The position numbers were made by a program, and so were the translations under genes. The notes below the pieces were generated by a model. It searched no databases, was not told the origin of the DNA, and worked only from the letters and a program-made list of their open reading frames with translations. Shown in pieces: positions 1 through 64,000 of a stretch of DNA of 64,000 nucleotides. Position 1 is the first letter of the stretch; each line of letters opens with the position of its first letter. The stretch comes from Lachnoclostridium sp. (GTDB lineage Bacteria; Bacillota; Clostridia; Lachnospirales; Lachnospiraceae): the NCBI GenBank assembly GCA_023664665.1, contig JAMPEY010000004.1, forward strand, positions 91,743 to 155,742, in the 5' to 3' direction.

Positions 1-876
1 TTCCATGCATATTGGTACGAACAACGGAACATCTTTGTCTGTCACATCATGAAACAATAAATGAATCTGCGGAACGGCTCTAAGTCCTTCAACCAGATAT
101 TTCGCATTGGTCTGCCGGATTATCTTCATCCTTTCATAGTCCGTATTATAAATACACTCTCTGCTTTCATTATCTATTTCAAAACCGGCATACTGTGTTT
201 CTATTATTTGCTCTGCCTCATGAAAAAACTGTCGATATGTTTTTTCTGTGTTGCATTTTTCTGTAAAATATTGCTTTTTCTCTGCAATAGCCTTGGTCTT
301 CACTGCCAAATACCTGTCCCGAATATCTTGCTCATCAGTGACTATATCGGCTCCTTCCCGCATCCATCCTTCTCTCTTGATTACAATGGCCCCCCCGTTG
401 GTTGCCATCCATTTACGATAACTGGCAAATACATAATTCGATTTCCTGCTATAAGGATTGGGCTGCAGAAGCGAATGGGTTGCATCTTCTATGATTACTT
501 TCTTTTTATCTTTCAGTCTATCTATAATATCAAAAACATCTTCCTGATGAAATCCAAAATACTGCATAATAAGAAGTGCATCAAAATGTTGCTCCCAATC
601 AATACAATATCGGATTCCCCCTCCTTTTGCAGGAACTATGTCATAAAAGCGAATCTGCAATCCGCGCTTGACAAACGGGTGTATCATGGTGTGACAGCAA
701 TAGGATGGCAGGAGTACCGTTTTAATTCCATATTCCATTATTGCATCTTGTACAATGGCATCTAAAGCTGTCCTGCCGAGAAGATAGTCATGTATACATT
801 CACCCTGAAACATTCCCTTTTTTGCTGTTATAGGTTCCTTCTCAACAAAATCACTTCCATACTCGCTTTTTCTCAT
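1..876 (-). CDS. DegT/DnrJ/EryC1-like PLP aminotransferase, 3' end cut by window edge
   Basis: The frame stays open for 292 codons from an ATG preceded by AAGGAA and runs off the left edge, so the C-terminus is missing. The protein reads like a sugar aminotransferase of the DegT family. An early 'LGRTAL' block is followed by 'LLPSYCCHT' where the cofactor pocket is expected, then 'IIEDATHSL' with the Asp that contacts the pyridine nitrogen, then 'SYRKWMATNGGA', whose Lys would form the Schiff base with PLP. Such enzymes make amino sugars for surface glycans. It is the last visible gene of the glycosylation island, 51 bases after the FkbH fusion gene and on the same strand, so it may supply an amino sugar for flagellin. 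The exact substrate cannot be read from sequence. Confidence 0.75.
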   Translation of the reverse strand, partial: MRKSEYGSDFVEKEPITAKKGMFQGECIHDYLLGRTALDAIVQDAIMEYGIKTVLLPSYCCHTMIHPFVKRGLQIRFYDIVPAKGGGIRYCIDWEQHFDALLIMQYFGFHQEDVFDIIDRLKDKKKVIIEDATHSLLQPNPYSRKSNYVFASYRKWMATNGGAIVIKREGWMREGADIVTDEQDIRDRYLAVKTKAIAEKKQYFTEKCNTEKTYRQFFHEAEQIIETQYAGFEIDNESRECIYNTDYERMKIIRQTNAKYLVEGLRAVPQIHLLFHDVTDKDVPLFVPICME

Positions 877-927
877 TCTTGATTCCTTTTTTGAATTGTA
901 ATTTCCGCCAATCCGGAATAATGCCTC

Positions 928-3900
928 TCACTTTCCAAACCATTCATTGATACAGGAACAGACCGCTCCTGCCAGCTGATAATAAACATCCCGGCTGAAA
1001 TGATTGATGCAGTCCTCATAATCCTCCTGAGAATGAATAAAGTCCGTCGCGGCAATCCATTTCATTCTTGGCTTATCCGCCGCAAATTCTTTCACCAGAG
1101 CATTGATTGCTTTATGTCTCTCTGCATGATTGGCAAATTCCGCATTCTCTCCTTCATATTCCGTTTCGCTTCCCAAAAGCAGCACAAATTTAGGCTCGCC
1201 CGGCGCATGGTAATACATATACTCCAAATTCCGCAGCAGATCCTCCCCGGAGGTCGTTCCCACAAATTCCCATTTTTTTGAAAACTCCCTGATAATTTCT
1301 TCCGTAAAGGGAAAGGCGTGGTTCACAATCGTACCGTCTATATATCCCGCCATATTTCTCTCATCCGTCAGATCGAAATTGACACTGCCAAAGCTGATAT
1401 ACTGCCCCGTTTTTTTGTTCCGGTACAATCCCGCATGACAGTCCGGCAAGAGACTGTAACAGATGATATGGTACTTATTTTGAAACAGCAGGGTCTCAAA
1501 ATCCCCGTGGGTTAGAAAGGGAACTTCCTTTAACATATCGGAAAGCTCTTCCTCCGAACAATGTGCGCTCTCCCAAAGATGCATGGAATGATTCTGACCC
1601 GTTGTAATAAATCCTTCCGCATTCACATAATTAAATTCCGTGGTTATCTTTCCTCCTGCCAGATAGGTCTCTATTGCGCTCATGTCACAGGGACCTTTCA
1701 GCAGGATTTTGACGCGGCTGTCCTTTGTATCCTTACCCTCTCCGCCATCTTCCCATTCCGCGTCCTCTGCCTCGGATATCCACGGCACACGGATATTTTC
1801 TTCCAACGCGCATGCAGTGGGCGGCACAACTTCCATCGCAGGAGAACCTAATCTGTCATAAATATACTGCTCCACCTTCATTCCCAGAATCCTGCAGGAA
1901 AACAGAAAATGCACAAGCCTTTGCTCCTGCCTGTTATAGCAGTAAAATCCCACAATACCGTAGTTTCCGTATCTGTCTTTTACTTTAACATATCCACTGT
2001 CCATCCAATCATTTGACACTAAGCGTATCAGTTCTTCCCGGCTGCTTCTTACTTTTGTAAAATTCAATTGATTGGTTCTTGCAACCAGTTCCTGAATTCT
2101 GTCAATTTCCTTTAAACAATCATGCCTTATATTTACCCTGATGTCACTTTGCATCAAAAATTCTTCTTTGGAATCAAACTGCCTTTGCACAGTCATCTTT
2201 TTCTCCAAGATTTTGTACTGCGCAAGCCTTTGGTGGGTTCGATCCGATGCCGGCATCCCCATAATGTAATTTGCCAGATAAGGAAGCACATCCGGTAAAG
2301 CCGTCATAATTCCCTCATTCATGTGCTTCGCTTCCTCCAGATTTCTGACATTATCATCTATAAAGAGGACATTTTCCGCCCTTAATCCCATATTTTGAAT
2401 TTTTTGCTTTATCTGCATCCCCTTATTTTCCCAATTAATATCATTAAAGACAAAATAAGAGGAAAGCTTAAGCTGTCTTAAAACATCATTTACCTGTGAA
2501 GAATCATTTTTGGAAGAAATGGAATTCAGGATTCCGCAATCCGCTGCCGCTTTTAACAGTTTCCTGTTTTCGGACGGAACCGTCACACTTTCTTCGCTCA
2601 AAGTCCCCTGCCAGAATGTATCATCCAAATCCCAGATAAGCAGCTTGATTTTATCAAAAGAAAAATCTTCATAGGGATTCTTCTTCGGCAGAACAACACA
2701 TCCCTTCCTACATAAGCCGATAATCATTTTCTGTTCTTCCTCAGAAAGCTTTCCATAAGTCTGAGGATTAATAATCAACACATGAAAGATTGGCTGCCCA
2801 AAAGCCCCTGCCAGCTCCTCTACGCTACGAAAGACGGTTTCCGTTCCGTCCGCTATATCAGACAATGCATTGTTTAACTCCAATCCCACCATATGCGCTT
2901 TCGGATAACCTGAGCGCAATAGCTTAAAATCAGCGCAAAGACCGCATCCTATCTGCAGGATGTTAAACTCCTCTTCTTCCGCATAGGGAATCTGAGCCGC
3001 CAATATCCTATCCGGGTCGGCATATGCAAAAATATCAAAACCATATATCTTCTGAAATAACTCATGATGGTCTATCAGTATCTGATTAACTCCTTCTCTA
3101 TGAATAAAGCTCTGACTCCCTGCATGATAAATAAAACTGTTTCTGCAAAACAGCATCCGAAATCCTTTTTTTGCAATTTTCATACAGATATCATCGTCTT
3201 CAAAATATCCCGGCGTAAACTGTTCATCCATTCCGCCTACACTATCCCAAATCTGCCTTTTTATTAACATGGCAAACCCACACAGCCTGACCCTCTCCTC
3301 ATAAGGGTATCTTAATGGCAGATTCACTTTTGCCCCATATGTGAGATACTCCTCAGGATTATCAAACTCTATGTCCATCTGCTGATCATTTCCGGCGCAA
3401 TTAGAGCAGCTTCCCACAGCTCCTGTCGTATCGTCTCCATAAAGTCCCATTCGGAGCCAGAACAGGGCATTGGCAGTCAGCCTTGTGTCATTATTTAAAA
3501 GGAAAATATCTCCCTCTGCATACTCCGTTCCCATAACCGCCTCAGCGCCCTGATTGCAGGCACAGGAAAATCCTTTGTTTTCTATGTTTTTAATCAGTAT
3601 GATATCTGTCTGCTGTCCCAGCCACTCATCCACTCCGTCGCTTGAGGCATTATCTACTACTACTATTTGATAAGTATCTTTTTTAAGCGTACTGCGGATG
3701 CTTTCTATATTCTTTTGCATGAGATAACAGGAATTATAAGAAGCAATTACAATAACCACGGGTTTCACCGTGATATCAAAAGACTGCCTAAGCTGCTCCA
3801 TCTGTCCTTCAAGAAATTTCCTGTCTTCCTCCGCATCACAGTAATACAGGGCGTTTTCAAAGCATAAGTAAGCCTGATTGGGATTGGTTTCCAAGTAAAA

Positions 3901-4125
3901 ATTACCCAACATATAATACAGCTCATAATTAGCGGAATTACAGAAAAGTCCCCTGCCAATCGCATCAAACATTCCTTCCCTGTCCTGTTCGGCTTCATAC
4001 ACGCTGGCATCCAAAATGGCAAAGACATCATCCGGACAGCCCCTCTGATTCTTTTCTTCTTCCAGCAGCATTCTGGCTTGATCATAATCTTCCTTCTCAA
4101 TTTGCTCTCTAATGTTATCCCACAT
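928..4125 (-). CDS. Large fusion protein: TPR-like region, GT2 glycosyltransferase, methyltransferase-like domain, FkbH HAD domain, SGNH-like C-terminus
   Basis: This protein of about 1065 residues combines several modules. Residues 1-115 are helical and TPR-like. About 122-340 is a GT2 domain (VIVIASYN, LLNNDT as the DxD-like site, GYFEDDDICMK). About 385-480 resembles a Rossmann methyltransferase, with NILQIGCGLCADF as the SAM loop. About 495-790 is an FkbH-type HAD domain with WDLDDTFWQG as the Asp nucleophile motif, FIDDN, and the following 'RTNQLNFT' block typical of FkbH. The C-terminal 270 residues include 'VLLLGSE' and 'DCINHFSRDVYYQLA', which recall SGNH esterase or acyltransferase blocks. 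I chose ATG 4125, with GGAG 9 bases upstream, over an in-frame TTG at 4140. FkbH proteins usually load a glyceryl unit onto a carrier; no carrier protein gene is visible here. Role in flagellin glycan building is inferred from context. Confidence 0.75.
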   Translation of the reverse strand: MWDNIREQIEKEDYDQARMLLEEEKNQRGCPDDVFAILDASVYEAEQDREGMFDAIGRGLFCNSANYELYYMLGNFYLETNPNQAYLCFENALYYCDAEEDRKFLEGQMEQLRQSFDITVKPVVIVIASYNSCYLMQKNIESIRSTLKKDTYQIVVVDNASSDGVDEWLGQQTDIILIKNIENKGFSCACNQGAEAVMGTEYAEGDIFLLNNDTRLTANALFWLRMGLYGDDTTGAVGSCSNCAGNDQQMDIEFDNPEEYLTYGAKVNLPLRYPYEERVRLCGFAMLIKRQIWDSVGGMDEQFTPGYFEDDDICMKIAKKGFRMLFCRNSFIYHAGSQSFIHREGVNQILIDHHELFQKIYGFDIFAYADPDRILAAQIPYAEEEEFNILQIGCGLCADFKLLRSGYPKAHMVGLELNNALSDIADGTETVFRSVEELAGAFGQPIFHVLIINPQTYGKLSEEEQKMIIGLCRKGCVVLPKKNPYEDFSFDKIKLLIWDLDDTFWQGTLSEESVTVPSENRKLLKAAADCGILNSISSKNDSSQVNDVLRQLKLSSYFVFNDINWENKGMQIKQKIQNMGLRAENVLFIDDNVRNLEEAKHMNEGIMTALPDVLPYLANYIMGMPASDRTHQRLAQYKILEKKMTVQRQFDSKEEFLMQSDIRVNIRHDCLKEIDRIQELVARTNQLNFTKVRSSREELIRLVSNDWMDSGYVKVKDRYGNYGIVGFYCYNRQEQRLVHFLFSCRILGMKVEQYIYDRLGSPAMEVVPPTACALEENIRVPWISEAEDAEWEDGGEGKDTKDSRVKILLKGPCDMSAIETYLAGGKITTEFNYVNAEGFITTGQNHSMHLWESAHCSEEELSDMLKEVPFLTHGDFETLLFQNKYHIICYSLLPDCHAGLYRNKKTGQYISFGSVNFDLTDERNMAGYIDGTIVNHAFPFTEEIIREFSKKWEFVGTTSGEDLLRNLEYMYYHAPGEPKFVLLLGSETEYEGENAEFANHAERHKAINALVKEFAADKPRMKWIAATDFIHSQEDYEDCINHFSRDVYYQLAGAVCSCINEWFGK

Positions 4126-4149
4126 ACCATATTTCTCCAAATAAATCTT

Positions 4150-5106
4150 TTACCATACTTCCGAATACCCATCCGAAAATTCATAGTCCTCTTGGGCAAC
4201 CTCCAGCATCTGCCTTGCTGACAATTTTTCCTGCCACTTAATATTGTCAAAAAGGTCTTTATGGTCATCACTCACGGAATGCCCCTTTTCAAACGAAATA
4301 GCAAAGAAATCCTTTCCCAGCCACTCGAAATCCCTGTCAGAAATCGTGTCCGGGTCAAAGAATTCTCCTCCCAGCCGGAAAGAATGCCAATACCTTAAAC
4401 GGTATGCTCCAAAATGCTTCAGACAGACATAAGTTCCATAAGTTTCAAACTCACTGAAGCTATTGTCCTGAATCTTGTCTACATCGATGGCACGCAGAAT
4501 TTTTTCCCAGAAAGCTTTCCCCTGCAGTTCTTTGTTTGCTTCAATATCCTCTATCAACTGCTTCATAATGTCACAATTCATCAGCATATGCTCCGCAATA
4601 AAGGATTTTTCAATACATTTTTTCATACCGGGCAGTATTTTTGATAAAGTTGTAAAATATTCCTCGTGATACTCTATCTTTAAATCTAAGTAAGGTGTAC
4701 TGTTTTCCTCGCTAAACATGGAAAAATTCCGGCATGGTATGGTGTCCCCGTCCCAGACCAGATAATAAGCATCTTTACAAATATAAGCATATTTCATTTT
4801 CAAAAACTGCTGGTAATACCATCCGGTAATCCCTCTGGGCAATTCCTGCCCCTTAAGCACATCTTTTAAAATATCCTTTATCACTTCATGCACCACCGAA
4901 AAAGGAAGAATATCATCTTCCGACACAAAACCAACTTTATCACCCAGTCCCGATTCCTTTACCAGTTCTCCGACTTCCGCATTGCCGATAAACAACAGCC
5001 GCCTTACCGGAAGTTTTTCAGACAATCTGGGATAATGCCTTTGTAAGCGCAAATAATCCGATGGAGTCACCATAATCAATGCATCAAACACCTGTACCTC
5101 ACTCAT
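4150..5106 (-). CDS. DUF6492-type glycosyltransferase-like protein
   Basis: A 318-residue soluble protein with 'LVWDGDTIP' near residue 118, the metal- and nucleotide-sugar-binding DxD of GT-A transferases, and an N-terminal 'DALIMVTPSDYLRLQ' block typical of DUF6492 proteins. Its ATG follows AAGGAG at good spacing. It lies 33 bases after the upstream GT2-methyltransferase gene and 24 bases before the FkbH fusion, so the three are almost certainly co-transcribed. The donor sugar is unknown. The assignment rests on the DxD motif and overall pattern. Confidence 0.6.
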   Translation of the reverse strand: MSEVQVFDALIMVTPSDYLRLQRHYPRLSEKLPVRRLLFIGNAEVGELVKESGLGDKVGFVSEDDILPFSVVHEVIKDILKDVLKGQELPRGITGWYYQQFLKMKYAYICKDAYYLVWDGDTIPCRNFSMFSEENSTPYLDLKIEYHEEYFTTLSKILPGMKKCIEKSFIAEHMLMNCDIMKQLIEDIEANKELQGKAFWEKILRAIDVDKIQDNSFSEFETYGTYVCLKHFGAYRLRYWHSFRLGGEFFDPDTISDRDFEWLGKDFFAISFEKGHSVSDDHKDLFDNIKWQEKLSARQMLEVAQEDYEFSDGYSEVW

Positions 5107-5139
5107 GCTGCTATTCTCCTTAAACTTTCCTATTGCTTA

Positions 5140-6798
5140 TTATACTACTTTCCCGGCTTTTATTAAATATTGATAAACCTCAAAATTATCCTCTGCGGCA
5201 ACACCCGGAAGCTTTAACAATGCATCCAGCATCATCCTGTCTTCTTCACTCAAATCTCCTGAAGTTCTCCGTTTTGTAACTGCCTCAATCCCATACCCGC
5301 ATTCCTTAAACATTAAAACAATTTCATATAGCGTGAAAAAGCGCAAATGGGTTCTGTCAAGTATTCCGCTGTCTGCATAAGAGAACTTCCCCCTCAACAA
5401 TTCCAGAATGACAGAATAATGCAAAATATTAGGAATGCTTGCAAGTATAAAGCCGGATGGTTTTAAATATTTCTTTATGTACATAAGTACCTTTCGAGGG
5501 TCATAAAGATGCTCCAGCACATCCCCAAAAATAATATAATCAAAAGACCCCTCCGGATACCAAAGGGACATCTTCTCAATATTTCCCTGTTCAACAGAAG
5601 GCAGATAATTTTTCGCTATATGAACCACCCTATCGGATAATTCGATACCATAAACCTCTGCATTAGGATATCTGTTTTGTATATGCCCAAGCGTAGCTCC
5701 CATGCCGCATCCGATTTCCAAAACCTTAATGGGAGCATCTTCCTCTTCCTCAATATAAGCCGTCAACTCCCGCCGCTCATTAGAGTAATATTGACCGTCA
5801 AATCCCCATTTCTGCCTAAACTTAAGGGCATTTGATTCCATTAGACGATTATATCCCGAAACATCCTTAGAAAAGCTACGGCTTCCAAAATGAAAAATAA
5901 AAGCATTTCGACATAGTAAAAGTTGATATCCTGATTGCATTAACCGATAAGATAAATCAATATCCTCAAAATTGCCGGGACTAAACCTCTCGTCCAAATG
6001 CCCCACTGCATCCAAAGCTTCTCTCTTTATCAAAAAAGCAAATCCGATTAAACAAAGTTTTTTCTCATATGGATGCCTCATGGGAACATTATGCTTTCCG
6101 GCATAATTCATATACTCTTCCACAGATGCAAACTTTTCTGTAATGGTCTGATTATTCCCCGCGTAATTGGTGACACTTCCGGTTCCGCCTACGGATGCAT
6201 TCTCGTATAACCCCATTCTAAGCCAAAATATGGAATTAGATGCCACCACGGTATCATTATTCAAGAGAAAAATATCATTATCGGGAGACGCTATTTTGAT
6301 TCCCTGATTACAGCCTGCCGGAAACCCTGCGTTTTCCGTATTGCAAACCAACCGGATATCCTTTTGTTCTCTCAGATAATCGGCAACGCCATCCGTGGAC
6401 GCATTATCAATCACAATAATCTCTCCGTCTCTGCCGATTCCTCCATGTTCTCTCAGGCTGTCCAGACAAAGAGCCATTTCTTCTTTCGCATTATAAGATA
6501 AAATCACTACAGATACAGAGGGCACACCAAATCCTGACTCCGCCAATTGTTTTTCCGCCTGTTGTATCATGGCAAGATCTTCTGCATCATCGCAATAAAA
6601 TTCCGCATTCTCAAAACACAGATATGCCTGATAAGGATTACTGTCCAGATAATATTCTCCCAACATAAAATACAGTTCATAATTTGCATAATTATTCTGT
6701 AAACCTTTTTGAACCCATGACAACATTCCTTCCTCATCACCTTGGCTGCGGCATTTGTCCGCCTCCAAAATCATCTGCACATCCGTTGCCTTATTCAT
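5140..6798 (-). CDS. GT2 glycosyltransferase fused to class I SAM methyltransferase
   Basis: About 552 residues. The N-terminal 80 residues are TPR-like and share 'NPYQAYLCFENA' with the FkbH fusion gene downstream. Then comes a GT2 domain (VVILSYNAKEE, LLNNDT, GNFEDIDLSYRLMQ). The last 200 residues are a class I methyltransferase: VLEIGCGMGATLG for SAM, then FDYIIFGDVLEHL and a 'FILASIPN' strand. I chose ATG 6798 because GAGGG lies 8 bases upstream. A TTG at 6813 is in frame but overlaps the preceding stop. One chain could add a sugar and then methylate it, a plausible way to cap a flagellin glycan. The close match of the first two domains to the neighbouring gene suggests tandem duplication followed by domain gain. 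Confidence 0.75.
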   Translation of the reverse strand: MNKATDVQMILEADKCRSQGDEEGMLSWVQKGLQNNYANYELYFMLGEYYLDSNPYQAYLCFENAEFYCDDAEDLAMIQQAEKQLAESGFGVPSVSVVILSYNAKEEMALCLDSLREHGGIGRDGEIIVIDNASTDGVADYLREQKDIRLVCNTENAGFPAGCNQGIKIASPDNDIFLLNNDTVVASNSIFWLRMGLYENASVGGTGSVTNYAGNNQTITEKFASVEEYMNYAGKHNVPMRHPYEKKLCLIGFAFLIKREALDAVGHLDERFSPGNFEDIDLSYRLMQSGYQLLLCRNAFIFHFGSRSFSKDVSGYNRLMESNALKFRQKWGFDGQYYSNERRELTAYIEEEEDAPIKVLEIGCGMGATLGHIQNRYPNAEVYGIELSDRVVHIAKNYLPSVEQGNIEKMSLWYPEGSFDYIIFGDVLEHLYDPRKVLMYIKKYLKPSGFILASIPNILHYSVILELLRGKFSYADSGILDRTHLRFFTLYEIVLMFKECGYGIEAVTKRRTSGDLSEEDRMMLDALLKLPGVAAEDNFEVYQYLIKAGKVV

Positions 6799-6809
6799 GT
6801 CCATATCCC

Positions 6810-8360
6810 TCAACTTTTTGAAATATTTGCCTCCATGCAGTCATTAATCTTCTCTAGCATTGCCTCAACATATTGCACCATCTTAGTTTCTGTATTGGAT
6901 TCTGCTTTTTTACCTGCCAACTTTTTTAATTCCGCATAATATGCTTTGTCATTCATGCAAGCACTCACTCTACTCTCCATCGCCGAATAAGTCTCTACAA
7001 TAAACTCGTCGCCCGCATGGTAAGCAACATCACAATCAGGCAGTGTTACAACCGGAATACCGGCTACCAATGCCATTTGAGAACTGAATCCACCGCCCCC
7101 CCGCTTGGGATTCATATAAAAGTCCATCATTGAATAAATCCCCATTAAATCCGTGCAATATCCCAAATAAAAAATCCGGCTTTGATAGGATGCCTCAAAA
7201 AAGTAATCTTTCAGCCTTTCAACATCTCCGATAACCACAAAAACCGCTTCCTCATTGTCATCCAAAATGTGTTTCATAGTCTGAATAAACTCCAAATCAA
7301 TCTCTGTGTCCAAACGATTCCCTACTATTGCAATCAGGAACTTATCTTCTGGCATTTCGAACTCTGTTCGAATATAGGTATTTGGGCTTTTGTCTATCAA
7401 CACAGGCATTTTTTCTTCCATAAATATTTGAGTCTGTCCATTCCGGACAGTTACTCGCTCATATTCCTCCTCCATTTCTTCTAATCTGCCTAACCTTACC
7501 AATATCTGCGCCTCTGAAACCGGACAGGCAAGGGACACCTCCATAGCGGCAACCGTCGTGAATTCTCCTGCCAGATCCGCTACCGGATTTTCCATCCCTA
7601 CATTAAACACAAACAAAGGATTCCATGCATGGATTAATTCCAGCATCATATAGTATTCCTTGATATTAATTGCTGACATATTCACTTGATATCCGTGAAA
7701 AATTGCATCTTTATATTCCAAACGCATGGGCATTTTTTCAAATTCTTTCCTTGCGTTCTCCCTGCTTTCGTCTTGCCAATATCCGTCCGGAAGCCCGCCG
7801 TCACATGGGCACACAAATATCAGTAGTTCATAGTCCAACCTTTCCTGCAGGATATAAGCAAAATCCAACACCATCTTTGTTGGTGCGTGTAAAACAGACA
7901 AAAGCTGTCCTGTCATAATAATAATTTTTCTTTTGTTGCGCTTTTCTAGCGGTAAGAACCCATAATCTATGCTACCTAAAGTAATGTTATACTTATCTAC
8001 ATTCTTCTTATGCAGTAAGCGTTTTTTCTCATAACATGTTTTAATATTTACTATTACCTGCCACTCCATCATACTTCCCCAATACCAATTATAATCCATT
8101 TGGAGCATGCAATCAAGAATAGCATCCTTAAATTCAGGCGCCGTCAAATACTTTATAAGTATGGAATGCACATAAATAAAGGTTTGATTGTCTAACTGAG
8201 ACCTTAACATATCACATATGCTCTCTTGCTCATCTTGTGAAAAAGCGTGATATATTTTTTCCAATTCCCCAAATTGTGCTTCCCTCTCCTTCGCTTCCAT
8301 TTCCGAAAAGCGAACGCATAAGACTAATGCTTGTTGTAACCAATCTGCTGTACTATACAT
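6810..8360 (-). CDS. GT-B fold glycosyltransferase
   Basis: A 516-residue protein whose C-terminal half has GT-B features: 'FLIAIVGNRLD' starts the nucleotide-binding domain, 'IFYLGYCTDLMGIYSMMDFYMNPKRGGGG' lies near residue 410, and 'ALVAGIPVVTLPDCD' follows, as in retaining GT4- or GT41-like enzymes. The N-terminal half is helical and unassigned. It is the first gene of the minus-strand run 8360 to 1; the next gene starts 11 bases beyond its stop. It is divergent from the CgeB-type gene at 8516. Donor and acceptor are unknown; action on flagellin is inferred from the island. Confidence 0.65.
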   Translation of the reverse strand: MYSTADWLQQALVLCVRFSEMEAKEREAQFGELEKIYHAFSQDEQESICDMLRSQLDNQTFIYVHSILIKYLTAPEFKDAILDCMLQMDYNWYWGSMMEWQVIVNIKTCYEKKRLLHKKNVDKYNITLGSIDYGFLPLEKRNKRKIIIMTGQLLSVLHAPTKMVLDFAYILQERLDYELLIFVCPCDGGLPDGYWQDESRENARKEFEKMPMRLEYKDAIFHGYQVNMSAINIKEYYMMLELIHAWNPLFVFNVGMENPVADLAGEFTTVAAMEVSLACPVSEAQILVRLGRLEEMEEEYERVTVRNGQTQIFMEEKMPVLIDKSPNTYIRTEFEMPEDKFLIAIVGNRLDTEIDLEFIQTMKHILDDNEEAVFVVIGDVERLKDYFFEASYQSRIFYLGYCTDLMGIYSMMDFYMNPKRGGGGFSSQMALVAGIPVVTLPDCDVAYHAGDEFIVETYSAMESRVSACMNDKAYYAELKKLAGKKAESNTETKMVQYVEAMLEKINDCMEANISKS

Positions 8361-8418
8361 TTGCTGTTCTCCTCTACTTGCCTCTCAAATTCCTTATTAT
8401 TGAGTTTTCCGCCTTTAA

Positions 8419-8447
8419 TTTACAATGAGCAACTTCTTTCTGTTCAA
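8419..8447 (-). promoter_or_regulatory. Candidate sigma-A promoter for the 8360-to-1 glycosylation operon
   Basis: On the minus strand TTGAAC (8442-8447), a 17-base spacer and TGTAAA (8419-8424) lie about 60 bases upstream of the first gene. Both boxes match consensus in only four of six positions, so this is a weak call from sequence alone. Confidence 0.35.
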
Positions 8448-8515
8448 ACCTCATAGTTTATGGTAAAATCATAATGTTACTATTACTATTTTATTACTTC
8501 ACTCCGGAGGATGCA

Positions 8516-9691
8516 ATGACCATTTTATTTTACCGCTACGGCAACATCTGTGAACCTGATTTAATCACTGCTTTCCAAGACTTTGGCATTACTGTGGCAG
8601 AAGAAACCGCAGAAATGTCTAATAAAAATCTCCCCCCCGCAAAATGCGTGGAGCTTGTGAGTCATTCCTTGGACACCCTGCATCCGCTCTTTGTGTTCAG
8701 CATCAATTTTTTCCCTGCCGTTGCGGAAGTATGCCATCTTTACAAAGTTCTTTACCTATGCTGGACGGTTGATTCTCCCGTACCGGAGCTTTTTTCCAAA
8801 TCCATCCTACATGACACCAACCGCATTTTTCTTTTTGACAAGGCGCAATATGATGATTTTGCCCCTTTCAATCCTGACTGTATTTTTCATCTGCCTCTGG
8901 CATCCTGCACGGAACGCTTTGACAAAATCACCACATCCATTTCCGCCTCGGAGCGTGCCAAATACAACAATGATATCTCTTTTGTAGGTTCCTTGTATAC
9001 GGAGAAAAACCGCCTACGCCGCCTACCGGCTCTGCCGGATTATATCTCCGGCTATATAAATGGTATTGTAGAAGCTTCCCTAAAAATCTACGGCTACAAC
9101 TTTATGGAAGATATCCTTACCGATGATATTGTTAACAGTATCCACACTGCCGATTCTTCCTTCTTTTCCTTAGAAAACACGGTTGCTCCATCAGAGCGTT
9201 ATGTAACAGCACATGAATATATCGGCATTCAGGCTGCCGAAACGGAGCGCATCCGCACTTTAAATAAACTGGCAGAACACTTCCCGGTGGATCTCTATAC
9301 CAGAAGTGACCCTTCTCCTCTGAAGAATGTCCATGTCCATGGCGGTATCAAAACCTTAACAGAAATGCCCAAGGTGTTTCATTTGAGTAAAATCAACCTC
9401 AACATGACCATCCGCCCCATCCAGACCGGTCTGCCCTTACGCATCTTTGACATTCTCGGATGCGGCGGCTTCCTTATGACCAATTACCAGCCGGAGCTGA
9501 CGGAGCATTTTGAAATCGGTGTGGATTTGGAAGCCTATGCAAGCCTTGATGAGTTAGTGGATAAGTGTTCTTATTATCTGGCTCACGATTCAAAACGGCA
9601 GAAAATTGCAGAAACCGGATATCAAAAGGTAAAAGAATCACACACCTATCAGAAAAGACTGACGGAAATGCTGCGAATCGTCTCCGGTTAA
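8516..9691 (+). CDS. CgeB/DUF3880-type glycosyltransferase
   Basis: A 391-residue protein beginning MTILFYRYGN. I chose ATG 8516 because GGAGG lies 5 bases upstream; an earlier in-frame ATG has no such site. It has the DUF3880 pattern of spore-coat protein CgeB relatives: 'VFSINFFPAVAEVC', 'YLCWTVDSPVPEL', 'VGSLYTEKNRLR' and, near the C-terminus, 'ITLNMTIRPIQTGLPLR'-like residues followed by 'DILGCGGFLMTNYQ'. It resembles the protein at 12832-14025 over its length, so the two are paralogues on opposite strands. It is the only plus-strand gene of the island, and its stop codon overlaps the stop of the convergent maf gene. Confidence 0.7.
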   Translation: MTILFYRYGNICEPDLITAFQDFGITVAEETAEMSNKNLPPAKCVELVSHSLDTLHPLFVFSINFFPAVAEVCHLYKVLYLCWTVDSPVPELFSKSILHDTNRIFLFDKAQYDDFAPFNPDCIFHLPLASCTERFDKITTSISASERAKYNNDISFVGSLYTEKNRLRRLPALPDYISGYINGIVEASLKIYGYNFMEDILTDDIVNSIHTADSSFFSLENTVAPSERYVTAHEYIGIQAAETERIRTLNKLAEHFPVDLYTRSDPSPLKNVHVHGGIKTLTEMPKVFHLSKINLNMTIRPIQTGLPLRIFDILGCGGFLMTNYQPELTEHFEIGVDLEAYASLDELVDKCSYYLAHDSKRQKIAETGYQKVKESHTYQKRLTEMLRIVSG

Positions 9692-11199
9692 ACCAAATGA
9701 TGTGTTCCTTCAATTTTGGCGCCGCAATCTGACAGATTATAAAACTTTACCTGCGGATATTCTTTTATTTTACGCTCAATCCACTTGCGGAAGCCTATAA
9801 GGGAGTAGTCTGCATATACGACCTTTCCGTCCACGGACTCCACCGGCTCCATGGCGGAAGTATCTACTTTTCTGCTATTCATTGTGCCGCTGGCATGGGA
9901 ACGCTCCTCCGGATAAGACAAATCCGCGCCAACAAAATAAACCTCTTTTGCCCCTAACTGCAAAACAATATCCAAACATAAGGTTAGAACAGACCCCCCC
10001 GTTTCGTAGAGTCTGTATCCGAACTTTCCCGCACACCTCTCGGCAGCTTCATAGTCCTTTTGATAGGCAATGTATTTTTCTCCGCCATAATTTGCAGCCA
10101 TCCCCCAATACGCCGTAGAATCTACAATTAGCGGAACTTTTTCATTATCCACTCCCATAAGCTGTTCCATGGTAATTTCATTATCATCTAAAGCCACCAC
10201 ATAATCCGGCACAATTCCTGCATCAAGAAGTTTCTTCCACACTCTGGCCACAGCAACTATAATCTTCTCTCCGGAAACTTTTTTCAAAAAATCCAGACTA
10301 TGATCCAAAGAAGGTCCCGCTGCTACCAATACAACCTCCCTGCCTTGAATAAATGGTTCCACTTCATCTACATTATGGCTGCAATGCTTTTGATTACTTC
10401 TGAAATTTATGGTCAACGAATCCCTCTGATTTACCATGCTGTTCCAACTGATAAAAAAACGGGTCAATCTGTCCTTAAGAGGATTCTCCTGTATTTTTTT
10501 GACAGACGGTAAATGCAGCAAAATTCCTGTATCATGTTTTGTGTCATGCCGGGATAAGTATCTTACAAATTTTTCACCTGTTTTGTCCACAACATAAGTA
10601 ATGCATTCTTTGGGAATGTTGTCCAAAACACCACATTCCGCCGCCAGCTTGAACATCTCCTCATCTTCCTCAAAAACCGTAATCTGTACGGCACCCTTTG
10701 CTGCCTCATACAATCGTACCACATGATATCCTAATCCAATCCCCCAGACCACATAAATTTCTTTATTGGGGTCAAAACAATGTTCTACCAGAACCCGGGC
10801 TTCCTCCATAGGATTGCAGTTTCCGTGAAGATAGAGATTCGTGGGAAGATGCCTGACGGTCAAATAGCCTGAGGATGTGCTTTCCAGACAATAATCTTCC
10901 CGGATATCCGGCTCTTTCGGAACAATCATTCCTTTTATCAACGGCAACAAGGTTTCTTCCAATAAATCCGCCAGCAGAAGCATGTCTGCCTGCTCCAATG
11001 CCTGCATCATCTGCTGAAAAAGCGTTTTTACAGAATCCTCATTCATCCGAGCGATAATTTCAGAATCTTTTTGTATTTCCTGCAGTAGTTTATTAAAGCG
11101 CATACTCCCTGCTAAATAGTCTTGAATGCGCAGATAATATATGATTTCCTGTATTTGCATGATAAGACCTGATTTGTTGTCCATAACACATTCTGCCAC
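9688..11199 (-). CDS. maf: Motility accessory factor (Maf, DUF115) flagellin glycosyltransferase
   Basis: A 503-residue protein with the DUF115 core around residues 270-450: 'REVVLVAAGPSLDHSLDFLKK', 'IPDYVVALDDN' and 'VYFVGADLSYPEERSHASG', which matches the Maf 'GxDLA(Y)..G.tHA.G' block. Maf proteins transfer nonulosonic acids or other sugars to flagellin before export. A second copy of the same family follows upstream at 11229. The start is uncertain: GTG 11199 opens the frame, ATG 11184 is an alternative, and neither has a strong ribosome binding site. Confidence 0.8.
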   Translation of the reverse strand: MAECVMDNKSGLIMQIQEIIYYLRIQDYLAGSMRFNKLLQEIQKDSEIIARMNEDSVKTLFQQMMQALEQADMLLLADLLEETLLPLIKGMIVPKEPDIREDYCLESTSSGYLTVRHLPTNLYLHGNCNPMEEARVLVEHCFDPNKEIYVVWGIGLGYHVVRLYEAAKGAVQITVFEEDEEMFKLAAECGVLDNIPKECITYVVDKTGEKFVRYLSRHDTKHDTGILLHLPSVKKIQENPLKDRLTRFFISWNSMVNQRDSLTINFRSNQKHCSHNVDEVEPFIQGREVVLVAAGPSLDHSLDFLKKVSGEKIIVAVARVWKKLLDAGIVPDYVVALDDNEITMEQLMGVDNEKVPLIVDSTAYWGMAANYGGEKYIAYQKDYEAAERCAGKFGYRLYETGGSVLTLCLDIVLQLGAKEVYFVGADLSYPEERSHASGTMNSRKVDTSAMEPVESVDGKVVYADYSLIGFRKWIERKIKEYPQVKFYNLSDCGAKIEGTHHLV

Positions 11200-11228
11200 T
11201 TTCTACTTTCTCTCATACTATTACTGTA

Positions 11229-12794
11229 CTATGCTTCACATTTTTCCTGCTCCAATTTCTTTATTGCTTCCTCATAGGATTTGGTACCGGCAAGCTTTGC
11301 GCCGATTTGGGACATATTATAAAAAGTAATTTGGCTTGCCTCCTTGAATAAGGTCTGAACCTCCTCATAATATAACTTCATTATTTTATCCGTGTATACC
11401 GTCTCGCCGTTCACTCCTTCCAGCGGAATCATCCCTTCCAAGGAAACTTTTTTCCGTTGGGCGGTTCCCTCGGCATGGGTAACACCACCCGGATATGCCA
11501 TATCCACCCCTACCAGATAGACATTTTCGGCGCCAAATCGGGATGCCGCTATAATCGCCATATTCGTCACTGTACCTCCCACTCCCCATGCATCCTCATA
11601 TTTTTCTTTCAAAGGATATCCGATTGCCGTTTCCATTCCTGCCAAGGGAACAAAATATTTTTCTCCCTGATAAGCTGCCGCAAGCTTCCAATAGGTAAGT
11701 AAGCTAAGCAACAGAGGAACCTTTTGATCCTCTAGTCCCTCCATTTGTAACTGATAAATCGGTGGATCCGGCTCCAAAATGGCGACCAAATCCGGCGTAA
11801 TATCATTTTGAATCAATTTCTTGAATACAGTCCCTACGGCAATTAAAGTCTTCTTTCCTTGATTCTCCCGAAGAAATTCCAAATTATCATCCACGGAAGG
11901 TCCCCCCGCAATAATGATAAAATCTTTTTTCAATTTAGAGGTATCAAACTCCGATATCATTTTACCGTTTGATCTGAGGTTATTCCAATAGTTGATTGCC
12001 ACATCCTTCTTATGCATATAATGTGAACTATACTCTATCTTAACGGTCTCCAGAATCGGTCGGATGTCATCCGCCTCATTTTTCAGAGCCGGCTCAAACA
12101 AATAGGCTCCTGCATCTTCCTCCAAGGCACTGTTTAAAAAAGGACGCGGATCCTCATCTATCACCACCTTGAGATTTTCCTCCGGTATCCAATCCAACAC
12201 CCCGTATTGCTTGGCATATTGCACCATTCTGGGATCCTTTTCGTAAACATTCAGCAGGAGGGAACCGCCGGATACCTCATACATTTGATATATCAGGTAT
12301 CCCAATCCGCATCCCCTGATAGAATATTGCCTTTCCCGTGGATCATAAATACAGTCCGCAAGCTGTCTGGCTTCCCACATAGGATCTACGGTACTATGAA
12401 AATAGAATTTCCTCTCTAAATCCCGCAAAGTCAAAAAACCGGATACGGAAGTTTCAAATTGATAATCCCCCTCGTCATTTTCCACGCAGATATCACCCCA
12501 TTGTCTCATGCTGTCCTCTAACAATGGCAAGATTTTATGTTCAAAGAGATCGGCTACCAGCGCAGGATCATTCCCGACATCAGAAACTTTCTTTACCATA
12601 CTCCACATTTCTTTTCCCTTTGCCAGATCATACTGCACATACCGCTTGCATACATTGCATAGTTTTTGCAATAATTCATCCGCTTTGTCAACCAAATGCA
12701 CCAGATCATTCCTTCGGGCGTATTGTACCACCTGCTTTAATTCGCATATCAATCTTGCATCCTGATAGATTTCTTCCAAAAAAGCCTCCGCCAT
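11229..12794 (-). CDS. maf: Second Maf (DUF115) flagellin glycosyltransferase
   Basis: A 521-residue paralogue of the protein at 9688. The DUF115 core is clear: 'KDFIIIAGGPSVDDNLEFLRE', 'ITPDLVAILEPDPP' and 'VYLVGVDMAYPGGVTHAEGT'. The ATG follows GGGAGG at 9 bases. Two Maf proteins beside two flagellins suggest either two glycan types or division of labour between sites. The N-terminal 250 residues, including 'GCGLGYLIYQMYE', form the Rossmann-like region common in Clostridial Maf proteins. It is 29 bases upstream of the other maf gene and likely in the same operon. Confidence 0.8.
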   Translation of the reverse strand: MAEAFLEEIYQDARLICELKQVVQYARRNDLVHLVDKADELLQKLCNVCKRYVQYDLAKGKEMWSMVKKVSDVGNDPALVADLFEHKILPLLEDSMRQWGDICVENDEGDYQFETSVSGFLTLRDLERKFYFHSTVDPMWEARQLADCIYDPRERQYSIRGCGLGYLIYQMYEVSGGSLLLNVYEKDPRMVQYAKQYGVLDWIPEENLKVVIDEDPRPFLNSALEEDAGAYLFEPALKNEADDIRPILETVKIEYSSHYMHKKDVAINYWNNLRSNGKMISEFDTSKLKKDFIIIAGGPSVDDNLEFLRENQGKKTLIAVGTVFKKLIQNDITPDLVAILEPDPPIYQLQMEGLEDQKVPLLLSLLTYWKLAAAYQGEKYFVPLAGMETAIGYPLKEKYEDAWGVGGTVTNMAIIAASRFGAENVYLVGVDMAYPGGVTHAEGTAQRKKVSLEGMIPLEGVNGETVYTDKIMKLYYEEVQTLFKEASQITFYNMSQIGAKLAGTKSYEEAIKKLEQEKCEA

Positions 12795-12831
12795 ATTTGT
12801 ATGCCTCCCATTATGTTCACTTTTTATTCTT

Positions 12832-14025
12832 TTAGGACCAATAATCTTCTATATAAGCACACATATCTTTTATCCTGTGAAAATAAGTGTGTTCTTTCTT
12901 TACATTCGCTCTGCCGTTTTCTGCAATCCGGCGGCGCTCAGTCTCATGTTGCAAGTAAAATGCCGCCTTATCCACTGCCTCCTCACTGCTCTCATACAGC
13001 ACTAAGTCTTCCTCCGGCTCAAAGTATTCCAGAAAATCTTCCTGCCAGTTCGATAACAGAAAACCTCCGCATCCCATAATGTCAAATGCCCGTAGGGGAA
13101 TCCCTGTCTGTATGCTGCGCAGGGTAATATTTAAATTAATCTTGCTGTTATGATATACATATGGCGCTTCCGCATAATAGTCCGCCTTTCCCCTCACATC
13201 CGCATGGGGAATCCGGGCTTTTTCCGGCGTATACACACAGGTATGGAAGCGTTCCGCCATCTGCTCAAGCAAGGTATGCCTGTCCAATGCTGTTACCTGT
13301 CGCAGAAGATAATAGTTGGCATATACCCATTCAATGGTTTCCAATCCGTCTCCTGCAATCAGATAAGGACAAAGTCTGTCAATCTGCTCCACCAAATCCG
13401 GCATTTCCTCTAAAATCTCCTGAAGAAACTGATATCCGTACACTTTCCTCTGTGCCTGAATCAGTCCGTCAATCAGTCCTTTATAATACCCCGTCAAATC
13501 CTTCATTTTCCGAAAAGGATTGTGGAAATCTTCACTATATAAAGACCCTACAAAAGCTGCGTCACATTGATAATGGGATTTATTATATTTTTTCTTCAAC
13601 ATATCCTCATAATCATCTTCCGGAGCCGCCATGGGAAGATAATACACATTGCCATATCCCATATTCCGCAATTCCCGTACCGTATGAGAGTCAAACACAA
13701 AAACAAAATTCGTATCAAATTCCAATGTTTTGGAATAAAGCTGCGCAAAAGGGCTGTCATAAGTCCAGGAAACATAGGGAAGCCGACATGCCTTACAGGC
13801 AATGGCAGCCACGGGAAAATAATTTACCGTAAATACACAGGCATATTCCCTGCCCAATATCAAATGCACCAGTTTCTCTGTGTACTCCGCATCGTTTCTG
13901 GTATCGATTTTGTCTCTGGGAAAAGCTTCTCTTATCACGGCATATCCCGCTTTTTGAAATGCTCGAATGATAAAGGGTGTGCCAAAGCTGTGCCATTCTA
14001 AAAACAATATGGTATTCTTTTTCAT
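12832..14025 (-). CDS. CgeB/DUF3880-type glycosyltransferase
   Basis: A 397-residue protein sharing the layout of the plus-strand gene at 8516: 'VFTVNYFPVAAIACKA', 'YVSWTYDSPFAQLYSK', 'AFVGSLYSEDF', 'NLNITLRSIQTGIPLR' and 'DIMGCGGFLLSNWQEDFLEYF'. It starts 28 bases below the flagellin terminator, so it may be served by read-through from the flagellin promoters or by a promoter I could not see. It heads the minus-strand run with the two maf genes. Function as a flagellin glycan transferase is inferred from place. Confidence 0.7.
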   Translation of the reverse strand: MKKNTILFLEWHSFGTPFIIRAFQKAGYAVIREAFPRDKIDTRNDAEYTEKLVHLILGREYACVFTVNYFPVAAIACKACRLPYVSWTYDSPFAQLYSKTLEFDTNFVFVFDSHTVRELRNMGYGNVYYLPMAAPEDDYEDMLKKKYNKSHYQCDAAFVGSLYSEDFHNPFRKMKDLTGYYKGLIDGLIQAQRKVYGYQFLQEILEEMPDLVEQIDRLCPYLIAGDGLETIEWVYANYYLLRQVTALDRHTLLEQMAERFHTCVYTPEKARIPHADVRGKADYYAEAPYVYHNSKINLNITLRSIQTGIPLRAFDIMGCGGFLLSNWQEDFLEYFEPEEDLVLYESSEEAVDKAAFYLQHETERRRIAENGRANVKKEHTYFHRIKDMCAYIEDYWS

Positions 14026-14052
14026 ATTTATACCCTGCGAAAAATTATTATA

Positions 14053-14081
14053 AAAAGGGCTGACGATACGCCAGCCCTTTT
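14053..14081 (-). terminator. Rho-independent terminator of downstream flagellin gene
   Basis: A stem with a GGGCTG core, extended by four A-T pairs and by a CG step beyond one mismatch, closes a 3-base loop and is followed on the minus strand by a T-run. It lies about 20 bases past the flagellin stop. Confidence 0.85.
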
Positions 14082-14100
14082 AAAAGTTCGTTCAAATTTA

Positions 14101-14925
14101 TTACTGAAGCAAGGACATAACACCCTGATTTGCCTGATTTGCCTGTGCCAGCATTGCCTGACCTGCCTGTGCCAGAATCTGGTTGTTGGAATAAGCAACC
14201 ATCTCTGTAGCCATATCAGTGTCGCGAATCTGGGACTCTGCTGCCGTGGTGTTCTCCACTACATTCTCCAGATTGCTGATGGTATGCTCCAGACGGTTCT
14301 GTACGGCACCCATCTCTGCACGCTGGTTGTTCACGGATTTGATTGCTGCCTTGATGGAAGTAATGGCTTTCTTTGCTTCTGATCCATCGGCACCGGAAAT
14401 GCTCAAGCCGCTGACTCCGAGTCCGCCTGCGCTCATGGACTTAATGGTCAATGCGATAGAGTTTGCAGTTGTGCCTTCTGCGCCAACCTGAAGACCCACA
14501 CCGCTGAAGGTTCCGTCCAACAGGCTCTTCTCATTGAAGGTTGTGGTCTCTGCCACACGGTTAATCTCGGAAACCAGAGCATTGATCTCCTTCTGGATGT
14601 AATCGCGGTCTTCCGACTGGTTGGTCTCGTTTGCAGCCTTTACTGCCAGCTCGTTCATTCTCTGAAGCATATCGTGCACTTCATTCAATGCACCTTCTGC
14701 TGTCTGTACGCAGGAGATACCGTCCTGTGCGTTTGCCACAGCCTGAGTCAGACCTCTTACCTGTCTTCTCATCTTCTCGGAAATTGCAAGACCTGCTGCA
14801 TCATCTGCTGCACGGTTTACCTTGTAACCGGAAGATAACTTCTCGGTGGACTTTGCCTGAGTTGATGTTGTCAGTCCCAACATTCTGTTAGAGTTCATTG
14901 CTGTAAGATTGTGCTTTACTACCAT
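14101..14925 (-). CDS. hag: Flagellin (copy 1)
   Basis: A 274-residue flagellin with only the conserved D0/D1 helices: N-terminal '[21 protein letters not shown]', '[16 protein letters not shown]' and '[18 protein letters not shown]', and C-terminal '[11 protein letters not shown]' and '[18 protein letters not shown]'. No D2/D3 domain is present, as in short Firmicute flagellins. It differs from the copy at 15171 at about 12 positions, nearly all after residue 160. It has its own SigD promoter, a CsrA-type hairpin in the leader and its own terminator, so the two copies are separately transcribed. Confidence 0.97.
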
Positions 14926-14950
14926 AATATTTTCCTCCTTGAATTTGAAT

Positions 14951-14964
14951 CCGTTTCCCTACGG
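14951..14964 (-). promoter_or_regulatory. Likely CsrA-binding hairpin in flagellin copy 1 leader
   Basis: In the RNA, CCGU pairs with ACGG around a loop AGGGAA, which shows the GGA core that CsrA needs. It lies about 25 bases upstream of the start codon. A second GGA sits in the Shine-Dalgarno sequence AAGGAGGA, like the two-site arrangement on B. subtilis hag. Confidence 0.65.
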
Positions 14965-15031
14965 CTTCGTCTGTATTTTGTTCTTGCCAATTTACTCGGT
15001 GTTAAGTATTTGTTTGGCTTACTTGATAAGT

Positions 15032-15058
15032 ATATCGGAGACTTTTCCGATTACTTTA
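15032..15058 (-). promoter_or_regulatory. SigD (sigma-28) promoter of flagellin copy 1
   Basis: TAAA, 15 bases and TCCGATAT on the minus strand; consensus is TAAA-N15-GCCGATAT. Spacing is exact. The leader to the ATG is about 100 bases. Confidence 0.88.
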
Positions 15059-15119
15059 GAGGCAAACCGAAAAAATTTTAAAAGTTTTCGATAATTTTTT
15101 ATTTCTGGTTTTTCGCAGA

Positions 15120-15149
15120 AAAAGGAGCCGGTAAAAACCGACTCCTTTT
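15120..15149 (-). terminator. Rho-independent terminator of upstream flagellin gene
   Basis: An AAAAGGAG stem continued by CGGT/ACCG across one mismatch, followed by T residues on the minus strand, about 20 bases after the stop of flagellin copy 2. Confidence 0.82.
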
Positions 15150-15170
15150 GGTAGTTGCACATATAACTCA

Positions 15171-15995
15171 TTACTGAAGTAAGGACAATACACCCTGATT
15201 TGACTGATTTGCCTGTGCCAGCATTGCCTGACCTGCCTGTGCCAGAATCTGGTTGTTGGAATACTGAACCATTTCTGTAGCCATATCAGTATCACGAATC
15301 TGGGACTCTGCTGATGTGGTGTTCTCCACTACATTGTTCAGGTTGTTAACAGTGTGCTCCAGACGGTTCTGTACGGCACCCATCTCTGCACGCTGGTTGT
15401 TTACGGACTTGATAGCTGTCTTGATGGAAGCAATAGCTTTCTTTGCTTCTGATCCATCGCCACCGGAAATGCTCAAGCCGCTTACGCCGAGTCCGCCTGC
15501 GCTCATGGACTTAATGGTCAATTCGATGGAGTTTGCAGTTGTGCCTTCTGCGCCAACCTGAAGACCCACGCCACTGAAGGTTCCGTCCAACAGACTCTTC
15601 TCGTTGAAAGTTGTGGTTTCTGCCACACGGTTAATCTCGGAAACCAGAGCGTTGATCTCCTTCTGGATGTAATCGCGGTCTTCGGACTGGTTGGTCTCGT
15701 TTGCAGCCTTTACTGCCAGCTCGTTCATTCTCTGAAGCATATCGTGCACTTCATTCAATGCACCTTCTGCTGTCTGTACGCAGGAGATACCGTCCTGTGC
15801 GTTTGCCACAGCCTGAGTCAGACCTCTTACCTGTCTTCTCATCTTCTCGGAAATTGCAAGACCTGCTGCATCATCTGCTGCACGGTTTACCTTGTAACCG
15901 GAAGATAACTTCTCGGTGGACTTTGCCTGAGTGCTGGATGTCAGTCCTAACATTCTGTTAGAGTTCATTGCTGTAAGATTGTGTTTTACTACCAT
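15171..15995 (-). CDS. hag: Flagellin (copy 2)
   Basis: A 274-residue flagellin about 96% identical to the copy at 14101. Residues 1-160 differ at one position; differences gather in the C-terminal third (for example '[15 protein letters not shown]' against '[15 protein letters not shown]'). It is preceded by its own SigD promoter and a 200-base leader, longer than that of copy 1, containing a CsrA-type hairpin. The near identity of the 5' half at DNA level points to recent duplication or gene conversion. Serine and threonine residues in the central part are the likely glycan acceptors. Confidence 0.97.
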
Positions 15996-16021
15996 AATAT
16001 TTTCCTCCTTGAAATATGATA

Positions 16022-16035
16022 CCGCTTCCTTGCGG
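16022..16035 (-). promoter_or_regulatory. Likely CsrA-binding hairpin in flagellin copy 2 leader
   Basis: In the RNA, CCGC pairs with GCGG around loop AAGGAA. The closing stem differs from that of copy 1 by a paired change (C-G against U-A) while the GGA loop is kept. That covariation supports a selected protein-binding hairpin. Confidence 0.68.
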
Positions 16036-16191
16036 CAAAATTTGCTTGTTTACTGCTTGCATGATTCGCACATACCATCCTCACAGTAAACGGTTACCTA
16101 CTTCCTTTCAATTGTGCGAATTGAGTAGGAAGTAATGAACGAAAGCCTTCTAAGCTTAGATTAAGTAGCTTATTTGCTTTACTTGTTAAGT

Positions 16192-16218
16192 ATATCGGAG
16201 AGTTTTTCAATTACTTTA
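16192..16218 (-). promoter_or_regulatory. SigD (sigma-28) promoter of flagellin copy 2
   Basis: TAAA-N15-TCCGATAT on the minus strand, identical in both boxes to the promoter of copy 1. An A/T-rich inverted repeat, AATTACTTT with AAAGTAATT (16209-16234), overlaps the -35 element and might end transcripts from the upstream chaperone gene. Confidence 0.88.
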
Positions 16219-16249
16219 GAGGTTAAAAGTAATTTTTTAATTTTTTATT

Positions 16250-16723
16250 TCACTGCTTACTGTCCATAAACTGCGGATTCGCGGCTGCAACACTGCTCAT
16301 GGACTTATAATAGTCAAAAGCCGCTTTGGATGACTTGCGGTTATGACGGATGCCCGCCCTCTCCTTTGCAAAATATTCCTCAATCAGAATCTTATTGCGT
16401 GCTTCCTGCGCCTGAACGGACACGCTCTTATCCGTCACCTGTTTCACAAGCTCCTGCATTCGCTTTATCTGCTCCGCATATTTTACCCTATTGCTTTGCA
16501 GTTCCTCCGAAACCTTGGCATACAGGCTTTCAAATCCGTCATCCAAGCGGGTGAGCTGCTCAATCAGTCGCCCCTTTTCTTCAATAGCTTCATCAAATTC
16601 ATCAAGAGATGCCTTTTCCTCAGAAAAAATCTCATGCTGCTTTGTATTGTAGTCCTCAATTTTTCCCAGAACCTCTAATTTCTTGTGCAGCGATTCTTCC
16701 AAGATATCGAGATAATTCTCCAT
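16250..16723 (-). CDS. FliT/FlgN-like flagellar export chaperone
   Basis: A 157-residue, mostly helical, charged protein beginning MENYLDILEESLHKKLEVLGKI. The ATG overlaps the fliS stop as TGATG, so translation is coupled and I prefer it to an in-frame upstream ATG within fliS. Gene order fliD-fliS-this matches fliT position in other bacteria, and size and helix content fit a chaperone of the FlgN/FliT type. Sequence motifs are weak, so the name is by context. Its last residues, rich in Ser, Ala and Asn, look disordered. Confidence 0.6.
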   Translation of the reverse strand: MENYLDILEESLHKKLEVLGKIEDYNTKQHEIFSEEKASLDEFDEAIEEKGRLIEQLTRLDDGFESLYAKVSEELQSNRVKYAEQIKRMQELVKQVTDKSVSVQAQEARNKILIEEYFAKERAGIRHNRKSSKAAFDYYKSMSSVAAANPQFMDSKQ

Positions 16724-17109
16724 CACCCGTTTCCTTTCTCCTGATTGATGCGCATTACCTCTTTCCATGTATCACGCACAGAGCGAAGATGCATCAGAAC
16801 CTCTTCCAGAATTTCTTTGTCCTTCTTCAGATTTGCCTGTACAAGGCGTTCTGACAGATAAACATATATCCTTTCAAAGTCCTGTGCCACCGGATATTTC
16901 ATATCCAGCGTCTGGCGCAGATAATCTATAATCCTCTGCGTACGCATAATATTATCGTGAGCTTTGGTAATATTCTTCTGCTCGATGGCCACTTCCGCCA
17001 CATTACAGAACTTGATGGCTCCCTCGTAAAGCATGAGCGTCAGCTCCGCCGGCGTTGCTGTCAATATTTTACTGTTATTGTATTGGGCGTACGCATTCGG
17101 TAATGCCAT
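16723..17109 (-). CDS. fliS: Flagellin export chaperone FliS
   Basis: 128 residues beginning 'MALPNAYAQYNNSKILTATPAELTLMLYEGAIKFC', the FliS signature: a tyrosine-rich start, then LTLMLYEGAI. FliS keeps cytoplasmic flagellin unfolded and, in Firmicutes, also works with the FliW-CsrA switch by sequestering flagellin. It starts 7 bases after the fliD stop with AGGAGG within the gap. Confidence 0.93.
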   Translation of the reverse strand: MALPNAYAQYNNSKILTATPAELTLMLYEGAIKFCNVAEVAIEQKNITKAHDNIMRTQRIIDYLRQTLDMKYPVAQDFERIYVYLSERLVQANLKKDKEILEEVLMHLRSVRDTWKEVMRINQEKGNG

Positions 17110-17116
17110 ATCAGTA

Positions 17117-19330
17117 TCAACCTCCTAATAAGCCTGTCACTGCACTCATATTGGACTGCATCTTTGCCATAGCGGTCTCCATGGCGCTGAATTTCTTGTA
17201 CCACTTATCCTCATATGCGTTCAGCTTTTTCTCTAAGTCGGCAATCTTGTTGGTATAGTCGTCATAATCGGACTTCATCTTCTTGTCGTCATAGAAGCTG
17301 CCATAGGTACGATAACCGTCCACGCCGGAAGATAAATCAGACATCTTCTGATACAGATTTCTGGACAACTGTGTAAAGAAAGAAATTACCGCATCCGGAT
17401 CGCTGGAAATCATACCTTTCAGCTTATCCGCATTGCCGGAGGTATAGGTATCATCCTCATCACCGTCAATATGGTAAGCATTCTTTTCATTATCCGCCGC
17501 CTCGAAGTATCCCAATGTATCAATTCCGAAATCAAATAGATACATTGTCTTTCCGTTTACCTCAACGCCTGCGGACATAACGGACCTCAACGCGGAGCTT
17601 ACTGACGAAAGATTGTCGTCTCTGCGGAGCAGGGCATCCTTAATCTTGGTCTCCCACTCCTTTACCTCGGTCTCGGACATAGCATCCTTTTCTTCACTTG
17701 TAAGAGGCTCATAGCCCTTCGCCGACTCCGCATTGTACAATTTATCCATCTCATTGATAATGGAATTATACTCTTTCAGGAAATTCTTAACCATATCATA
17801 AATGCCGTCCGTATCCTGCTGGGTGGTGACGGTTATGGTTTCGCCGGGCTGTGTCTCGCTAAGCGCGGTAAAGGTCAGTCCGTTGATTTCAAATACATTG
17901 GTATTTCCGGTAAAGGTTGCCCCATTTAAGCTAATCTCCGCATCCTGTCCGGACACTTTGGTAGCTCCTGTCGCAATCTGTACACCGCTCTTTAACATCA
18001 GATTGCCTTCGGAATCGGTCACATATTTACCGCTTCCGTCCGTCTGATAGTTCTGCAGGGCAGTAACCGCATATGCAGCCTTCTTGAGATAATTCTGTTC
18101 CACTTCGCCGGTAAGCTTGCCTGTAGCATCTGAAGGTTGCGCACTGTAAACAGTCTTGCCATCCTCGGTGGTTTCCTGAATATTCACATAGGTCTTAATA
18201 TCAGCCATCTCCGCATCGCACTTAGCAAGTTCGTCCTGCTGGGTCTTCAGAGCAACCGCATCGTTTTTCTTCTCGTTCAGCTCAGCAAGTTCTTTATTCA
18301 AAGCCACAAACTCGTTCTCTAAGTCCCTCATCCTGTCCGGATCCGCTCCGGTCTGAGTTTCAGCTTCCATCTGCTGTTTCTTTGCTTCCACTTCCTGACT
18401 CTTTGCATCTAAGGCGGTAGCTAAATTTTCCACGGAATCCAAAGAAGAATTCTTATATTTTTCATTCAGTTCATCAATGGCTTTCTGTGCATCTGCTTTG
18501 GAAGATGCCAGATCCTTGTATCTTGTTACATAAGAATTCACTTTGGACGCAATGGTGTCATCCACTACCTGACGCAGATTAGCCAATGTCGCAGTATCAT
18601 TGCCTGCCACATAAGCCTCCGCATATTGCACATACTGGGCTGCGGTCGCCTTATCGCTGGTCAAATCCGTCTGCAATCCCAACGCACTCAAAGCTTTATC
18701 GCCGCCCGCATCCGTTGCCGTAATGCTGAAGTCATTGCTCAAACCGGATTCCTTTGAACTGATAAAGAATCTCTGTGTCTTGGCATCAAAGCTGGCATTT
18801 AATCCCGTTTCCTTAAGCTGGGTAAGGACATCGGAAATTGTAGTATCACCATTCACATTGATATCAACTACATTATTACCCGTCTTTACGCTGATGGTTC
18901 CGTTGCCGGAAAACAACTGATTGCCGCTCTTATCCGTCAGTTCACTCAGCTTGGTCAACGCCGTGTAGCCTTCGCTGTTTGCACTTTCCAACTGTGCTCC
19001 CGTCAGGTAACCGGTTTTCGCAAGCTGATTAATCTGTAAAGACTGCACGCTATCCACCGCATTTTCTCCGGTGATAACGCTGACTGCGCTGCTGTTGGAA
19101 ACCTTGGTAACCTTCTTGGAATAAGAACTGGCAAAACGCATATTGCTCACAAATTTGGACTGTAGTGTCTTCAATTTGGTATTCAGTTCTTTCCAGGCGT
19201 CCTGCTTCCAGGAAAGCTTGGTCTGTGCTTTCTTCTGCTTGTCAACTTTGGTTCTTCTGGCGCTGACAAGTTCTTGTATAATAGTCTCGGTGTCCATGCC
19301 GGACATCATGCCGGTTAAACGCATTGCCAT
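17117..19330 (-). CDS. fliD: Flagellar filament cap FliD (HAP2)
   Basis: A 737-residue filament cap protein. 'MRLTGMMSGMDTETIIQELVSARR' is the typical FliD N-terminus ('SGLDT'), followed by 'SWKQDAWKELNTKL' and 'VINQLAKTGYLTG'-like residues. The C-terminal part has 'YNSIINEMDKLYNAE' and a final coiled coil 'YDDYTNKIADLEKKLNAYEDKWYKKFSAME'. The protein is long for the family (often 450-550), because a charged coiled-coil stretch at about residues 255-395 is inserted in the surface region. ATG is preceded by AGGAGG. Confidence 0.93.
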   Translation of the reverse strand: MAMRLTGMMSGMDTETIIQELVSARRTKVDKQKKAQTKLSWKQDAWKELNTKLKTLQSKFVSNMRFASSYSKKVTKVSNSSAVSVITGENAVDSVQSLQINQLAKTGYLTGAQLESANSEGYTALTKLSELTDKSGNQLFSGNGTISVKTGNNVVDINVNGDTTISDVLTQLKETGLNASFDAKTQRFFISSKESGLSNDFSITATDAGGDKALSALGLQTDLTSDKATAAQYVQYAEAYVAGNDTATLANLRQVVDDTIASKVNSYVTRYKDLASSKADAQKAIDELNEKYKNSSLDSVENLATALDAKSQEVEAKKQQMEAETQTGADPDRMRDLENEFVALNKELAELNEKKNDAVALKTQQDELAKCDAEMADIKTYVNIQETTEDGKTVYSAQPSDATGKLTGEVEQNYLKKAAYAVTALQNYQTDGSGKYVTDSEGNLMLKSGVQIATGATKVSGQDAEISLNGATFTGNTNVFEINGLTFTALSETQPGETITVTTQQDTDGIYDMVKNFLKEYNSIINEMDKLYNAESAKGYEPLTSEEKDAMSETEVKEWETKIKDALLRRDDNLSSVSSALRSVMSAGVEVNGKTMYLFDFGIDTLGYFEAADNEKNAYHIDGDEDDTYTSGNADKLKGMISSDPDAVISFFTQLSRNLYQKMSDLSSGVDGYRTYGSFYDDKKMKSDYDDYTNKIADLEKKLNAYEDKWYKKFSAMETAMAKMQSNMSAVTGLLGG

Positions 19331-19354
19331 TTTATTTTCCTCCTGTCTTCCCTA

Positions 19355-19789
19355 TTATCTCTTCTCGTCTACGAGGATGCCTGCCATCTCCCAGACCTTG
19401 GCTATCATATCCAGCGTCTTTTCCGGAGGAACCTCCTTGAGAACCTTCTTGGTATCCCTGTCTACAATCTTAATCGTTACGCGGTTTGTGCCCTCATGAA
19501 TGCCGAAAATGGCTTCCGAATGAGCCATGATAGACTTATTCAGCTGCTCCACCGCTTTCTTAATCTGTTCATCGCTTACCTGCTGTTCGGATCTCTGTCC
19601 CATATTGCCGTTCTGACCCTTCTCGCCGACATTTTCTACCACTCTTGTGGTATTGTCCGCCTTGTCGGCAGTCTGAACATTGGCATTGGTATATTCCGCT
19701 GCAGTCTTCTCTGTCTGCACCACCGGCTTCTGTGCTACTGCCGGCTGTGCCTGAACGCTCATCACGCTCCCTATTGCTTCCATTGCCAT
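19355..19789 (-). CDS. flaG: FlaG family protein
   Basis: 144 residues with a low-complexity N-terminal half rich in Gln, Ala and Thr and a conserved C-terminus: 'AVEQLNKSIMAHSEAIFGIHEGTNRVTIKIVDRDTKKVLKEVPPEKTLDMIAKVWEMAGILVDEKR', here read in parts, which is the FlaG domain. FlaG affects filament length in several species. It lies 24 bases upstream of fliD and behind its own SigD promoter. Confidence 0.9.
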   Translation of the reverse strand: MAMEAIGSVMSVQAQPAVAQKPVVQTEKTAAEYTNANVQTADKADNTTRVVENVGEKGQNGNMGQRSEQQVSDEQIKKAVEQLNKSIMAHSEAIFGIHEGTNRVTIKIVDRDTKKVLKEVPPEKTLDMIAKVWEMAGILVDEKR

Positions 19790-19878
19790 TGCTAATCACC
19801 TCCGTGTGAATCTTTGAACACCTTCCTTCGGTGCCCTTATCGTCTCCGTAATCAGAGAAAAATTGGTTTCTATGCTTT

Positions 19879-19905
19879 TTATCGGCAAAAACAAACAAAA
19901 ATTAA
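19879..19905 (-). promoter_or_regulatory. SigD-type promoter of flaG-fliD-fliS operon
   Basis: GCCGATAA (exact -10) with TTAA at 15 bases, one mismatch from the TAAA -35, about 90 bases before the flaG ATG. Confidence 0.7.
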
Positions 19906-19939
19906 TAGGGAAAGATAATTTTTTTGCATTTTCTTTGTC

Positions 19940-20158
19940 TTACTCCAACAGATTCTTCAATGCTTCCATGCCGCTGACATCCGCAGCTTCTTTGTTTGCC
20001 TCCTGAATCTGCAGATAAACTTCTTTGCGGTACACGGGTATCTCTTTGGGAGCAGTGATGCCTATTTTGACCTGATCACCCTTTACTTCAAGGATGGATA
20101 CCTCAATGTTGTTGTTGATGATGATTGCTTCATTCTTTTTTCTCGATAATGCCAGCAT
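19940..20158 (-). CDS. csrA: Carbon storage regulator CsrA
   Basis: 72 residues beginning [20 protein letters not shown], the CsrA signature. CsrA dimers bind GGA-loop hairpins and block translation; in Firmicutes the main target is flagellin mRNA, and both flagellin leaders here have fitting hairpins. ATG 20158 lies 2 bases after the fliW stop with GGAGGTGAG inside the end of fliW, so the pair is coupled. Internal RNA-binding residues '[17 protein letters not shown]' are present. Confidence 0.95.
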
Positions 20159-20159
20159 C

Positions 20160-20618
20160 CTACTCACCTCCCTTTTTTGCCTGAAGGATATCATAAATAG
20201 GGAATTTTACCGGGTAGATTTCACTGTCCAGAATAATCTGGCATGCTTTCATCTCGCTTACATTGATGATAATAGGTCCCTGAAGGTTCACACTCATCTT
20301 GGTCAAATCGGAAGGAACCGTAGCGGTCACTAAAACCAGCACATTTTCCTCCGTCAGATTTCCCGCGTTCTTTAGCAGCTCGTCATCCACCTCGGGGTCA
20401 TAATCCGGCTTAACTGCCAGAGGATCCATCACCGGCATGGCAAAATTCGGTTCTTCGATGGACTGCAGAAACCGAAGTCCTACCTTTGCGCCCTGATCCG
20501 CATCATGAAGCAGGGTAAAATGCTTCATTTCGGGAAATCCGATAATGCCGTTTTCAAAAGTAATAATCTTATCATCGGAAATTTCAATCTCGCCAAAAAT
20601 TCTTGTGTTTATCTTCAT
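20160..20618 (-). CDS. fliW: Flagellar assembly factor FliW
   Basis: 152 residues with the FliW pattern: '[30 protein letters not shown]', read in parts, then '[20 protein letters not shown]' and '[10 protein letters not shown]'-like residues. FliW binds either flagellin or CsrA; when flagellin is exported, free FliW removes CsrA from flagellin mRNA. It is directly upstream of csrA and downstream of flgL. Confidence 0.95.
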
Positions 20619-20652
20619 ATGGACTCCTATCTGCGCCGCCCTGCGCCGCCTG

Positions 20653-22302
20653 TTAAATAAAATTCAATAATGTATTCTGTACCACTTTACCCGTTGCCAT
20701 CAGCGCCGCCTCATAAGTCATCCCCGCACTGACCAGATTAATGATCGTGTCCGCAATATCAATGTCTTCATTCTCACTCTTTAAGGTTTCAAAAGTGGTC
20801 TTCTGGTTCTGCATACGGGTGTCTATCAGTTCCAGCTTCTTGCTTCTGGTACCGCAGTTTGTGATGCTTAAACTTGTGTCGTTCAGATAACCCTTAAAAG
20901 CCGTGATTCCACTTTCAAACATCCTCTGGCATTTATCCTTGGCAAGTGTAAACGCCTTGTCTGCCGCATCCCTTTGTTTGCGCAAAACCGCAACATCCGC
21001 ACCGGCCGGAGGGTCATTCAGCATTTTGTCTATATTTGCCAGAATACCTTCCATGTCCAAAGCTTCCTGCAGGGCGTTTATCACATCGTTCACTTCCCTG
21101 CCGATGCCATGGTTGAAGCATTCGTCCGCAGTGGAATTGATGCGGATGGTCTGGTTGAATCCCACATCATATTCAATCACCTGTTTTTCAGGATTGCCGG
21201 TCAGGTAGTCCGCATTATACTCAATCTCTTCCGAGGCGGCCGTGGCTGCCTGCACACAGTGGAAATAGTGCTCCGGACGGAGATCTCCCTTTGCCCAGTC
21301 GCTCTTTTTATAGGTAATTCTGATTTCACTTTCATCATAAGCGGTGGACACATCATCCCGAACATCCACCAATGTCTGACGCACATTTTTCCCTAACAGG
21401 AGTTCTCCCGTGTCTGCAAGATAAACTGTTGCATCCGGATTGTCATTCACATATTTATAAGGATTAGTGCAGTCAGGATCGCTAGGATCAATAGGAATAT
21501 CAGGTCCCGCGGTAATATCGCCATTTGCCTCCACTCTCACCCCACCATAGGAGTATGCTACCTTGACAGGGGCTATTTCCAGCGGCGTTGCGTCCGCGGA
21601 GCTTCTGCCGTAAGTAATGGTGGGCGGCACCAACGCAGGGGGATTTCCCTCTACCGGCACATCGCAGTTATTGTATGACAGGCGGAGACGGTATACCTCC
21701 AGCGCAGATATGTCATCATCCGTAATCGTCGCAATATCACCCGTATTATAGTTGCCGGTATTCCAATTGACCAAATCGCCCACTTCCAGCTTGGTAATCT
21801 GGTCTATGGCGTCCTTGTGCACCTGTTCCGTAATCGTATATTCTTTCTGCGTCTTTTCGGGGAAACGCACCGATGTGTCCGTGCGGTATCCGGTAAATAC
21901 ATATCTGCCCGCAAAATCCGCGTCGGCGGTGGAATATACTTCATCCCCAAGCGCCTTTAACTGCTCTAAAATAGTCTGTCTGTCCTCGGTTTTCCAAGTA
22001 CCGTTCGCACCCTTTGTACATTGCTTGATCATCTCCGTCACAATATCGGACATATTCTGAAGGGCGGACTCGGTAATTTCCAGCCAGCTGTTCGCATCGG
22101 GAATATTCTTGGTGTAATACTGCGTCACTTCCGTCACATTGCTGCGCAGCCTCAGCGCGCGGATTGCCACCACCGGGTCGTCGGAAGGCCTGTTAATCTT
22201 TTTCTGGGTGGACATCTGCGTACTCAGCTTATCCTGATAAATTTTGTTGGTATTGATATTCTGCAGATTGTTCCTTTGGATAATTTTGTTCGTAATCCTC
22301 AT
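20653..22302 (-). CDS. flgL: Flagellar hook-filament junction protein FlgL (HAP3)
   Basis: About 549 residues. The N-terminus MRITNKIIQRNNLQNINTNK and 'STQKKINRPSDDPVVAIRAL', and the C-terminal 'TIINLVSAGMTYEAALMATGKVVQNTLLNFI', mark FlgL. It is about 250 residues longer than typical FlgL (~300); the extra is in the central exposed region. I chose ATG 22302, where GGAGGTATAGGC precedes the start, rather than an in-frame upstream start. It is separated from flgK by an unusual 242-base gap that holds a structured repeat. Confidence 0.9.
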   Translation of the reverse strand: MRITNKIIQRNNLQNINTNKIYQDKLSTQMSTQKKINRPSDDPVVAIRALRLRSNVTEVTQYYTKNIPDANSWLEITESALQNMSDIVTEMIKQCTKGANGTWKTEDRQTILEQLKALGDEVYSTADADFAGRYVFTGYRTDTSVRFPEKTQKEYTITEQVHKDAIDQITKLEVGDLVNWNTGNYNTGDIATITDDDISALEVYRLRLSYNNCDVPVEGNPPALVPPTITYGRSSADATPLEIAPVKVAYSYGGVRVEANGDITAGPDIPIDPSDPDCTNPYKYVNDNPDATVYLADTGELLLGKNVRQTLVDVRDDVSTAYDESEIRITYKKSDWAKGDLRPEHYFHCVQAATAASEEIEYNADYLTGNPEKQVIEYDVGFNQTIRINSTADECFNHGIGREVNDVINALQEALDMEGILANIDKMLNDPPAGADVAVLRKQRDAADKAFTLAKDKCQRMFESGITAFKGYLNDTSLSITNCGTRSKKLELIDTRMQNQKTTFETLKSENEDIDIADTIINLVSAGMTYEAALMATGKVVQNTLLNFI

Positions 22303-22448
22303 GCCTATACCTCCTGCCTGTTTTAACAGGCAATTGCCTGATAAACCAGGCATCCGCATTCTTCCCATTCCCTTGTAAAAAATGCTCTTTTATGTGTTAA
22401 AAATCGCTCCGCGAAATTTTGAGTCCCAAAGCCAGCAAATTGACTCAT

Positions 22449-22545
22449 GAAGAATGCCTGCCCTTCAAGGCATTCTTCGGCGTGAGATTTAGTACTTCTT
22501 CACGAAGCAGCCTTTGCTGCGAGTGATTAGAAGTACTTCTCACGC
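22449..22545 (-). repeat. Structured intercistronic element, flgK-flgL copy
   Basis: Read as minus-strand RNA, the element starts in the flgK stop codon. Outer stem GCGUGAG/CUCACGC (22539-22545 with 22480-22486) encloses AGUACUUCU/AGAAGUACU (22529-22537 with 22491-22499), then UCAC/GUGA and GCAGC/GCUGC with an AAAG loop. A second perfect 11-base-pair hairpin, GAAGAAUGCCU, follows at 22449-22478. It has the same plan as the copies at 39941 and 52693 but different stem sequences. Confidence 0.75.
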
Positions 22546-24665
22546 TATACGCCGGTCTCTAATATCAGTCTGTCATAAACTTCCGTCAATGTCTGTATCA
22601 TCTTGGAAGCCAGATTGTAACCGTTCTGATATTTTACCAGATTGATTGCTTCCTCGTCCTCGTCCACGCCGGATATGGAAATTCTCTGATTGTCAATAGT
22701 GTTTGCAAGGTCGGAAAAATTCTGTTGGAATTTGTTGGCGCTGGATGCATTTAACGCCACATCCGACAGCATACACTGTAGGAATTCCGAAGCGGAAGCT
22801 CCCCTGAAGCTCATTTTTGTTTTGTCGGTAACCATGGTTCTGAGCGCTTTCAGCAAATCATCCTGCTCCACTCCGTCGCCGGTGCTGAACTTGTTTGCCA
22901 TCAGGTTAGCATCCTGCTCCATAGCGGAAAGAACATTGAAGTTTCTGGCTGTCAGGAGATAATAGCTGTCCTGCGCCGCGCCTACGGTGATGCTTCCCAC
23001 CATGCTTGCCGCCGTAACCTCCGTTACGCCTTCCGCCGTCAAAGCTGCCGCCGCCTGCGTCAGCGCCTCGGCATCCGTGATAGGCGTGCCTGCTTGCTGC
23101 GCCTGATCTTTTAATTGATTTGCGCGGGTTGTCAGCTTTGCCTGATAATCCTTATAAGCCAGCACCTTTTCGTTCTGTTTCTGTACAAATAAGTCATATC
23201 TTGTATCAATGGTGCCGTTTGTGCCGTCCGGAAAATCAAACTGCTCCGTACCGACGGCATCATCTCCGGTAAACAGAATAACGCCTTCCCTGTTTTGGGC
23301 GGTATAACCGCTTGTAAGGATATCGTTAAACTTCTGGGAGAAAGTTCTGATCCATTCATTCATCTGGTTCATGTAATACGGAATACCCTGATAGGAAATG
23401 CTGGCGCCGATATCCGCGGGTTTATTCTGACGGTCGTTGGTGACGCGTCTGGGATTTTTCTCGCCGTTCCCCGCCTTGGACAGGGTAAAAGTATAGGAGT
23501 GAACCGCCTCGCCGTTCTCGTCATAAGAACAGGTGTAAGACCAGGAATCATAGTAAAATTCCTGATTGCCCAGATTGATAATACCGCCCTGGTCGGAAAG
23601 ATTACATTTATTCAAATCCTGCAGATATACCCGCCCCACTGTAACGGTAACGGTGTCATGCAGAAATCCTTCGGCATCCGTAGTTTCTCCCACGCTTGTA
23701 ACCGTGCCATGGAAATTTTCGCCGTTATTACCGTCTCTCATTTGTACCAGGCCCTTTAAATTACCGCCCATTGCGGCATTATAAAGGTTAAACTTCTGAC
23801 CGTCCTCCCAATATACATCGTACAGACCGTCGATATCCGTCTGGTTCACTTTCTCATAACTGCGCCTTGCGACACATTCCAATCCCCGGTATTCATTGGT
23901 GTCAACCAAAAGCTGTCCGCCCGCAATCTTCACAAGGAAACGGTTTCCTCCGGTCTCACGATCCGGATTATTGGAATCCGTAATAGGCACTTCCTTGATA
24001 TCAACATCCACGATTTCCGAAAGTTCATCAATCAGAAGGGTTCTCCTGTCCCGCAGCTCGTTTGCCTTAATTCCGGTTAACTCGATGGTATTGATCTGTT
24101 TATTTAAAGTGGCAATCTCTCCCGCAAGGGAATTGATCTGGTCAACCTTTAATTTGATTTCCTGATTGACATCCTTCTGCATGGTCTCCAGATTGCCTGC
24201 CAGACCGTTGAAATATTCCGTCAGATCTCCGGCACACCCGATAAACTGAGCCTTGGCATTGACGCTGCTGGGATCCTTTAACAACTCCTGTATGCCTTTT
24301 ATCATCATCTGGTCAAAAATTGTCTTAAACCCGGCATTTTCACCGGTATCGTCAAAATATGTCTCAATCTGCTGCGCATAATACTGCTTCATATTGTACT
24401 CGCCAAGCCGGGTATTATTCTCCCAATACTTGCCGTCATAAAATTCATCCCTGACACGCTCGATTGCCAATGTCTCAACGCCGGCGCCCGCACAGCCGTA
24501 AGCTTCAAATACACGCAGGGCATTGTATGCCTGCTGGCTTACCTGCTGCCTGCTGTAGCCTTCCGTATGCACATTTGCAATATTATTGCTGGTGGTGTTT
24601 AAAGCGGCATTGCTGGCTAACAACCCCGTATATGCAATATTCAGTCCAAAAAATTGTGATGGCAT
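22545..24665 (-). CDS. flgK: Flagellar hook-associated protein FlgK (HAP1), second copy
   Basis: 706 residues. The N-terminus 'FFGLNIAYTGLLASNAALNTTSNNIANVHTEGYSRQQV' and the C-terminus 'EEAINLVKYQNGYNLASKMIQTLTEVYDRLI', read in parts, are the FlgK/rod-hook family ends that form the D0 coiled coil. It is the longer of two adjacent FlgK proteins and shares only the terminal regions well with the other (24679). AAGGAGG precedes the ATG, 13 bases after the other flgK. Whether both join hook to filament, or one has a changed role, cannot be told from sequence. Confidence 0.9.
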   Translation of the reverse strand: MPSQFFGLNIAYTGLLASNAALNTTSNNIANVHTEGYSRQQVSQQAYNALRVFEAYGCAGAGVETLAIERVRDEFYDGKYWENNTRLGEYNMKQYYAQQIETYFDDTGENAGFKTIFDQMMIKGIQELLKDPSSVNAKAQFIGCAGDLTEYFNGLAGNLETMQKDVNQEIKLKVDQINSLAGEIATLNKQINTIELTGIKANELRDRRTLLIDELSEIVDVDIKEVPITDSNNPDRETGGNRFLVKIAGGQLLVDTNEYRGLECVARRSYEKVNQTDIDGLYDVYWEDGQKFNLYNAAMGGNLKGLVQMRDGNNGENFHGTVTSVGETTDAEGFLHDTVTVTVGRVYLQDLNKCNLSDQGGIINLGNQEFYYDSWSYTCSYDENGEAVHSYTFTLSKAGNGEKNPRRVTNDRQNKPADIGASISYQGIPYYMNQMNEWIRTFSQKFNDILTSGYTAQNREGVILFTGDDAVGTEQFDFPDGTNGTIDTRYDLFVQKQNEKVLAYKDYQAKLTTRANQLKDQAQQAGTPITDAEALTQAAAALTAEGVTEVTAASMVGSITVGAAQDSYYLLTARNFNVLSAMEQDANLMANKFSTGDGVEQDDLLKALRTMVTDKTKMSFRGASASEFLQCMLSDVALNASSANKFQQNFSDLANTIDNQRISISGVDEDEEAINLVKYQNGYNLASKMIQTLTEVYDRLILETGV

Positions 24666-24678
24666 AGCCGCCTCCTTA

Positions 24679-26445
24679 CTATACTCCTAAAGTATTGAGA
24701 ATGTGCTCCAGCATCTCGTCAACCACATTAATGTAACGGCTGGATGCATTGTATGCGTTCTGAAATTTTATCATATTGGAAAGCTCTTCATCCGAAGAAA
24801 CCGCTACAACCTGATCCCTTGCAGCCAAAGTGGATTCCACCGTGTTCTCCTGATTCTCATAAATACTGCGGAATACCGACCCCGAATTTGCTACCTGTGC
24901 TACCAGATCAATATAATAGCCGTTAAAGGAAGTCGTCTTCCTCACATTGGGATTTAAGGTGTAGACCTCTTCCGTAAATGCCTTTTTCAAGGCTTCCACC
25001 GTCTCCTTATCCACCTTATCCTCAGAACCGTCCTTCAGTCTGAATCCCAAGTTGGAAGGGTTCTGCATCAATTCCGGATTCACGCGGAGATTGTCTATCG
25101 TGTAGAGCGTATCCTGCTGCTCCAAGTCCTCTTCCACATACACCCAAAAGTCTCCGGTATTGCCGTTCGCATCGGTTGCCGTCACCTTCCTGTAACCTTC
25201 CGTGGTATATTTGGTGAACATCTGGAGAGGGCTTCCGTCCTCCGCCCTCATATAACCGCCTACATCATCCTTGGCATAATGCGCATTCTTCAGTATGGCT
25301 GCAGTGGTTCCGTTTTCAAATCTCACATTGGTCAGAGTACCCTCTTCCACTCCGGCGGCAGTTGCCAGAATCTCGTTGATCTTGCCGGATACATTGTGCA
25401 CCAGCTGGTCAAACTCTGCCTGAATATTCATGATAACCGATTGGGAAATCTGATCGTAATTGTTCCCGGCGATATCGCTGTAATTCGCCCGGTGGTCGCC
25501 CCTCGCCAAAAGCATGGCTTTCAGTCCGCCCACATCAGTACCCAAATCGGAGGAAATTTCAATATTTAAATTAAAGACTTCCGCACCGTCAATGTTATAT
25601 TTTCTGGTTCCGTCCGGCAATACCCTGTAGGTTGCGTTCTGGGGCCAGAACGGTGTATAAAATCCTGTGGTTGCATCCGTATCCATGCTGATTTCATAAC
25701 ACATACCGCCTTTTACGAAATCAACGCCCTCTATCTGAACCGCTACATTTCCGAGAGCATCTTCCTGCCAGGTCATATTGGTCAGCTCCGCCAATTCATC
25801 CAGCATTCTGTTTCTGGTATCCCGAAGGTCGTTGGGATGCTCTATCCCGCCTACTTCAATGGAACGAATCCTGTCATTTAACTCTAAAATAGCATGCCCA
25901 TATTCATTAATCTTATCAACCTGCTGCTTGATCTGCAGATTCAGATTGTCCTGATAAGAAGAAAGTCCGTCATAGATAGCCGCCGCCCTTTCCACAAACT
26001 CAGAAGCCCTCTGCACGAAAAGCCCCTGTGTCACAGAGCTGCAGGGATCTTTGCTGAGTTCCTGCACCGCAGTCCACAAATCGCTCAAGGGATTCTGGAA
26101 CGCCTCGCCGTTTAATTCTCCCAGCAGGCTTTCCACTTCCTCCAGCACTTCCGTGGATACCTGATAAAACATACTGCGCCCCGATTCTTTGCGGTATGCT
26201 TTATCCAAAAAATAATCCCTTACCTGTTTTACATTGGAATAGGTGACGCCCAATCCCGTCTGTTTATTTGATACGATTCTGGGATCCGTCGCGATGGTAA
26301 CATAGCTCTTGTCGGACTGTTGAACCTGCTGTCTGGTATAACCCACAGTGTCCACATTAGAAAGATTATGCGCTGTGGTATTCAGCGCATTTTGACTTGT
26401 CTGTAATCCGGATACTCCTATATATAAATTTGACATCAATGACAT
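24679..26445 (-). CDS. flgK: Flagellar hook-associated protein FlgK (HAP1), first copy
   Basis: 588 residues with 'LYIGVSGLQTSQNALNTTAHNLSNVDTVGYTRQQV' at the N-terminus (read in parts) and 'LSNMIKFQNAYNASSRYINVVDEMLEHILNTLGV' at the C-terminus, both FlgK hallmarks. ATG 26445 has AGAGGTG at 6 bases, better than an upstream in-frame GTG at 26454. It follows flgN by 40 bases, which is the usual flgM-flgN-flgK order, so this is probably the ancestral copy. Confidence 0.9.
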   Translation of the reverse strand: MSLMSNLYIGVSGLQTSQNALNTTAHNLSNVDTVGYTRQQVQQSDKSYVTIATDPRIVSNKQTGLGVTYSNVKQVRDYFLDKAYRKESGRSMFYQVSTEVLEEVESLLGELNGEAFQNPLSDLWTAVQELSKDPCSSVTQGLFVQRASEFVERAAAIYDGLSSYQDNLNLQIKQQVDKINEYGHAILELNDRIRSIEVGGIEHPNDLRDTRNRMLDELAELTNMTWQEDALGNVAVQIEGVDFVKGGMCYEISMDTDATTGFYTPFWPQNATYRVLPDGTRKYNIDGAEVFNLNIEISSDLGTDVGGLKAMLLARGDHRANYSDIAGNNYDQISQSVIMNIQAEFDQLVHNVSGKINEILATAAGVEEGTLTNVRFENGTTAAILKNAHYAKDDVGGYMRAEDGSPLQMFTKYTTEGYRKVTATDANGNTGDFWVYVEEDLEQQDTLYTIDNLRVNPELMQNPSNLGFRLKDGSEDKVDKETVEALKKAFTEEVYTLNPNVRKTTSFNGYYIDLVAQVANSGSVFRSIYENQENTVESTLAARDQVVAVSSDEELSNMIKFQNAYNASSRYINVVDEMLEHILNTLGV

Positions 26446-26485
26446 AATACTCACCTCTATATCTCACAAGGATGCGGCTTACAGG

Positions 26486-27004
26486 CTATTGCTTGGCGTC
26501 AAATCCTTTGCTGGTGACACCCATGGTATTTCCTGTATTATATGCGCCTTTGTTATAATTTGCTGTCTCGGGCGCCGCTTTCATTGCCTGTAAAAGGTTC
26601 ATTTCAAATTCTACCATCTCCAGCGCATTATTCAACAGCTCCCTGTTCTGCTCATTTACCCTCTGCAGACCCCTCACCGACGCCTGTAACTTATCATGTA
26701 TCTCCGTCAGTGTCCTTTGTTCCTCGGGTCTTGCGGAAAGCATGGCAATCAAATCAGTCAATTTTAATGTTTTAACATCCTTGTTCAACACATTGGCAAT
26801 ATCCGCAGTAACCTCCACCCGTTTTTTCTCCAGATTGGCGATTCTGCTTACCATATCCTGCTCGTCATCCGTGATTTTTTGTAATGCTTCCAAATTGCCG
26901 CTTATAATGATCGGCGTTTTCTTTTGAGATAGTCCAAGCAGCCCCTCATATTCACTGTTCTCTTTCTCCAGTACCTCTATCAGGTTCTCCATTAAACTAG
27001 CCAC
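26486..27004 (-). CDS. flgN: Flagellar export chaperone FlgN
   Basis: 172 residues, helical, with 'LIEVLEKENSEYEGLLGLSQKKTPIII' and 'LLNNALEMVEFEMNLL', fitting FlgN, the chaperone of FlgK and FlgL. A GTG start at 27004 has GAGGTAG 5 bases upstream, overlapping the end of flgM; ATG 26992 is the alternative. The position between flgM and flgK supports the name. Confidence 0.85.
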   Translation of the reverse strand: MASLMENLIEVLEKENSEYEGLLGLSQKKTPIIISGNLEALQKITDDEQDMVSRIANLEKKRVEVTADIANVLNKDVKTLKLTDLIAMLSARPEEQRTLTEIHDKLQASVRGLQRVNEQNRELLNNALEMVEFEMNLLQAMKAAPETANYNKGAYNTGNTMGVTSKGFDAKQ

Positions 27005-27009
27005 TTGAA

Positions 27010-27288
27010 CTACCTCATTTCTTCGTACTTCTTTAACAGTTTGTCAGCAAAAGTGTTGGTATCTACAGAATAACTTCCGCTCTGGATTTTTGCTTTAATG
27101 GAAGCTGTCAGCTCTTCCCTTACATCGGGAGCGCTTGCAACTGCCGCCTTAGCCGTCTGATAATCTTTGCCCTGACTGCTGATCTGCAGCTGGTCGTTCG
27201 TACGGGTTCCGGCTTTGGCTTTCTTACTCTGGTTCACCTTTTGTGACTGATAAATCTGCTGTACTTGTGTGTAGGCCTCTATACGCAT
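27010..27288 (-). CDS. flgM: Anti-sigma-28 factor FlgM
   Basis: 92 residues. N-terminus 'MRIEAYTQVQQIYQSQKV' and C-terminal 'REELTASIKAKIQSGSYSVDTNTFADKLLKKY' match FlgM, where the C-terminal helices bind sigma-28. It is first in its operon, behind a SigD promoter, so it forms a negative loop on the sigma factor that transcribes it. AAAGGAGG lies 7 bases before the ATG. Confidence 0.93.
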   Translation of the reverse strand: MRIEAYTQVQQIYQSQKVNQSKKAKAGTRTNDQLQISSQGKDYQTAKAAVASAPDVREELTASIKAKIQSGSYSVDTNTFADKLLKKYEEMR

Positions 27289-27333
27289 ATGGATTCCTCC
27301 TTTCCATTATTACATCTGACTTACTTGTAATAA

Positions 27334-27360
27334 TTATCGGCGGTTTCCAAAAATACTTTA
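27334..27360 (-). promoter_or_regulatory. SigD (sigma-28) promoter of flgM operon
   Basis: TAAA-N15-GCCGATAA on the minus strand, an exact match to the sigma-28 consensus, about 45 bases upstream of flgM. Confidence 0.92.
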
Positions 27361-27379
27361 GGGCAGATTGCAAAAAAGA

Positions 27380-29140
27380 CTATTTCAATCTGTCCGCCAT
27401 CTCATAAAAATGACTATAAATCCCTTTCTTTTCCAACAATTGCCGGTGGCTGCCTTCCTCCACGATTCCCTCTTCCGTCAACACCAGAATCCTGTCCGAA
27501 TTTTTAATGCTGGACAATCTGTGGGCAATGGTCAGGGTGGTCCGTCCCTCTGACAGCTTCGCAAGAGAGCTTGCCACCGCGAATTCGCTTTCATTGTCAA
27601 GGGCAGAGGTAGCCTCGTCCAAAATAATAATGGGCGGATTTTTTAAAAATACTCTTGCGATACTGATTCTCTGCTTCTGCCCGCCGGACAGTTTAACGCC
27701 GCGCTCTCCCACATAAGTATGGTATCCATCCTTTAATTCCATAATGAAATCATGGGCGCCCGCCCTTTTTGCCGCCTCCTCCACCTCCGCTTCGGAAGCC
27801 TCCGGCTTTCCGTAAGCAATATTTTCATAGACGGTTCCCGAGAATAAATAAACATCCTGCTGTACAATGCCGATATTACCGCGCAGGCTTTTTAAGGTAA
27901 ATTCCTTGATATTTCTGCCATCCAGCAAAATCCTTCCCTGTGTGACATCATAAAACCGGGGAATCAGATTGCACAGAGTGGTCTTCCCTCCGCCGGAAGG
28001 TCCCACAATAGCCACCTTTTCCCCTGCCCCAATCTGCAGATTCAGTCCTTCAAATACTCTGTTATGGTCATCCTGATATTCAAAACCCACATTTTCAAAA
28101 ACAATGTTTCCCTTAGGATTTTTCAACTCCACCGCTCCCGGCTCGTCAAAAATTTCTATGTCCGCATCCAGAATCTCCAGAAAACGCTCAATGCCCGTCA
28201 TGCCCCGCTGAAACTGTTCGGCAAACTCAATAATGCGGCGTATCGTGGCGATCAGCGTGGTCACATACAGCATATACGCCACTAAGTCCCCCGGCGCAAT
28301 CAGTCCTTCTATCATAAAAAAGCCGCCTGCCACTACCACCGTCAGATACATCAGCCCGTCAAAAAGCTTCACTGTGGTCTGAAATTGCGCCATGTACCGG
28401 TAGGATTCCTTCTTGATGTCAAAAAACGCCCGATTGTCCCGCTCAAATTTCTCCGTCTCAATCTCCTCATTGGCAAACGCCTTGACTACCTTATGTCCTA
28501 AAAGACTGTCCTCAATCCGGGCATTCAATTCCCCAATCTGATACCGCTGCTTGCGGAATGCGGCTCTCATGCGGAAATTTAAAGCCATACATACCACGGT
28601 CATCAGGGGAACACATAAAAAAATCAACAGAGTCAGCCACAGATTCACGCCCGCCAGAATGAAAAAGGATATGAGCGTCTTGATTCCCGCAATAAAAAAC
28701 TCCTCCGGGCAATGGTGGGCAAACTCCGTCACATCAAACAAATCATTGGAAATACGCCCCATAATCTGTCCCACTTTTGTATTGTTATAATAAGTATTGG
28801 ACAGCCTCTGCAGATGTTCATAAGCATCACGCCGCATATCCGTCTCAATCTTCGCTCCCATCACATGTCCCATATCCGCCATGTAATAACCCGCAATACA
28901 ATCCACAATCCGAAGTATCAGATACAAAATCCCCAGACCGCCCACGGTCTTCATGGACAAGGCAGCCAAATCCCTTAACCCTTCATTGGTAATATAGCGC
29001 ATAATTAACGGCAGCACCAGCTCGCAGACCGTAGTCAGCGCCGCACAGAACAAATCCATGCACATTGTTTTTTTGTATTTCATTAAGTACGGTACAAACC
29101 TATGCAATAATTCTTTGGAAGCATACTGCTTTGATTCCAT
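27380..29140 (-). CDS. ABC transporter, fused permease and ATPase (exporter type)
   Basis: 586 residues. The N-terminal 320 residues carry about six membrane helices of the type 1 exporter fold. The ATPase domain has Walker A 'GPSGGGKTT', signature 'LSGGQKQR', Walker B 'IIILDEATSALD' and switch 'IAHRLS'. I chose ATG 29140 after GAGAGG. A half-size exporter of this kind works as a homodimer, or with a partner that is not present here. It is not flagellar as far as I can see. Substrate unknown. Confidence 0.88.
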   Translation of the reverse strand: MESKQYASKELLHRFVPYLMKYKKTMCMDLFCAALTTVCELVLPLIMRYITNEGLRDLAALSMKTVGGLGILYLILRIVDCIAGYYMADMGHVMGAKIETDMRRDAYEHLQRLSNTYYNNTKVGQIMGRISNDLFDVTEFAHHCPEEFFIAGIKTLISFFILAGVNLWLTLLIFLCVPLMTVVCMALNFRMRAAFRKQRYQIGELNARIEDSLLGHKVVKAFANEEIETEKFERDNRAFFDIKKESYRYMAQFQTTVKLFDGLMYLTVVVAGGFFMIEGLIAPGDLVAYMLYVTTLIATIRRIIEFAEQFQRGMTGIERFLEILDADIEIFDEPGAVELKNPKGNIVFENVGFEYQDDHNRVFEGLNLQIGAGEKVAIVGPSGGGKTTLCNLIPRFYDVTQGRILLDGRNIKEFTLKSLRGNIGIVQQDVYLFSGTVYENIAYGKPEASEAEVEEAAKRAGAHDFIMELKDGYHTYVGERGVKLSGGQKQRISIARVFLKNPPIIILDEATSALDNESEFAVASSLAKLSEGRTTLTIAHRLSSIKNSDRILVLTEEGIVEEGSHRQLLEKKGIYSHFYEMADRLK

Positions 29141-29217
29141 GATTTTTTCCTCTCTCAAAATATGAAAACAGCTTTCGATTTATTTTAAATTTATTATTTT
29201 TTGCATTTTCCTTTTTT

Positions 29218-29246
29218 ACTTTAACACCGCCATTTACCTCTGCCAA
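29218..29246 (-). promoter_or_regulatory. Candidate promoter of ABC exporter gene
   Basis: TTGGCA, 17 bases and TAAAGT on the minus strand, about 80 bases before the start. The -10 box is only four of six. Confidence 0.4.
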
Positions 29247-29298
29247 TGCTGTAAAATAGAAACTGGAAATTTCTTAATTGACACAAAGGAGGAGGCTC

Positions 29299-29703
29299 AT
29301 GGTGTCTGACATGACAATCGGTGAAATTCTGGCAGAACTTCGCACGGAAAGAGACATCTATCAAAAGGAGTTAGCCCTTTATTTAAATGTTTCCATTGCC
29401 ACAATCTCCAATTATGAAAAGGGCATTCATTATCCTGATTTGGAAACGCTTGGAAAATTGGCGGACTTTTTCGGTGTGACTACGGATTATCTTTTAAATC
29501 GAACCAAGTACCGTTATACTCCCACAGATTTAAACCGCTGTCTGACCAAGAATTATACGGCGGCGAATCTGCTCAACACCACTCTGGAACTGTCTCCGAA
29601 AGACCGCCGGCTTTTAGTGGATTATGCCGAACTTCTAAAGCTGCGCCAGCAGGTAAATGCAATGAAGCAGACACAAAATAGTGAAAAGGAGCATATCACT
29701 TAA
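29299..29703 (+). CDS. XRE-family transcriptional regulator
   Basis: 134 residues with an N-terminal Cro/C1-type helix-turn-helix: 'IGEILAELRTERDIYQKELALYLNVSIATISNYEKGIHYPDLETLGKLADFFGVTTDYLL', read in parts. The C-terminal 60 residues are helical, without a known ligand domain. ATG 29299 is chosen for AAAGGAGGAGG just upstream. It is divergent from the exporter gene and may control it or itself. Confidence 0.85.
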   Translation: MVSDMTIGEILAELRTERDIYQKELALYLNVSIATISNYEKGIHYPDLETLGKLADFFGVTTDYLLNRTKYRYTPTDLNRCLTKNYTAANLLNTTLELSPKDRRLLVDYAELLKLRQQVNAMKQTQNSEKEHIT

Positions 29704-29719
29704 CGGATAGCTCCTTTTT
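29684..29719. terminator. Bidirectional terminator between XRE gene and rplQ operon
   Basis: AAAAGGAGC/GCTCCTTTT, nine base pairs, with T-runs on both strands. It overlaps the stop of the XRE gene on the plus strand and lies 26 bases beyond the rplQ stop on the minus strand. Confidence 0.82.
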
Positions 29720-29744
29720 CCATATCATGCCGTTTACACAGACA

Positions 29745-30350
29745 TTATACCAATTCAAGCACTACTTCCATAGCTGCATCGCCCTTGCGCTGTCCCATCT
29801 TAATGATCCGGGTGTAGCCGCCCTTGCGGTCCGCATACTTAGGACCGTACTCATCAAACAGTTTTGCCACCAAATCAACCTTCTTGGTGTTTCTCTTTCT
29901 GCCGGCTGCTTCCATGGGCACATCCACAACAGGATTTAACACCCTAAGCATCTGGTGCCTTGCATGGAGTCTGGAAGGCAGATCTTTCTTGATTTCCTTC
30001 TCTACCTCATCGTAAACCGTAACCGTAACACCGTTCTCTATTCTGAGAATCTTGCCGTCCTTGTCGCGGTGAGTCTCGGAAAGAACCTTTCCGGTATCCT
30101 TGTCAACAATCTGTTTTACCCTCTTGCCGTCCTTGTCCTTGCGGGCAACCTTTGCGGTTACCTTAACAGTCTCATAGTTGTCCTTTTCCTTGACTGCCAA
30201 CGCAATCAGACCTTCTGCAATCTTTTTCACTTCCTTAGCCTTAGCCTCGGTGGTAACAATCTTTCCATGATAAATCAAAGCCGTTACCTGATTTCTCAAT
30301 AATGCCTTTCTCTGGGCAGATGTTCTGCCGAGCTTCCTATACTTTGCCAT
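29745..30350 (-). CDS. rplQ: 50S ribosomal protein L17, with a lineage-type insertion
   Basis: 201 residues; typical bacterial L17 is about 120-130. The ends are standard ('[20 protein letters not shown]', '[27 protein letters not shown]' read in parts). Between about residues 53 and 125 there is an inserted charged segment with '[20 protein letters not shown]' and '[18 protein letters not shown]', which looks like repeated beta hairpins. The frame is continuous and codon use is similar to the neighbours. The start was set at 30350 by family match. It ends the alpha operon. Confidence 0.95.
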
Positions 30351-30402
30351 GTTATCTTCCTTTCTCCGTTCATGGTACATCCGGCCACGCCTTTTGGACT
30401 TA

Positions 30403-30502
30403 CTTACCGAATGTCTGAGGCATGAAACGCCTGTTTTTATTGCCATTTAGAGATGCCACATATGCGCCCGCCGGACTTACCATATGTGGGAGCGAAATCT
30501 CT
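30403..30502 (-). other. rpoA-rplQ spacer with a large stem-loop
   Basis: Starting 5 bases after the rpoA stop, the RNA can pair AGAGAU/AUCUCU and CCACAUAUG/CAUAUGUGG with an asymmetric bulge between. The layout of outer stem, bulge and apical stem is that of the other intercistronic elements, but the sequence is not obviously related and no T-run follows. Confidence 0.55.
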
Positions 30503-30507
30503 GCTCG

Positions 30508-31464
30508 CTATTCCTCGCTGGAATTCAGCTGCAAGCCTAACTCTTTCAGCTTTGCCAGCACTTCTTCCAACGACTTGCGTCCCAGATTACGAACCTTCAT
30601 CATATCCTCGGAAGTTCTGTTGGTCAGTTCTTCCACGGTATTAATTCCGGCTCTCTTCAGACAGTTGTAGGAACGAACGGAAAGCTCAAGCTCGTCGATG
30701 CTCATCTCCAGAACTTTTTCCTTCTCGTCATCTTCCTTCTCTATCATAACTTCCGCATTTTTTGCGTTCTCGGACAAATCAATAAAGAGTTTCAAATGCT
30801 CGCTGAGCACTTTCGCAGCAAGACTGACTGCCTCGTCCGGAATCAAGGTTCCGTTCGTCCAGACATCCAATGTCAGTTTGTCATAATCCGTACTCTGACC
30901 TACACGGGTATTCTCTACCGTAACATTCACCCTCTCCACAGGAGTATAGATGGAGTCAACGGCAATCACGCCAATCGGTAAATCTTCGTGTTTATTTTTT
31001 TCTGCGCTTACATAGCCTCTGCCCTTGGTAATGGTCAGTTCCATGTAAAGCTTGGCATCCTTGCCGCTCAATGTAGCAATCACCAAATCGGGATTCAAAA
31101 TTTCAATATCCTGATCCACCTGAATATCGGATGCCTTGATAACACCTTCGCCTTCAAACTCAATATAGGCAGTCTTATCTTCATTGGTCTCGCTGTTATT
31201 TTTAATGGCAAGACTCTTGATATTCATGATAATCTCGGTTACATCTTCTTTGATTCCCGGAATGGAGCTGAATTCATGAAGAACACCTTCTATTTTCACC
31301 TGACTCACCGCAACACCGGGAAGAGAAGACAGCATAATTCTTCTCAAAGAGTTGCCCAGAGTAATTCCGTAGCCTCTTTCCAAAGGCTTTACCACGAATT
31401 TACCGTATTTCTTGTCTTCTGAAATCTCAGTAACCTCAATATTCGGTCTCTCAAAATCAAACAC
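30508..31464 (-). CDS. rpoA: RNA polymerase alpha subunit
   Basis: 318 residues. The N-terminal assembly domain has '[31 protein letters not shown]', read in parts; the C-terminal domain has '[19 protein letters not shown]' and '[21 protein letters not shown]', which binds UP-element DNA and activators. Position after rpsD and before rplQ is canonical. Confidence 0.98.
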
Positions 31465-31509
31465 TGCAAATACCCTCCTTTACGAACATCCTTATAAATG
31501 TGCCGTTTA

Positions 31510-32103
31510 TTACTTAGAGTACAGCTCGACAATCAACATTTCATTTACAGGAACATCAATCATCTCTCTGGTAGGAAGGTTCTTGATGGTTCCCTTGAAG
31601 TTCTCAATGTCAACATCCATCCATTCGGGTACTAATCTGCCTGCGGTTACTTCAAGGATATCCTTGTATCTCTGCATGGATTTTGCCTTCTCCTTGATTT
31701 CAATAACATCGCCTGCCTTGATTAAATAAGAAGGGATATTCACCTGCTTACCGTTTACCAAAACATGCTTATGTCCGACAACCTGTCTTGCCTCTCTTCT
31801 GGTTCTCGCAAAGCCCATTCTGAAGATTACATTATCCAATCTGCTCTCCAGCATAACCATCAGATTTTCACCGGTCATGCCCTTCATTCTGTCGGCTTTC
31901 TCATAGTAATTTCTGAAAGGCTTCTCCAATACGCCATAGATAAACTTTGCCTTCTGCTTCTCTCTCAGCTGAAGTCCATATTCACTTACTTTCTTTCCTG
32001 CTCTCGGTGAAGTTCTTTTAGACTTCTTGTCATAGCCCAAATAGGAAGGCTCAAGGCCGAGAGCTCTGCATCTTTTTAATACGGGTACGCGATTTACTGC
32101 CAT
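31510..32103 (-). CDS. rpsD: 30S ribosomal protein S4
   Basis: 197 residues with '[13 protein letters not shown]' and the S4 RNA-binding domain '[24 protein letters not shown]'. The N-terminus has no four-cysteine zinc site, so this is the zinc-free type. In this operon rpsD sits between rpsK and rpoA, as in Clostridia; in Bacillus it is elsewhere. Confidence 0.97.
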
Positions 32104-32206
32104 TTTGATTTCTCCTTATAATATTGTTTACAGTGCCTGGTGACAGGCGCTTTGCCTTCTATCCGGCACTTTCTTCCAACACAGTTACATTGCCGCAAAC
32201 GATAAA

Positions 32207-32602
32207 CTATACACGGCGGCGCTTGGGAGGACGGCATCCGTTGTGAGGAACCGGAGTTACATCACAAATGCTTACGACCTCAAGTCCTGCTGCGGACAAT
32301 GCCCTGATTGCCGCTTCCCGTCCCGAACCGGGACCCTTTACAAATACATCGACGGATTTCAATCCATGTACTAAAGCAGCCTTGGTAGCCGTTTCAGCCG
32401 CCATCTGTGCAGCATATGGAGTAGATTTCCTTGAACCTCTAAAGCCAAGACCGCCGGCACTTGCCCAGCTCAGCGCATTTCCTTCGGTATCTGTCAATGT
32501 AACGATTGTATTATTGAAAGATGCCTGAATATGTGCCTGTCCCCGTTCAACGTTTTTCTTGACACGCTTCTTTGTTACTTTCTTTGCAACAGTTTTTGCC
32601 AT
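32207..32602 (-). CDS. rpsK: 30S ribosomal protein S11
   Basis: 131 residues with '[20 protein letters not shown]' and the C-terminal '[16 protein letters not shown]', the standard S11 ends. It is separated from rpsM by a 105-base gap that holds a hairpin. Confidence 0.98.
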
Positions 32603-32666
32603 TTTAAACTAACCTACTTTCTCCTAAAATTTACTGTTTGTTAATAATAATAGCTTATTTCTTTTT

Positions 32667-32702
32667 GTTAGCTAGGGTTCGCAAAGCGAACTAATGCTTA
32701 CC
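32667..32702 (-). other. Hairpin in rpsM-rpsK spacer
   Basis: Six bases after the rpsM stop, the RNA pairs GUAAGC with GCUAAC (one A-A mismatch), leaves a 4/4 internal loop, then GUUCGC/GCGAAC with a UUU loop. It resembles the layout of the intercistronic elements but is shorter. No T-run, so it is not a terminator. Confidence 0.5.
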
Positions 32703-32707
32703 TTCAC

Positions 32708-33079
32708 CTACTTCTTTTTGTTTGCAACAGTTCGCTTGGGTCCCTTGCGGGTCCTTGCGTTATTCTTGGTGTTCTGTCCGCGGACAGGAAGTCCCTTACG
32801 ATGACGGATGCCGCGATAACATCCAATTTCCTGAAGTCTCTTGATATTCAGGGCGATTTCTCTTCTCAAGTCACCCTCTACCATGACTCCCAGCTTGTCA
32901 ATCGCTTCGGTAATCTTCTTCACTTCTTCATCGGTGATATCTCTCACTCTTGTGTCAGGATTTACACCTGCCAACTCCAAAATTTTGTTGGAAGTCGGTC
33001 TGCCGATACCATAAATATAGGTCAAACCGATTTCAATTCGTTTTTCTCTGGGTAAGTCTACACCTTCGATACGAGCCAT
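32708..33079 (-). CDS. rpsM: 30S ribosomal protein S13
   Basis: 123 residues with '[26 protein letters not shown]' and '[22 protein letters not shown]', typical S13. AGGAGGAAACG-like site before the ATG. Its upstream gap of 420 bases is the largest in the operon. Confidence 0.98.
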
Positions 33080-33497
33080 TTACGTTTCCTCCATTTTCCT
33101 TGCGTTTTTCGTTTTTTGAAAAATACGCCGCGTACTTTGGTCTGTCAATTGTACGCTTTTCAAGTTACTAATTGATTGGGGCTTCCACCCAACCGGACGC
33201 CTATCCGATCTTTCCAAAACATTTTTTAACTTCCGTCTAAAAACAAAACATAGATTTTCAAATCATGTCCTTTATGATTTATCATGCCTTTTATGATTTA
33301 ATCATGTCTTTTATGGTTTTAGAAAATCTTTTCGTTTTGGTATCAACAAGTAATCTCCCATAAGCCCTATCCGTCTTTATGATAATCGGCGCATTCAAAG
33401 GTACGCCGGTTCAGCCGCACATAATAACCGGACAGGAACTCACATGCTTGAACCGCCCAACCCGTTAAACCTACAGGTCAGGTTCGTCAACCGGTGA
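33080..33497 (-). other. rpmJ-rpsM spacer, 418 bases without a gene
   Basis: No open frame here looks coding. The spacer holds three things: a tandem-repeat stem-loop (33244-33334); a possible long-range pairing GAUAAUC/GAUUAUC and CCGGUU/AACCGG that joins 33381-33411 with 33489-33502 and includes the rpmJ stop; and, nearer rpsM, GCGUAC/GUACGC within the last 60 bases. It may be a regulatory leader for S13, S11 and S4. Confidence 0.5.
33244..33334 (-). repeat. Intercistronic element, tandem-repeat variant
   Basis: RNA stem AGAUUUUC/GAAAAUCU (33322-33329 with 33252-33259), followed on the 5' side by UAA as in the copy at 39367. In place of a short apical stem it carries about three units of 17-21 bases containing CAUGAU and AUCAUAAA, which can form small hairpins. 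Confidence 0.5.
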
Positions 33498-33611
33498 TTA
33501 TCCCTGTCTCTGCTTATGCTTCGGATTCTCGCAGATTACTCTGATGCGTCCTTTTCTCTTGATGATTTTGCACTTTTCGCAAATCGGTTTTACTGATGAT
33601 CTGACTTTCAT
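33498..33611 (-). CDS. rpmJ: 50S ribosomal protein L36
   Basis: 37 residues, [20 protein letters not shown] then [17 protein letters not shown]. This is the L36 form with a CxxC...C...H zinc site (Cys11, Cys14, Cys27, His32). AAAGGAGGGTTTGAG precedes the ATG. Gene order infA-rpmJ-rpsM is universal. Confidence 0.97.
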
Positions 33612-33644
33612 CTCAAACCCTCCTTTCAAAAAAGACCGTTTTAC

Positions 33645-33673
33645 ATTATAACACAACCCCCTGCTGTTTGCAA
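33645..33673 (-). promoter_or_regulatory. Sigma-A promoter before rpmJ
   Basis: TTGCAA, 17 bases, TATAAT on the minus strand, about 30 bases upstream of rpmJ. The -35 and part of the spacer lie in an inverted repeat AACCCC/GGGGTT (about 33656-33680) that could also form a hairpin in read-through RNA. It would give rpmJ-rpsM-rpsK-rpsD-rpoA-rplQ a promoter of their own. Confidence 0.75.
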
Positions 33674-33713
33674 GGGGTTATATCCATTTTACAATAAATA
33701 TTTTTATAAAACT

Positions 33714-33932
33714 CTATTTGTCCCTCCAGATAATGCGTCCCTTACTCAAATCATAGGGAGATAATTCCAAAGTCACTTTATCACCCGGCAAAATACGGAT
33801 AAAATTCTGGCGCAGCTTACCGCTGATAGTTGCAAGCACACGATGACCGTTCTCCAGTTCCACACGGAACATGGTGTTTGGCAGTTTCTCCACAACGATT
33901 CCCTCGATTTCGATTACATCACTTTTAGACAT
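33714..33932 (-). CDS. infA: Translation initiation factor IF-1
   Basis: 72 residues, the family length, with '[25 protein letters not shown]' and '[20 protein letters not shown]'-type residues: a single S1/OB domain that binds the 30S A site. GGAGGG precedes the ATG. It lies 16 bases after the KOW gene. Confidence 0.98.
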
Positions 33933-33948
33933 ACCATCCCTCCACTTT

Positions 33949-34227
33949 CTATTCTTGCTTTAAATATTGCTTGATTTCATATTTGATTTCTTCATCCGTT
34001 ATCTGTGCGCTTGCCGCTGTCCCCGTAAGCTTTTTTAAAAGTTCATTGCCCACCGTGCGGTTGATAATCTGTATATGCTTTTTGCGCTTACGCTTGGGCG
34101 CTTCCACTTTTTTTAACCGCCCGTCGCTGAGATAGACAAAGTCTCCCTCTTCACCCACGATAACATAATATTGCCCCTTATCATGACCTGCCTTGGAAAT
34201 CACAAAATTTCCTATCTTAAACTCCAT
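33949..34227 (-). CDS. KOW-domain RNA-binding protein
   Basis: 92 residues. The N-terminus '[50 protein letters not shown]', read in parts, is an L14e/L27e-like KOW fold. This gene is common between map and infA in Clostridia. It probably binds ribosomal RNA; a firm function is not known to me. Confidence 0.85.
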
Positions 34228-34322
34228 ATCTCTTATATTCCTTCCGACCGAATCCCGCCCTTGCCCGCAAAGCAGCCCTTACCGTGAAAGATGGCTGCGC
34301 GTCCGGATGCATAGGCGTTTTG

Positions 34323-35075
34323 TTAATACAGGGTCAGAATCTCCGGCTCGCCGTCCGTAATCAAAATCGTATTTTCGTAATGCGCCGACCACGACCCATC
34401 CTCCGTCACCACGGTCCAATCATCATCCAGCCATACCACATCGGGATCTCCCATATTAATCATAGGCTCCACCGCAAGGGTCATCCCCGCCCGGAGTTTG
34501 ATTCCCCGGCTGCGTTTGGCATAGTTGGGAATCTCCGGAGCTTCATGAAGTTTTCTGCCGATTCCGTGACCTACTAAATCCCGCACAATTCCATAACCGT
34601 GAGGTTTCACATAGGCATCTATGGCATTGGAGATATCATGGAGATGATTGCCTGCTTTTGCCATTTTTATTCCCGCAAAAAAGCTTTCTCTCGTGACATC
34701 AATCAATTTCTGTGCCTCAGGAGTAATCTGTCCTACCCCATAGGTTCTTGCCGCATCGGAATGATATCCCTGATAAATCAGCCCCGCGTCCAGACTGACG
34801 ATATCACCTTCCTGTAAAATACGGTGTTCGCTGGGAATCCCATGAACCACCTCATCATTGACGGACACACATATGCTGGCAGGATAGCCGTTATAATTTT
34901 TAAAATTAGGGACACAGCCCAATTTGTGAATCAGTTTTTCTCCCAGCGTATCAATGTCCAGAGTGGATATGCCCGGACGAATGCTCTCTCCCAGCTCCTT
35001 ATGTACAATAGCCAACAGTCTGCAGGATTCACGCATCAGTTCTATTTCCCGTTCCGACTTAATTGTCACGCCCAT
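34323..35075 (-). CDS. map: Methionine aminopeptidase, type I
   Basis: About 250 residues with the metal-site blocks 'SLDAGLIYQGYHSDAARTYGVG' (two Asp), 'VGHGIGRKLHEAPEIPNY' (His) and a final 'TEDGSWSAHYENTILIT' with Glu. It removes the initiator Met from nascent proteins. I set the start at 35075 because family members begin near 'GVTIKSEREIELMRE'. An ATG at 35123 overlapping the adk stop (ATGA) is in frame and may be used by coupling. Confidence 0.95.
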   Translation of the reverse strand: MGVTIKSEREIELMRESCRLLAIVHKELGESIRPGISTLDIDTLGEKLIHKLGCVPNFKNYNGYPASICVSVNDEVVHGIPSEHRILQEGDIVSLDAGLIYQGYHSDAARTYGVGQITPEAQKLIDVTRESFFAGIKMAKAGNHLHDISNAIDAYVKPHGYGIVRDLVGHGIGRKLHEAPEIPNYAKRSRGIKLRAGMTLAVEPMINMGDPDVVWLDDDWTVVTEDGSWSAHYENTILITDGEPEILTLY

Positions 35076-35119
35076 TTCAAAACCATACTTCCTTTTTATA
35101 GATTTACCGTCATGCCGCT

Positions 35120-35761
35120 TCATCCTAAGATTGCCGTAATAGCCTCAAATACATCCTTCATATCCATAGTGCCGTCCACGGTTTTTAAAACACCCTTTTC
35201 GGTATAAAAATCAATCAACGGCTGAGTCTGCTCGTGGTATACCTTCAAGCGGTTCTGCACCGTCTCCGGTTTGTCATCATCGCGCAGCACCAGTTCCTTT
35301 CCGCAGGCATCACAGACTCCCTCTTTTTTGGGAGGGACATTTACAATATGATAGGTTGCCCCACACGCAAGGCAAGCCCGTCTGCCGGACATCCTCTTTA
35401 CGATATTTTCATCCGGCACATCTACATTGACAGCATAATCAATGGCGTCTCCAAGCTCCGTAAGCGCCTTATCCAGCACATTCGCCTGAGGAATATTTCT
35501 GGGAAATCCGTCCAAAACATAACCCTTTTCACAATCCGGCTGTGCCACTCTGTCCAAAAGAATCTTTACCGTCAATTCGTCCGGAACCAAAAGTCCCTGA
35601 TCCATGTACTTTTTGGCTTCCATGCCAAGTTCCGTACCGTTCTTAATATTTGCGCGGAAAATATCCCCCGTGGATACATGGGGAATCCCATACTTTTCCG
35701 CAATCATTTTTGCCTGAGTTCCTTTTCCTGCGCCCGGCGCGCCCAACATAATAATTTTCAA
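35120..35761 (-). CDS. adk: Adenylate kinase, TTG start
   Basis: 213 residues. P-loop 'GAPGAGKGTQA', NMP-binding 'STGDIFRANI' and 'DGFPRN', and a lid with zinc cysteines 'CLACGATYHIVNVPPKKEGVCDACG' (read in parts), the Gram-positive zinc form. The start is TTG 35761 with GGAGG 7 bases upstream; no better ATG exists, since the next in-frame ATG lies within the first strand. It makes ADP from AMP and ATP. Confidence 0.96.
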   Translation of the reverse strand: MKIIMLGAPGAGKGTQAKMIAEKYGIPHVSTGDIFRANIKNGTELGMEAKKYMDQGLLVPDELTVKILLDRVAQPDCEKGYVLDGFPRNIPQANVLDKALTELGDAIDYAVNVDVPDENIVKRMSGRRACLACGATYHIVNVPPKKEGVCDACGKELVLRDDDKPETVQNRLKVYHEQTQPLIDFYTEKGVLKTVDGTMDMKDVFEAITAILG

Positions 35762-35815
35762 ATTTATACCTCCCTGCACACTTTAGCACGCATATCAATC
35801 TTCAAATATAACACA

Positions 35816-35847
35816 CGCATTCGGATAGGAATGCTCATCCGAATGCG
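35816..35847 (-). other. Perfect hairpin in secY-adk spacer
   Basis: CGCATTCGGAT/ATCCGAATGCG, 11 base pairs with a 10-base loop, 15 bases after the secY stop. The following bases are only moderately T-rich, so it may slow or attenuate rather than end transcription before adk. Confidence 0.6.
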
Positions 35848-35861
35848 CTCATTGTCTGTTA

Positions 35862-37175
35862 TTAATCCTCCAAGAAGCCCTTATAATTCCGAACCAGCAT
35901 CTGAGATTCAATCTGTTTTATCGTCTCCAGCACAACACTCACGATAATGATAAGGCTTGTGCCGCCGAAGGATACATTTGCTCCAAACACACCGCTGAAA
36001 ATAAACGGAATGACAGAAACAATAATTAATCCCACCGCTCCGATAAATACAATATAATTCAGTACCTTGTCCAGATAATCGCTGGTGGGCTTACCGGGTC
36101 TGATACCGGGGATAAAACCACCCTGCTTCTTCATATTGTCGGCAATCATCAGCGGATTAAAGGTAATGGAAGTATAAAAATATGCAAAAAATACAATTAA
36201 TGCGATATATACCAATAATCCGATGGAATAAACGGGCTGGCTTATGCGGCACCAATAGCTGGAATTGAGTCCTTTGAGAATCTCACCCCACACCCCGGTT
36301 CCGTTATATCCCACAAATGTACTGATCATAATGGGAAGCTGCATAATGGACTGTGCAAAAATAATGGGAATAACACCGGAAGTATTGACCTTCAAAGGAA
36401 TATTGGCGGTCTGACCTCCTACCATTTTTCTGCCCTGTACCTTCTTGGCATACTGTACGGGAATCTTGCGGGTACCGTCATTTAATACGATAACCAGCAC
36501 CACCATTGCAATCACGATGGCAAGAATAATCGCCGCCGCAAGAATTGCCGTCGCAGGCGCCTTGCCAAACACAAACTGTTCAAACAATGCGGCAAAATCA
36601 GAAGGCAGTCTGGATATAATATTAATTACCAGCACAATAGAAATACCGTTTCCCACACCATGCTCCGTAATCTGTTCACCCACCCACATTAAGAATGCGC
36701 TTCCTGCCGTAAGGGTTACGATTACCGTAATAATATTCATCACATTATATTCCGTCAGATATCCCTGTCTTCCGAATCCCACAGCCATCGCTGTAGACTG
36801 GATCAATGCAAGCGCCACCGTTACATATCTGGTAATTGCCGCAATCTTCTTCCTTCCGTCCTCACCGTCACGCTGCATTTCTTCCAGCTTGGGAATCGCA
36901 ATGGTCAAAAGCTGCATGATAATGGACGATGTGATATAGGGATTGATATTCAATGCCAGAATCGTCATGTTCGCAAAAGAACCGCCCGTAATGGCATCAA
37001 AAAAACTAAAGGAATCGCCTGCCATCCCTTTAAACCACTCGGTAAAAAGGCTTGTTTGCATCCCCGGCACCGGAATACAGGAGCCGATACGAATCACTAC
37101 CAGCATAATAAAGGTAAAAATAAGTTTCTGTCTTATTTCCTTGATTTTGAATGCATTCTTTAGCGTTGTAAGCAT
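35862..37175 (-). CDS. secY: Protein translocase subunit SecY
   Basis: 437 residues with ten predicted membrane helices. 'PVPGMQTSLF' and 'GGSFANMTILALNINPYITSSIIMQLL', read in parts, form the plug and pore region. 'GIRPGKPTSDYLDKVLNYIVF' is the conserved cytosolic loop. The ATG overlaps the rplO stop (TAATG), so the two are coupled. Confidence 0.98.
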   Translation of the reverse strand: MLTTLKNAFKIKEIRQKLIFTFIMLVVIRIGSCIPVPGMQTSLFTEWFKGMAGDSFSFFDAITGGSFANMTILALNINPYITSSIIMQLLTIAIPKLEEMQRDGEDGRKKIAAITRYVTVALALIQSTAMAVGFGRQGYLTEYNVMNIITVIVTLTAGSAFLMWVGEQITEHGVGNGISIVLVINIISRLPSDFAALFEQFVFGKAPATAILAAAIILAIVIAMVVLVIVLNDGTRKIPVQYAKKVQGRKMVGGQTANIPLKVNTSGVIPIIFAQSIMQLPIMISTFVGYNGTGVWGEILKGLNSSYWCRISQPVYSIGLLVYIALIVFFAYFYTSITFNPLMIADNMKKQGGFIPGIRPGKPTSDYLDKVLNYIVFIGAVGLIIVSVIPFIFSGVFGANVSFGGTSLIIIVSVVLETIKQIESQMLVRNYKGFLED

Positions 37176-37612
37176 TAAATCACCTCTGCAGTTCCACCAA
37201 GAGCTTCAATTTTTTCCTTTGCGGATGCGCTGAACGCATTTACCTTGACAGTAAGCTTCTTGGTAAGGTCTCCATTTCCGAGTATCTTTACTCCATCTCT
37301 TGGATTCTTTATAATTCCTGCCTCTTTTAATGCTGCCACATCAACAGTCGCACCATTCTCAAAGCCTTCAAGGGCACTTACATTGACAGCCACAATGTCC
37401 TTGGCGTTTCTGTTGGTAAAACCTCTTTTGGGAATTCGTCTGTATAAAGGCATCTGTCCGCCTTCAAAACCGGGTCTGGGCGCTCCGGAACGGGCTTTCT
37501 GTCCCTTATGTCCCTTTCCCGCAGTCTTACCGTTACCGGAACCATGTCCACGGCCTTTTCTGAAGTTATGATGCTTAGATCCTTCAGCGGGTCTCAAATT
37601 GGATAATTCCAT
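37175..37612 (-). CDS. rplO: 50S ribosomal protein L15
   Basis: 145 residues: '[20 protein letters not shown]', then glycine-rich '[20 protein letters not shown]' and '[18 protein letters not shown]'. ATG 37612 is chosen, with AAGGAGG 8 bases upstream, not the near in-frame GTG. Confidence 0.97.
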
Positions 37613-37633
37613 TTTTAACACCTCCTTATCTTC

Positions 37634-37819
37634 TTATACTTCTTCAACTTTAATTAAATGATTAATTTTGCGAATCTGTCCCTTTGTGCAATCATTATCG
37701 GGAAGCACGATGGACTGACCTATCTTGCGAAGTCCCATGGACTGTGCAGTTGCCCTGTTTTTGGGAACAGAACCGATTAAGGATTTTACTAAAGTTACTT
37801 TTAACTTTTTCTCTGCCAT
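37634..37819 (-). CDS. rpmD: 50S ribosomal protein L30
   Basis: 61 residues: 'KLKVTLVKSLIGSVPKNRAT' and 'LGLRKIGQSIVLPDN'-type residues. It is the usual length of L30 without extensions. Start 37819 fits the family and has GGAGAACGAC upstream. Confidence 0.96.
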   Translation of the reverse strand: MAEKKLKVTLVKSLIGSVPKNRATAQSMGLRKIGQSIVLPDNDCTKGQIRKINHLIKVEEV

Positions 37820-37853
37820 TGTCGTTCTCCTTTCAAGTGAATCATTCACTTTT

Positions 37854-38363
37854 TCAAGCTAAAATTTCATCCACAGACTTGCCTCTGTTCTTGGCTACTT
37901 CTTCGGGAGCCTTTAACTGGCTTAAACCGGTGATGGTCGCAAGGACAACATTCTGCTTGTTATTGGAGCCAAGAGATTTGGTACGGATATTTTTAATGCC
38001 TGCAAGCTCGCACACCACACGGGCAGGACCGCCTGCGATAATACCGGTACCTTCCGGAGCCTTCTTTAACAAAACATTTGCAGAGCCATATTTGCCGATA
38101 AAATCATGGGTAATGGAATTGTTTTCATCCAATGCCACTTCAACAATATGCTTTACTGCGTCTTCTCTTCCTTTGCGGATGGCTTCGGGAATTTCCTTTG
38201 CCTTACCTAAACCTGCACCCACATGGCCGTTTCCGTCACCGACTACTACTAAAGCCGTAAAACGCATATTGCTTCCGCCCTTCACAACCTTGGTAACACG
38301 CTTGATCGTAACTACCTTATCACTCAGCTCCATCTGGCTTGCATCTATGATTGTATGCTTCAT
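37854..38363 (-). CDS. rpsE: 30S ribosomal protein S5
   Basis: 169 residues with '[20 protein letters not shown]', '[18 protein letters not shown]' and '[21 protein letters not shown]', the S5 landmarks tied to translational accuracy. Confidence 0.98.
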
Positions 38364-38383
38364 GGTATATTCCTCTCCCTTTC

Positions 38384-38752
38384 CTAGAATTCCAAGCCAG
38401 CTTCTCTGGCCGCATCAGCTAATGCTGCAATCTTTCCGTGATACAAAAAACCGCCTCTGTCAAAAACAACTTCCTTGATGCCCTTTTCCATTGCCCTCTT
38501 TGCAATCACGGTTCCCAAGTATGCCGCTGCCTCAACATTATTGGTCTTTTCCAGCTCTGCCTTGATGTCCTTCTCAAGAGTGGATGCTGCCACTAATGTA
38601 TTCCCAACTGTATCGTCGATAATTTGAGCATACATATGATTATTGCTTCTGAACACTGCAAGACGGGGTCTTTCGGCAGTGCCGCTGAAGCGGTTACGAA
38701 TTCTCATGTGCTTTTTAACACGAACTTTTTGTCTTGATTCTTTTTTAACCAT
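38384..38752 (-). CDS. rplR: 50S ribosomal protein L18
   Basis: 122 residues beginning [20 protein letters not shown] and ending '[20 protein letters not shown]'-type residues. It binds 5S rRNA. ATG 38752 follows GGAGAG. Confidence 0.97.
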
Positions 38753-38772
38753 CTTCACACTCTCCTTATCCG

Positions 38773-39315
38773 TTATTTCTTACCGGTCTTACCGACTTTA
38801 CGCCTGATTGTCTCGTCAGCATACTTGATACCCTTGCCCTTGTAAGGCTCAGGTTTTCTCTTGTCTCTGATATTGGCTGCAAACTGACCAACCTTCTCTT
38901 TGTCAATACCCTTTACAATAATCACATTCTGACCTTCCACAACGGTTTCAACACCTTCCGGATCCTCCATCTCTACCGGATGGGAATATCCAAGGTTTAA
39001 AGTCAGCTTCTTTCCTGCCTTTGCAACCCTGTAACCTACGCCGTTTACCTCAAGCTTTTTCTCATAGCCCTGAGTTACACCGACTACCATATTGTTAATC
39101 AGCGTTCTGGTCAGACCATGAAGTGATTTCATTTTCTTTAAGTCGTTGGGTCTGCTTACTAATACTTCCGCGCCCTCAAGCTTAATCTCCATCTCCGCAG
39201 GCAGCACTCTCTCAAGTGTTCCTTTGGGACCTTTGACAGTTACTTTGTTATTTTCTGCGATTTCCACAGTAACGCCTGCCGGAATCGCGATTGGCATTCT
39301 ACCTATACGTGACAT
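38773..39315 (-). CDS. rplF: 50S ribosomal protein L6
   Basis: 180 residues with two L6 domains, '[18 protein letters not shown]' and '[21 protein letters not shown]', and the C-terminal '[20 protein letters not shown]'. A 165-base gap with two stacked stem-loop elements separates it from rpsH. Confidence 0.97.
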
Positions 39316-39366
39316 GCCCGTACCTCCTGTTTTTAATTATAGAACAATTGTCAGTTCCATAGGGAC

Positions 39367-39478
39367 GAAACTTAGATTTTATTAGGCAATGTACTTTATT
39401 GCCTTAGAAAATCTTTTCCGACATGACTTAGCATTTCTTAGGCTTTGTTTTCTAAAGCCTTAGAAATCCTTCATGTCG
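39367..39478 (-). repeat. Two structured intercistronic elements, rpsH-rplF spacer
   Basis: Two stem-loops in line. The first (RNA order, 39478 to 39419) starts 2 bases after the rpsH stop: CGACAUGA/UCAUGUCG outer stem, bulge, AUUUCU/AGAAAU, AA/UA, GGCUUU/AAAGCC. The second (39418 to 39367): short GAAA/UUUC, AGAUUUU/AAAAUCU, CUAA/UAAU, GGCAAU/AUUGCC with loop AAAGUAC. Loop and bulges match those of the copies at 39941 and 52693. Confidence 0.75.
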
Positions 39479-39480
39479 TG

Positions 39481-39882
39481 CTACCAGACAAATGCCAGCA
39501 CTTCGCCGCCTACCTGAAGCTCTCTTGCCTTTTTATCGGTCAAAACGCCCTGATTGGTAGAAACGATGGCGATACCAAGACCTCCCAATACCTTGGGCAG
39601 ATCTTCCTTTCCGACATACACACGGCGGCCCGGCTTGGAAATTCTCTTAATGCCGGAAATAATCTTTTCGTTCTTGTTGGCGCCGTACTTAAGAGTGATG
39701 CGAATGCTCTTGTAGCTTCCCTCGTCAATAATGTCATATTTCTTAATATAACCCTCTTCTAAAAGGATGTCTGCAATAGCCAGCTTCATTTTAGAAGAAG
39801 GAACATCAACCGTATCATGTTTCGCAGTATTTGCATTACGGATTCTTGTAAGCATATCTGCAATAGGATCGCTCATTGTCAT
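39481..39882 (-). CDS. rpsH: 30S ribosomal protein S8
   Basis: 133 residues: '[20 protein letters not shown]' and the C-terminal '[30 protein letters not shown]', read in parts. ATG 39882 is set by AAAGGAGGAAG upstream and by family length. S8 is a known translational repressor of spc operons in Enterobacteria. Confidence 0.97.
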
Positions 39883-39940
39883 TTTGTGACTTCCTCCTTT
39901 ATTTCTTTTATTTGCCATTTGCACTTCCATACACCAATCC

Positions 39941-40050
39941 CACAGAACCTAATCGGCTCTGTGAAGAACGCCGGTTTTGCGTTCTTCGGTGTGAAGTTTT
40001 AGAATTTCTTATGTCTGCGTACTTTGCAGACTTAGAAATTCTCTTCACAC
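39941..40050 (-). repeat. Structured intercistronic element, rpsZ-rpsH copy
   Basis: As RNA, 2 bases after the rpsZ stop: outer stem GUGUGAAG/CUUCACAC (40043-40050 with 39989-39996), GAAUUUCU/AGAAAUUC, AA/AUA bulge, GUCUGC/GCAGAC, loop AAAGUAC. A second hairpin GAAGAACGC/GCGUUCUUC is at 39963-39987, and a third, CACAGAGCC/GGUUCUGUG with one G-U pair, at 39941-39963. The main stem-loop is almost identical to the copy at 52739-52800. Confidence 0.82.
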
Positions 40051-40052
40051 TC

Positions 40053-40238
40053 TTACCAGCTTGCTTTCTTCACGCCGGGAATTTGTCCCTTGTATGCCAG
40101 CTCACGGAAGCAAACTCTGCAAATTCCGTATTTTTTCAAAACAGCGTGGGGACGACCACAAATGTTGCAGCGGGTATAAGCCTGTGTAGAAAACTTAGGT
40201 TTGCGCTGCTGTTTTACTTTCAAAGATGTCTTAGCCAT
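40053..40238 (-). CDS. rpsZ: 30S ribosomal protein S14, zinc-binding short form
   Basis: 61 residues, the short type Z form, with two CxxC pairs: '[20 protein letters not shown]'. Zinc-free long S14 would lack these. It is between rplE and rpsH as usual. Confidence 0.97.
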
Positions 40239-40255
40239 CAGAATTTACCTCCCTT

Positions 40256-40795
40256 TTATTTAGCAAACGGCATATTGAACAATGTCAGTAACTCGCGCGC
40301 CTCTTCATCCGTCTTAGCGGTAGTTACAAAAATAACATCCATGCCTCTGGTTTTATCAATCTTGTCAAACTCAATCTCGGGGAAAATGAACTGCTCTTTA
40401 ATGCCCAGCGCATAATTTCCTCTTCCGTCAAAAGCATTGGGATTGACTCCTCTAAAGTCACGCACACGGGGCAGCGCCAGATTTACCAAGCGATCCAAAA
40501 ACTCATACATCTTCTCGCCGCGCAGAGTCGTCTTGCATCCGATTGCCATTCCTTCACGGATTTTGAAGTTTGCCACAGATTTCTTTGCTTTGGTGAGGAT
40601 TGCCTTCTGACCTGCAATGGCTTCCATGTCAGCTACTGCGTTTTCCAAAACCTTTGCATTCTCCTTTGCCTCGCCGACACCCATGTTGATAACGATCTTT
40701 TCAAGCTTCGGAACCTCCATGACATTTTTATATCCAAACTTCTTCGTCATCGCTGCTACGATTTCGTCTTTATACAAATCTTTCAGTCTGCTCAC
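40256..40795 (-). CDS. rplE: 50S ribosomal protein L5
   Basis: 179 residues with '[16 protein letters not shown]', '[27 protein letters not shown]' (read in parts) and '[19 protein letters not shown]'. It contacts 5S rRNA and the P-site tRNA. Family length. Confidence 0.98.
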
Positions 40796-40817
40796 TTTTT
40801 TTCCTCCTTCCTATTGA

Positions 40818-41129
40818 TTAGTCAATTACTTCGCCTGTTGCCTTTGCAAAACGCACTTTCTTACCGTTCTCCACCTTGAATCCGACTCTGGTAGGCGTGC
40901 CTTTCACAAGAAGCATTACATTTGAAATATCAATAGGAGCTTCCTTCTGGATGATTCCTCCGTTAGGATTTGTCTGAGAAGGCTTCGCATGCTTGGTAAT
41001 CATATTGACTCCCTCGACCAGAACTTTATGCTTCTTTGCGTCTACGGAGAGCACCTTGCCCTCTGCATTATTATCTTTACCGGCAATAACCTTTACGGTA
41101 TCACCCTTTTTAATTTTTAATGTTGCCAT
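40818..41129 (-). CDS. rplX: 50S ribosomal protein L24
   Basis: 103 residues with an N-terminal KOW motif '[20 protein letters not shown]' and '[20 protein letters not shown]'. L24 starts assembly of the large subunit. Confidence 0.97.
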
Positions 41130-41140
41130 GTGGCACCTCC

Positions 41141-41509
41141 TTATAATACTTCAGGAGCCAAGGAAACAATCTTCATAAACTGTTTCTCACGAAGCTCTCT
41201 TGCTACCGGTCCAAAGATACGGGTTCCTCTGGGGGTCTTATCTTCCTTGATGATTACGGCAGCGTTCTCATCAAACCGGATATAAGAACCGTCCTTGCGG
41301 CGTGTTTCCTTGACCGTGCGAACCACCACTGCCTTAACAACATCACCCTTCTTTACAACTCCTCCGGGTGTTGCATCTTTAACGGAAGCAACAATCACAT
41401 CTCCAATATGTGCATATCTTCTGGTAGAGCCGCCCATAACCCTGATGCAGAGCAATTCTTTTGCACCGGTATTATCAGCAACTTTTAATCTACTTTCCTG
41501 CTGAATCAT
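41141..41509 (-). CDS. rplN: 50S ribosomal protein L14
   Basis: 122 residues: '[20 protein letters not shown]' and '[20 protein letters not shown]'. Standard length, with no indels visible. Confidence 0.98.
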
Positions 41510-41544
41510 GATTTTCCTCCTTTGCCGTCAAACGACACATTAAC

Positions 41545-41799
41545 TTATTTCGCTCTCTCTAAGATTTCTACAAGTCTCCATCTCTTCTCTTTGGAAAGGG
41601 GTCTTGTCTCCATAACCTTAACGGTATCTCCGATGTTGCACTCATTGTTCTCGTCATGCGCTTTCAGCTTGTATGTGCGCTTTACGACTTTGCCATAGAG
41701 AGGATGCTTTACATGTTCTTCAATTGCAACAACGACGGTCTTATCCATCTTATTACTAGTAACTTTACCGGTACGGGTTTTTCTTAAATTTCTTTCCAC
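41545..41799 (-). CDS. rpsQ: 30S ribosomal protein S17
   Basis: 84 residues: '[20 protein letters not shown]', '[20 protein letters not shown]' and '[20 protein letters not shown]'. An OB-fold rRNA-binding protein. Confidence 0.97.
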
Positions 41800-41814
41800 G
41801 GTTTGATCTCCTTT

Positions 41815-42018
41815 CTATGCTCTAGCCTTCTCGGTTATAACTGTCTGGATACGCGCAATGTTCTTTCTTACCTCTTTGATTCTTGCCGTGTTATCCAACT
41901 GATTAGTCGCATTCTGGAATCTCAAATTGAAAAGTTCTTTCTTTGCAGCTACCAGATCCGTATTTAATTCTTCCGGTGACTTATTTCTTAACTCTTCTAC
42001 AAATTTGCTTGATTTCAT
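41815..42018 (-). CDS. rpmC: 50S ribosomal protein L29
   Basis: 67 residues: '[30 protein letters not shown]' (read in parts) and '[12 protein letters not shown]'. It sits at the exit tunnel. The start touches the rplP stop, so the two are translationally coupled. Confidence 0.96.
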
Positions 42019-42446
42019 TATGATACACCGCCTTCCAAATCCGCCTTAGACACGATTTTACATTTGCAGGGAAGCTTGTGCATAGCCAGACGCAGCGCCT
42101 CGCGTGCCTGTTCTTCGGCAACACCGGCAATTTCAAACATAACGCGTCCGGGTTTTACCACTGCTACCCAATATTCCACGCTTCCTTTACCGGAACCCAT
42201 ACGGGTCTCAGCGGGTTTTGCCGTTACGGGCTTATCCGGGAAAACCTTAATCCAGACTTTACCGGTACGCTTTGTGTAACGGGTAAGCGCAATACGGGCT
42301 GCTTCAATCTGATTTGACTTGAGCCAGCAGGGCTCTGTAGCAACCAGTCCGAATTCACCATAAGTGATTGTATTACCTCTTGTAGCCTTGCCGGCCATAG
42401 AGCCGCGGAACTGTTTGCGGCGTTTCACTCTCTTCGGCATTAACAT
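42018..42446 (-). CDS. rplP: 50S ribosomal protein L16
   Basis: 142 residues: '[20 protein letters not shown]', '[11 protein letters not shown]'-like and '[19 protein letters not shown]'. ATG overlaps the rpsC stop (TAATG). Confidence 0.98.
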
Positions 42447-43105
42447 TATTTATCGCTCCCTTCCATCTGATTTCCTTTTGTAGGAAGTATCTCGCCTTTA
42501 TAAATCCAAACTTTGACTCCCACTTTTCCATAGGTGGTATCTGCCTCCGCAAAACCATAGTCGATATCTGCTCTCAAGGTCTGCAGGGGAATTGTTCCTT
42601 CGCTGTAAAACTCCGTACGGGCAATATCCGCACCGCCCAGACGGCCTGCGCATGCTGCCTTGATACCAAGAGCGCCCGCTTTCATGGTTCTGCCCATGCA
42701 GGACTTCATAGCGCGTCTGAAAGATACACGGTTCTCCAACTGTAATGCGATGTTCTCGGCAACCAGCTGTGCATCCTTATCGGGCTTCTTGATTTCCTTC
42801 GCATCAATCAGCACTTTCTTGCCTGTCAGCTTGCAGAGTTCCTTTTTGGTCTCCTCGATTTCCGTACCGCCCTTACCGATGATCAATCCGGGCTTCGCAG
42901 TGTAAATCATAACCTTTACCCTGTCTGATGCTCTCTCGATTTCTATCTTGGAAATGCCTGCGCTGTACAATTTCTTCTTCAGATATTTTCTGATTTCGTA
43001 GTCTTCTTTCAGATACTCGGCAAACTCGCCCTCAGCATACCACTTGGAATCCCAATCTTTAATAATTCCGACTCTAAGGCCGTGAGGATTAACTTTCTGT
43101 CCCAT
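42446..43105 (-). CDS. rpsC: 30S ribosomal protein S3
   Basis: 219 residues with the KH domain '[20 protein letters not shown]' and the C-terminal '[16 protein letters not shown]'. Part of the mRNA entry site helicase. Confidence 0.98.
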
Positions 43106-43124
43106 TTATTCTAAGCTCCTTTCC

Positions 43125-43514
43125 CTACTTCTTCTCGTCAAGCACAACCGTGATATGGCTCGTTCTCTTTTCAATCCTGTAAGCCCTGCCCTGCGCTCTG
43201 GGTCTGACCCTCTTCATGGTAGGTCCCTTATTTGCATAACACTCTGCAATATAAAGGTTTTCGGTATTCATACCGTTATTTGTCTCGGCATTAGCGATAG
43301 CTGACTCAAGCAGCTTCTTGATAATGCTTGATGCATATCTGGGATTGTAACTCAGGATTGCCAATGCAGTCTCAACATCTTTTCCCCTGATGGCATCCAA
43401 AACGAAACAGGCCTTCTGAACCGACACTCTTGCATAAGACAACTTAGCTGAAGGTCTTGTATCTTTCTGCGCATTTCTTTCTCTCTTTATTTGGGATCTA
43501 TGTCCTTTAGCCAT
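43125..43514 (-). CDS. rplV: 50S ribosomal protein L22
   Basis: 129 residues: 'PSAKLSYARVSVQKACFVLD', 'ESAIANAETNNGMNTENLYI' and 'MKRVRPRAQGRAYRIEKRTS'. The tunnel hairpin that macrolide resistance changes affect looks normal in length. Confidence 0.97.
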   Translation of the reverse strand: MAKGHRSQIKRERNAQKDTRPSAKLSYARVSVQKACFVLDAIRGKDVETALAILSYNPRYASSIIKKLLESAIANAETNNGMNTENLYIAECYANKGPTMKRVRPRAQGRAYRIEKRTSHITVVLDEKK

Positions 43515-43546
43515 AGATATATCCTCCTTTCAAACTGAATATCGGC

Positions 43547-43828
43547 TTATCTGACCTTCGACTTCTTCTCGTCCTTGCCGTGTCCTCTATAAGTTCTGGT
43601 TGCAACAAACTCGCCGAGCTTGTGTCCAACCATATCTTCGGTTACATATACGGGTACATGCTTTCTGCCGTCGTGAACCGCAATTGTATGTCCTACAAAA
43701 GAAGGGAAAATTGTAGAACGGCGTGACCAGGTCTTAATAACCTGTTTCTGTCCCGAAGCGTTTAAAGCATCTACTTTTTTTAACAGACTCGCATCTGCAA
43801 ACGGTCCTTTTTTCAGTGATCTAGCCAT
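43547..43828 (-). CDS. rpsS: 30S ribosomal protein S19
   Basis: 93 residues: '[20 protein letters not shown]', '[20 protein letters not shown]' and '[20 protein letters not shown]'. Universal protein of the small-subunit head. Confidence 0.98.
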
Positions 43829-43840
43829 TGTCTTTCCTCC

Positions 43841-44683
43841 TTATTTGATTGCTCTTCCGTCGCGTCTTCTTACAATCATCTTGTTGGAAGCCTTCTTTTT
43901 CTTACGGGTCTTAAGACCGAGAGCAGGCTTACCCCAAGGAGTGCAGGGACCGGGACGGCCAATACCGGTTTTACCTTCACCACCGCCGTGAGGATGGTCG
44001 TTAGGGTTCATAACAGAGCCGCGAACCGTGGGACGGAATCCCATATGACGCTTGCGCCCTGCTTTTCCGATATTGATCAGATTGTGATCCACATTGCCTA
44101 CAACACCGATGGTTGCCCGGCATACCAGCGGAACCATTCTCATCTCGCCGGAAGGAAGACGAAGTGTTGCATACTTTCCTTCTTTTGCCATAAGCTGTGC
44201 GGAATTGCCGGCGGAGCGAACCATCTGTCCGCCCTTGCCCGGATGCAGCTCAATATTGTGTACCAGCGTACCTACCGGAACCTCTGACAGAGGCAGGCAG
44301 TTTCCGACGGAAATTTCCGCCTGAGGTCCATTCATAACCTTCATGCCATCCTTCAGTCCATCGGGGGCAAGGATATACGCCTTCTCGCCGTCCGCATAAC
44401 AAATCAATGCAATATTTGCCGTTCTGTTGGGGTCATATTCAATACCGATAACTTTTGCAGGAATTCCGTCTTTCTTTCTCTTGAAATCGATAATCCTGTA
44501 TTTTCTTGCAGCACCGCCGCCGCGATGTCTAACCGTGATCTTTCCCTGATTGTTACGACCGGCATTCTTCTTTAAAGAACTGCAAAGGCTCTTCTCGGGA
44601 GTGGTTTTGGTAATCTCCGCAAAGTCCGAACCGGTCATATTTCTTCTGGAAGGTGTATAGGGATTGTATGTCTTGATTCCCAT
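43841..44683 (-). CDS. rplB: 50S ribosomal protein L2
   Basis: 280 residues. The conserved core '[20 protein letters not shown]' and the histidine region '[20 protein letters not shown]' near the peptidyl transferase centre are intact. Confidence 0.98.
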
Positions 44684-44777
44684 TGTCTTATCTCCTTTTC
44701 ATCTTTTTTGCGCAGTCAATTATCCAGACCGCATACTTAAATACGCGAGGAAACCTTTCATCCGATGAAATCATCGT

Positions 44778-45077
44778 TTAGAGTCCCGCAAAGATTTCAA
44801 TATCCTTGCTGTCCTCGGTCAGCCACACCATAGCCTTCTTGGTCTTGGCGGTTCTTCCTACAACCGCTCCGCGTCTTTTCTTTTTACCCATGATATTCAT
44901 GGTATTTACTTTCTTTACCTTGGTGCCCTCAAACATCTTCTCGACAGCTTCCTTAATCTGAGTTTTGTTTGCTTCTGTGTGGACGAAGAAAGTATATTTC
45001 TTATCGCTCATGCCGGCCATGCTCTTCTCGGTGATAACCGGCTTGAGAATTACATCGTAATACTTAAGGTCTGCCAT
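44778..45077 (-). CDS. rplW: 50S ribosomal protein L23
   Basis: 99 residues: '[20 protein letters not shown]', '[20 protein letters not shown]'. It is the docking site for trigger factor and SRP. The ATG overlaps the rplD stop. The 94-base gap after it contains small hairpins (CGATGA/TCATCG), but I see no gene there. Confidence 0.97.
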
Positions 45078-45697
45078 TATGCATACACCTCCTCAATCTT
45101 CACAACAGCATCCTTAGTCAGGACAACTGTCTTAGCTTTCATAATATCATACACATTGATGGTGTTTACCTGAGCGGTATTTATCTTCTCAAGGTTTCTT
45201 GCAGACATCACTACATTTTTATCATTGTCCGCAATTACCACCAATCCGTTGTTCACATTCAGATTGTTCATCACCCTCACAAAATTCTTGGTCTTGATTT
45301 CGTCAAACTTTAACTCGTCAAGCACAATCAGATTGCTGTTCTGCACCTTATCCGTAAGAACGGACTTAAGAGCCGCACGCTTCTCTTTCTTGTTCATCTT
45401 GAAAGAGTAATCTCTGGGAACCGGCGCGAATACCATTCCGCCGCCTTTCCATTGGGGAGCTCTGATAGAACCCTGTCTTGCATGACCGGTTCCCTTCTGC
45501 CTCCAAGGTTTTCTGCCTCCGCCGGACACCTCTGAACGGGTCTTTGCTTTCTGGGTACCCTGACGCTTATTTGCCAGATGCTGTACGACTGCCATATGCA
45601 CCAGATGCTCGTTTATCTTTGCGCCGAACACTGCATCGCTTAATTCAATCGTACCGACTTCTTTGCCTTCCATATTAAAAACAGATACGCTTGCCAT
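45077..45697 (-). CDS. rplD: 50S ribosomal protein L4
   Basis: 206 residues beginning [20 protein letters not shown], with '[30 protein letters not shown]' (read in parts), the tunnel loop. L4 is the regulator of the S10 operon in E. coli, and the rpsJ leader here is structured. Start 45697 fits the family; AGGAGGACC precedes. Confidence 0.97.
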
Positions 45698-45735
45698 CTG
45701 CTTGGTCCTCCTTTCGCTTTGCGCTATACGCAATT

Positions 45736-46419
45736 TTATGCCTCCACCTTAACGGTTTCTTTGATGGTTACTAAAGATTTCTTGGGTCCGGGTACGGAAC
45801 CTTTGATAAGAAGCAGATTCTTCTCGGCATCCACTCTCACCACTTCCAGATTCTGAACCGTTACCTTTACGCATCCCATGTGACCGGGCATTCCTTTACC
45901 CTTAAACACGCGGCTGGGTGAAGAGCACGCACCGTTGGAACCCTGATGACGGTGGAACTTAGAGCCGTGCTTCATGGGTCCTCTGTGCTGTCCCAATCTC
46001 TTAATAGCGCCCTGGAAACCTTTACCTTTGGAAATTGCGGTAGCATCTATCTTGTCGCCTTCCGCAAAGATATCCGCTTTAATTTCTGCTCCCAAAGTAT
46101 ATTCATCCGCATTTTCAAACTTAAACTCCCTCACATACCGCTTGGAGCTTACGCCGGCTTTCTTGAAATGTCCCTGCTCCGCCTTGGTTGCGCCATGACT
46201 GTGAACGATTTCCTTTTTGCCGCTTGCGTCCTTATTGATGATTTTGTCCTTCTTGTCTACAAAGCCGACCTGCACTGCGCTGTAGCCGTCATTCTCCACA
46301 GTCTTTAACTGGGTGACCACGCAGGGTCCTGCCTGAAGAACCGTTACGGGAATGAGTGCGCCGTCTTCATTGAAGATCTGAGTCATTCCGATTTTTGTTG
46401 CCAAAATTGCTTTCTTCAT
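45736..46419 (-). CDS. rplC: 50S ribosomal protein L3
   Basis: 227 residues: '[20 protein letters not shown]' and '[20 protein letters not shown]' near the peptidyl transferase centre. AGGAGG lies just before the ATG. Confidence 0.98.
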
Positions 46420-46532
46420 TTTTACCTCCTGTTGTCTACATAGAGGACCGGGACAACGCCCGTTCTTGTCTAGTAGAGGTTTTGTTTTTGTTTGTGCTGC
46501 TTATGATTCATTAAAATGAAGCAAACCGTTTA

Positions 46533-46850
46533 TCACTTATTCTTCATTTTGATGTCAATATATACGCCTGCAGGCATTTCCAATCTCTGCAGCGCATCCA
46601 CCGTCTTCTGGGTCGGTGCAATGATATCGATCAGTCTCTTGTGGGTTCTCTGTTCAAACTGTTCTCTGGAATCCTTGTACTTATGAACAGCTCTCAAAAT
46701 TGTGACCACTTCCTTTTTGGTGGGAAGGGGAACGGGACCGCTCACCTGTGAACCGTTCTTCTTGACTGTTTCGATAATCTTCCGGGCAGATGCATCCACA
46801 AGCTGATGCTCATATGCCTTCAGGGTGATTCTCATTACTTGATTTGCCAT
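46533..46850 (-). CDS. rpsJ: 30S ribosomal protein S10
   Basis: 105 residues: '[20 protein letters not shown]' and '[20 protein letters not shown]'. First gene of the S10 operon. The start is set at 46850, where the family starts, with AAAGGAGG 11 bases upstream; an in-frame ATG 15 bases later is an alternative. Confidence 0.97.
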
Positions 46851-46881
46851 AAAAATAGCCGCCTCCTTTTCGCACTCTCGT

Positions 46882-46991
46882 ACGACAAGTGGTGACTGTA
46901 CACTCTCCCGTGTGTGTCCTAAACTTTTTACAATACTCACACACCGTTTCTACCGATAAGTAGACCTTGTTTTGGTACAGTGACTTGTCGT
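46882..46991 (-). promoter_or_regulatory. Structured leader of the S10 operon
   Basis: In the leader RNA, ACGACAAGU (46983-46991) pairs with ACUUGUCGU (46882-46890) and ACUGUAC (46975-46981) with GUACAGU (46895-46901), leaving a 1/4 internal loop. Inside, CACACAC-GUGUGUG (46938-46944 with 46910-46916) forms another stem. There is no T-run, so it is not a terminator. It ends about 15 bases before the rpsJ ribosome binding site and could be an r-protein target. Confidence 0.65.
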
Positions 46992-47090
46992 CAGTTTCCT
47001 AACTTGACATTCGCTCCACGGAAAACCTGCTTCCGATTGCCCGAAAGCAGCAACCTCACGCTTCACAGCTATCATGCCACAGCAAGTAGT

Positions 47091-47119
47091 AGTATACAGG
47101 ATAAGGAAAAATTTTGCAA
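47091..47119 (-). promoter_or_regulatory. Sigma-A promoter of the S10-spc-alpha operon
   Basis: TTGCAA, exactly 17 bases, TATACT on the minus strand. The untranslated leader to rpsJ would be about 235 bases. Confidence 0.88.
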
Positions 47120-47124
47120 GCACA

Positions 47125-47150
47125 AAATTGTATTTTTTTTAGTACAATTT
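47125..47150 (-). terminator. Weak hairpin at the end of putP
   Basis: AAATTGTA/TACAATTT overlapping the putP stop, then a few T residues on the minus strand. The stem is all A-T but one pair, so termination may be leaky. Confidence 0.4.
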
Positions 47151-48684
47151 ATTTCATGGCCTTCACGGTCTCAAATTCCTTTGTAATTTCCTTGGAAGGC
47201 GCCGGCGTCACCAGTGATACTGCCAAAATTACCAGACTTCCCACAATAAAGGCAGGAAGCAGCTCATAGATATCCCATAAGCCACCCAGAGGACGAACCA
47301 GATACTTCCATACAAATACCATCACGCCCCCGGAAATCATGCCGGCAAGCGCTCCCGGGAAATTCGTGCGCTTCCAGAACAAGGAAAACAGCATGATGGG
47401 ACCGAATGCCCCGCCAAAGCCGGCCCATGCAAAGGACACAATATTAAACACGGAACTGTCCGGATTCCATGCAAGAAACACACCTATCACAGCTATCAGC
47501 ATAATGGTAGCGCGGGCTGCCAGCATAGACATCTTTTCACTCATCTTAATCTTTAAAAAGTCCTGCAGCAGATTCTGGGACACGCTGGATGCCGCCGTAA
47601 GCAGCTGGGAATCCGCCGTTGACATGGTACATGCCAGAATACCCGCAAGCACTACGCCTGCAACAACCGCTGCCAGAAAACCATGCTTCGAGAGCAGATT
47701 GGCAAACTGTATGATAACCGTTTCCGAATCAGCGCTGTTATTAAAGGAAGGAATCGCGCCTGCCGCAGAAGCAGCACAGCCGATCAGTCCCAGAAAAATG
47801 GCAACCGTCATGGAAATCACCACCCAGACGGATGCAATCCTGCGGGCAAGCTTGATTTCCTTTTCATCCCTCACAGCCATAAAACGCAGCAGAATATGAG
47901 GCATTCCAAAATAGCCAAGCCCCCAGGCCACTGTGGATAAAATGGTAAGCATTGTATATGGTTTTGCCATGCCTGCCTTAACATCATAGGTCTGATTCAT
48001 GCTCAAGTACCCAGGAATCGCGCGGGCATTCTCCATAACAGCCCCCCAGCCTCCTGCCGTGTTAATGCCAAAAAATACAATGACAATCAGCGCAATCGTC
48101 ATAACAATGCTCTGAATCAAATCTGTGGTGGATACCGCCAGAAATCCTCCCAGTGCGGTATACCCCACGATAATCAGCGCGCCAACCAGCATCGCCATAT
48201 GATAATCCACCCCAAATAAAGTAGAAAACAGAGTTCCCACTGCCTTAAATCCGGACGCCGTATAGGGAATGAAAAAAATCAGGATAAAGATAGCGGCAAT
48301 ACAGGCAAGTATATTCTTATTATCCCTGTACCTCTTGGAAAAGAAATCGGGAATGGTAATCGCGCCGCAGGAAGCGGAATATCTGCGCAGCTTCTTTGCC
48401 ACAAGCAGCCAGTTCAGATAGGTTCCCACGCCGAGTCCTATCACCGTCCATCCCACATCCGCAATACCCGATATGTATGCAAGTCCCGGAAGACCCATGA
48501 GCAGATAGCTGCTCATGTCTGAAGCCTCGGCGCTCATTGCCGCCACCAAAGGACCCAACTTTCTGCCGCCCAGATAAAACCCTTCTGCGGATGAATCGCT
48601 TTTTCTGCTGAAATAAACACCCACAGCTATCATAACTGCCAGATAAACTACAATTGCCAAAATAATACCAGCCTGTGCACTCAT
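47149..48684 (-). CDS. putP: Sodium/proline symporter PutP
   Basis: 511 residues with about 13 membrane helices of the SSS family. 'SDSSAEGFYLGGRKLGPLVAAMSAEASDMSSYLLMGLPG' (read in parts) is the PutP signature in helix 2, and 'ACTMSTADSQLLTAASSVSQNL' is the sodium-site helix 9 region. It imports proline with Na+. It lies upstream of the ribosomal operon on the same strand but has its own promoter. Confidence 0.93.
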   Translation of the reverse strand: MSAQAGIILAIVVYLAVMIAVGVYFSRKSDSSAEGFYLGGRKLGPLVAAMSAEASDMSSYLLMGLPGLAYISGIADVGWTVIGLGVGTYLNWLLVAKKLRRYSASCGAITIPDFFSKRYRDNKNILACIAAIFILIFFIPYTASGFKAVGTLFSTLFGVDYHMAMLVGALIIVGYTALGGFLAVSTTDLIQSIVMTIALIVIVFFGINTAGGWGAVMENARAIPGYLSMNQTYDVKAGMAKPYTMLTILSTVAWGLGYFGMPHILLRFMAVRDEKEIKLARRIASVWVVISMTVAIFLGLIGCAASAAGAIPSFNNSADSETVIIQFANLLSKHGFLAAVVAGVVLAGILACTMSTADSQLLTAASSVSQNLLQDFLKIKMSEKMSMLAARATIMLIAVIGVFLAWNPDSSVFNIVSFAWAGFGGAFGPIMLFSLFWKRTNFPGALAGMISGGVMVFVWKYLVRPLGGLWDIYELLPAFIVGSLVILAVSLVTPAPSKEITKEFETVKAMK

Positions 48685-48745
48685 AAGTTCTTTTCTCCTT
48701 TTTATGTACCGTTATTCACTATTTATTTATGCGCATTTACTCATT

Positions 48746-48774
48746 AGTCTACTAAGAATTTCCTGATAAGTCAA
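48746..48774 (-). promoter_or_regulatory. Sigma-A promoter of putP
   Basis: TTGACT, 17 bases, TAGACT on the minus strand, about 60 bases before the ATG. Confidence 0.65.
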
Positions 48775-48854
48775 GTCCTATGCACTCAATTCGTCCAATA
48801 ATGACATAATTATACACTAAATAAGGCAAATGTAAACGCATTTTTGCCCCGGCG

Positions 48855-48883
48855 TTGCATAAAATACAAAAATCCTGTATAGT
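48855..48883 (+). promoter_or_regulatory. Sigma-A promoter of methyltransferase gene
   Basis: TTGCAT, 17 bases, TATAGT. Start of RNA would be about 14 bases before the ATG, just enough for the GGGAGG site. Confidence 0.75.
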
Positions 48884-48903
48884 GAATGAGGGAGGATATA
48901 CCT

Positions 48904-49812
48904 ATGTGGATTGCAGACAATTGGAAAGACTATGAAGTGATAGATACCGGCAATGGGGAAAAATTAGAGCGCTGGGGGAAATATCTCCTTGTGCGTCCCG
49001 ACCCTCAGGTCATCTGGGGCACAGATTACGCCAATCCCGGCTGGAAACAGAAAAACGGACATTACCATAGGAGCGCCAAGGGTGGCGGAGAATGGGAATT
49101 CTTTGAACTTCCTGACGAATGGAGCATATCCTATGACCTTGCGGACGCCTCAACACCGGAATGCCGCTCCCTGACTTTTCACCTGAAGCCCTTCAGTTTT
49201 AAACACACAGGTCTGTTTCCCGAACAGGCGGTTAATTGGGATTGGTTTTCCCATATTATCAGAGAAGCCCACCGCCCCGCGGACCAACCCGTAAAAGTGC
49301 TCAATCTGTTTGCCTATACCGGCGGCGCTACCATTGCCGCAGCAGCGGCAGGCGCTGCCGTGACCCATGTGGACGCTTCCAAAGGCATGGTGGGATGGGC
49401 AAAGGAAAATGCCGCCTCCTGCCTGAAAGATGCCCCCATCCGTTTTTTGGTGGATGACTGCGTTAAATTTGTGGAGCGTGAAATCCGCCGGGGCAACAAA
49501 TATGACGGGATTATCATGGACCCGCCCTCCTACGGAAGGGGACCCAAGGGCGAGACATGGAAGTTGGAGGCCAATATATGGTCTTTCATTGAATTGACGG
49601 CTCATCTGCTTTCCAAAGATGCCCTGTTCTTTTTGCTCAATTCCTATACCACGGGACTACAGCCGGCAGTTCTCTCCTATATGCTGAACTCTGCCCTTGC
49701 CAAACCGCTGGGCGGTCATGTGGAAGCCGGTGAAATCGGCCTGCCTGTCACGGAAAGCGGTCTGGCGCTTCCCTGCGGCGCTTGCGGCAGATGGATGCGG
49801 GATGCTTCTTAA
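48904..49812 (+). CDS. Class I SAM-dependent methyltransferase, RlmI/RlmK-like
   Basis: 302 residues. 'VLNLFAYTGGATIAAAAAGA' is the SAM loop, 'VTHVDASKGMVGWAKENA' motif II, and 'DGIIMDPPSYGRGPKGE' the DPP(S/F/Y) catalytic motif of base methyltransferases related to RlmI. The N-terminal PUA domain of RlmI is absent; a short beta-rich segment replaces it. It probably methylates rRNA; the position is unknown. ATG 48904 has GGGAGG at 8 bases. Confidence 0.8.
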   Translation: MWIADNWKDYEVIDTGNGEKLERWGKYLLVRPDPQVIWGTDYANPGWKQKNGHYHRSAKGGGEWEFFELPDEWSISYDLADASTPECRSLTFHLKPFSFKHTGLFPEQAVNWDWFSHIIREAHRPADQPVKVLNLFAYTGGATIAAAAAGAAVTHVDASKGMVGWAKENAASCLKDAPIRFLVDDCVKFVEREIRRGNKYDGIIMDPPSYGRGPKGETWKLEANIWSFIELTAHLLSKDALFFLLNSYTTGLQPAVLSYMLNSALAKPLGGHVEAGEIGLPVTESGLALPCGACGRWMRDAS

Positions 49813-49829
49813 CGCTATCTTTATACCCA

Positions 49830-49857
49830 TTGCCATGCAAGTAAGATACAATAGAAT
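49830..49857 (+). promoter_or_regulatory. Candidate promoter of the two-component operon
   Basis: TTGCCA, 16 bases, TAGAAT, each five of six to consensus, about 40 bases before the kinase ATG. Confidence 0.55.
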
Positions 49858-49895
49858 CATACAGTTGTTGTGTTTTTGTTTACAAAGGAGATGTC

Positions 49896-50813
49896 ATGCA
49901 TCGAAAATTACAGAATATGCCTGTTTGGAAGCAGTACCTCTACAGCCTCCTGCTTTCCAGCATTTGCTTGGGCGCCGCCATGGCTGTTGCTTTTGTTTAC
50001 CATGCCCTGCTGCCGGAAAGTCACTTTGCGATACTGCTGTTTTTCCTATTGGCAGTTCTTATCACCTCGCATTGTATCACATCTTTTTCCGTGCTTTTAT
50101 TAAAAGATATTTCAAACCAACACCGGAAGCTTCTCTCAGAATCCGAGATTGAGAAAATGCGTGCAAATCTGCTGCGTTCTATCTCCCACGACTTAAGAAC
50201 TCCCTTAGCCGTCATCATCGGTAACAGCTCTCTCTATTTAGACAGTACAAACCAATTAAGCGAAACAGAAAAAGCAGAGCTTTTGACCAATATTCATGAG
50301 GAAGCAGACTGGCTTTTAAATGTAGTGGAAAATCTTCTTGTCATCACCCGTATCCAAAAAGACAGTTTTTCCATTGCCACCCGCCCGGAAGCCTTAGAGG
50401 AAGTGATTGCCGAAGCCCTGCAAAAATTTAAAAAGCACTATCCCGATGTCGCCGTCAAAGTGCAGATTCCCGAATCTTATATTTCGCTTCCCATGGATGC
50501 CATTTTGATTGAACAGGTCATGATCAATCTGCTGTCCAACGCTTCCCTCCATTCCGGAAGCCCGACGCCCATTGAAGTAACCGTGCGGGACATGCCCCAC
50601 GCCGTATCTGTCTCCATAAAGGATTACGGTAACGGCATTCCTCAAGAAAAGCTGGACAGCCTCTTTGACGGCACATCCTATCCCGTATCCGGCAAAGGCA
50701 CCGGCGTCGGGCTTTCCATCTGCCAGACCATCATCGCCGCGCACCACGGCACAATTTTAGGACGGAATCACAAGACAGGCGCCGAATTTGTCTTTACGCT
50801 GCCCAAAAGCTGA
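49896..50813 (+). CDS. Membrane sensor histidine kinase, KdpD C-terminal-like
   Basis: 305 residues. Two membrane helices (about 12-35 and 43-69) with almost no outside loop. His98 in 'SISHDLRTPLAVIIG' is the phosphoacceptor; 'NLLSNASLHS' is the N box, 'DYGNGIP' G1 and 'GKGTGVGLSI' G2. It resembles the C-terminal half of KdpD, but the large N-terminal KdpD/Usp domains are missing and no kdp genes are nearby, so the signal may be within the membrane. AAAGGAG lies before the ATG. Confidence 0.88.
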   Translation: MHRKLQNMPVWKQYLYSLLLSSICLGAAMAVAFVYHALLPESHFAILLFFLLAVLITSHCITSFSVLLLKDISNQHRKLLSESEIEKMRANLLRSISHDLRTPLAVIIGNSSLYLDSTNQLSETEKAELLTNIHEEADWLLNVVENLLVITRIQKDSFSIATRPEALEEVIAEALQKFKKHYPDVAVKVQIPESYISLPMDAILIEQVMINLLSNASLHSGSPTPIEVTVRDMPHAVSVSIKDYGNGIPQEKLDSLFDGTSYPVSGKGTGVGLSICQTIIAAHHGTILGRNHKTGAEFVFTLPKS

Positions 50814-50852
50814 AAGGAACACTCCGACCATACCAAAGAAAAGAGGGATAAC

Positions 50853-51548
50853 ATGAACCCGAAGACAAAGATACTGTTAATTGAAGATGACAAAAATTTG
50901 AACAACTTTATTACCACCGTTCTGGAGTCCAATGACTACAAAGTCATGACCGCCTTTTCCGGCAGGGAAGGCATCAGCCTCACCACATCCTTTTGTCCCA
51001 ATATCATTCTTTTAGATTTAGGACTTCCCGATATGGACGGGCTTGTTGTGCTGCAACAGGTGCGCAGCTGGAGCAGTCTCCCCATTATCATCCTGTCCGC
51101 CCATATGAGTGAGGAGGAAAAAGTCGCCGCTCTGGATATGGGAGCGGACGACTACATCACAAAACCCTTCGGAACCGCCGAGCTGATGGCGCGCATCCGC
51201 ACCTCCCTCCGCCACAGCCATAAAGAATCGCCAAACCACATATACAAAGCCCTTGATCTGGAAATCCAGTTTGACAAGCGCAAAGTCCTGCTTGCCGGAA
51301 AGGATATCCACCTGACCCAGATTGAGTACCAGCTTCTGACCCTTCTTGCGGAAAATTCCGGCAAAGTGCTGACTTACGGCTATATCATGAATACCATTTG
51401 GGGACCCTACTCCGATGACGGCAATCAGATCCTGCGGGTAAACATGGCAAATATCCGGCGCAAAATCGAAGCCCAGCCTGCCCAGCCCCAATATGTGTTT
51501 ACGGAAATCGGCGTCGGTTACCGGATGCTGGAAAACGAAAATCAATAA
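50853..51548 (+). CDS. OmpR/KdpE-type response regulator
   Basis: 231 residues. Receiver domain with Asp12, Asp13, phosphoacceptor Asp55 (LLDLGLPDMDG) and Lys near 106 (YITKPFG); C-terminal winged helix 'LTQIEYQLLTLLAENSGKVLTYGYIMNTIWG', read in parts. It is the partner of the kinase 40 bases upstream. Its targets are unknown. It converges on the anti-sigma gene with only 6 bases between stops and no terminator. Confidence 0.9.
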   Translation: MNPKTKILLIEDDKNLNNFITTVLESNDYKVMTAFSGREGISLTTSFCPNIILLDLGLPDMDGLVVLQQVRSWSSLPIIILSAHMSEEEKVAALDMGADDYITKPFGTAELMARIRTSLRHSHKESPNHIYKALDLEIQFDKRKVLLAGKDIHLTQIEYQLLTLLAENSGKVLTYGYIMNTIWGPYSDDGNQILRVNMANIRRKIEAQPAQPQYVFTEIGVGYRMLENENQ

Positions 51549-51554
51549 TATAGT

Positions 51555-52655
51555 TTACGGATGAATGGATGCAAACATCTCCCATATTTCCTCCGCGCTT
51601 CCTCTGCCGTTAAATTCCACCAGAATGCCGCTGTCATAAAGCACCGCAAAATTTCCCCTCGGCGTGCTTGTGTCTCCCGCATCCGGTACGGATTTCATGC
51701 GCGCTTCCACCATTTCAAGGGAAAAATCCGCCTCTGTAAACACAGGATTGTAGAAAACCTCAAAATATTCCATAGGCACCGTATCGGCATAAGGGATTTC
51801 ATACAAATGTACATCATAAGTTTCCGGTCTTTTGGGGTCAACAATCCTTTTTTGGAAAGAATCATTCACATCTGCCGGCATGCTGGCAACGGCATAAAAT
51901 TCCGTAATATTCAGCATGATATCATCCATGCCTTTGCACCAGCACAGACTCATATCCAGATAACTGTTATCCGGCGAAGCCCCCCTTGCCGACTCAAGCC
52001 GATAGCCTGCCGGAATCGTTTCCGGCACATATCCGCCGATTCTCTCCATCTCCTTTGCTTCCCGCAAAGTAATCTCAGGCCGGATATCTCCCAGACATAC
52101 CTCCACTTGGTCGGAATCCGACGGGCTAAGATTACTGTTCTGGGCAGTCGAAAATTCCTCCTTCCCGCCTAATGCCCCATCCTTCATAGTTACGCCTTCC
52201 TGTAATTTGCTTTCCGCATCCTGCATATCCGTTTGCATAGGCACACCCGCTTCGGATTTCATCCCCTCGCCGGGTGCTTCTTTTTCCAAACCCAAATCAT
52301 TCCTATACGCCTCTTCCTGTGGCGCCATGTCCGCGCTTGCCCCATCACTGCCGCCTGCCATAGCGCCATTTTCCGCTGACTGTTGCTTCAAAAAAGCATA
52401 TCCGCTGCCTGAGGTATCACTTTTATTGCTTGTAACACTGTAGACTCCAAAAACGCAGACCCCCATCGCCACAATGGCAAAACAGGCCGCCAGCTGCTTT
52501 CCGTATCTCCAAAAAGGAATCACTCTTTTAACTCCCTCGCTCCGCTCCAGCAATTCCCCATCCACGCCCGACAAGGCTTCCATCAGGCGCACTGCTTTCT
52601 GCCTGTCCGTTTCTTTTTCCATATATTTATCCTCCAAATGAATCAAGTTGCTCAT
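51555..52655 (-). CDS. Probable membrane anti-sigma factor with large exported domain
   Basis: 366 residues. About 50 cytosolic residues, one membrane helix ('AACFAIVAMGVCVFGVYSV'), then a Ser/Gly/Glu-rich linker and an outside domain of about 170 residues: 'YVPETIPAGYRLESARGASP' and 'ILVEFNGRGSAEEIWEMFAS', which recalls DUF4367-type sensor domains. It follows the ECF sigma gene, the usual place for its anti-sigma. No zinc HxxxCxxC motif is present, so binding is by another route. ATG 52655 has GGAGG at 5 bases. Confidence 0.65.
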   Translation of the reverse strand: MSNLIHLEDKYMEKETDRQKAVRLMEALSGVDGELLERSEGVKRVIPFWRYGKQLAACFAIVAMGVCVFGVYSVTSNKSDTSGSGYAFLKQQSAENGAMAGGSDGASADMAPQEEAYRNDLGLEKEAPGEGMKSEAGVPMQTDMQDAESKLQEGVTMKDGALGGKEEFSTAQNSNLSPSDSDQVEVCLGDIRPEITLREAKEMERIGGYVPETIPAGYRLESARGASPDNSYLDMSLCWCKGMDDIMLNITEFYAVASMPADVNDSFQKRIVDPKRPETYDVHLYEIPYADTVPMEYFEVFYNPVFTEADFSLEMVEARMKSVPDAGDTSTPRGNFAVLYDSGILVEFNGRGSAEEIWEMFASIHP

Positions 52656-52692
52656 AATATCCTCCATGCCGCTTTAGCGGCTCAAAATAGCA

Positions 52693-52800
52693 AAGCCAAT
52701 AAATTGGCTTATGAAAAACGCTGTTTTTGCGTTTTTCGGTGTGAAGATTTAGAATTTCTTATGTCTGCGTACTTTGCAGACTTAGAAATTCTCTTCACAC
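52693..52800 (-). repeat. Structured intercistronic element, sigma/anti-sigma copy
   Basis: In RNA the element begins at the last codon of the sigma gene: GUGUGAAG/CUUCACAC (52793-52800 with 52739-52746), GAAUUUCU/AGAAAUUC, GUCUGC/GCAGAC, loop AAAGUAC. Then GAAAAACGC/GCGUUUUUC (52713-52737) and AAGCCAAU/AUUGGCUU (52693-52710). The first stem-loop is nearly the same as at 39989-40050; the other two keep pairing with different bases. Confidence 0.82.
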
Positions 52801-53355
52801 TACAATTCCCTCCTGTTCCAAATATTCCCTCAGTTTATTTCTTGTGCGGAAAAGAGAGGTTTTCACCGTGTTCAGATTCATATGATAACGCTTGGCTATC
52901 ACGGCGTACTCTTCCACATACCAATATCTCCTGAGAAACACATTGCAGTCCTGCTCGCTAAGGGTATGTAAAAATTTGTTCAACATATGCTCCAATTCCG
53001 CAGCTTCCACGGCTTCCTCCGTGTTGTGGGATGCCGGAATACATTCCATCAGCTCATCCAATGCAAATTCCATTTCTCCACTTCCTCTCTTGGCAGCATT
53101 CTTATGCTTCCACTTATCCAAAGACAGGTTTCTGGTGATAGTGCCCAAAAAGATGGACAGCCTGTCCGGACGCTTGGGCGGCATGGCATTCCATGCTCTC
53201 AGCCAAGTGTCATTGACACACTCGTCACAGTCCTCCCTGTCATGAAGAATATGCAAGGCGATACTGCGGCAATATTTTCCGTAACTCTTTTCACTCTCGG
53301 CAATGGCCCGTTCACTTCTTTCCCAGTATAAATCTATAATTTCCGTATCCCTCAT
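52795..53355 (-). CDS. ECF-type RNA polymerase sigma factor
   Basis: 186 residues. Region 2 'YGKYCRSIALHILHDREDCDECVNDTWLRAWNAMPP' (read in parts) and region 4 'LSEQDCNVFLRRYWYVEEYAVIAKRYHMNLNTVKTSLFRTRNKL' mark a sigma-70 ECF protein. It likely answers envelope stress, with the protein at 51555 as anti-sigma. Its own promoter has a SigW-type sequence, suggesting autoregulation. GGAGG precedes the ATG. The last codons are inside the structured element. Confidence 0.9.
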   Translation of the reverse strand: MRDTEIIDLYWERSERAIAESEKSYGKYCRSIALHILHDREDCDECVNDTWLRAWNAMPPKRPDRLSIFLGTITRNLSLDKWKHKNAAKRGSGEMEFALDELMECIPASHNTEEAVEAAELEHMLNKFLHTLSEQDCNVFLRRYWYVEEYAVIAKRYHMNLNTVKTSLFRTRNKLREYLEQEGIVV

Positions 53356-53395
53356 GCTTTATCCTCCACCTGTTTTTATCCCCTTCTCTTATACA

Positions 53396-53421
53396 AACGA
53401 CATCCGGCTTTAAAAGTTTCA
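53396..53421 (-). promoter_or_regulatory. ECF-type (SigW-like) promoter of the sigma operon
   Basis: TGAAAC, 16 bases, CGTT on the minus strand, close to the B. subtilis SigW form TGAAAC-N16-CGTA. RNA would start about 35 bases before the ATG. Confidence 0.75.
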
Positions 53422-53424
53422 ACT

Positions 53425-53470
53425 TAAAAAAATAAAGTTACAGTTCCATCCTGCGACTTCCCTGTAACCT
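53425..53470 (-). terminator. Rho-independent terminator of tcdA-like gene
   Basis: GTTACAG/CTGTAAC stem with an 18-base loop and then a run of T on the minus strand, directly after the stop. Confidence 0.7.
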
Positions 53471-53472
53471 TA

Positions 53473-54198
53473 TTATACCATGAGCGCCGTCAAATCCTTA
53501 ACCACTTCTCCCGCAAGAATCAGTCCCGCCACAGGCGGCACAAAAGCAATGCTTCCGGGAATACTGCGCTTACCGCCGGAAACATCTTCCTCAGCAGAAA
53601 TTTCTTTCACGGAAAATGCTTTTTCCGTGGAGTAAACCACCTTCAATTTTTCCACGCCCCGCTTCTTCAATTCCCTGCGCATAATCCTTGCCAAAGGACA
53701 TACGCTGGTTTCATAAATATCCGCCACCCGAAAAGCGGAAGCCTCCAATTTATTTCCCGCTCCCATGCTGCTTACCACCGGCACGCCTGCCGCTTTCGCC
53801 TGCATAATAATCTCAATTTTTGCGGTGACGGTATCCACCGCGTCCACCACATAATCATAGTTGGAAAAATCAAACTGCCCCGCAGTTTCCGGCAGATAAA
53901 AGCATCGGTGCGCTTCCACCGCCGCCTCCGGATTAATGGACAAAATGCGGGCTTTCATGACATCCACCTTATACTGCCCCACCGTATCGTGCGTGGCGAT
54001 AATCTGCCTATTGATATTGCTGATACAGACCTTATCATTATCTATCAGATCCAAGCGTCCGACGCCGCTTCGGGCAAGGGCTTCCGCCACATAACCGCCC
54101 ACGCCGCCGATGCCGAATATGGCTACTCTGGATTTGCTTAAACGCTCTACCCCGGCTTTTCCTATTAACAGTTCTGTTCTGGAAAACTGCTCTGACAT
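53473..54198 (-). CDS. tcdA: tRNA threonylcarbamoyladenosine dehydratase (ThiF/TcdA family)
   Basis: 241 residues. 'VAIFGIGGVGGYVAEALARSG' is the ATP-binding Rossmann motif and 'NINRQI' and 'DAVDTVTAKIEI' follow as in E1-like enzymes. The 'TSVCPLARIMRRELKKRGV' block is typical of TcdA (CsdL), which closes t6A37 in tRNA to the cyclic form. No sulfur-carrier gene is adjacent, which supports TcdA over ThiF or MoeB. Confidence 0.88.
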   Translation of the reverse strand: MSEQFSRTELLIGKAGVERLSKSRVAIFGIGGVGGYVAEALARSGVGRLDLIDNDKVCISNINRQIIATHDTVGQYKVDVMKARILSINPEAAVEAHRCFYLPETAGQFDFSNYDYVVDAVDTVTAKIEIIMQAKAAGVPVVSSMGAGNKLEASAFRVADIYETSVCPLARIMRRELKKRGVEKLKVVYSTEKAFSVKEISAEEDVSGGKRSIPGSIAFVPPVAGLILAGEVVKDLTALMV

Positions 54199-54267
54199 AA
54201 ATGTCCTTCCTCTCTGAGTTTCTCATGGGGCTGCATTTTCCCATGGGATTAACTTTTTCCCATGAAG

Positions 54268-55197
54268 CTACCCTGCAATATCCGCCAAGACGCCAAAGGT
54301 ATATCCCATTTCCTCCCATTTGGTGAGCAATTCATCCAAGATTTCTCCATTGGTTTTTGAGGTGTTATGTAACAGAACAACGGCGCCCGGATGGATACGG
54401 GTCGTCAGTTTCCGAAAAGCCTCCTCATGACTGGGCTGACTGTCTACATTCCAATCCACATACGCCAGACTCCAGAAAAAGGTGGAATACCCTAGTTCCT
54501 TTGCCATTTGCAGATTCGCCGTATTGTACTTTCCCTGAGGCGGTCGATAATACATCGCCATCTCCTGCCCCGTAACCTCTTTGAATTTCTCCGACACATC
54601 TGTCATTTCTTTTTGAAAAGCGTCCTTGTCGGAGATTGTGGACATATCCGGGTGATGATAGGTATGATTGCCCACCGTATGCCCTTCTTCCACCATGCGC
54701 TTCACCAAATCCGGCGCCGATTCCAGATAATGCCCTACCACAAAAAAAGTGGCAGGCGCATTGTGCTTTTTCAGCGCATCCAGAATTGCCTCCGTATTGC
54801 CGTTTTCATAACCGCAGTCAAAAGTCAGATAAATCACCTTTTCACTATTATCGCCCACAAAGTAAGCATTGTATTCCTTCAACTGCTCCGGGGTTGCATT
54901 TCCCGTAGGCTGCGCGCCCTCTGCGCCAAAACCCAGCCCCCAATTCTCCGAAGTCAAAACTCCCGCGGAGGTCTGCTGTACCTTGGGAGAATTTCCGGAC
55001 ATGGTCTCCGCCACAGCCCTTCCCAAAAAGTACATGGAGCCAAAAAATAATAATGTGGTTGCCAGAAATATGCCCTTTTCCACATCTTCCTTTTCCAGCC
55101 ACTTTCTAATCTTTTGCTTCCACGAATCTACATCCGCACCATTCCTGTTTGAGCCATCTCTTCTGCCGACAGTATCTTCTACCCATTCTGATTTCAT
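54268..55197 (-). CDS. Membrane-anchored polysaccharide deacetylase, PdaA-like
   Basis: 309 residues. One membrane helix at about 43-62 anchors a NodB-type domain. 'VIYLTFDCGYENGNTEAILD' is motif 1 (Asp and metal Asp, as PdaA's TFDNGYEN), 'GNHTYHHPDMS' the metal His pair, 'RPPQGKYN' motif 3 and 'GAVVLLHNT' the last. PdaA enzymes remove the N-acetyl or lactam-precursor acetyl group from spore cortex muramic acid. Whether this is for spores or vegetative wall cannot be said. Confidence 0.85.
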   Translation of the reverse strand: MKSEWVEDTVGRRDGSNRNGADVDSWKQKIRKWLEKEDVEKGIFLATTLLFFGSMYFLGRAVAETMSGNSPKVQQTSAGVLTSENWGLGFGAEGAQPTGNATPEQLKEYNAYFVGDNSEKVIYLTFDCGYENGNTEAILDALKKHNAPATFFVVGHYLESAPDLVKRMVEEGHTVGNHTYHHPDMSTISDKDAFQKEMTDVSEKFKEVTGQEMAMYYRPPQGKYNTANLQMAKELGYSTFFWSLAYVDWNVDSQPSHEEAFRKLTTRIHPGAVVLLHNTSKTNGEILDELLTKWEEMGYTFGVLADIAG

Positions 55198-55273
55198 ATA
55201 GCACTAGCCTTTTCCCGGTAAATAATCTTACTACACTATATGAAAAATCTGTGGCTGATAGAATCTTCCTTCC

Positions 55274-55615
55274 TTACACAAACTCGTCCCTCATGGGTGT
55301 AAAAATGTCCAACAGAATTCCCTCTTCCAGGCACACACATCCATGTTCCACAGAATCCTTTTTTAACATGCTGTCTCCTGCGGCAACCACCTTCTTCACT
55401 CCATCAATGGTAAACTCAAACTTACCTGACACCACATAAGTAATCTGCGTATGGGGATGATGGTGCAGGGCGCCGATGCCTCCTTTTTCAAAATGATTCT
55501 CCACACACATCAATTCATCCGTGTAACACAATATTTTGCGCTGCACCCCCTGCCCGCACTTTTCTAAATCAATCTCCTCATTAAAAGTCCACACCTGATT
55601 TTTTTCTGTTTTCAT
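55274..55615 (-). CDS. Cupin-domain protein, KdgF-like
   Basis: 113 residues with one cupin barrel. 'GALHHHPHTQITYVVSGKFEFTIDG' gives the metal histidines and 'EHGCVCLEEGILLDIFTP' the second motif. It resembles KdgF, which opens uronate sugars, but no pectin genes are near. AGGAGG precedes the ATG. Confidence 0.78.
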   Translation of the reverse strand: MKTEKNQVWTFNEEIDLEKCGQGVQRKILCYTDELMCVENHFEKGGIGALHHHPHTQITYVVSGKFEFTIDGVKKVVAAGDSMLKKDSVEHGCVCLEEGILLDIFTPMRDEFV

Positions 55616-55679
55616 TGTACATTGCCTCCTCTATTTTTTATGTCCGCAGCTTCTCTTTCAAACTTTCAAACATGCTTCC

Positions 55680-56453
55680 TTAATGGTTAATTCCTTCCAA
55701 TTTCATGGCAGCTACCAGCCATTCATCCACCATTTCCCAAAAATTCACCTCATACCGCGGCTCTTTGTCAAAAAACCACAGAAACGCCTTATCATCTTCG
55801 CAATCCGTAATATCTACCGCAACATAAGCTCCCTTCTCCAATCCGAAAAAGCTGAAGGAAGACTCTAAATCAATCTGTAACGACAGCTCTAATTCCTCCA
55901 CCACGGACCAGCTGTATTGATGCAGATAAATAATGTTGTCCGCCCGGTACAAACCGATACTGCTGCTGGCATAAGAAAAAAATCCGTCATGCAGATTGTC
56001 ATAAAAATTACGGATGGTTTCCGGCACTCCATTCCATTTACGCCTTAATTCATCCAATACCAAAAACTCATTGGCATTACCGCCTTCATAGTACAGTGTC
56101 TTATCTCCAAAGGAAGTTATGGAATATAAAAGAGAATAACCATCCTTATATGTAATCAGCTCCACATCCGTCAAATTCTCTTCCATATAAGCAATTGTCT
56201 TTTTTAACAAATCACCCATGCATTCCTTCCACATTCGGATGGCAATGCCCAGCTTTTCCTCCTTCTTTTTTGCAAGCAGCAGCTTTTTCCACCAGTCGGG
56301 AATCTCCTCTATATTCTCGATTCCTTCCCTGACAATCTGAACATCCTTGTGGTATTTTTGCAAAAATGCCGCTTTTTCAGGGTTCACATTCTGCCATATG
56401 TTCTTTTGCACCCGTTTGCCTTTATCCAACATAAGCCCTATACCCTTTCCCAT
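55680..56453 (-). CDS. SUKH (SMI1/KNR4)-like protein
   Basis: 257 residues, acidic, no signal or membrane segment. 'ELRRKWNGVPETIRNFYDNL' in the middle and 'GLYRADNIIYLHQY' and 'FWEMVDEWLVAAM' at the end fit the loose SUKH pattern. SUKH proteins are often immunity proteins to secreted toxins, but no toxin gene is next to it, so it could be an orphan immunity gene or have another role. The start is uncertain (56453 or 56432). Confidence 0.45.
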   Translation of the reverse strand: MGKGIGLMLDKGKRVQKNIWQNVNPEKAAFLQKYHKDVQIVREGIENIEEIPDWWKKLLLAKKKEEKLGIAIRMWKECMGDLLKKTIAYMEENLTDVELITYKDGYSLLYSITSFGDKTLYYEGGNANEFLVLDELRRKWNGVPETIRNFYDNLHDGFFSYASSSIGLYRADNIIYLHQYSWSVVEELELSLQIDLESSFSFFGLEKGAYVAVDITDCEDDKAFLWFFDKEPRYEVNFWEMVDEWLVAAMKLEGINH

Positions 56454-56498
56454 CCATCATCAAGCCGCTCCATTCATCGAAGAAATTTTTGCACCATG

Positions 56499-58247
56499 CT
56501 ACTGCGTAACCGTCAAATTACCGCTGCCACACACAATAAACCCGATATCCTTTATGGAACCTCCTGCCGGAATGCCCCCGTTATAATCCTTATTGGTAAT
56601 GTGCAAGGTACTGCCGGAAGCGGAATACTCCCCATTCCAGCCATCCTGGAAAGAAAGCGCCTCATTAAAATTCAGGTCTATACTCCAACTGCCGCAATCC
56701 GTGGAAGATGCATTTTGTATTGTCAACTCATATTGGTAACAGGTTTGTCCGTTGGAATCCCAACTGTTTTTCACCTCCGCCGTGCAGGCAAGATCTCCGT
56801 TACTTAAAGATACTGCCGGCTGAGAGCTGCCTCCTTGCTGTGCATTATTCGATGTATTGCCGCCCGAGCTGTTTTCCTGCTGCTGTCCCGCATTATTGTT
56901 CCCGCTGTTTTCCTGCTGCCGCACCTCGTTGCTGTTCCCCATAACGGCATCGCCGGTCAGCATCTGATAGAGCCATTTGCCCGAAGCGCTTAAATCATTG
57001 TCGGTAAAACCGGAAGTCTTGCTGCAATTACTGTTCAGAATCGCAGAGGTCTCATTTTTATTGGAAAGATTCCACGCTACATAACTGACACCGTAGGCAT
57101 TCATGGTATCCACCCACTGATTCGCCTGCCATTCGTCTATACCGCCGTTTCCGCTGGCGTCACAAATCCCGTATTCCGACACAAAAACGGGAAGTCCCGC
57201 ATCAATGGCAACCGTCATGGTGTTCCGCAGCGACTCCTTGTGTGTCGCCGCATAAAAATGCAGCGCATACATAATATTATCATACCCGGTAATGGGGTCT
57301 GCCGCCGCCTGATCCACAAACTGGCACCAATTCGGCGTACCCACAATAATGACTGCATCGTCATCATAAGAACGGATAATTCCTATCACCTCTTCCGCAT
57401 AGGATTTTACCGTTTCCCAGCTTGTACCTCCATTAGGCTCATTGCAGATTTCATAGATGACATTATTATAATCGGCGTATTCCTGTGCCATTTCCGTAAA
57501 GAAATCTTTTGCCTCGCCTATATATGTATTGGGATTGCCGTCCGAGAGGATATGCCAATCAATGATGACATACAAATCCTGCGCCGTTGCATACTCCACA
57601 CCGGACTTCACCAATCCCTTTAAATAATTTTTATCGCCTCCGCTACAATAGCCTCCGTTTTCAGCGGTATACATCGCCAGACGCACCACATTTGCGTCCC
57701 ATTCCTGTCGAAACTGCCTGAAACAATCTTCATTAATATAATCCGGATACCATGCCATGCCATGGGTGCTGATGCCCTTTAACTGCACGGCATTTCCGTT
57801 CGCGTCCGTAAGCTGTGTGCCCTCTACCCGAAGCGCTCCCGCCGTGGCAGGCGTTGCGGTCTGTGTGCCGCCGGTTTGTGTGGTTTTCACTTGTGTCTCC
57901 TGCTTTTTAACATCCTGCTTCTTGGTATTCGTTCCGCTCCCGCCCTGCTTTTCCGCATCCTGCTTTGCAATAGTCGATTGTTCCGCATCTTTCCCCGCGG
58001 AACCGGACTCCGGCTGCTCCGCGGAAGGCTTTTTCTCCGCAGAAAGGCTCTCTTCCATGGAAAGTTTTTCTTCCGTGGAAAGTTTTTCTTTCATGGAGAG
58101 ACTTTCCTCCATGCTTCCACTCTGTTCCACCATTTCCTCAGATTCCTGATTGACGGCGTCCTCCGCCTTTTTGCCACACCCCTGCAGGCAAAGCGCTATC
58201 ATCAAAAACACCGCCATGCCCATAACCATTCTCATTTTCCTTTTCAT
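56499..58247 (-). CDS. Secreted GH5 cellulase lipoprotein with CBM2
   Basis: About 582 residues. A lipoprotein signal ends in 'LQGC'. Residues 30-130 are a charged spacer with a hexapeptide repeat of the type (M/T/A)-E/K-E-S/K-L-S. The GH5 catalytic domain follows: 'GISTHGMAWYPDY', 'YVIIDWHIL', 'VIYEICNEPNG' (acid/base Glu) and 'PVFVSEYG' (nucleophile Glu). Then a Gln/Asn/Gly linker and a C-terminal CBM2-type module ('CGSWSIDLNFNEALSFQDGWNGEYS' read in parts). It would cut beta-1,4-glucans while fixed to the cell. ATG 58247 follows GGAAAGGG. Confidence 0.9.
   Translation of the reverse strand: MKRKMRMVMGMAVFLMIALCLQGCGKKAEDAVNQESEEMVEQSGSMEESLSMKEKLSTEEKLSMEESLSAEKKPSAEQPESGSAGKDAEQSTIAKQDAEKQGGSGTNTKKQDVKKQETQVKTTQTGGTQTATPATAGALRVEGTQLTDANGNAVQLKGISTHGMAWYPDYINEDCFRQFRQEWDANVVRLAMYTAENGGYCSGGDKNYLKGLVKSGVEYATAQDLYVIIDWHILSDGNPNTYIGEAKDFFTEMAQEYADYNNVIYEICNEPNGGTSWETVKSYAEEVIGIIRSYDDDAVIIVGTPNWCQFVDQAAADPITGYDNIMYALHFYAATHKESLRNTMTVAIDAGLPVFVSEYGICDASGNGGIDEWQANQWVDTMNAYGVSYVAWNLSNKNETSAILNSNCSKTSGFTDNDLSASGKWLYQMLTGDAVMGNSNEVRQQENSGNNNAGQQQENSSGGNTSNNAQQGGSSQPAVSLSNGDLACTAEVKNSWDSNGQTCYQYELTIQNASSTDCGSWSIDLNFNEALSFQDGWNGEYSASGSTLHITNKDYNGGIPAGGSIKDIGFIVCGSGNLTVTQ
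58030..58125 (-). repeat. 18-base tandem repeat coding for hexapeptides
   Basis: About five imperfect 18-base units in the spacer of the cellulase gene, encoding MEESLS, MKEKLS, TEEKLS, MEESLS and AEKKPS. They keep the frame. Copy number may vary between strains. Confidence 0.7.
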
Positions 58248-58275
58248 AAATGTGCCCTTTCCACGGTTTTCTTTC

Positions 58276-58304
58276 ATTATACCCGTCCAAAATCCAACTT
58301 GCAA
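58276..58304 (-). promoter_or_regulatory. Sigma-A promoter of cellulase gene
   Basis: TTGCAA, 17 bases, TATAAT on the minus strand, 29 bases before the ATG. Very strong match. Confidence 0.82.
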
Positions 58305-58341
58305 GCCTGACAGAAAGCTTATACGGCTTTTTTAGCTTCCT

Positions 58342-59139
58342 TTACCCCACCAGCCATTTATATTTCGCCACGCTGTAAAGAGGAATAAACGGGAGCAAAA
58401 TCGGTGTCTTCTTCACATACTGCTGATACTCGGGGTCTTCCCCGTAATTTTTGTTCTGGCGAAGCTCCAGCCTTCTGGCTCCGCCAAACATGATATATAC
58501 GATACAGATCCAGCCCGCCAATGCAGCACACCATTCCACCACACCGGAAAGGACCGTCACGCCGGAAAGAAAAACCCCCGTCCAGATTAATACCTCTCCC
58601 AAATAATTGGGACAGCGCACAAACCGAAACAATCCCACATCACAGAAACGCTGCGGATGTGTTTTCTTGTATTGATTCTTTGTATAATCCGAGGCGGACT
58701 CCAGAAGGATTCCCAATGCCATAACCACCGTTCCCACCACTGCCATAACATCTGTGGGGGCGTCATGCTGCAGGCGAAAGAAAATCGGCGCCACCTCGCA
58801 GCAATAAAGCAGGGCACAGCTTACCCATACCAAAATCTTAAGAATCAGTTTCATATCGGAGCCATCTTTAATATCATTCTTCATTGTCTTCTGATAGGAA
58901 GCACTTTTTCTCTCACGAACCAGCAGATAACCGCCGAGCCGGCATCCATATATCATACACAGAACAGCCAGCAGAACCGTAACAGGCGTCAGACTTCCCC
59001 AAAACATCACAAGCATCGCAACGCCGAGGCCGGCAATGGAAAATCCATATCCAAGGGATATGAACCACACAAACTTCTTAAACCCAATAGAGCTGATTAC
59101 TAACGCAACAAGTAATAAAATGAGAAACTGCATATACAC
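58342..59139 (-). CDS. DUF1295 membrane protein (steroid 5-alpha-reductase/ICMT fold)
   Basis: 265 residues, six or seven membrane helices. The C-terminal 'RFVRCPNYLGEVLIWTGVFL' and 'YQQYVKKTPILLPFIPL' are the NADPH or SAM-binding pattern of this fold. The true reaction in bacteria is mostly unknown. It is followed on the same strand, after 94 bases, by the cellulase gene with its own promoter. Confidence 0.8.
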   Translation of the reverse strand: MYMQFLILLLVALVISSIGFKKFVWFISLGYGFSIAGLGVAMLVMFWGSLTPVTVLLAVLCMIYGCRLGGYLLVRERKSASYQKTMKNDIKDGSDMKLILKILVWVSCALLYCCEVAPIFFRLQHDAPTDVMAVVGTVVMALGILLESASDYTKNQYKKTHPQRFCDVGLFRFVRCPNYLGEVLIWTGVFLSGVTVLSGVVEWCAALAGWICIVYIMFGGARRLELRQNKNYGEDPEYQQYVKKTPILLPFIPLYSVAKYKWLVG

Positions 59140-59210
59140 ACCTCTTTCCGAATGATATTCTCCAACCTATCTTTAATCATATGGCAAAATATGCTTCTTG
59201 TCCAGTTTTA

Positions 59211-60149
59211 TTATGGATTACAGTTTTTACATGGCGCATAACCCTGCGAGAGCACATCTTCCCTGTTTCCGGTAAATACTTGTTTATTCTTTTCTTTCAT
59301 TTGTCCTACGCTGGGACACGATGAACAATGGAATTTCTTAGTGTTTGTATTTAATATATAAGTCGTGCCCTGCGGTTCCGGTATGGATGGTTCTGATACG
59401 GACGGTTTTGACGCGAACGATTCTGATGCGGACGGTTCCGTCTGAACTTCATCCAAACCGCTTTCACCGGAAGCATAATCAATTATGATCCCCGGTTGTA
59501 CATTATATACATATACGCAGAATAAAATCCCTTCTCCTTTGTCCTCCACCGATTCCGCTTCCATTAAAACTCCGGAAGCCAACAAATTATCTCCTTCAAA
59601 AACAGGGGTAACACGATAAAGAACATGATTCCCGGTCTCTGTCACATAGTCTGCAATTCTGTTTTCATAGGGCAGCATTCCCTGTACATTTAAATATCGT
59701 GTTCCGGTAATTAAATTTTTTTCATTGGCATTTTCACCGGCTAACTGATAACCTATCAGATGACATCGGTTATAAAGATAATTCCCGTCAATAATATCAT
59801 TATACTTCACGGTATGCCAGCCGGAAGGCCTGATCTGACCGATTTCACCATGCTCCTCCGTCGGCATGAGATCGGTACATATATTTGCATAAGCAGTACC
59901 GCATCTTCCCTGTTCATCCAAGTCGCTGTACCGTTCAAAAGGTTCCACCGTTAAATCGGCTTCCGAAAAATAGGGGATATTATTGTTCACTTCTATATAG
60001 GGCTTCCCTGAATATGGGGCGATTTCACCAACGGAAAACAAAGAAGTGCCTGCAGACCCGGATTCCGGTAATGTGGTATCAGAATATGCAGACCATGCCA
60101 AACCGATTGATATGACGGCAGCCATCATCAAAAGTTTTATACTTTTCAT
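59211..60149 (-). CDS. Secreted DNA/RNA non-specific endonuclease
   Basis: 312 residues with a signal peptide (MKSIKLLMMAAVISIGLAWS). The nuclease core has 'YNRCHLIGYQLAGENANEKNLITGTRYLN' (read in parts), the beta-beta-alpha metal motif with His130 as general base. NRCH instead of DRGH is common in Firmicutes. After a Ser/Pro/Glu repeat linker comes a C-terminal 45-residue Cys domain, 'KKFHCSSCPSVGQM' and 'GYAPCKNCNP', like an Ada metal-binding fold. It likely degrades extracellular nucleic acid. Confidence 0.88.
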   Translation of the reverse strand: MKSIKLLMMAAVISIGLAWSAYSDTTLPESGSAGTSLFSVGEIAPYSGKPYIEVNNNIPYFSEADLTVEPFERYSDLDEQGRCGTAYANICTDLMPTEEHGEIGQIRPSGWHTVKYNDIIDGNYLYNRCHLIGYQLAGENANEKNLITGTRYLNVQGMLPYENRIADYVTETGNHVLYRVTPVFEGDNLLASGVLMEAESVEDKGEGILFCVYVYNVQPGIIIDYASGESGLDEVQTEPSASESFASKPSVSEPSIPEPQGTTYILNTNTKKFHCSSCPSVGQMKEKNKQVFTGNREDVLSQGYAPCKNCNP

Positions 60150-60214
60150 CCCTGCCCCTCCTTTGCACACATACGATTTGGAAAACCATATCCCTGCCAC
60201 ATATTTCTATAATT

Positions 60215-60242
60215 ATTATAGCATTCCGGCAGACAATTACAA
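60215..60242 (-). promoter_or_regulatory. Sigma-A promoter of nuclease gene
   Basis: TTGTAA, 16 bases, TATAAT on the minus strand, about 65 bases before the ATG. Confidence 0.6.
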
Positions 60243-60352
60243 GAATCGGCAAAAAATATTATGTATAATATGCAAAAATGATGCATTTCGTATGCTTCTA
60301 TGATGCTTTTCCGCTGTAAAATAATGTCAAAAGAGAAACTTGAGCACATAAA

Positions 60353-60443
60353 GATATGCAGGGGTGTAAGTTTGAAAGTAAACTTTCAAACTCTTTATTG
60401 GTAGCAGTATCGCAGGCAGAGGCCTGCGATATGCGGGGGTGTA
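60353..60443 (+). repeat. Repeat unit with two perfect palindromes before the LysM gene
   Basis: A 16-base direct repeat, GATATGC(A/G)GGGGTGTA, lies at 60353-60368 and 60428-60443. Between them are GTTTGAAAGT/ACTTTCAAAC with an AA loop (60370-60391) and ATCGCAGGC/GCCTGCGAT (60409-60430). The second direct repeat gives the GGGGGTG that serves as ribosome binding site of the next gene, so the repeat seems to have been inserted at a start region or copied from it. Confidence 0.75.
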
Positions 60444-60446
60444 CAC

Positions 60447-61310
60447 ATGAAATCATTCAAGGCGGCATGGAAAATAATATTTTTTGTCTCATTTCTGTTA
60501 TTGCCCGCTTTCTGCTCCAATGCAGCAGAAACGGACGAGACGGCTATTAGGGAAGCCGTAGAACAATATTATGAAATCCTGTCCGGGAAAAATTTAGACG
60601 AGTTGGTTGAATATGATGCCATCACAAGGGAAAGAATTCTTCAGATATTGGCGCTCAAGGAATTGGGAATGCAGGGATATCAGAATATAGAGCTGCCTTA
60701 CACCATTCAATTATCGACAGACACAACAGTGTGGGTCGTGCATGCAAGCTATGAATTAATTATAGATAACTTGCCTCCCCTGCCCGGAGCAGAGGGTCTG
60801 CTTGTAAAAAAGGAGAACGGGCATTTCCGGTTCCTCTGTGCCTATGACTATATGGATGAACTGCCGGATGTGGTTGTTGATGAGTTAAACCGGAAAGCGA
60901 CCCGGCCGGAGATAGCGAAGTGGTATTCACATATGGATGCCCAATATTATGAGCTGGCAAAGGAACATCCGGAAATAAGTGATTTTGTGGCTCTTTACCA
61001 GACGGAAGCGGCCAATAAGCTCCTTGAATATCGGGATTGGCTCTTAAATGATAATATGGATTTCCCAATAGATGAGTATTGTGCAAATTCGGAAAAACAG
61101 GGACTAAGTGATGATAAGGACAATGACAGTTCTTTGGCGGACAACACCTACACCGTACAAGCCGGAGACTGCCTGTGGAAGATTGCCGGTTCCCACTGTG
61201 GGAGTGAAGAGCGCTGGGTAGAGCTTTATGAACAAAATAAAAATGTAATCGGGGATAACCCGTCCTTAATTTATCCCGGACAGACATTGTCATTGGGACT
61301 CGAAGATTGA
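60447..61310 (+). CDS. Secreted protein with C-terminal LysM domain
   Basis: 287 residues. A signal peptide ends near 'FCSNAAET'. The middle (30-210) is an unnamed domain with 'AIREAVEQYYEILSGKNLDE' at the start, like NTF2-type or DUF stress proteins. LysM at about 236-285: 'YTVQAGDCLWKIAGSHCGSE' and 'NPSLIYPGQTLSLG', which binds peptidoglycan. No catalytic domain is visible. GGGGGTG is the likely ribosome binding site, 8 bases before ATG. Confidence 0.8.
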   Translation: MKSFKAAWKIIFFVSFLLLPAFCSNAAETDETAIREAVEQYYEILSGKNLDELVEYDAITRERILQILALKELGMQGYQNIELPYTIQLSTDTTVWVVHASYELIIDNLPPLPGAEGLLVKKENGHFRFLCAYDYMDELPDVVVDELNRKATRPEIAKWYSHMDAQYYELAKEHPEISDFVALYQTEAANKLLEYRDWLLNDNMDFPIDEYCANSEKQGLSDDKDNDSSLADNTYTVQAGDCLWKIAGSHCGSEERWVELYEQNKNVIGDNPSLIYPGQTLSLGLED

Positions 61311-61430
61311 TGCCTTATCACCGTCAAACCGCAGAGATTGTTCCTGATATATTACACGATGCATGTCCAGACACTTTTTTGCTTTCTGACAGATTGAACA
61401 TTTAGGATATCCGATAAATAACACCTTGAT
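61290..61430 (-). pseudogene. Remnant of ArsC/Spx-family reductase
   Basis: The reading frame shows 'IKVLFIGYPKCSICQKAKKCLDMHRVIYQ', the N-terminal third of an ArsC-like thioredoxin-fold protein with CxxC, and stops after 46 residues where the family needs about 115. GGAGG lies upstream, but the expected ATG reads ATC, so the start is also lost. The 3' end overlaps the LysM gene on the other strand. Confidence 0.7.
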
Positions 61431-61484
61431 ATTTCCTCCATTCCTACATATTCCGTATCCTTTATAGGTAAAATACTGCACTGT

Positions 61485-61730
61485 CTATTGCACTGTAAAG
61501 GTTTCATCACCAAAACAGACTGCCCACGCGACTATATTTTCAGCGCCCAAGACCAGACCTCCCATACCAAAATTAACATAAAACTGTTTCTCGTCCTCAC
61601 TGTAGCCTCCCAAACTCCACTCAAATTCTCCGCTTTCGGATTTCCAAACAAGGAAACACCATTCCCCGTCTTCCGGCAGACCTTTTTCAGATACCAGATT
61701 CCATTTGTCCACGCTTAATTTAAAATTCAA
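61485..61730 (-). CDS. Small protein, DUF551-like
   Basis: 81 residues: 'KWNLVSEKGLPEDGEWCFLVWKSESG' and 'ENIVAWAVCFGDE'. The pattern W...V..GLP..G..(x)LV...(x)..V.AW matches DUF551, a small domain often in phage or mobile DNA. Function unknown. Confidence 0.5.
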   Translation of the reverse strand: MNFKLSVDKWNLVSEKGLPEDGEWCFLVWKSESGEFEWSLGGYSEDEKQFYVNFGMGGLVLGAENIVAWAVCFGDETFTVQ

Positions 61731-61792
61731 TTTTATGTACCTCTTTCACTGAACTCTTTCCTTGTTTCTAATCAAAGCATACTAATATACAT

Positions 61793-63538
61793 TTATTCAA
61801 TCGTAAGCTTGTTCTGCCTTAAATATTCAATAAATGCATCAATAATTGCTCTTTTTCTTACTACAATATCGTCCTCGCAAAAATCATCTTTCTGTTTTGC
61901 CAGCATAACAAGTTCTGCGTTTCGAGTTCCTTCTTTATACTTTCCTTTTTCGTTTGTAAAGCCCTTATAATACTTTTTCTTGTCAAAGAATCGATAGTCA
62001 GATGCACGAATATTAATGCTCTTCTCCAACAAAATTTTATTTCCTAATGACTCCAAACTGTTTTTATCTGTAAGACTGCTTTCGTTTTCCTGCCGTTTGC
62101 GTGAAAATATATGCTCGATTTCCAATGTAACCTCTAACGGAATAAGCTGCTGCTCTTCACTATTATATGACCACCACGCGAGTATTGATTTTGTTATAGG
62201 TCTGCCATTCGTAAAGACATAATTTTCTATAACATTACGAACGGCATCTGTATCAAATCGATACTCTTCAAAATCCACAACTCTGTTATTTACTATTTCA
62301 ATCATCTCCGGATATGTCGGACTTCTAAGTGCATTGACGCCCGGACGCATTAGTGCATATGCCCAAATAAACGCTGTAATCTTGTTTAAAAAATCATAAA
62401 ACTCCTGTTCTTTTAACAAATTATTTTCATCCTTATACTGCATAAAATACACTGATACAAGGTATGTCCACATTCCATTTGGTGCATAATTTAAAACTGC
62501 CAGCCTGCGAAGTATTTTATCAGAAAAAATCATATCATCCTGACTTAACACATTTTTCCAAAACTGCGCCAACTTTTCCAGATTACTTAATGTTTCTTCT
62601 CTTTTTAGGATGGCATATTTATCCTTTTCGTAAAACTTACGCAACGCTTCCGTTGTAGTAAGTTTTAGTCCCAGCTTTGCCCTCTCATAATACATATATC
62701 TCGTAAATAGTTCATCCATTGGAGAACCTGAAGGTGCATCAAAAATATCTTCACATATCACTTCAAGTTCCCGCCAGCGTTTAATAAACTCTTCCTTTCT
62801 CCCCTGATCAGAATAAAATTTATAAAACTGCGCTTTGAAAATATCTGTGTCCGAAAGCGGTTTGCCTCTATCATTTAAAGTCGAAAAAATGCGTAACGCA
62901 GTATCTTGCGACTCCGCTTCTATTGGCAGCAAAATACAATTATTTAATATTCTTGTAGGCAAATATGCAAAATATGATGGATACTCTGACAAAAAATCAT
63001 TAATCTTTCCCTGAAAGAAACAATAAGTTTTTGCATAGCGGCTTTTTTGTGTAGAACCAACATTTCCAGTCTTTAATATAGACAAAAATTCTTCCTTGTC
63101 CTCATCTGTTGATACTTCGGAATCTATTTTTAACTTGTTCTTATCCGGATTACCAAATTCATCCGTTTTCCATATGCATTTAGCAATATCTTCACTTGTA
63201 CTAATTGCATTAGCATCTTTCATGTTTCCAAATTTAGAAAAAAATGCCCTTAACAACAGCATAAGTGTAGTCAAACGCTGTTGTCCATCAATTATCTCCA
63301 ACTTATTGTCATCATTTTTAAATGTAACAATGGGACCAAGAAAATATTCGTCTTCCTCACTTTTAAAACGGCTGTAATCATTCTCGGGAAAGGCAAACAT
63401 AAAAATATCGTCCCATAATGTTTGGCATTCCGCCTCTCCCCATGCATATGGTCTCTGATAATCAGGAATCAGAAAATCTGATCTTTTATTTGCAAACAAC
63501 TCTTTTATAGTCTGCTGGTCTATATTGAGCTTGGACAT
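61793..63538 (-). CDS. GmrSD-like DUF262/HNH nuclease (type IV restriction family)
   Basis: 581 residues. N-terminal DUF262: 'FLIPDYQRPYAWGEAECQTLWDD' and 'LEIIDGQQRLTTLMLLLRAFF', the ParB-like NTPase motif DGQQR. C-terminal HNH (DUF1524-like): 'LEIEHIFSRKRQ' with His near 476, then 'SLGNKILLEKSINIRASDYRFFDKKKYY' (read in parts). Single-chain GmrSD enzymes cut phage DNA with modified (glucosylated) cytosines. ATG 63538 has AAAGGAGAAGG upstream. It follows a broken antitoxin gene on the same strand; no methylase is near, as expected for type IV. Confidence 0.82.
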   Translation of the reverse strand: MSKLNIDQQTIKELFANKRSDFLIPDYQRPYAWGEAECQTLWDDIFMFAFPENDYSRFKSEEDEYFLGPIVTFKNDDNKLEIIDGQQRLTTLMLLLRAFFSKFGNMKDANAISTSEDIAKCIWKTDEFGNPDKNKLKIDSEVSTDEDKEEFLSILKTGNVGSTQKSRYAKTYCFFQGKINDFLSEYPSYFAYLPTRILNNCILLPIEAESQDTALRIFSTLNDRGKPLSDTDIFKAQFYKFYSDQGRKEEFIKRWRELEVICEDIFDAPSGSPMDELFTRYMYYERAKLGLKLTTTEALRKFYEKDKYAILKREETLSNLEKLAQFWKNVLSQDDMIFSDKILRRLAVLNYAPNGMWTYLVSVYFMQYKDENNLLKEQEFYDFLNKITAFIWAYALMRPGVNALRSPTYPEMIEIVNNRVVDFEEYRFDTDAVRNVIENYVFTNGRPITKSILAWWSYNSEEQQLIPLEVTLEIEHIFSRKRQENESSLTDKNSLESLGNKILLEKSINIRASDYRFFDKKKYYKGFTNEKGKYKEGTRNAELVMLAKQKDDFCEDDIVVRKRAIIDAFIEYLRQNKLTIE

Positions 63539-63615
63539 ATCACCTTCTCCTTTGCACTTACATTCTCTTTGTTTTTCTGTTTCCAAAATATCGCCATGCA
63601 GCATCTGACCATGAC

Positions 63616-63871
63616 TTAATCATTAAAATCCACCTCATATACCGTACCGTCGGTCGCTTCCATTTGCGCTACTGACTCCTTCAGCCTAGTCATATTTTTC
63701 TGCGAATAAAAAGGGGCTACAGCCACTTCAAAACGGTATCCGCTTTTCTCTCCCCAGCTTTTTTAGATAAATGTTAATTGCTGTTGATAAAGACATTCCA
63801 ATATCGGAACAAGCCTGCTCTGTCATTTTCTTTACATCATCCCTTACACGCAAATTAATTTGAGCCATCAT
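63616..63871 (-). pseudogene. RelB/DinJ-family antitoxin, frameshifted
   Basis: The first part reads MAQINLRVRDDVKKMTEQAC then SDIGMSLSTAINIYLKKLGREKRIPF, the ribbon-helix-helix of RelB/DinJ antitoxins, and stops at TGA. One base of shift at the TTTT run (63730-63733) restores 'FEVAVAPFYSQKNMTRLKES' and continues to a stop at 63616. The extra T could be a mutation or a sequence error. No RelE/YafQ toxin follows; the next gene is the GmrSD-like nuclease. Confidence 0.8.
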
Positions 63872-63899
63872 GTCACTTCTTCCTACTTTTGATGCCATT

Positions 63900-63930
63900 A
63901 GTATATCTTACTTTGTAGTATTTGCAAAGT
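63900..63930 (-). promoter_or_regulatory. Promoter and palindromic operator of the antitoxin gene
   Basis: TTGCAA, 16 bases, TATACT on the minus strand. An inverted repeat ACTTTG/CAAAGT (63910-63930) covers the -35 and spacer, a fitting place for autorepression by a ribbon-helix-helix antitoxin. The rest to 64000 holds no gene that I can support. Confidence 0.65.
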
Positions 63931-64000
63931 ATTTTTCTATACATTGATAGAGTAAACTTATTGTCAGTTAGAGAATCGCAGAGAGCTCCTGCATAATGAA

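Follow-up and report, generated by a model that had tools for sequence, protein, structure and literature searches.

An apparently new family of ERIC- and BOX-like palindromes at stop codons in Lachnospiraceae

Hairpins after stop codons in the window

Why should layered hairpins of one design lie directly after the stop codons of unrelated genes? The question is raised by a 64,000-nt stretch of a Lachnoclostridium sp. contig (JAMPEY010000004.1, positions 91,743 to 155,742; hereafter the window), in which a preliminary description had claimed such stem-loops after flgK, rpsN (rpsZ), rpsH and a sigma-factor gene. These structures are real: they lie on the minus strand and all window copies fold strongly, with the following parts.

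22478..22547, minus strand: hairpin 1 of the flgK copy, type B, outer stem GCGTGAGA, directly at the flgK stop
22449..22478, minus strand: hairpin 2 of the flgK-flgL copy, GAAGAATGCC...GGCATTCTTC
39987..40052, minus strand: hairpin 1 of the rpsN-rpsH copy, type A, outer stem GTGTGAAG, loop AAAGTAC
39963..39987, minus strand: hairpin 2 of the rpsN-rpsH copy
39941..39963, minus strand: hairpin 3 of the rpsN-rpsH copy, CACAGAGCCGATTAGGTTCTGTG
39417..39480, minus strand: hairpin 1 of the first copy after rpsH (S8), outer stem CGACATGA/TCATGTCG
about 39361..39424, minus strand: hairpin 1 of the second copy after rpsH, 3' arm TTTCGTCC kept, 5' outer arm lost
52737..52802, minus strand: hairpin 1 at the end of the sigma-factor gene, type A
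52713..52737, minus strand: hairpin 2 of the sigma copy, GAAAAACGC...GCGTTTTTC
52693..52710, minus strand: hairpin 3 of the sigma copy, AAGCCAATTTATTGGCTT, flagged as terminator-like

The MFE z-scores of the four window loci were -7.6, -7.7, -9.8 and -9.0 (the rpsH locus holding two copies), and 0 of 200 shuffles at each locus was as stable as the real sequence. The plus strands folded nearly equally well (z -7.2 to -9.5), as is usual for palindromes. Pfam matches at the window copies were FlgK, a flagellin-N protein, S8, L6 and a sigma-70-type factor; copies sit inside a ribosomal-protein gene cluster, between S14 (whose protein ends in ...KKASW*), S8 and L6. The gene after the sigma factor had no match in Pfam, and its label as an anti-sigma factor therefore derives from position only.

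The outer stem had been described as starting within 2 bases of the stop codon or overlapping it. This is so at flgK, where the G of the TAG codon (22545-22547) is the first base of the stem, at rpsN, whose stop codon lies 2 nt 5' of the stem, and at the sigma gene, whose TGA (52795-52797) falls within the 5' arm GTGTGAAG, but not in the second rpsH copy, where the 5' outer arm is lost; the remaining TTTCGTCC finds its partner GGACGAAA in relatives, and G030, for one, has GGACGAAA/TTTCGTCC intact. Similarly, the inner pair UUCUAA/UAAGAA is exact in three of the five copies, but the 3' side reads GAAGAA at flgK and UAAUAA in the second rpsH copy, and the third hairpins noted at 39941 and 52693 are present but belong to a variable tail.

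Copies in the genome and in relatives

A genome search at E≤0.01 gave 84 hits, or 77 distinct copies after removal of 7 antisense duplicates, and these form one family dispersed through the genome, as had been suspected from its presence at unrelated genes (one genome analysis used 95 of 112 hits, listed by hand). Flanks were fetched for all but C4:1225, leaving 76 copies, of which 73 were called sense to the upstream gene; among the three non-sense calls, C33:107326 and C7:55092 are weak. Between co-directional genes, 66 copies are sense and 1 is antisense. The claimed placement after stop codons also extends beyond the window, with the stop codon at -12 to +17 nt from the stem start in 54/73 sense copies and outside this range in 19/73; the shortness of rpsN led to a wrong call for its copy (position -22 in the list, the actual stop TAA being at -5). 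Near a gene end lay 50 of 69 copies, against a mean of 18 under uniform placement (maximum 30 in 2000). The predicted ORF terminates inside the hairpin in 20/73 copies, as would be expected if insertions at gene ends were simply tolerated. A preference for operons, inside which the preliminary description had placed the elements, is not supported: co-directional and convergent gene ends stood at 63:12 with a copy and 155:16 without one, which is no clear difference (p=0.13). Three copies on three contigs (C54:49123, C53:41453 and C8:51791) are identical over ~90 nt, one tandem array with a unit of ~92 bp was found in the external stretch L210, and one in-place swap was observed.

Further copies were found in other genomes labelled as Lachnospiraceae, and the external records include two cultured carriers, Parablautia intestinalis D8-82 and Lachnospiraceae bacterium GAM79. 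The family is centred on one genus, which the labels of its relatives assign to Lachnospiraceae, with at least two further genera carrying copies, and its distribution is patchy, with copies in 25 of 37 same-genus genomes and 0 to 63 copies per genome. Near-stop placement, called by the longest sense ORF only, was found for 7/7 copies in G182 (another genus), 6/6 in G113 (same genus) and 11/17 in G220 (another genus), one G220 hit (C25:47-115) not being in the count. Nine model hits in G219, G102, G065, G147, G242 and G239 were rejected as the same phenomenon; eight lie away from any stop, and the ninth (L323) has its stop at +15 on a 264-nt run, next to which there is a longer antisense run.

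At orthologous sites some species have a copy and others have none, the protein end being the same. For flgK, 37/41 genomes matched and 30 loci were fetched, of which L269 was dropped (wrong frame); among the 29 same-genus loci read, only the window genome and G001 (stop TAA) have a copy at the flgK stop. For the sigma gene, 30 loci were fetched, L290 was dropped (wrong frame) and the weaker L302-L306 were left out; no copy was seen in the other 23 of the 24 loci read. For rpsH, 26/41 genomes matched and 26/26 were read, and between rpsN and rpsH many relatives show a gap of ~40 nt at the site. Protein ends agree with relatives at the gene ends compared (rpsN, rpsH, flgK and sigma), and truncation of genes by insertion is not supported there. 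The 5' arm of the sigma copy, GTGTGA, is shared with the empty site in G028, the best-scoring relative; a host-derived 5' outer arm was rejected as a general rule because the arm is absent from those rpsN empty sites that were read.

Architecture and compensatory change

In the typical element, an outer stem of 8 bp, free in sequence, encloses an inner stem that is more conserved and has a bulge on its 3' side; a short apical stem-loop caps it, and hairpin 2 and often a variable tail follow. Many versions of hairpin 2 are GAAGAAC...GTTCTTC without a U tract, and some end in GCGTTTTTC. A Shine-Dalgarno-like GGAGG occurs in the tail of some copies. The base preceding the outer stem is mostly A, with TA in only part of the copies. 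In 28 own-genome A1 copies, selected by no core pattern, the inner-part letters TTCTA, A.AA and TA are invariant and a 3'-side bulge of 2-5 nt is retained; the A-A mismatch is absent from type B own copies. In external copies, the constancy of the A-A mismatch, the AWG bulge and the inner stem is no evidence, because the search pattern itself fixed them.

Pairing was assessed on an external set of 80/83 stretches (L244-L246, with one match each, left out), in which 81 matches yielded 68 distinct copies with enough flank; A2 omitted L210, L229 and L240 from the 68 and L160 from 13 added candidates. The outer stem is 93% Watson-Crick in the 68 copies against 49% with shuffled arms, while comprising 34 different octamers. 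Covariation, one of the checks proposed beforehand, was found: double-changed cells number 341, against 99 in shuffles and against 17 single-changed cells, and the covariation score is 0.459, against 0.139 for shuffled and ≤0.070 for slid controls. Compensatory change is also seen between orthologues, L170 and L225 (flanks 95% and 90%) differing by three double compensations with zero broken pairs. One orthologous pair has a G-C to C-G swap with no surviving intermediate, and in L108/L165 a one-sided G-U change has persisted. Because the genome holds 77 distinct copies and covariation exceeds both controls, chance is excluded. Two outcomes named beforehand as refuting the claim, an absence of more copies and an absence of covariation, thus did not occur.

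G-U pairs occupy 16 cells and A-C mismatches 21, against ~115 and ~113 expected under independent columns. A-C is thus no rarer than G-U, and pairing therefore seems to be kept on both DNA strands. Since a constraint on the sense RNA only should tolerate G-U better, this balance seems to point to the DNA level and against a purely RNA role.

Known repeats and competing explanations

In Rfam scans, the window matched only the S10-Clostridia leader at gathering scores, and 10 element loci at E≤1 gave one snoRNA hit that fell short of its gathering score; there was thus no relevant match in Rfam, in agreement with the earlier remark that no named family fits. Among the titles and abstract openings listed from the literature, a limited coverage and no proof of absence, none described this repeat, and viral contigs had 0 matches to one exact pattern of one subtype.

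ERIC (IRU/RU-1) of enterobacteria is an imperfect palindrome of 127 bp. It is described as located between genes and within operons and as transcribed, with an orientation-dependent effect on mRNA and a ribosome-induced conformational change (PMC2229807; PMC3049150), and with a 7-bp TIR, a TSD and TA termini (PMC2229807, Table 1). The present element is likewise a dispersed palindrome, here seen in sense orientation; its host phylum is another one, and its outer stem is sequence-free and tied to the stop codon. BOX of Streptococcus pneumoniae is likewise a modular interspersed repeat, with 36/58 CDS overlaps at the extreme 3' end, supplying the stop codon, and is over-represented between convergent genes (PMC3049150), whereas here neither convergent nor co-directional ends are clearly enriched; sense bias at the stop codon is not among the BOX properties given in the available part of PMC3049150. 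RUP and Correia/NEMIS MITEs, also palindromic repeats (~107 bp), carry TIRs, TA termini and TSDs, and NEMIS RNA has been proposed as a target of RNase III (PMC2229807). Here, in contrast, the terminal stem varies freely: constant TIRs are disfavoured by the 34 octamers found among 68 copies (Y1 transposases being the only ones searched), no clear TSD was seen at the filled/empty pairs read by eye, and the right end is variable.

REP/BIME and REPIN are short extragenic palindromes proposed to be transcribed RNA elements, REPs measuring 20-40 bp (PMC3733652), whereas the hairpin here is ~60 nt plus a tail. In G000 (97.8% complete), no RAYT-type Y1 transposase flanked by repeats was found; PF01797 gave one full-length hit, a protein that we read as IS200-like, and one sub-threshold fragment, and none of the listed R1/R2 hits is closer than 1.5 kb to the full-length one. 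A constant unpaired GTAG or CGTC tag was absent at the copy ends read by eye. A RAYT/REP origin was rejected for want of a RAYT-like gene next to a copy, and the search, which covered the Y1 family, identified no mobilising enzyme.

We regard the elements as interspersed palindromes of the ERIC/BOX kind that form a new family with an unusual tie to stop codons, and for which an ERIC-like role in mRNA processing is plausible. Our main reading, to which we give a probability of roughly 0.4, is that stop-flush sense palindromes are transcribed, set mRNA fate by hairpin closure and are kept by selection. We infer that each copy would be transcribed and form the start of the 3' UTR. A ribosome standing on the stop codon would mask the 5' outer arm, and the whole hairpin would close once translation stops. 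When closed, it would decide what becomes of the mRNA pieces on either side, by forming an RNase-resistant 3' end or a site for an endonuclease, as proposed for ERIC; selection would retain sense copies flush with the stop codon, and copying would proceed via recombination between copies and a mobilising step. In favour of this reading are the sense orientation, the near-stop placement here and in other genomes, the covariation, the invariant letters of the A1 copies, the compensations in L170/L225 and the unchanged protein ends at empty sites. Against it are the G-U to A-C balance, the lack of enrichment between co-directional genes, the patchy distribution, the 19/73 copies outside the -12 to +17 range and the 20/73 with an ORF ending in the hairpin.

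The palindromes could instead be parasitic, copies of a mobile but non-autonomous hairpin that is recognised as (single-stranded) DNA, brings the host no benefit, is tolerated at gene ends and reaches stop codons because insertion chemistry or gene conversion favours certain sequences. We take this to be a serious possibility, though short of probable: it agrees with the Watson-Crick pairing on both strands, the patchy copy number, the three near-90-nt identities, the L210 array and the match of GTGTGA to empty-site bases, and BOX, which also gives genes their 3'-end stop codons, has been judged parasitic (PMC3049150). However, mere tolerance hardly accounts for the 66:1 sense bias, given that both strands fold into almost equally good hairpins, and no RAYT-like gene stands beside a copy, Y1 being the only transposase family searched. 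If, on the other hand, template-switch correction of quasi-palindromes rewrote one arm from the other, pairing would be kept by mutation and covariation would not be evidence of selected structure. The excess of double over single changes and the G-C to C-G swap without an intermediate are as expected from this process, but it should have erased the bulge retained in the 28 own-genome copies, the one-sided G-U change in L108/L165 persisted, and orientation and placement are left unexplained; we consider it unlikely. That the hairpins are ordinary intrinsic terminators or attenuators is very improbable: some hairpin 2 versions do end in GCGTTTTTC and hairpin 3 of the sigma copy is terminator-like, but the scan of three window regions flagged neither hairpin 1 nor hairpin 2, many hairpin 2 versions have no U tract, and copies lie inside the ribosomal-protein cluster.

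A further reading, which we hold to be doubtful, is a mobile, stop-anchored, translation-gated RNA switch, whose free 8-bp outer stem would act as a ribosome-footprint sensor, open while ribosomes terminate at the overlapping stop and otherwise closed, and whose inner stem, bulge and loop would be read by one protein or RNase. Gene translation would then be coupled to mRNA cleavage or stabilisation at dozens of genes at once, and the element would spread as a ready-made 3'-end cassette. More generally, a mobile repeat and an RNA element are not exclusive, and both may hold. If the copies act as RNA, a spreading regulatory part sits at exact gene ends, including those of ribosomal-protein genes, and protein ratios within operons could be reset; if they act as DNA, this is a mobile palindrome whose orientation and stop-codon position need a new explanation. 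In either case, the filled and empty orthologous sites are natural pairs for a direct test.

Folding, anatomy and covariation of the hairpin

The stem-loops reported behind stop codons in the preliminary description fold on the minus strand as it claimed, with MFE z-scores of -7.6 to -9.8 at the four window loci and equal stability in 0 of 200 shuffles; folding of the plus strand at these loci is nearly as strong, so that thermodynamics alone cannot separate RNA from DNA. The gene names given there held for FlgK, S8, L6 and a sigma-70-type factor in a Pfam search, which also returned a flagellin-N protein at the flgL position and no match for the gene after the sigma factor. The S14 protein encoded ahead of the rpsN-rpsH copy ends in KKASW*. 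Other features of the window are:

14101-14925, minus strand: flagellin gene
15171-15995, minus strand: neighboring flagellin gene, sharing a 300-nt block (90% identical) with the former
46985-47074, minus strand: S10-Clostridia ribosomal protein leader (family already in Rfam)

Read 5' to 3' along the coding strand of the upstream gene, the first hairpin of the element (hairpin 1) begins with an 8-bp outer stem. Copies from other named genomes (external copies) continue with the inner stem AGATTTTC/GAAAATCT, an A·A mismatch inside CTAAG/CTAAG, an apical stem of ~6 bp, a loop of 7 nt (usually AAAGTAC or AAAGGAC) and a bulge on the 3' side ahead of the outer 3' arm; of these features, the search pattern preset the inner stem, the mismatch, the bulge (AWG) and one of the apical pairs. 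Among copies of G000, the genome containing the window, inner and apical parts vary by subtype (type B is without the A·A mismatch), the bulge measures 2-5 nt, and TTCTA, A.AA and TA are invariant (28 copies). Hairpin 2 begins one base past hairpin 1, and a tail often follows; it has a third hairpin, in some copies a Shine-Dalgarno-like ATGGAGGAT and in some GGAAGTGTGAA. Sequences resembling GGAAGTGTGAA form the left end of some G000 copies and the right tail end of others (e.g. L036 and L004), and might perhaps mark a target duplication or recombination site. In several G000 copies (L015, L020, L024, L025) a further hairpin, of the GAGGGTGTGTAAACACCCCTCTTT type, is nested within the apical loop.

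Among 68 distinct external copies, which carry 34 different outer octamers, 508 of 544 outer pairs (93%) are Watson-Crick and 6 are G·U. When the 5' arm was matched with the 3' arm of another copy, pairing was 49% (at most 55% in 200 shuffles); since pair 9 is formed in only 12/68, the stem stops sharply at 8. Covariation was scored on an alignment of hairpin 1, in which 95.2% of cells are paired, compared with 78.3% in shuffles. Two-sided changes affect 341 cells (99.3 in shuffles) and one-sided changes 17. The score of 0.459 exceeds that of the shuffled (0.139) and slid (at most 0.070) controls. Because shuffles keep relatedness, we also relied on the slid controls and on one orthologous pair, L170/L225, whose flanks are 95% and 90% identical; it shows three double compensations, two of them in hairpin 2 and the other in hairpin 1, and no broken pair.

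Copy number and placement at gene ends

A first covariance model, built from 28 copies of G000 (a 3.01-Mb draft), gave 112 raw matches in that genome, 1 to 63 matches per genome in 25 of 37 same-genus genomes, and matches in 0/24 genomes belonging to other families within the order. A second model, restricted to hairpin 1 and built on 77 sequences, yielded 84 matches in G000, or 77 distinct copies after removal of 7 antisense duplicates; when a strict cut was applied, it matched 11 of 246 genomes from the order, including members of two other genera, g37 (G220, 18 matches) and g35 (G182, 7 matches). The search proposed earlier thus found further copies, and the original observation proved real and stronger than claimed. 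An exact-core scan of named genomes returned 83 stretches, of which 80 were listed: 65 of these bear titles naming Lachnospiraceae or a genus or species that we place there (including Acetatifactor, Parablautia, GAM79 and [Clostridium] symbiosum), and 15 give only Bacillota, Clostridia, bacterium or Bacillus sp. The same scan found none in viral contigs. Model-matching hairpins in more distant genomes (L325, L326, L340, L341, L342) lie away from stop codons; among these, the versions in G147 and G242 are ~115 nt long with a longer apical part.

By codon-usage comparison, the upstream gene is in sense for 73 of the 76 G000 copies with flanks, two of the three exceptions being weak calls. The placement after stop codons described earlier was borne out, with a stop codon at -12 to +17 from the outer stem start in 54/73 copies (at -6 to +5 in 41/73). 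In 20 copies a predicted ORF terminates within the hairpin, e.g. at the TGA of GTGTGA, the TAA of GTGTGTAA or the TAA of TTCTAA. A second gene-calling script differed slightly (52 rather than 54 of 73 near a gene end) and counted 66 sense copies and 1 antisense between co-directional genes; 50/69 copies were near a gene end, where uniform placement gave 18 on average and never more than 30. The proposed tie to operons as such is weakened, as co-directional gene ends show no enrichment in copies (63:12 with a copy vs 155:16 elsewhere, p=0.13). The stop-codon rule was followed by 11/17 copies in G220, 7/7 in G182, 6/6 in G113 and the single match in G254, and failed for 8 of 9 matches in G219, G102, G065, G147, G242 and G239. 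In these genomes the sole criterion was that the longest sense ORF ends close to the hairpin, and an antisense run was as long or longer in several copies, so these counts say nothing on orientation.

Turnover at orthologous sites

The rpsH sites of 26 same-genus genomes were scored by eye. The family occupies the rpsH 3' gap in 9, with differing outer and apical stems, some outer stems being damaged (e.g. in G001); the others have one remnant, another hairpin family (five), other repeats (two) or nothing similar (nine). That second family, of the AATCAAGCACGAGCGAAGCG...TTTGATT type, directly follows the rpsH stop (L139, L137, L149, L155, L156). The rpsN 3' gap is filled in 5/26 (G000, G006, G017, G028, G031), and G220, of another genus, has a copy (L307) at what looks like the equivalent S14 gene end. 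The flgK gap is filled in 2/29 loci (G000 with TAG, G001 with TAA) and the sigma gene gap in 1/24, G000 only. The empty sigma site of the best-scoring relative, G028, reads GTAGTGTGAGG, and the 5' arm of the sigma copy therefore coincides with older sequence. At these four genes the proteins have kept their ends, as far as can be seen: the S8 C-terminal Trp is at the same place in 26/26 genomes, FlgK ends in TGV across 29 loci (TGI in one) and the sigma protein ends at the same residue. Elsewhere, L065 and L214 carry different hairpin 1 types at one spot between flanks 96-97% identical, and L210 has tandem copies of a ~92-bp unit (hairpins 1 and 2) where its orthologue L229 has one. From these filled, empty and swapped sites, the element is gained, lost and exchanged at fixed places.

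A possible reader of the hairpin: RNA or DNA

The family is of a known kind, that of small interspersed palindromic repeats; what is unusual is an outer stem of constant length and free sequence that is tied to stop codons. In agreement with the preliminary description, which knew of no fitting named family, scanning the window and element loci against Rfam release 15 gave no relevant match, and no description was found in the literature searched, as far as its accessible portions go. REP repeats, in the available part of their description, bear GTAG or CGTC tags, with RAYT enzymes for GTAG (PMC3733652); neither these tags (copies read by eye) nor a RAYT (beside copies in G000) were found here.

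If a helix were under selection in the sense RNA only, G·U should be accepted more readily than A·C. After two column pairs with poor pairing were set aside, we counted 16 G·U and 21 A·C cells, both far fewer than the 115 and 113 expected under column independence; as G·U is no commoner, pairing seems, from these counts, to be kept as DNA, through selection, recent copying or template-switch correction. Covariation of purely mutational origin would fit such a correction, and we consider it unlikely. Parasitic DNA palindromes are a possible reading to be taken seriously; pneumococcal BOX elements give genes stop codons and are yet judged parasitic, in the portion of PMC3049150 available. The bias in orientation, together with the bulge and the letters that never vary among the G000 copies, speaks for a reader that recognizes the hairpin one way round. 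That the hairpins, placed as they are at gene ends, are terminators is very improbable. The function we infer for the family is a role in RNA, held tentatively at a probability of about 0.4. Its nearest precedent is ERIC, in which, per the accessible part of PMC2229807, a ribosome-induced change exposes an RNase E site in an orientation-dependent manner.

For the RNA role, we propose that every ribosome terminating at the stop codon, where the 5' arm starts, would open the hairpin, given the general extent of a ribosome footprint, and that the hairpin would close when no ribosome is there. The outer stem may thus be a translation sensor, which would account for the freedom of its sequence.
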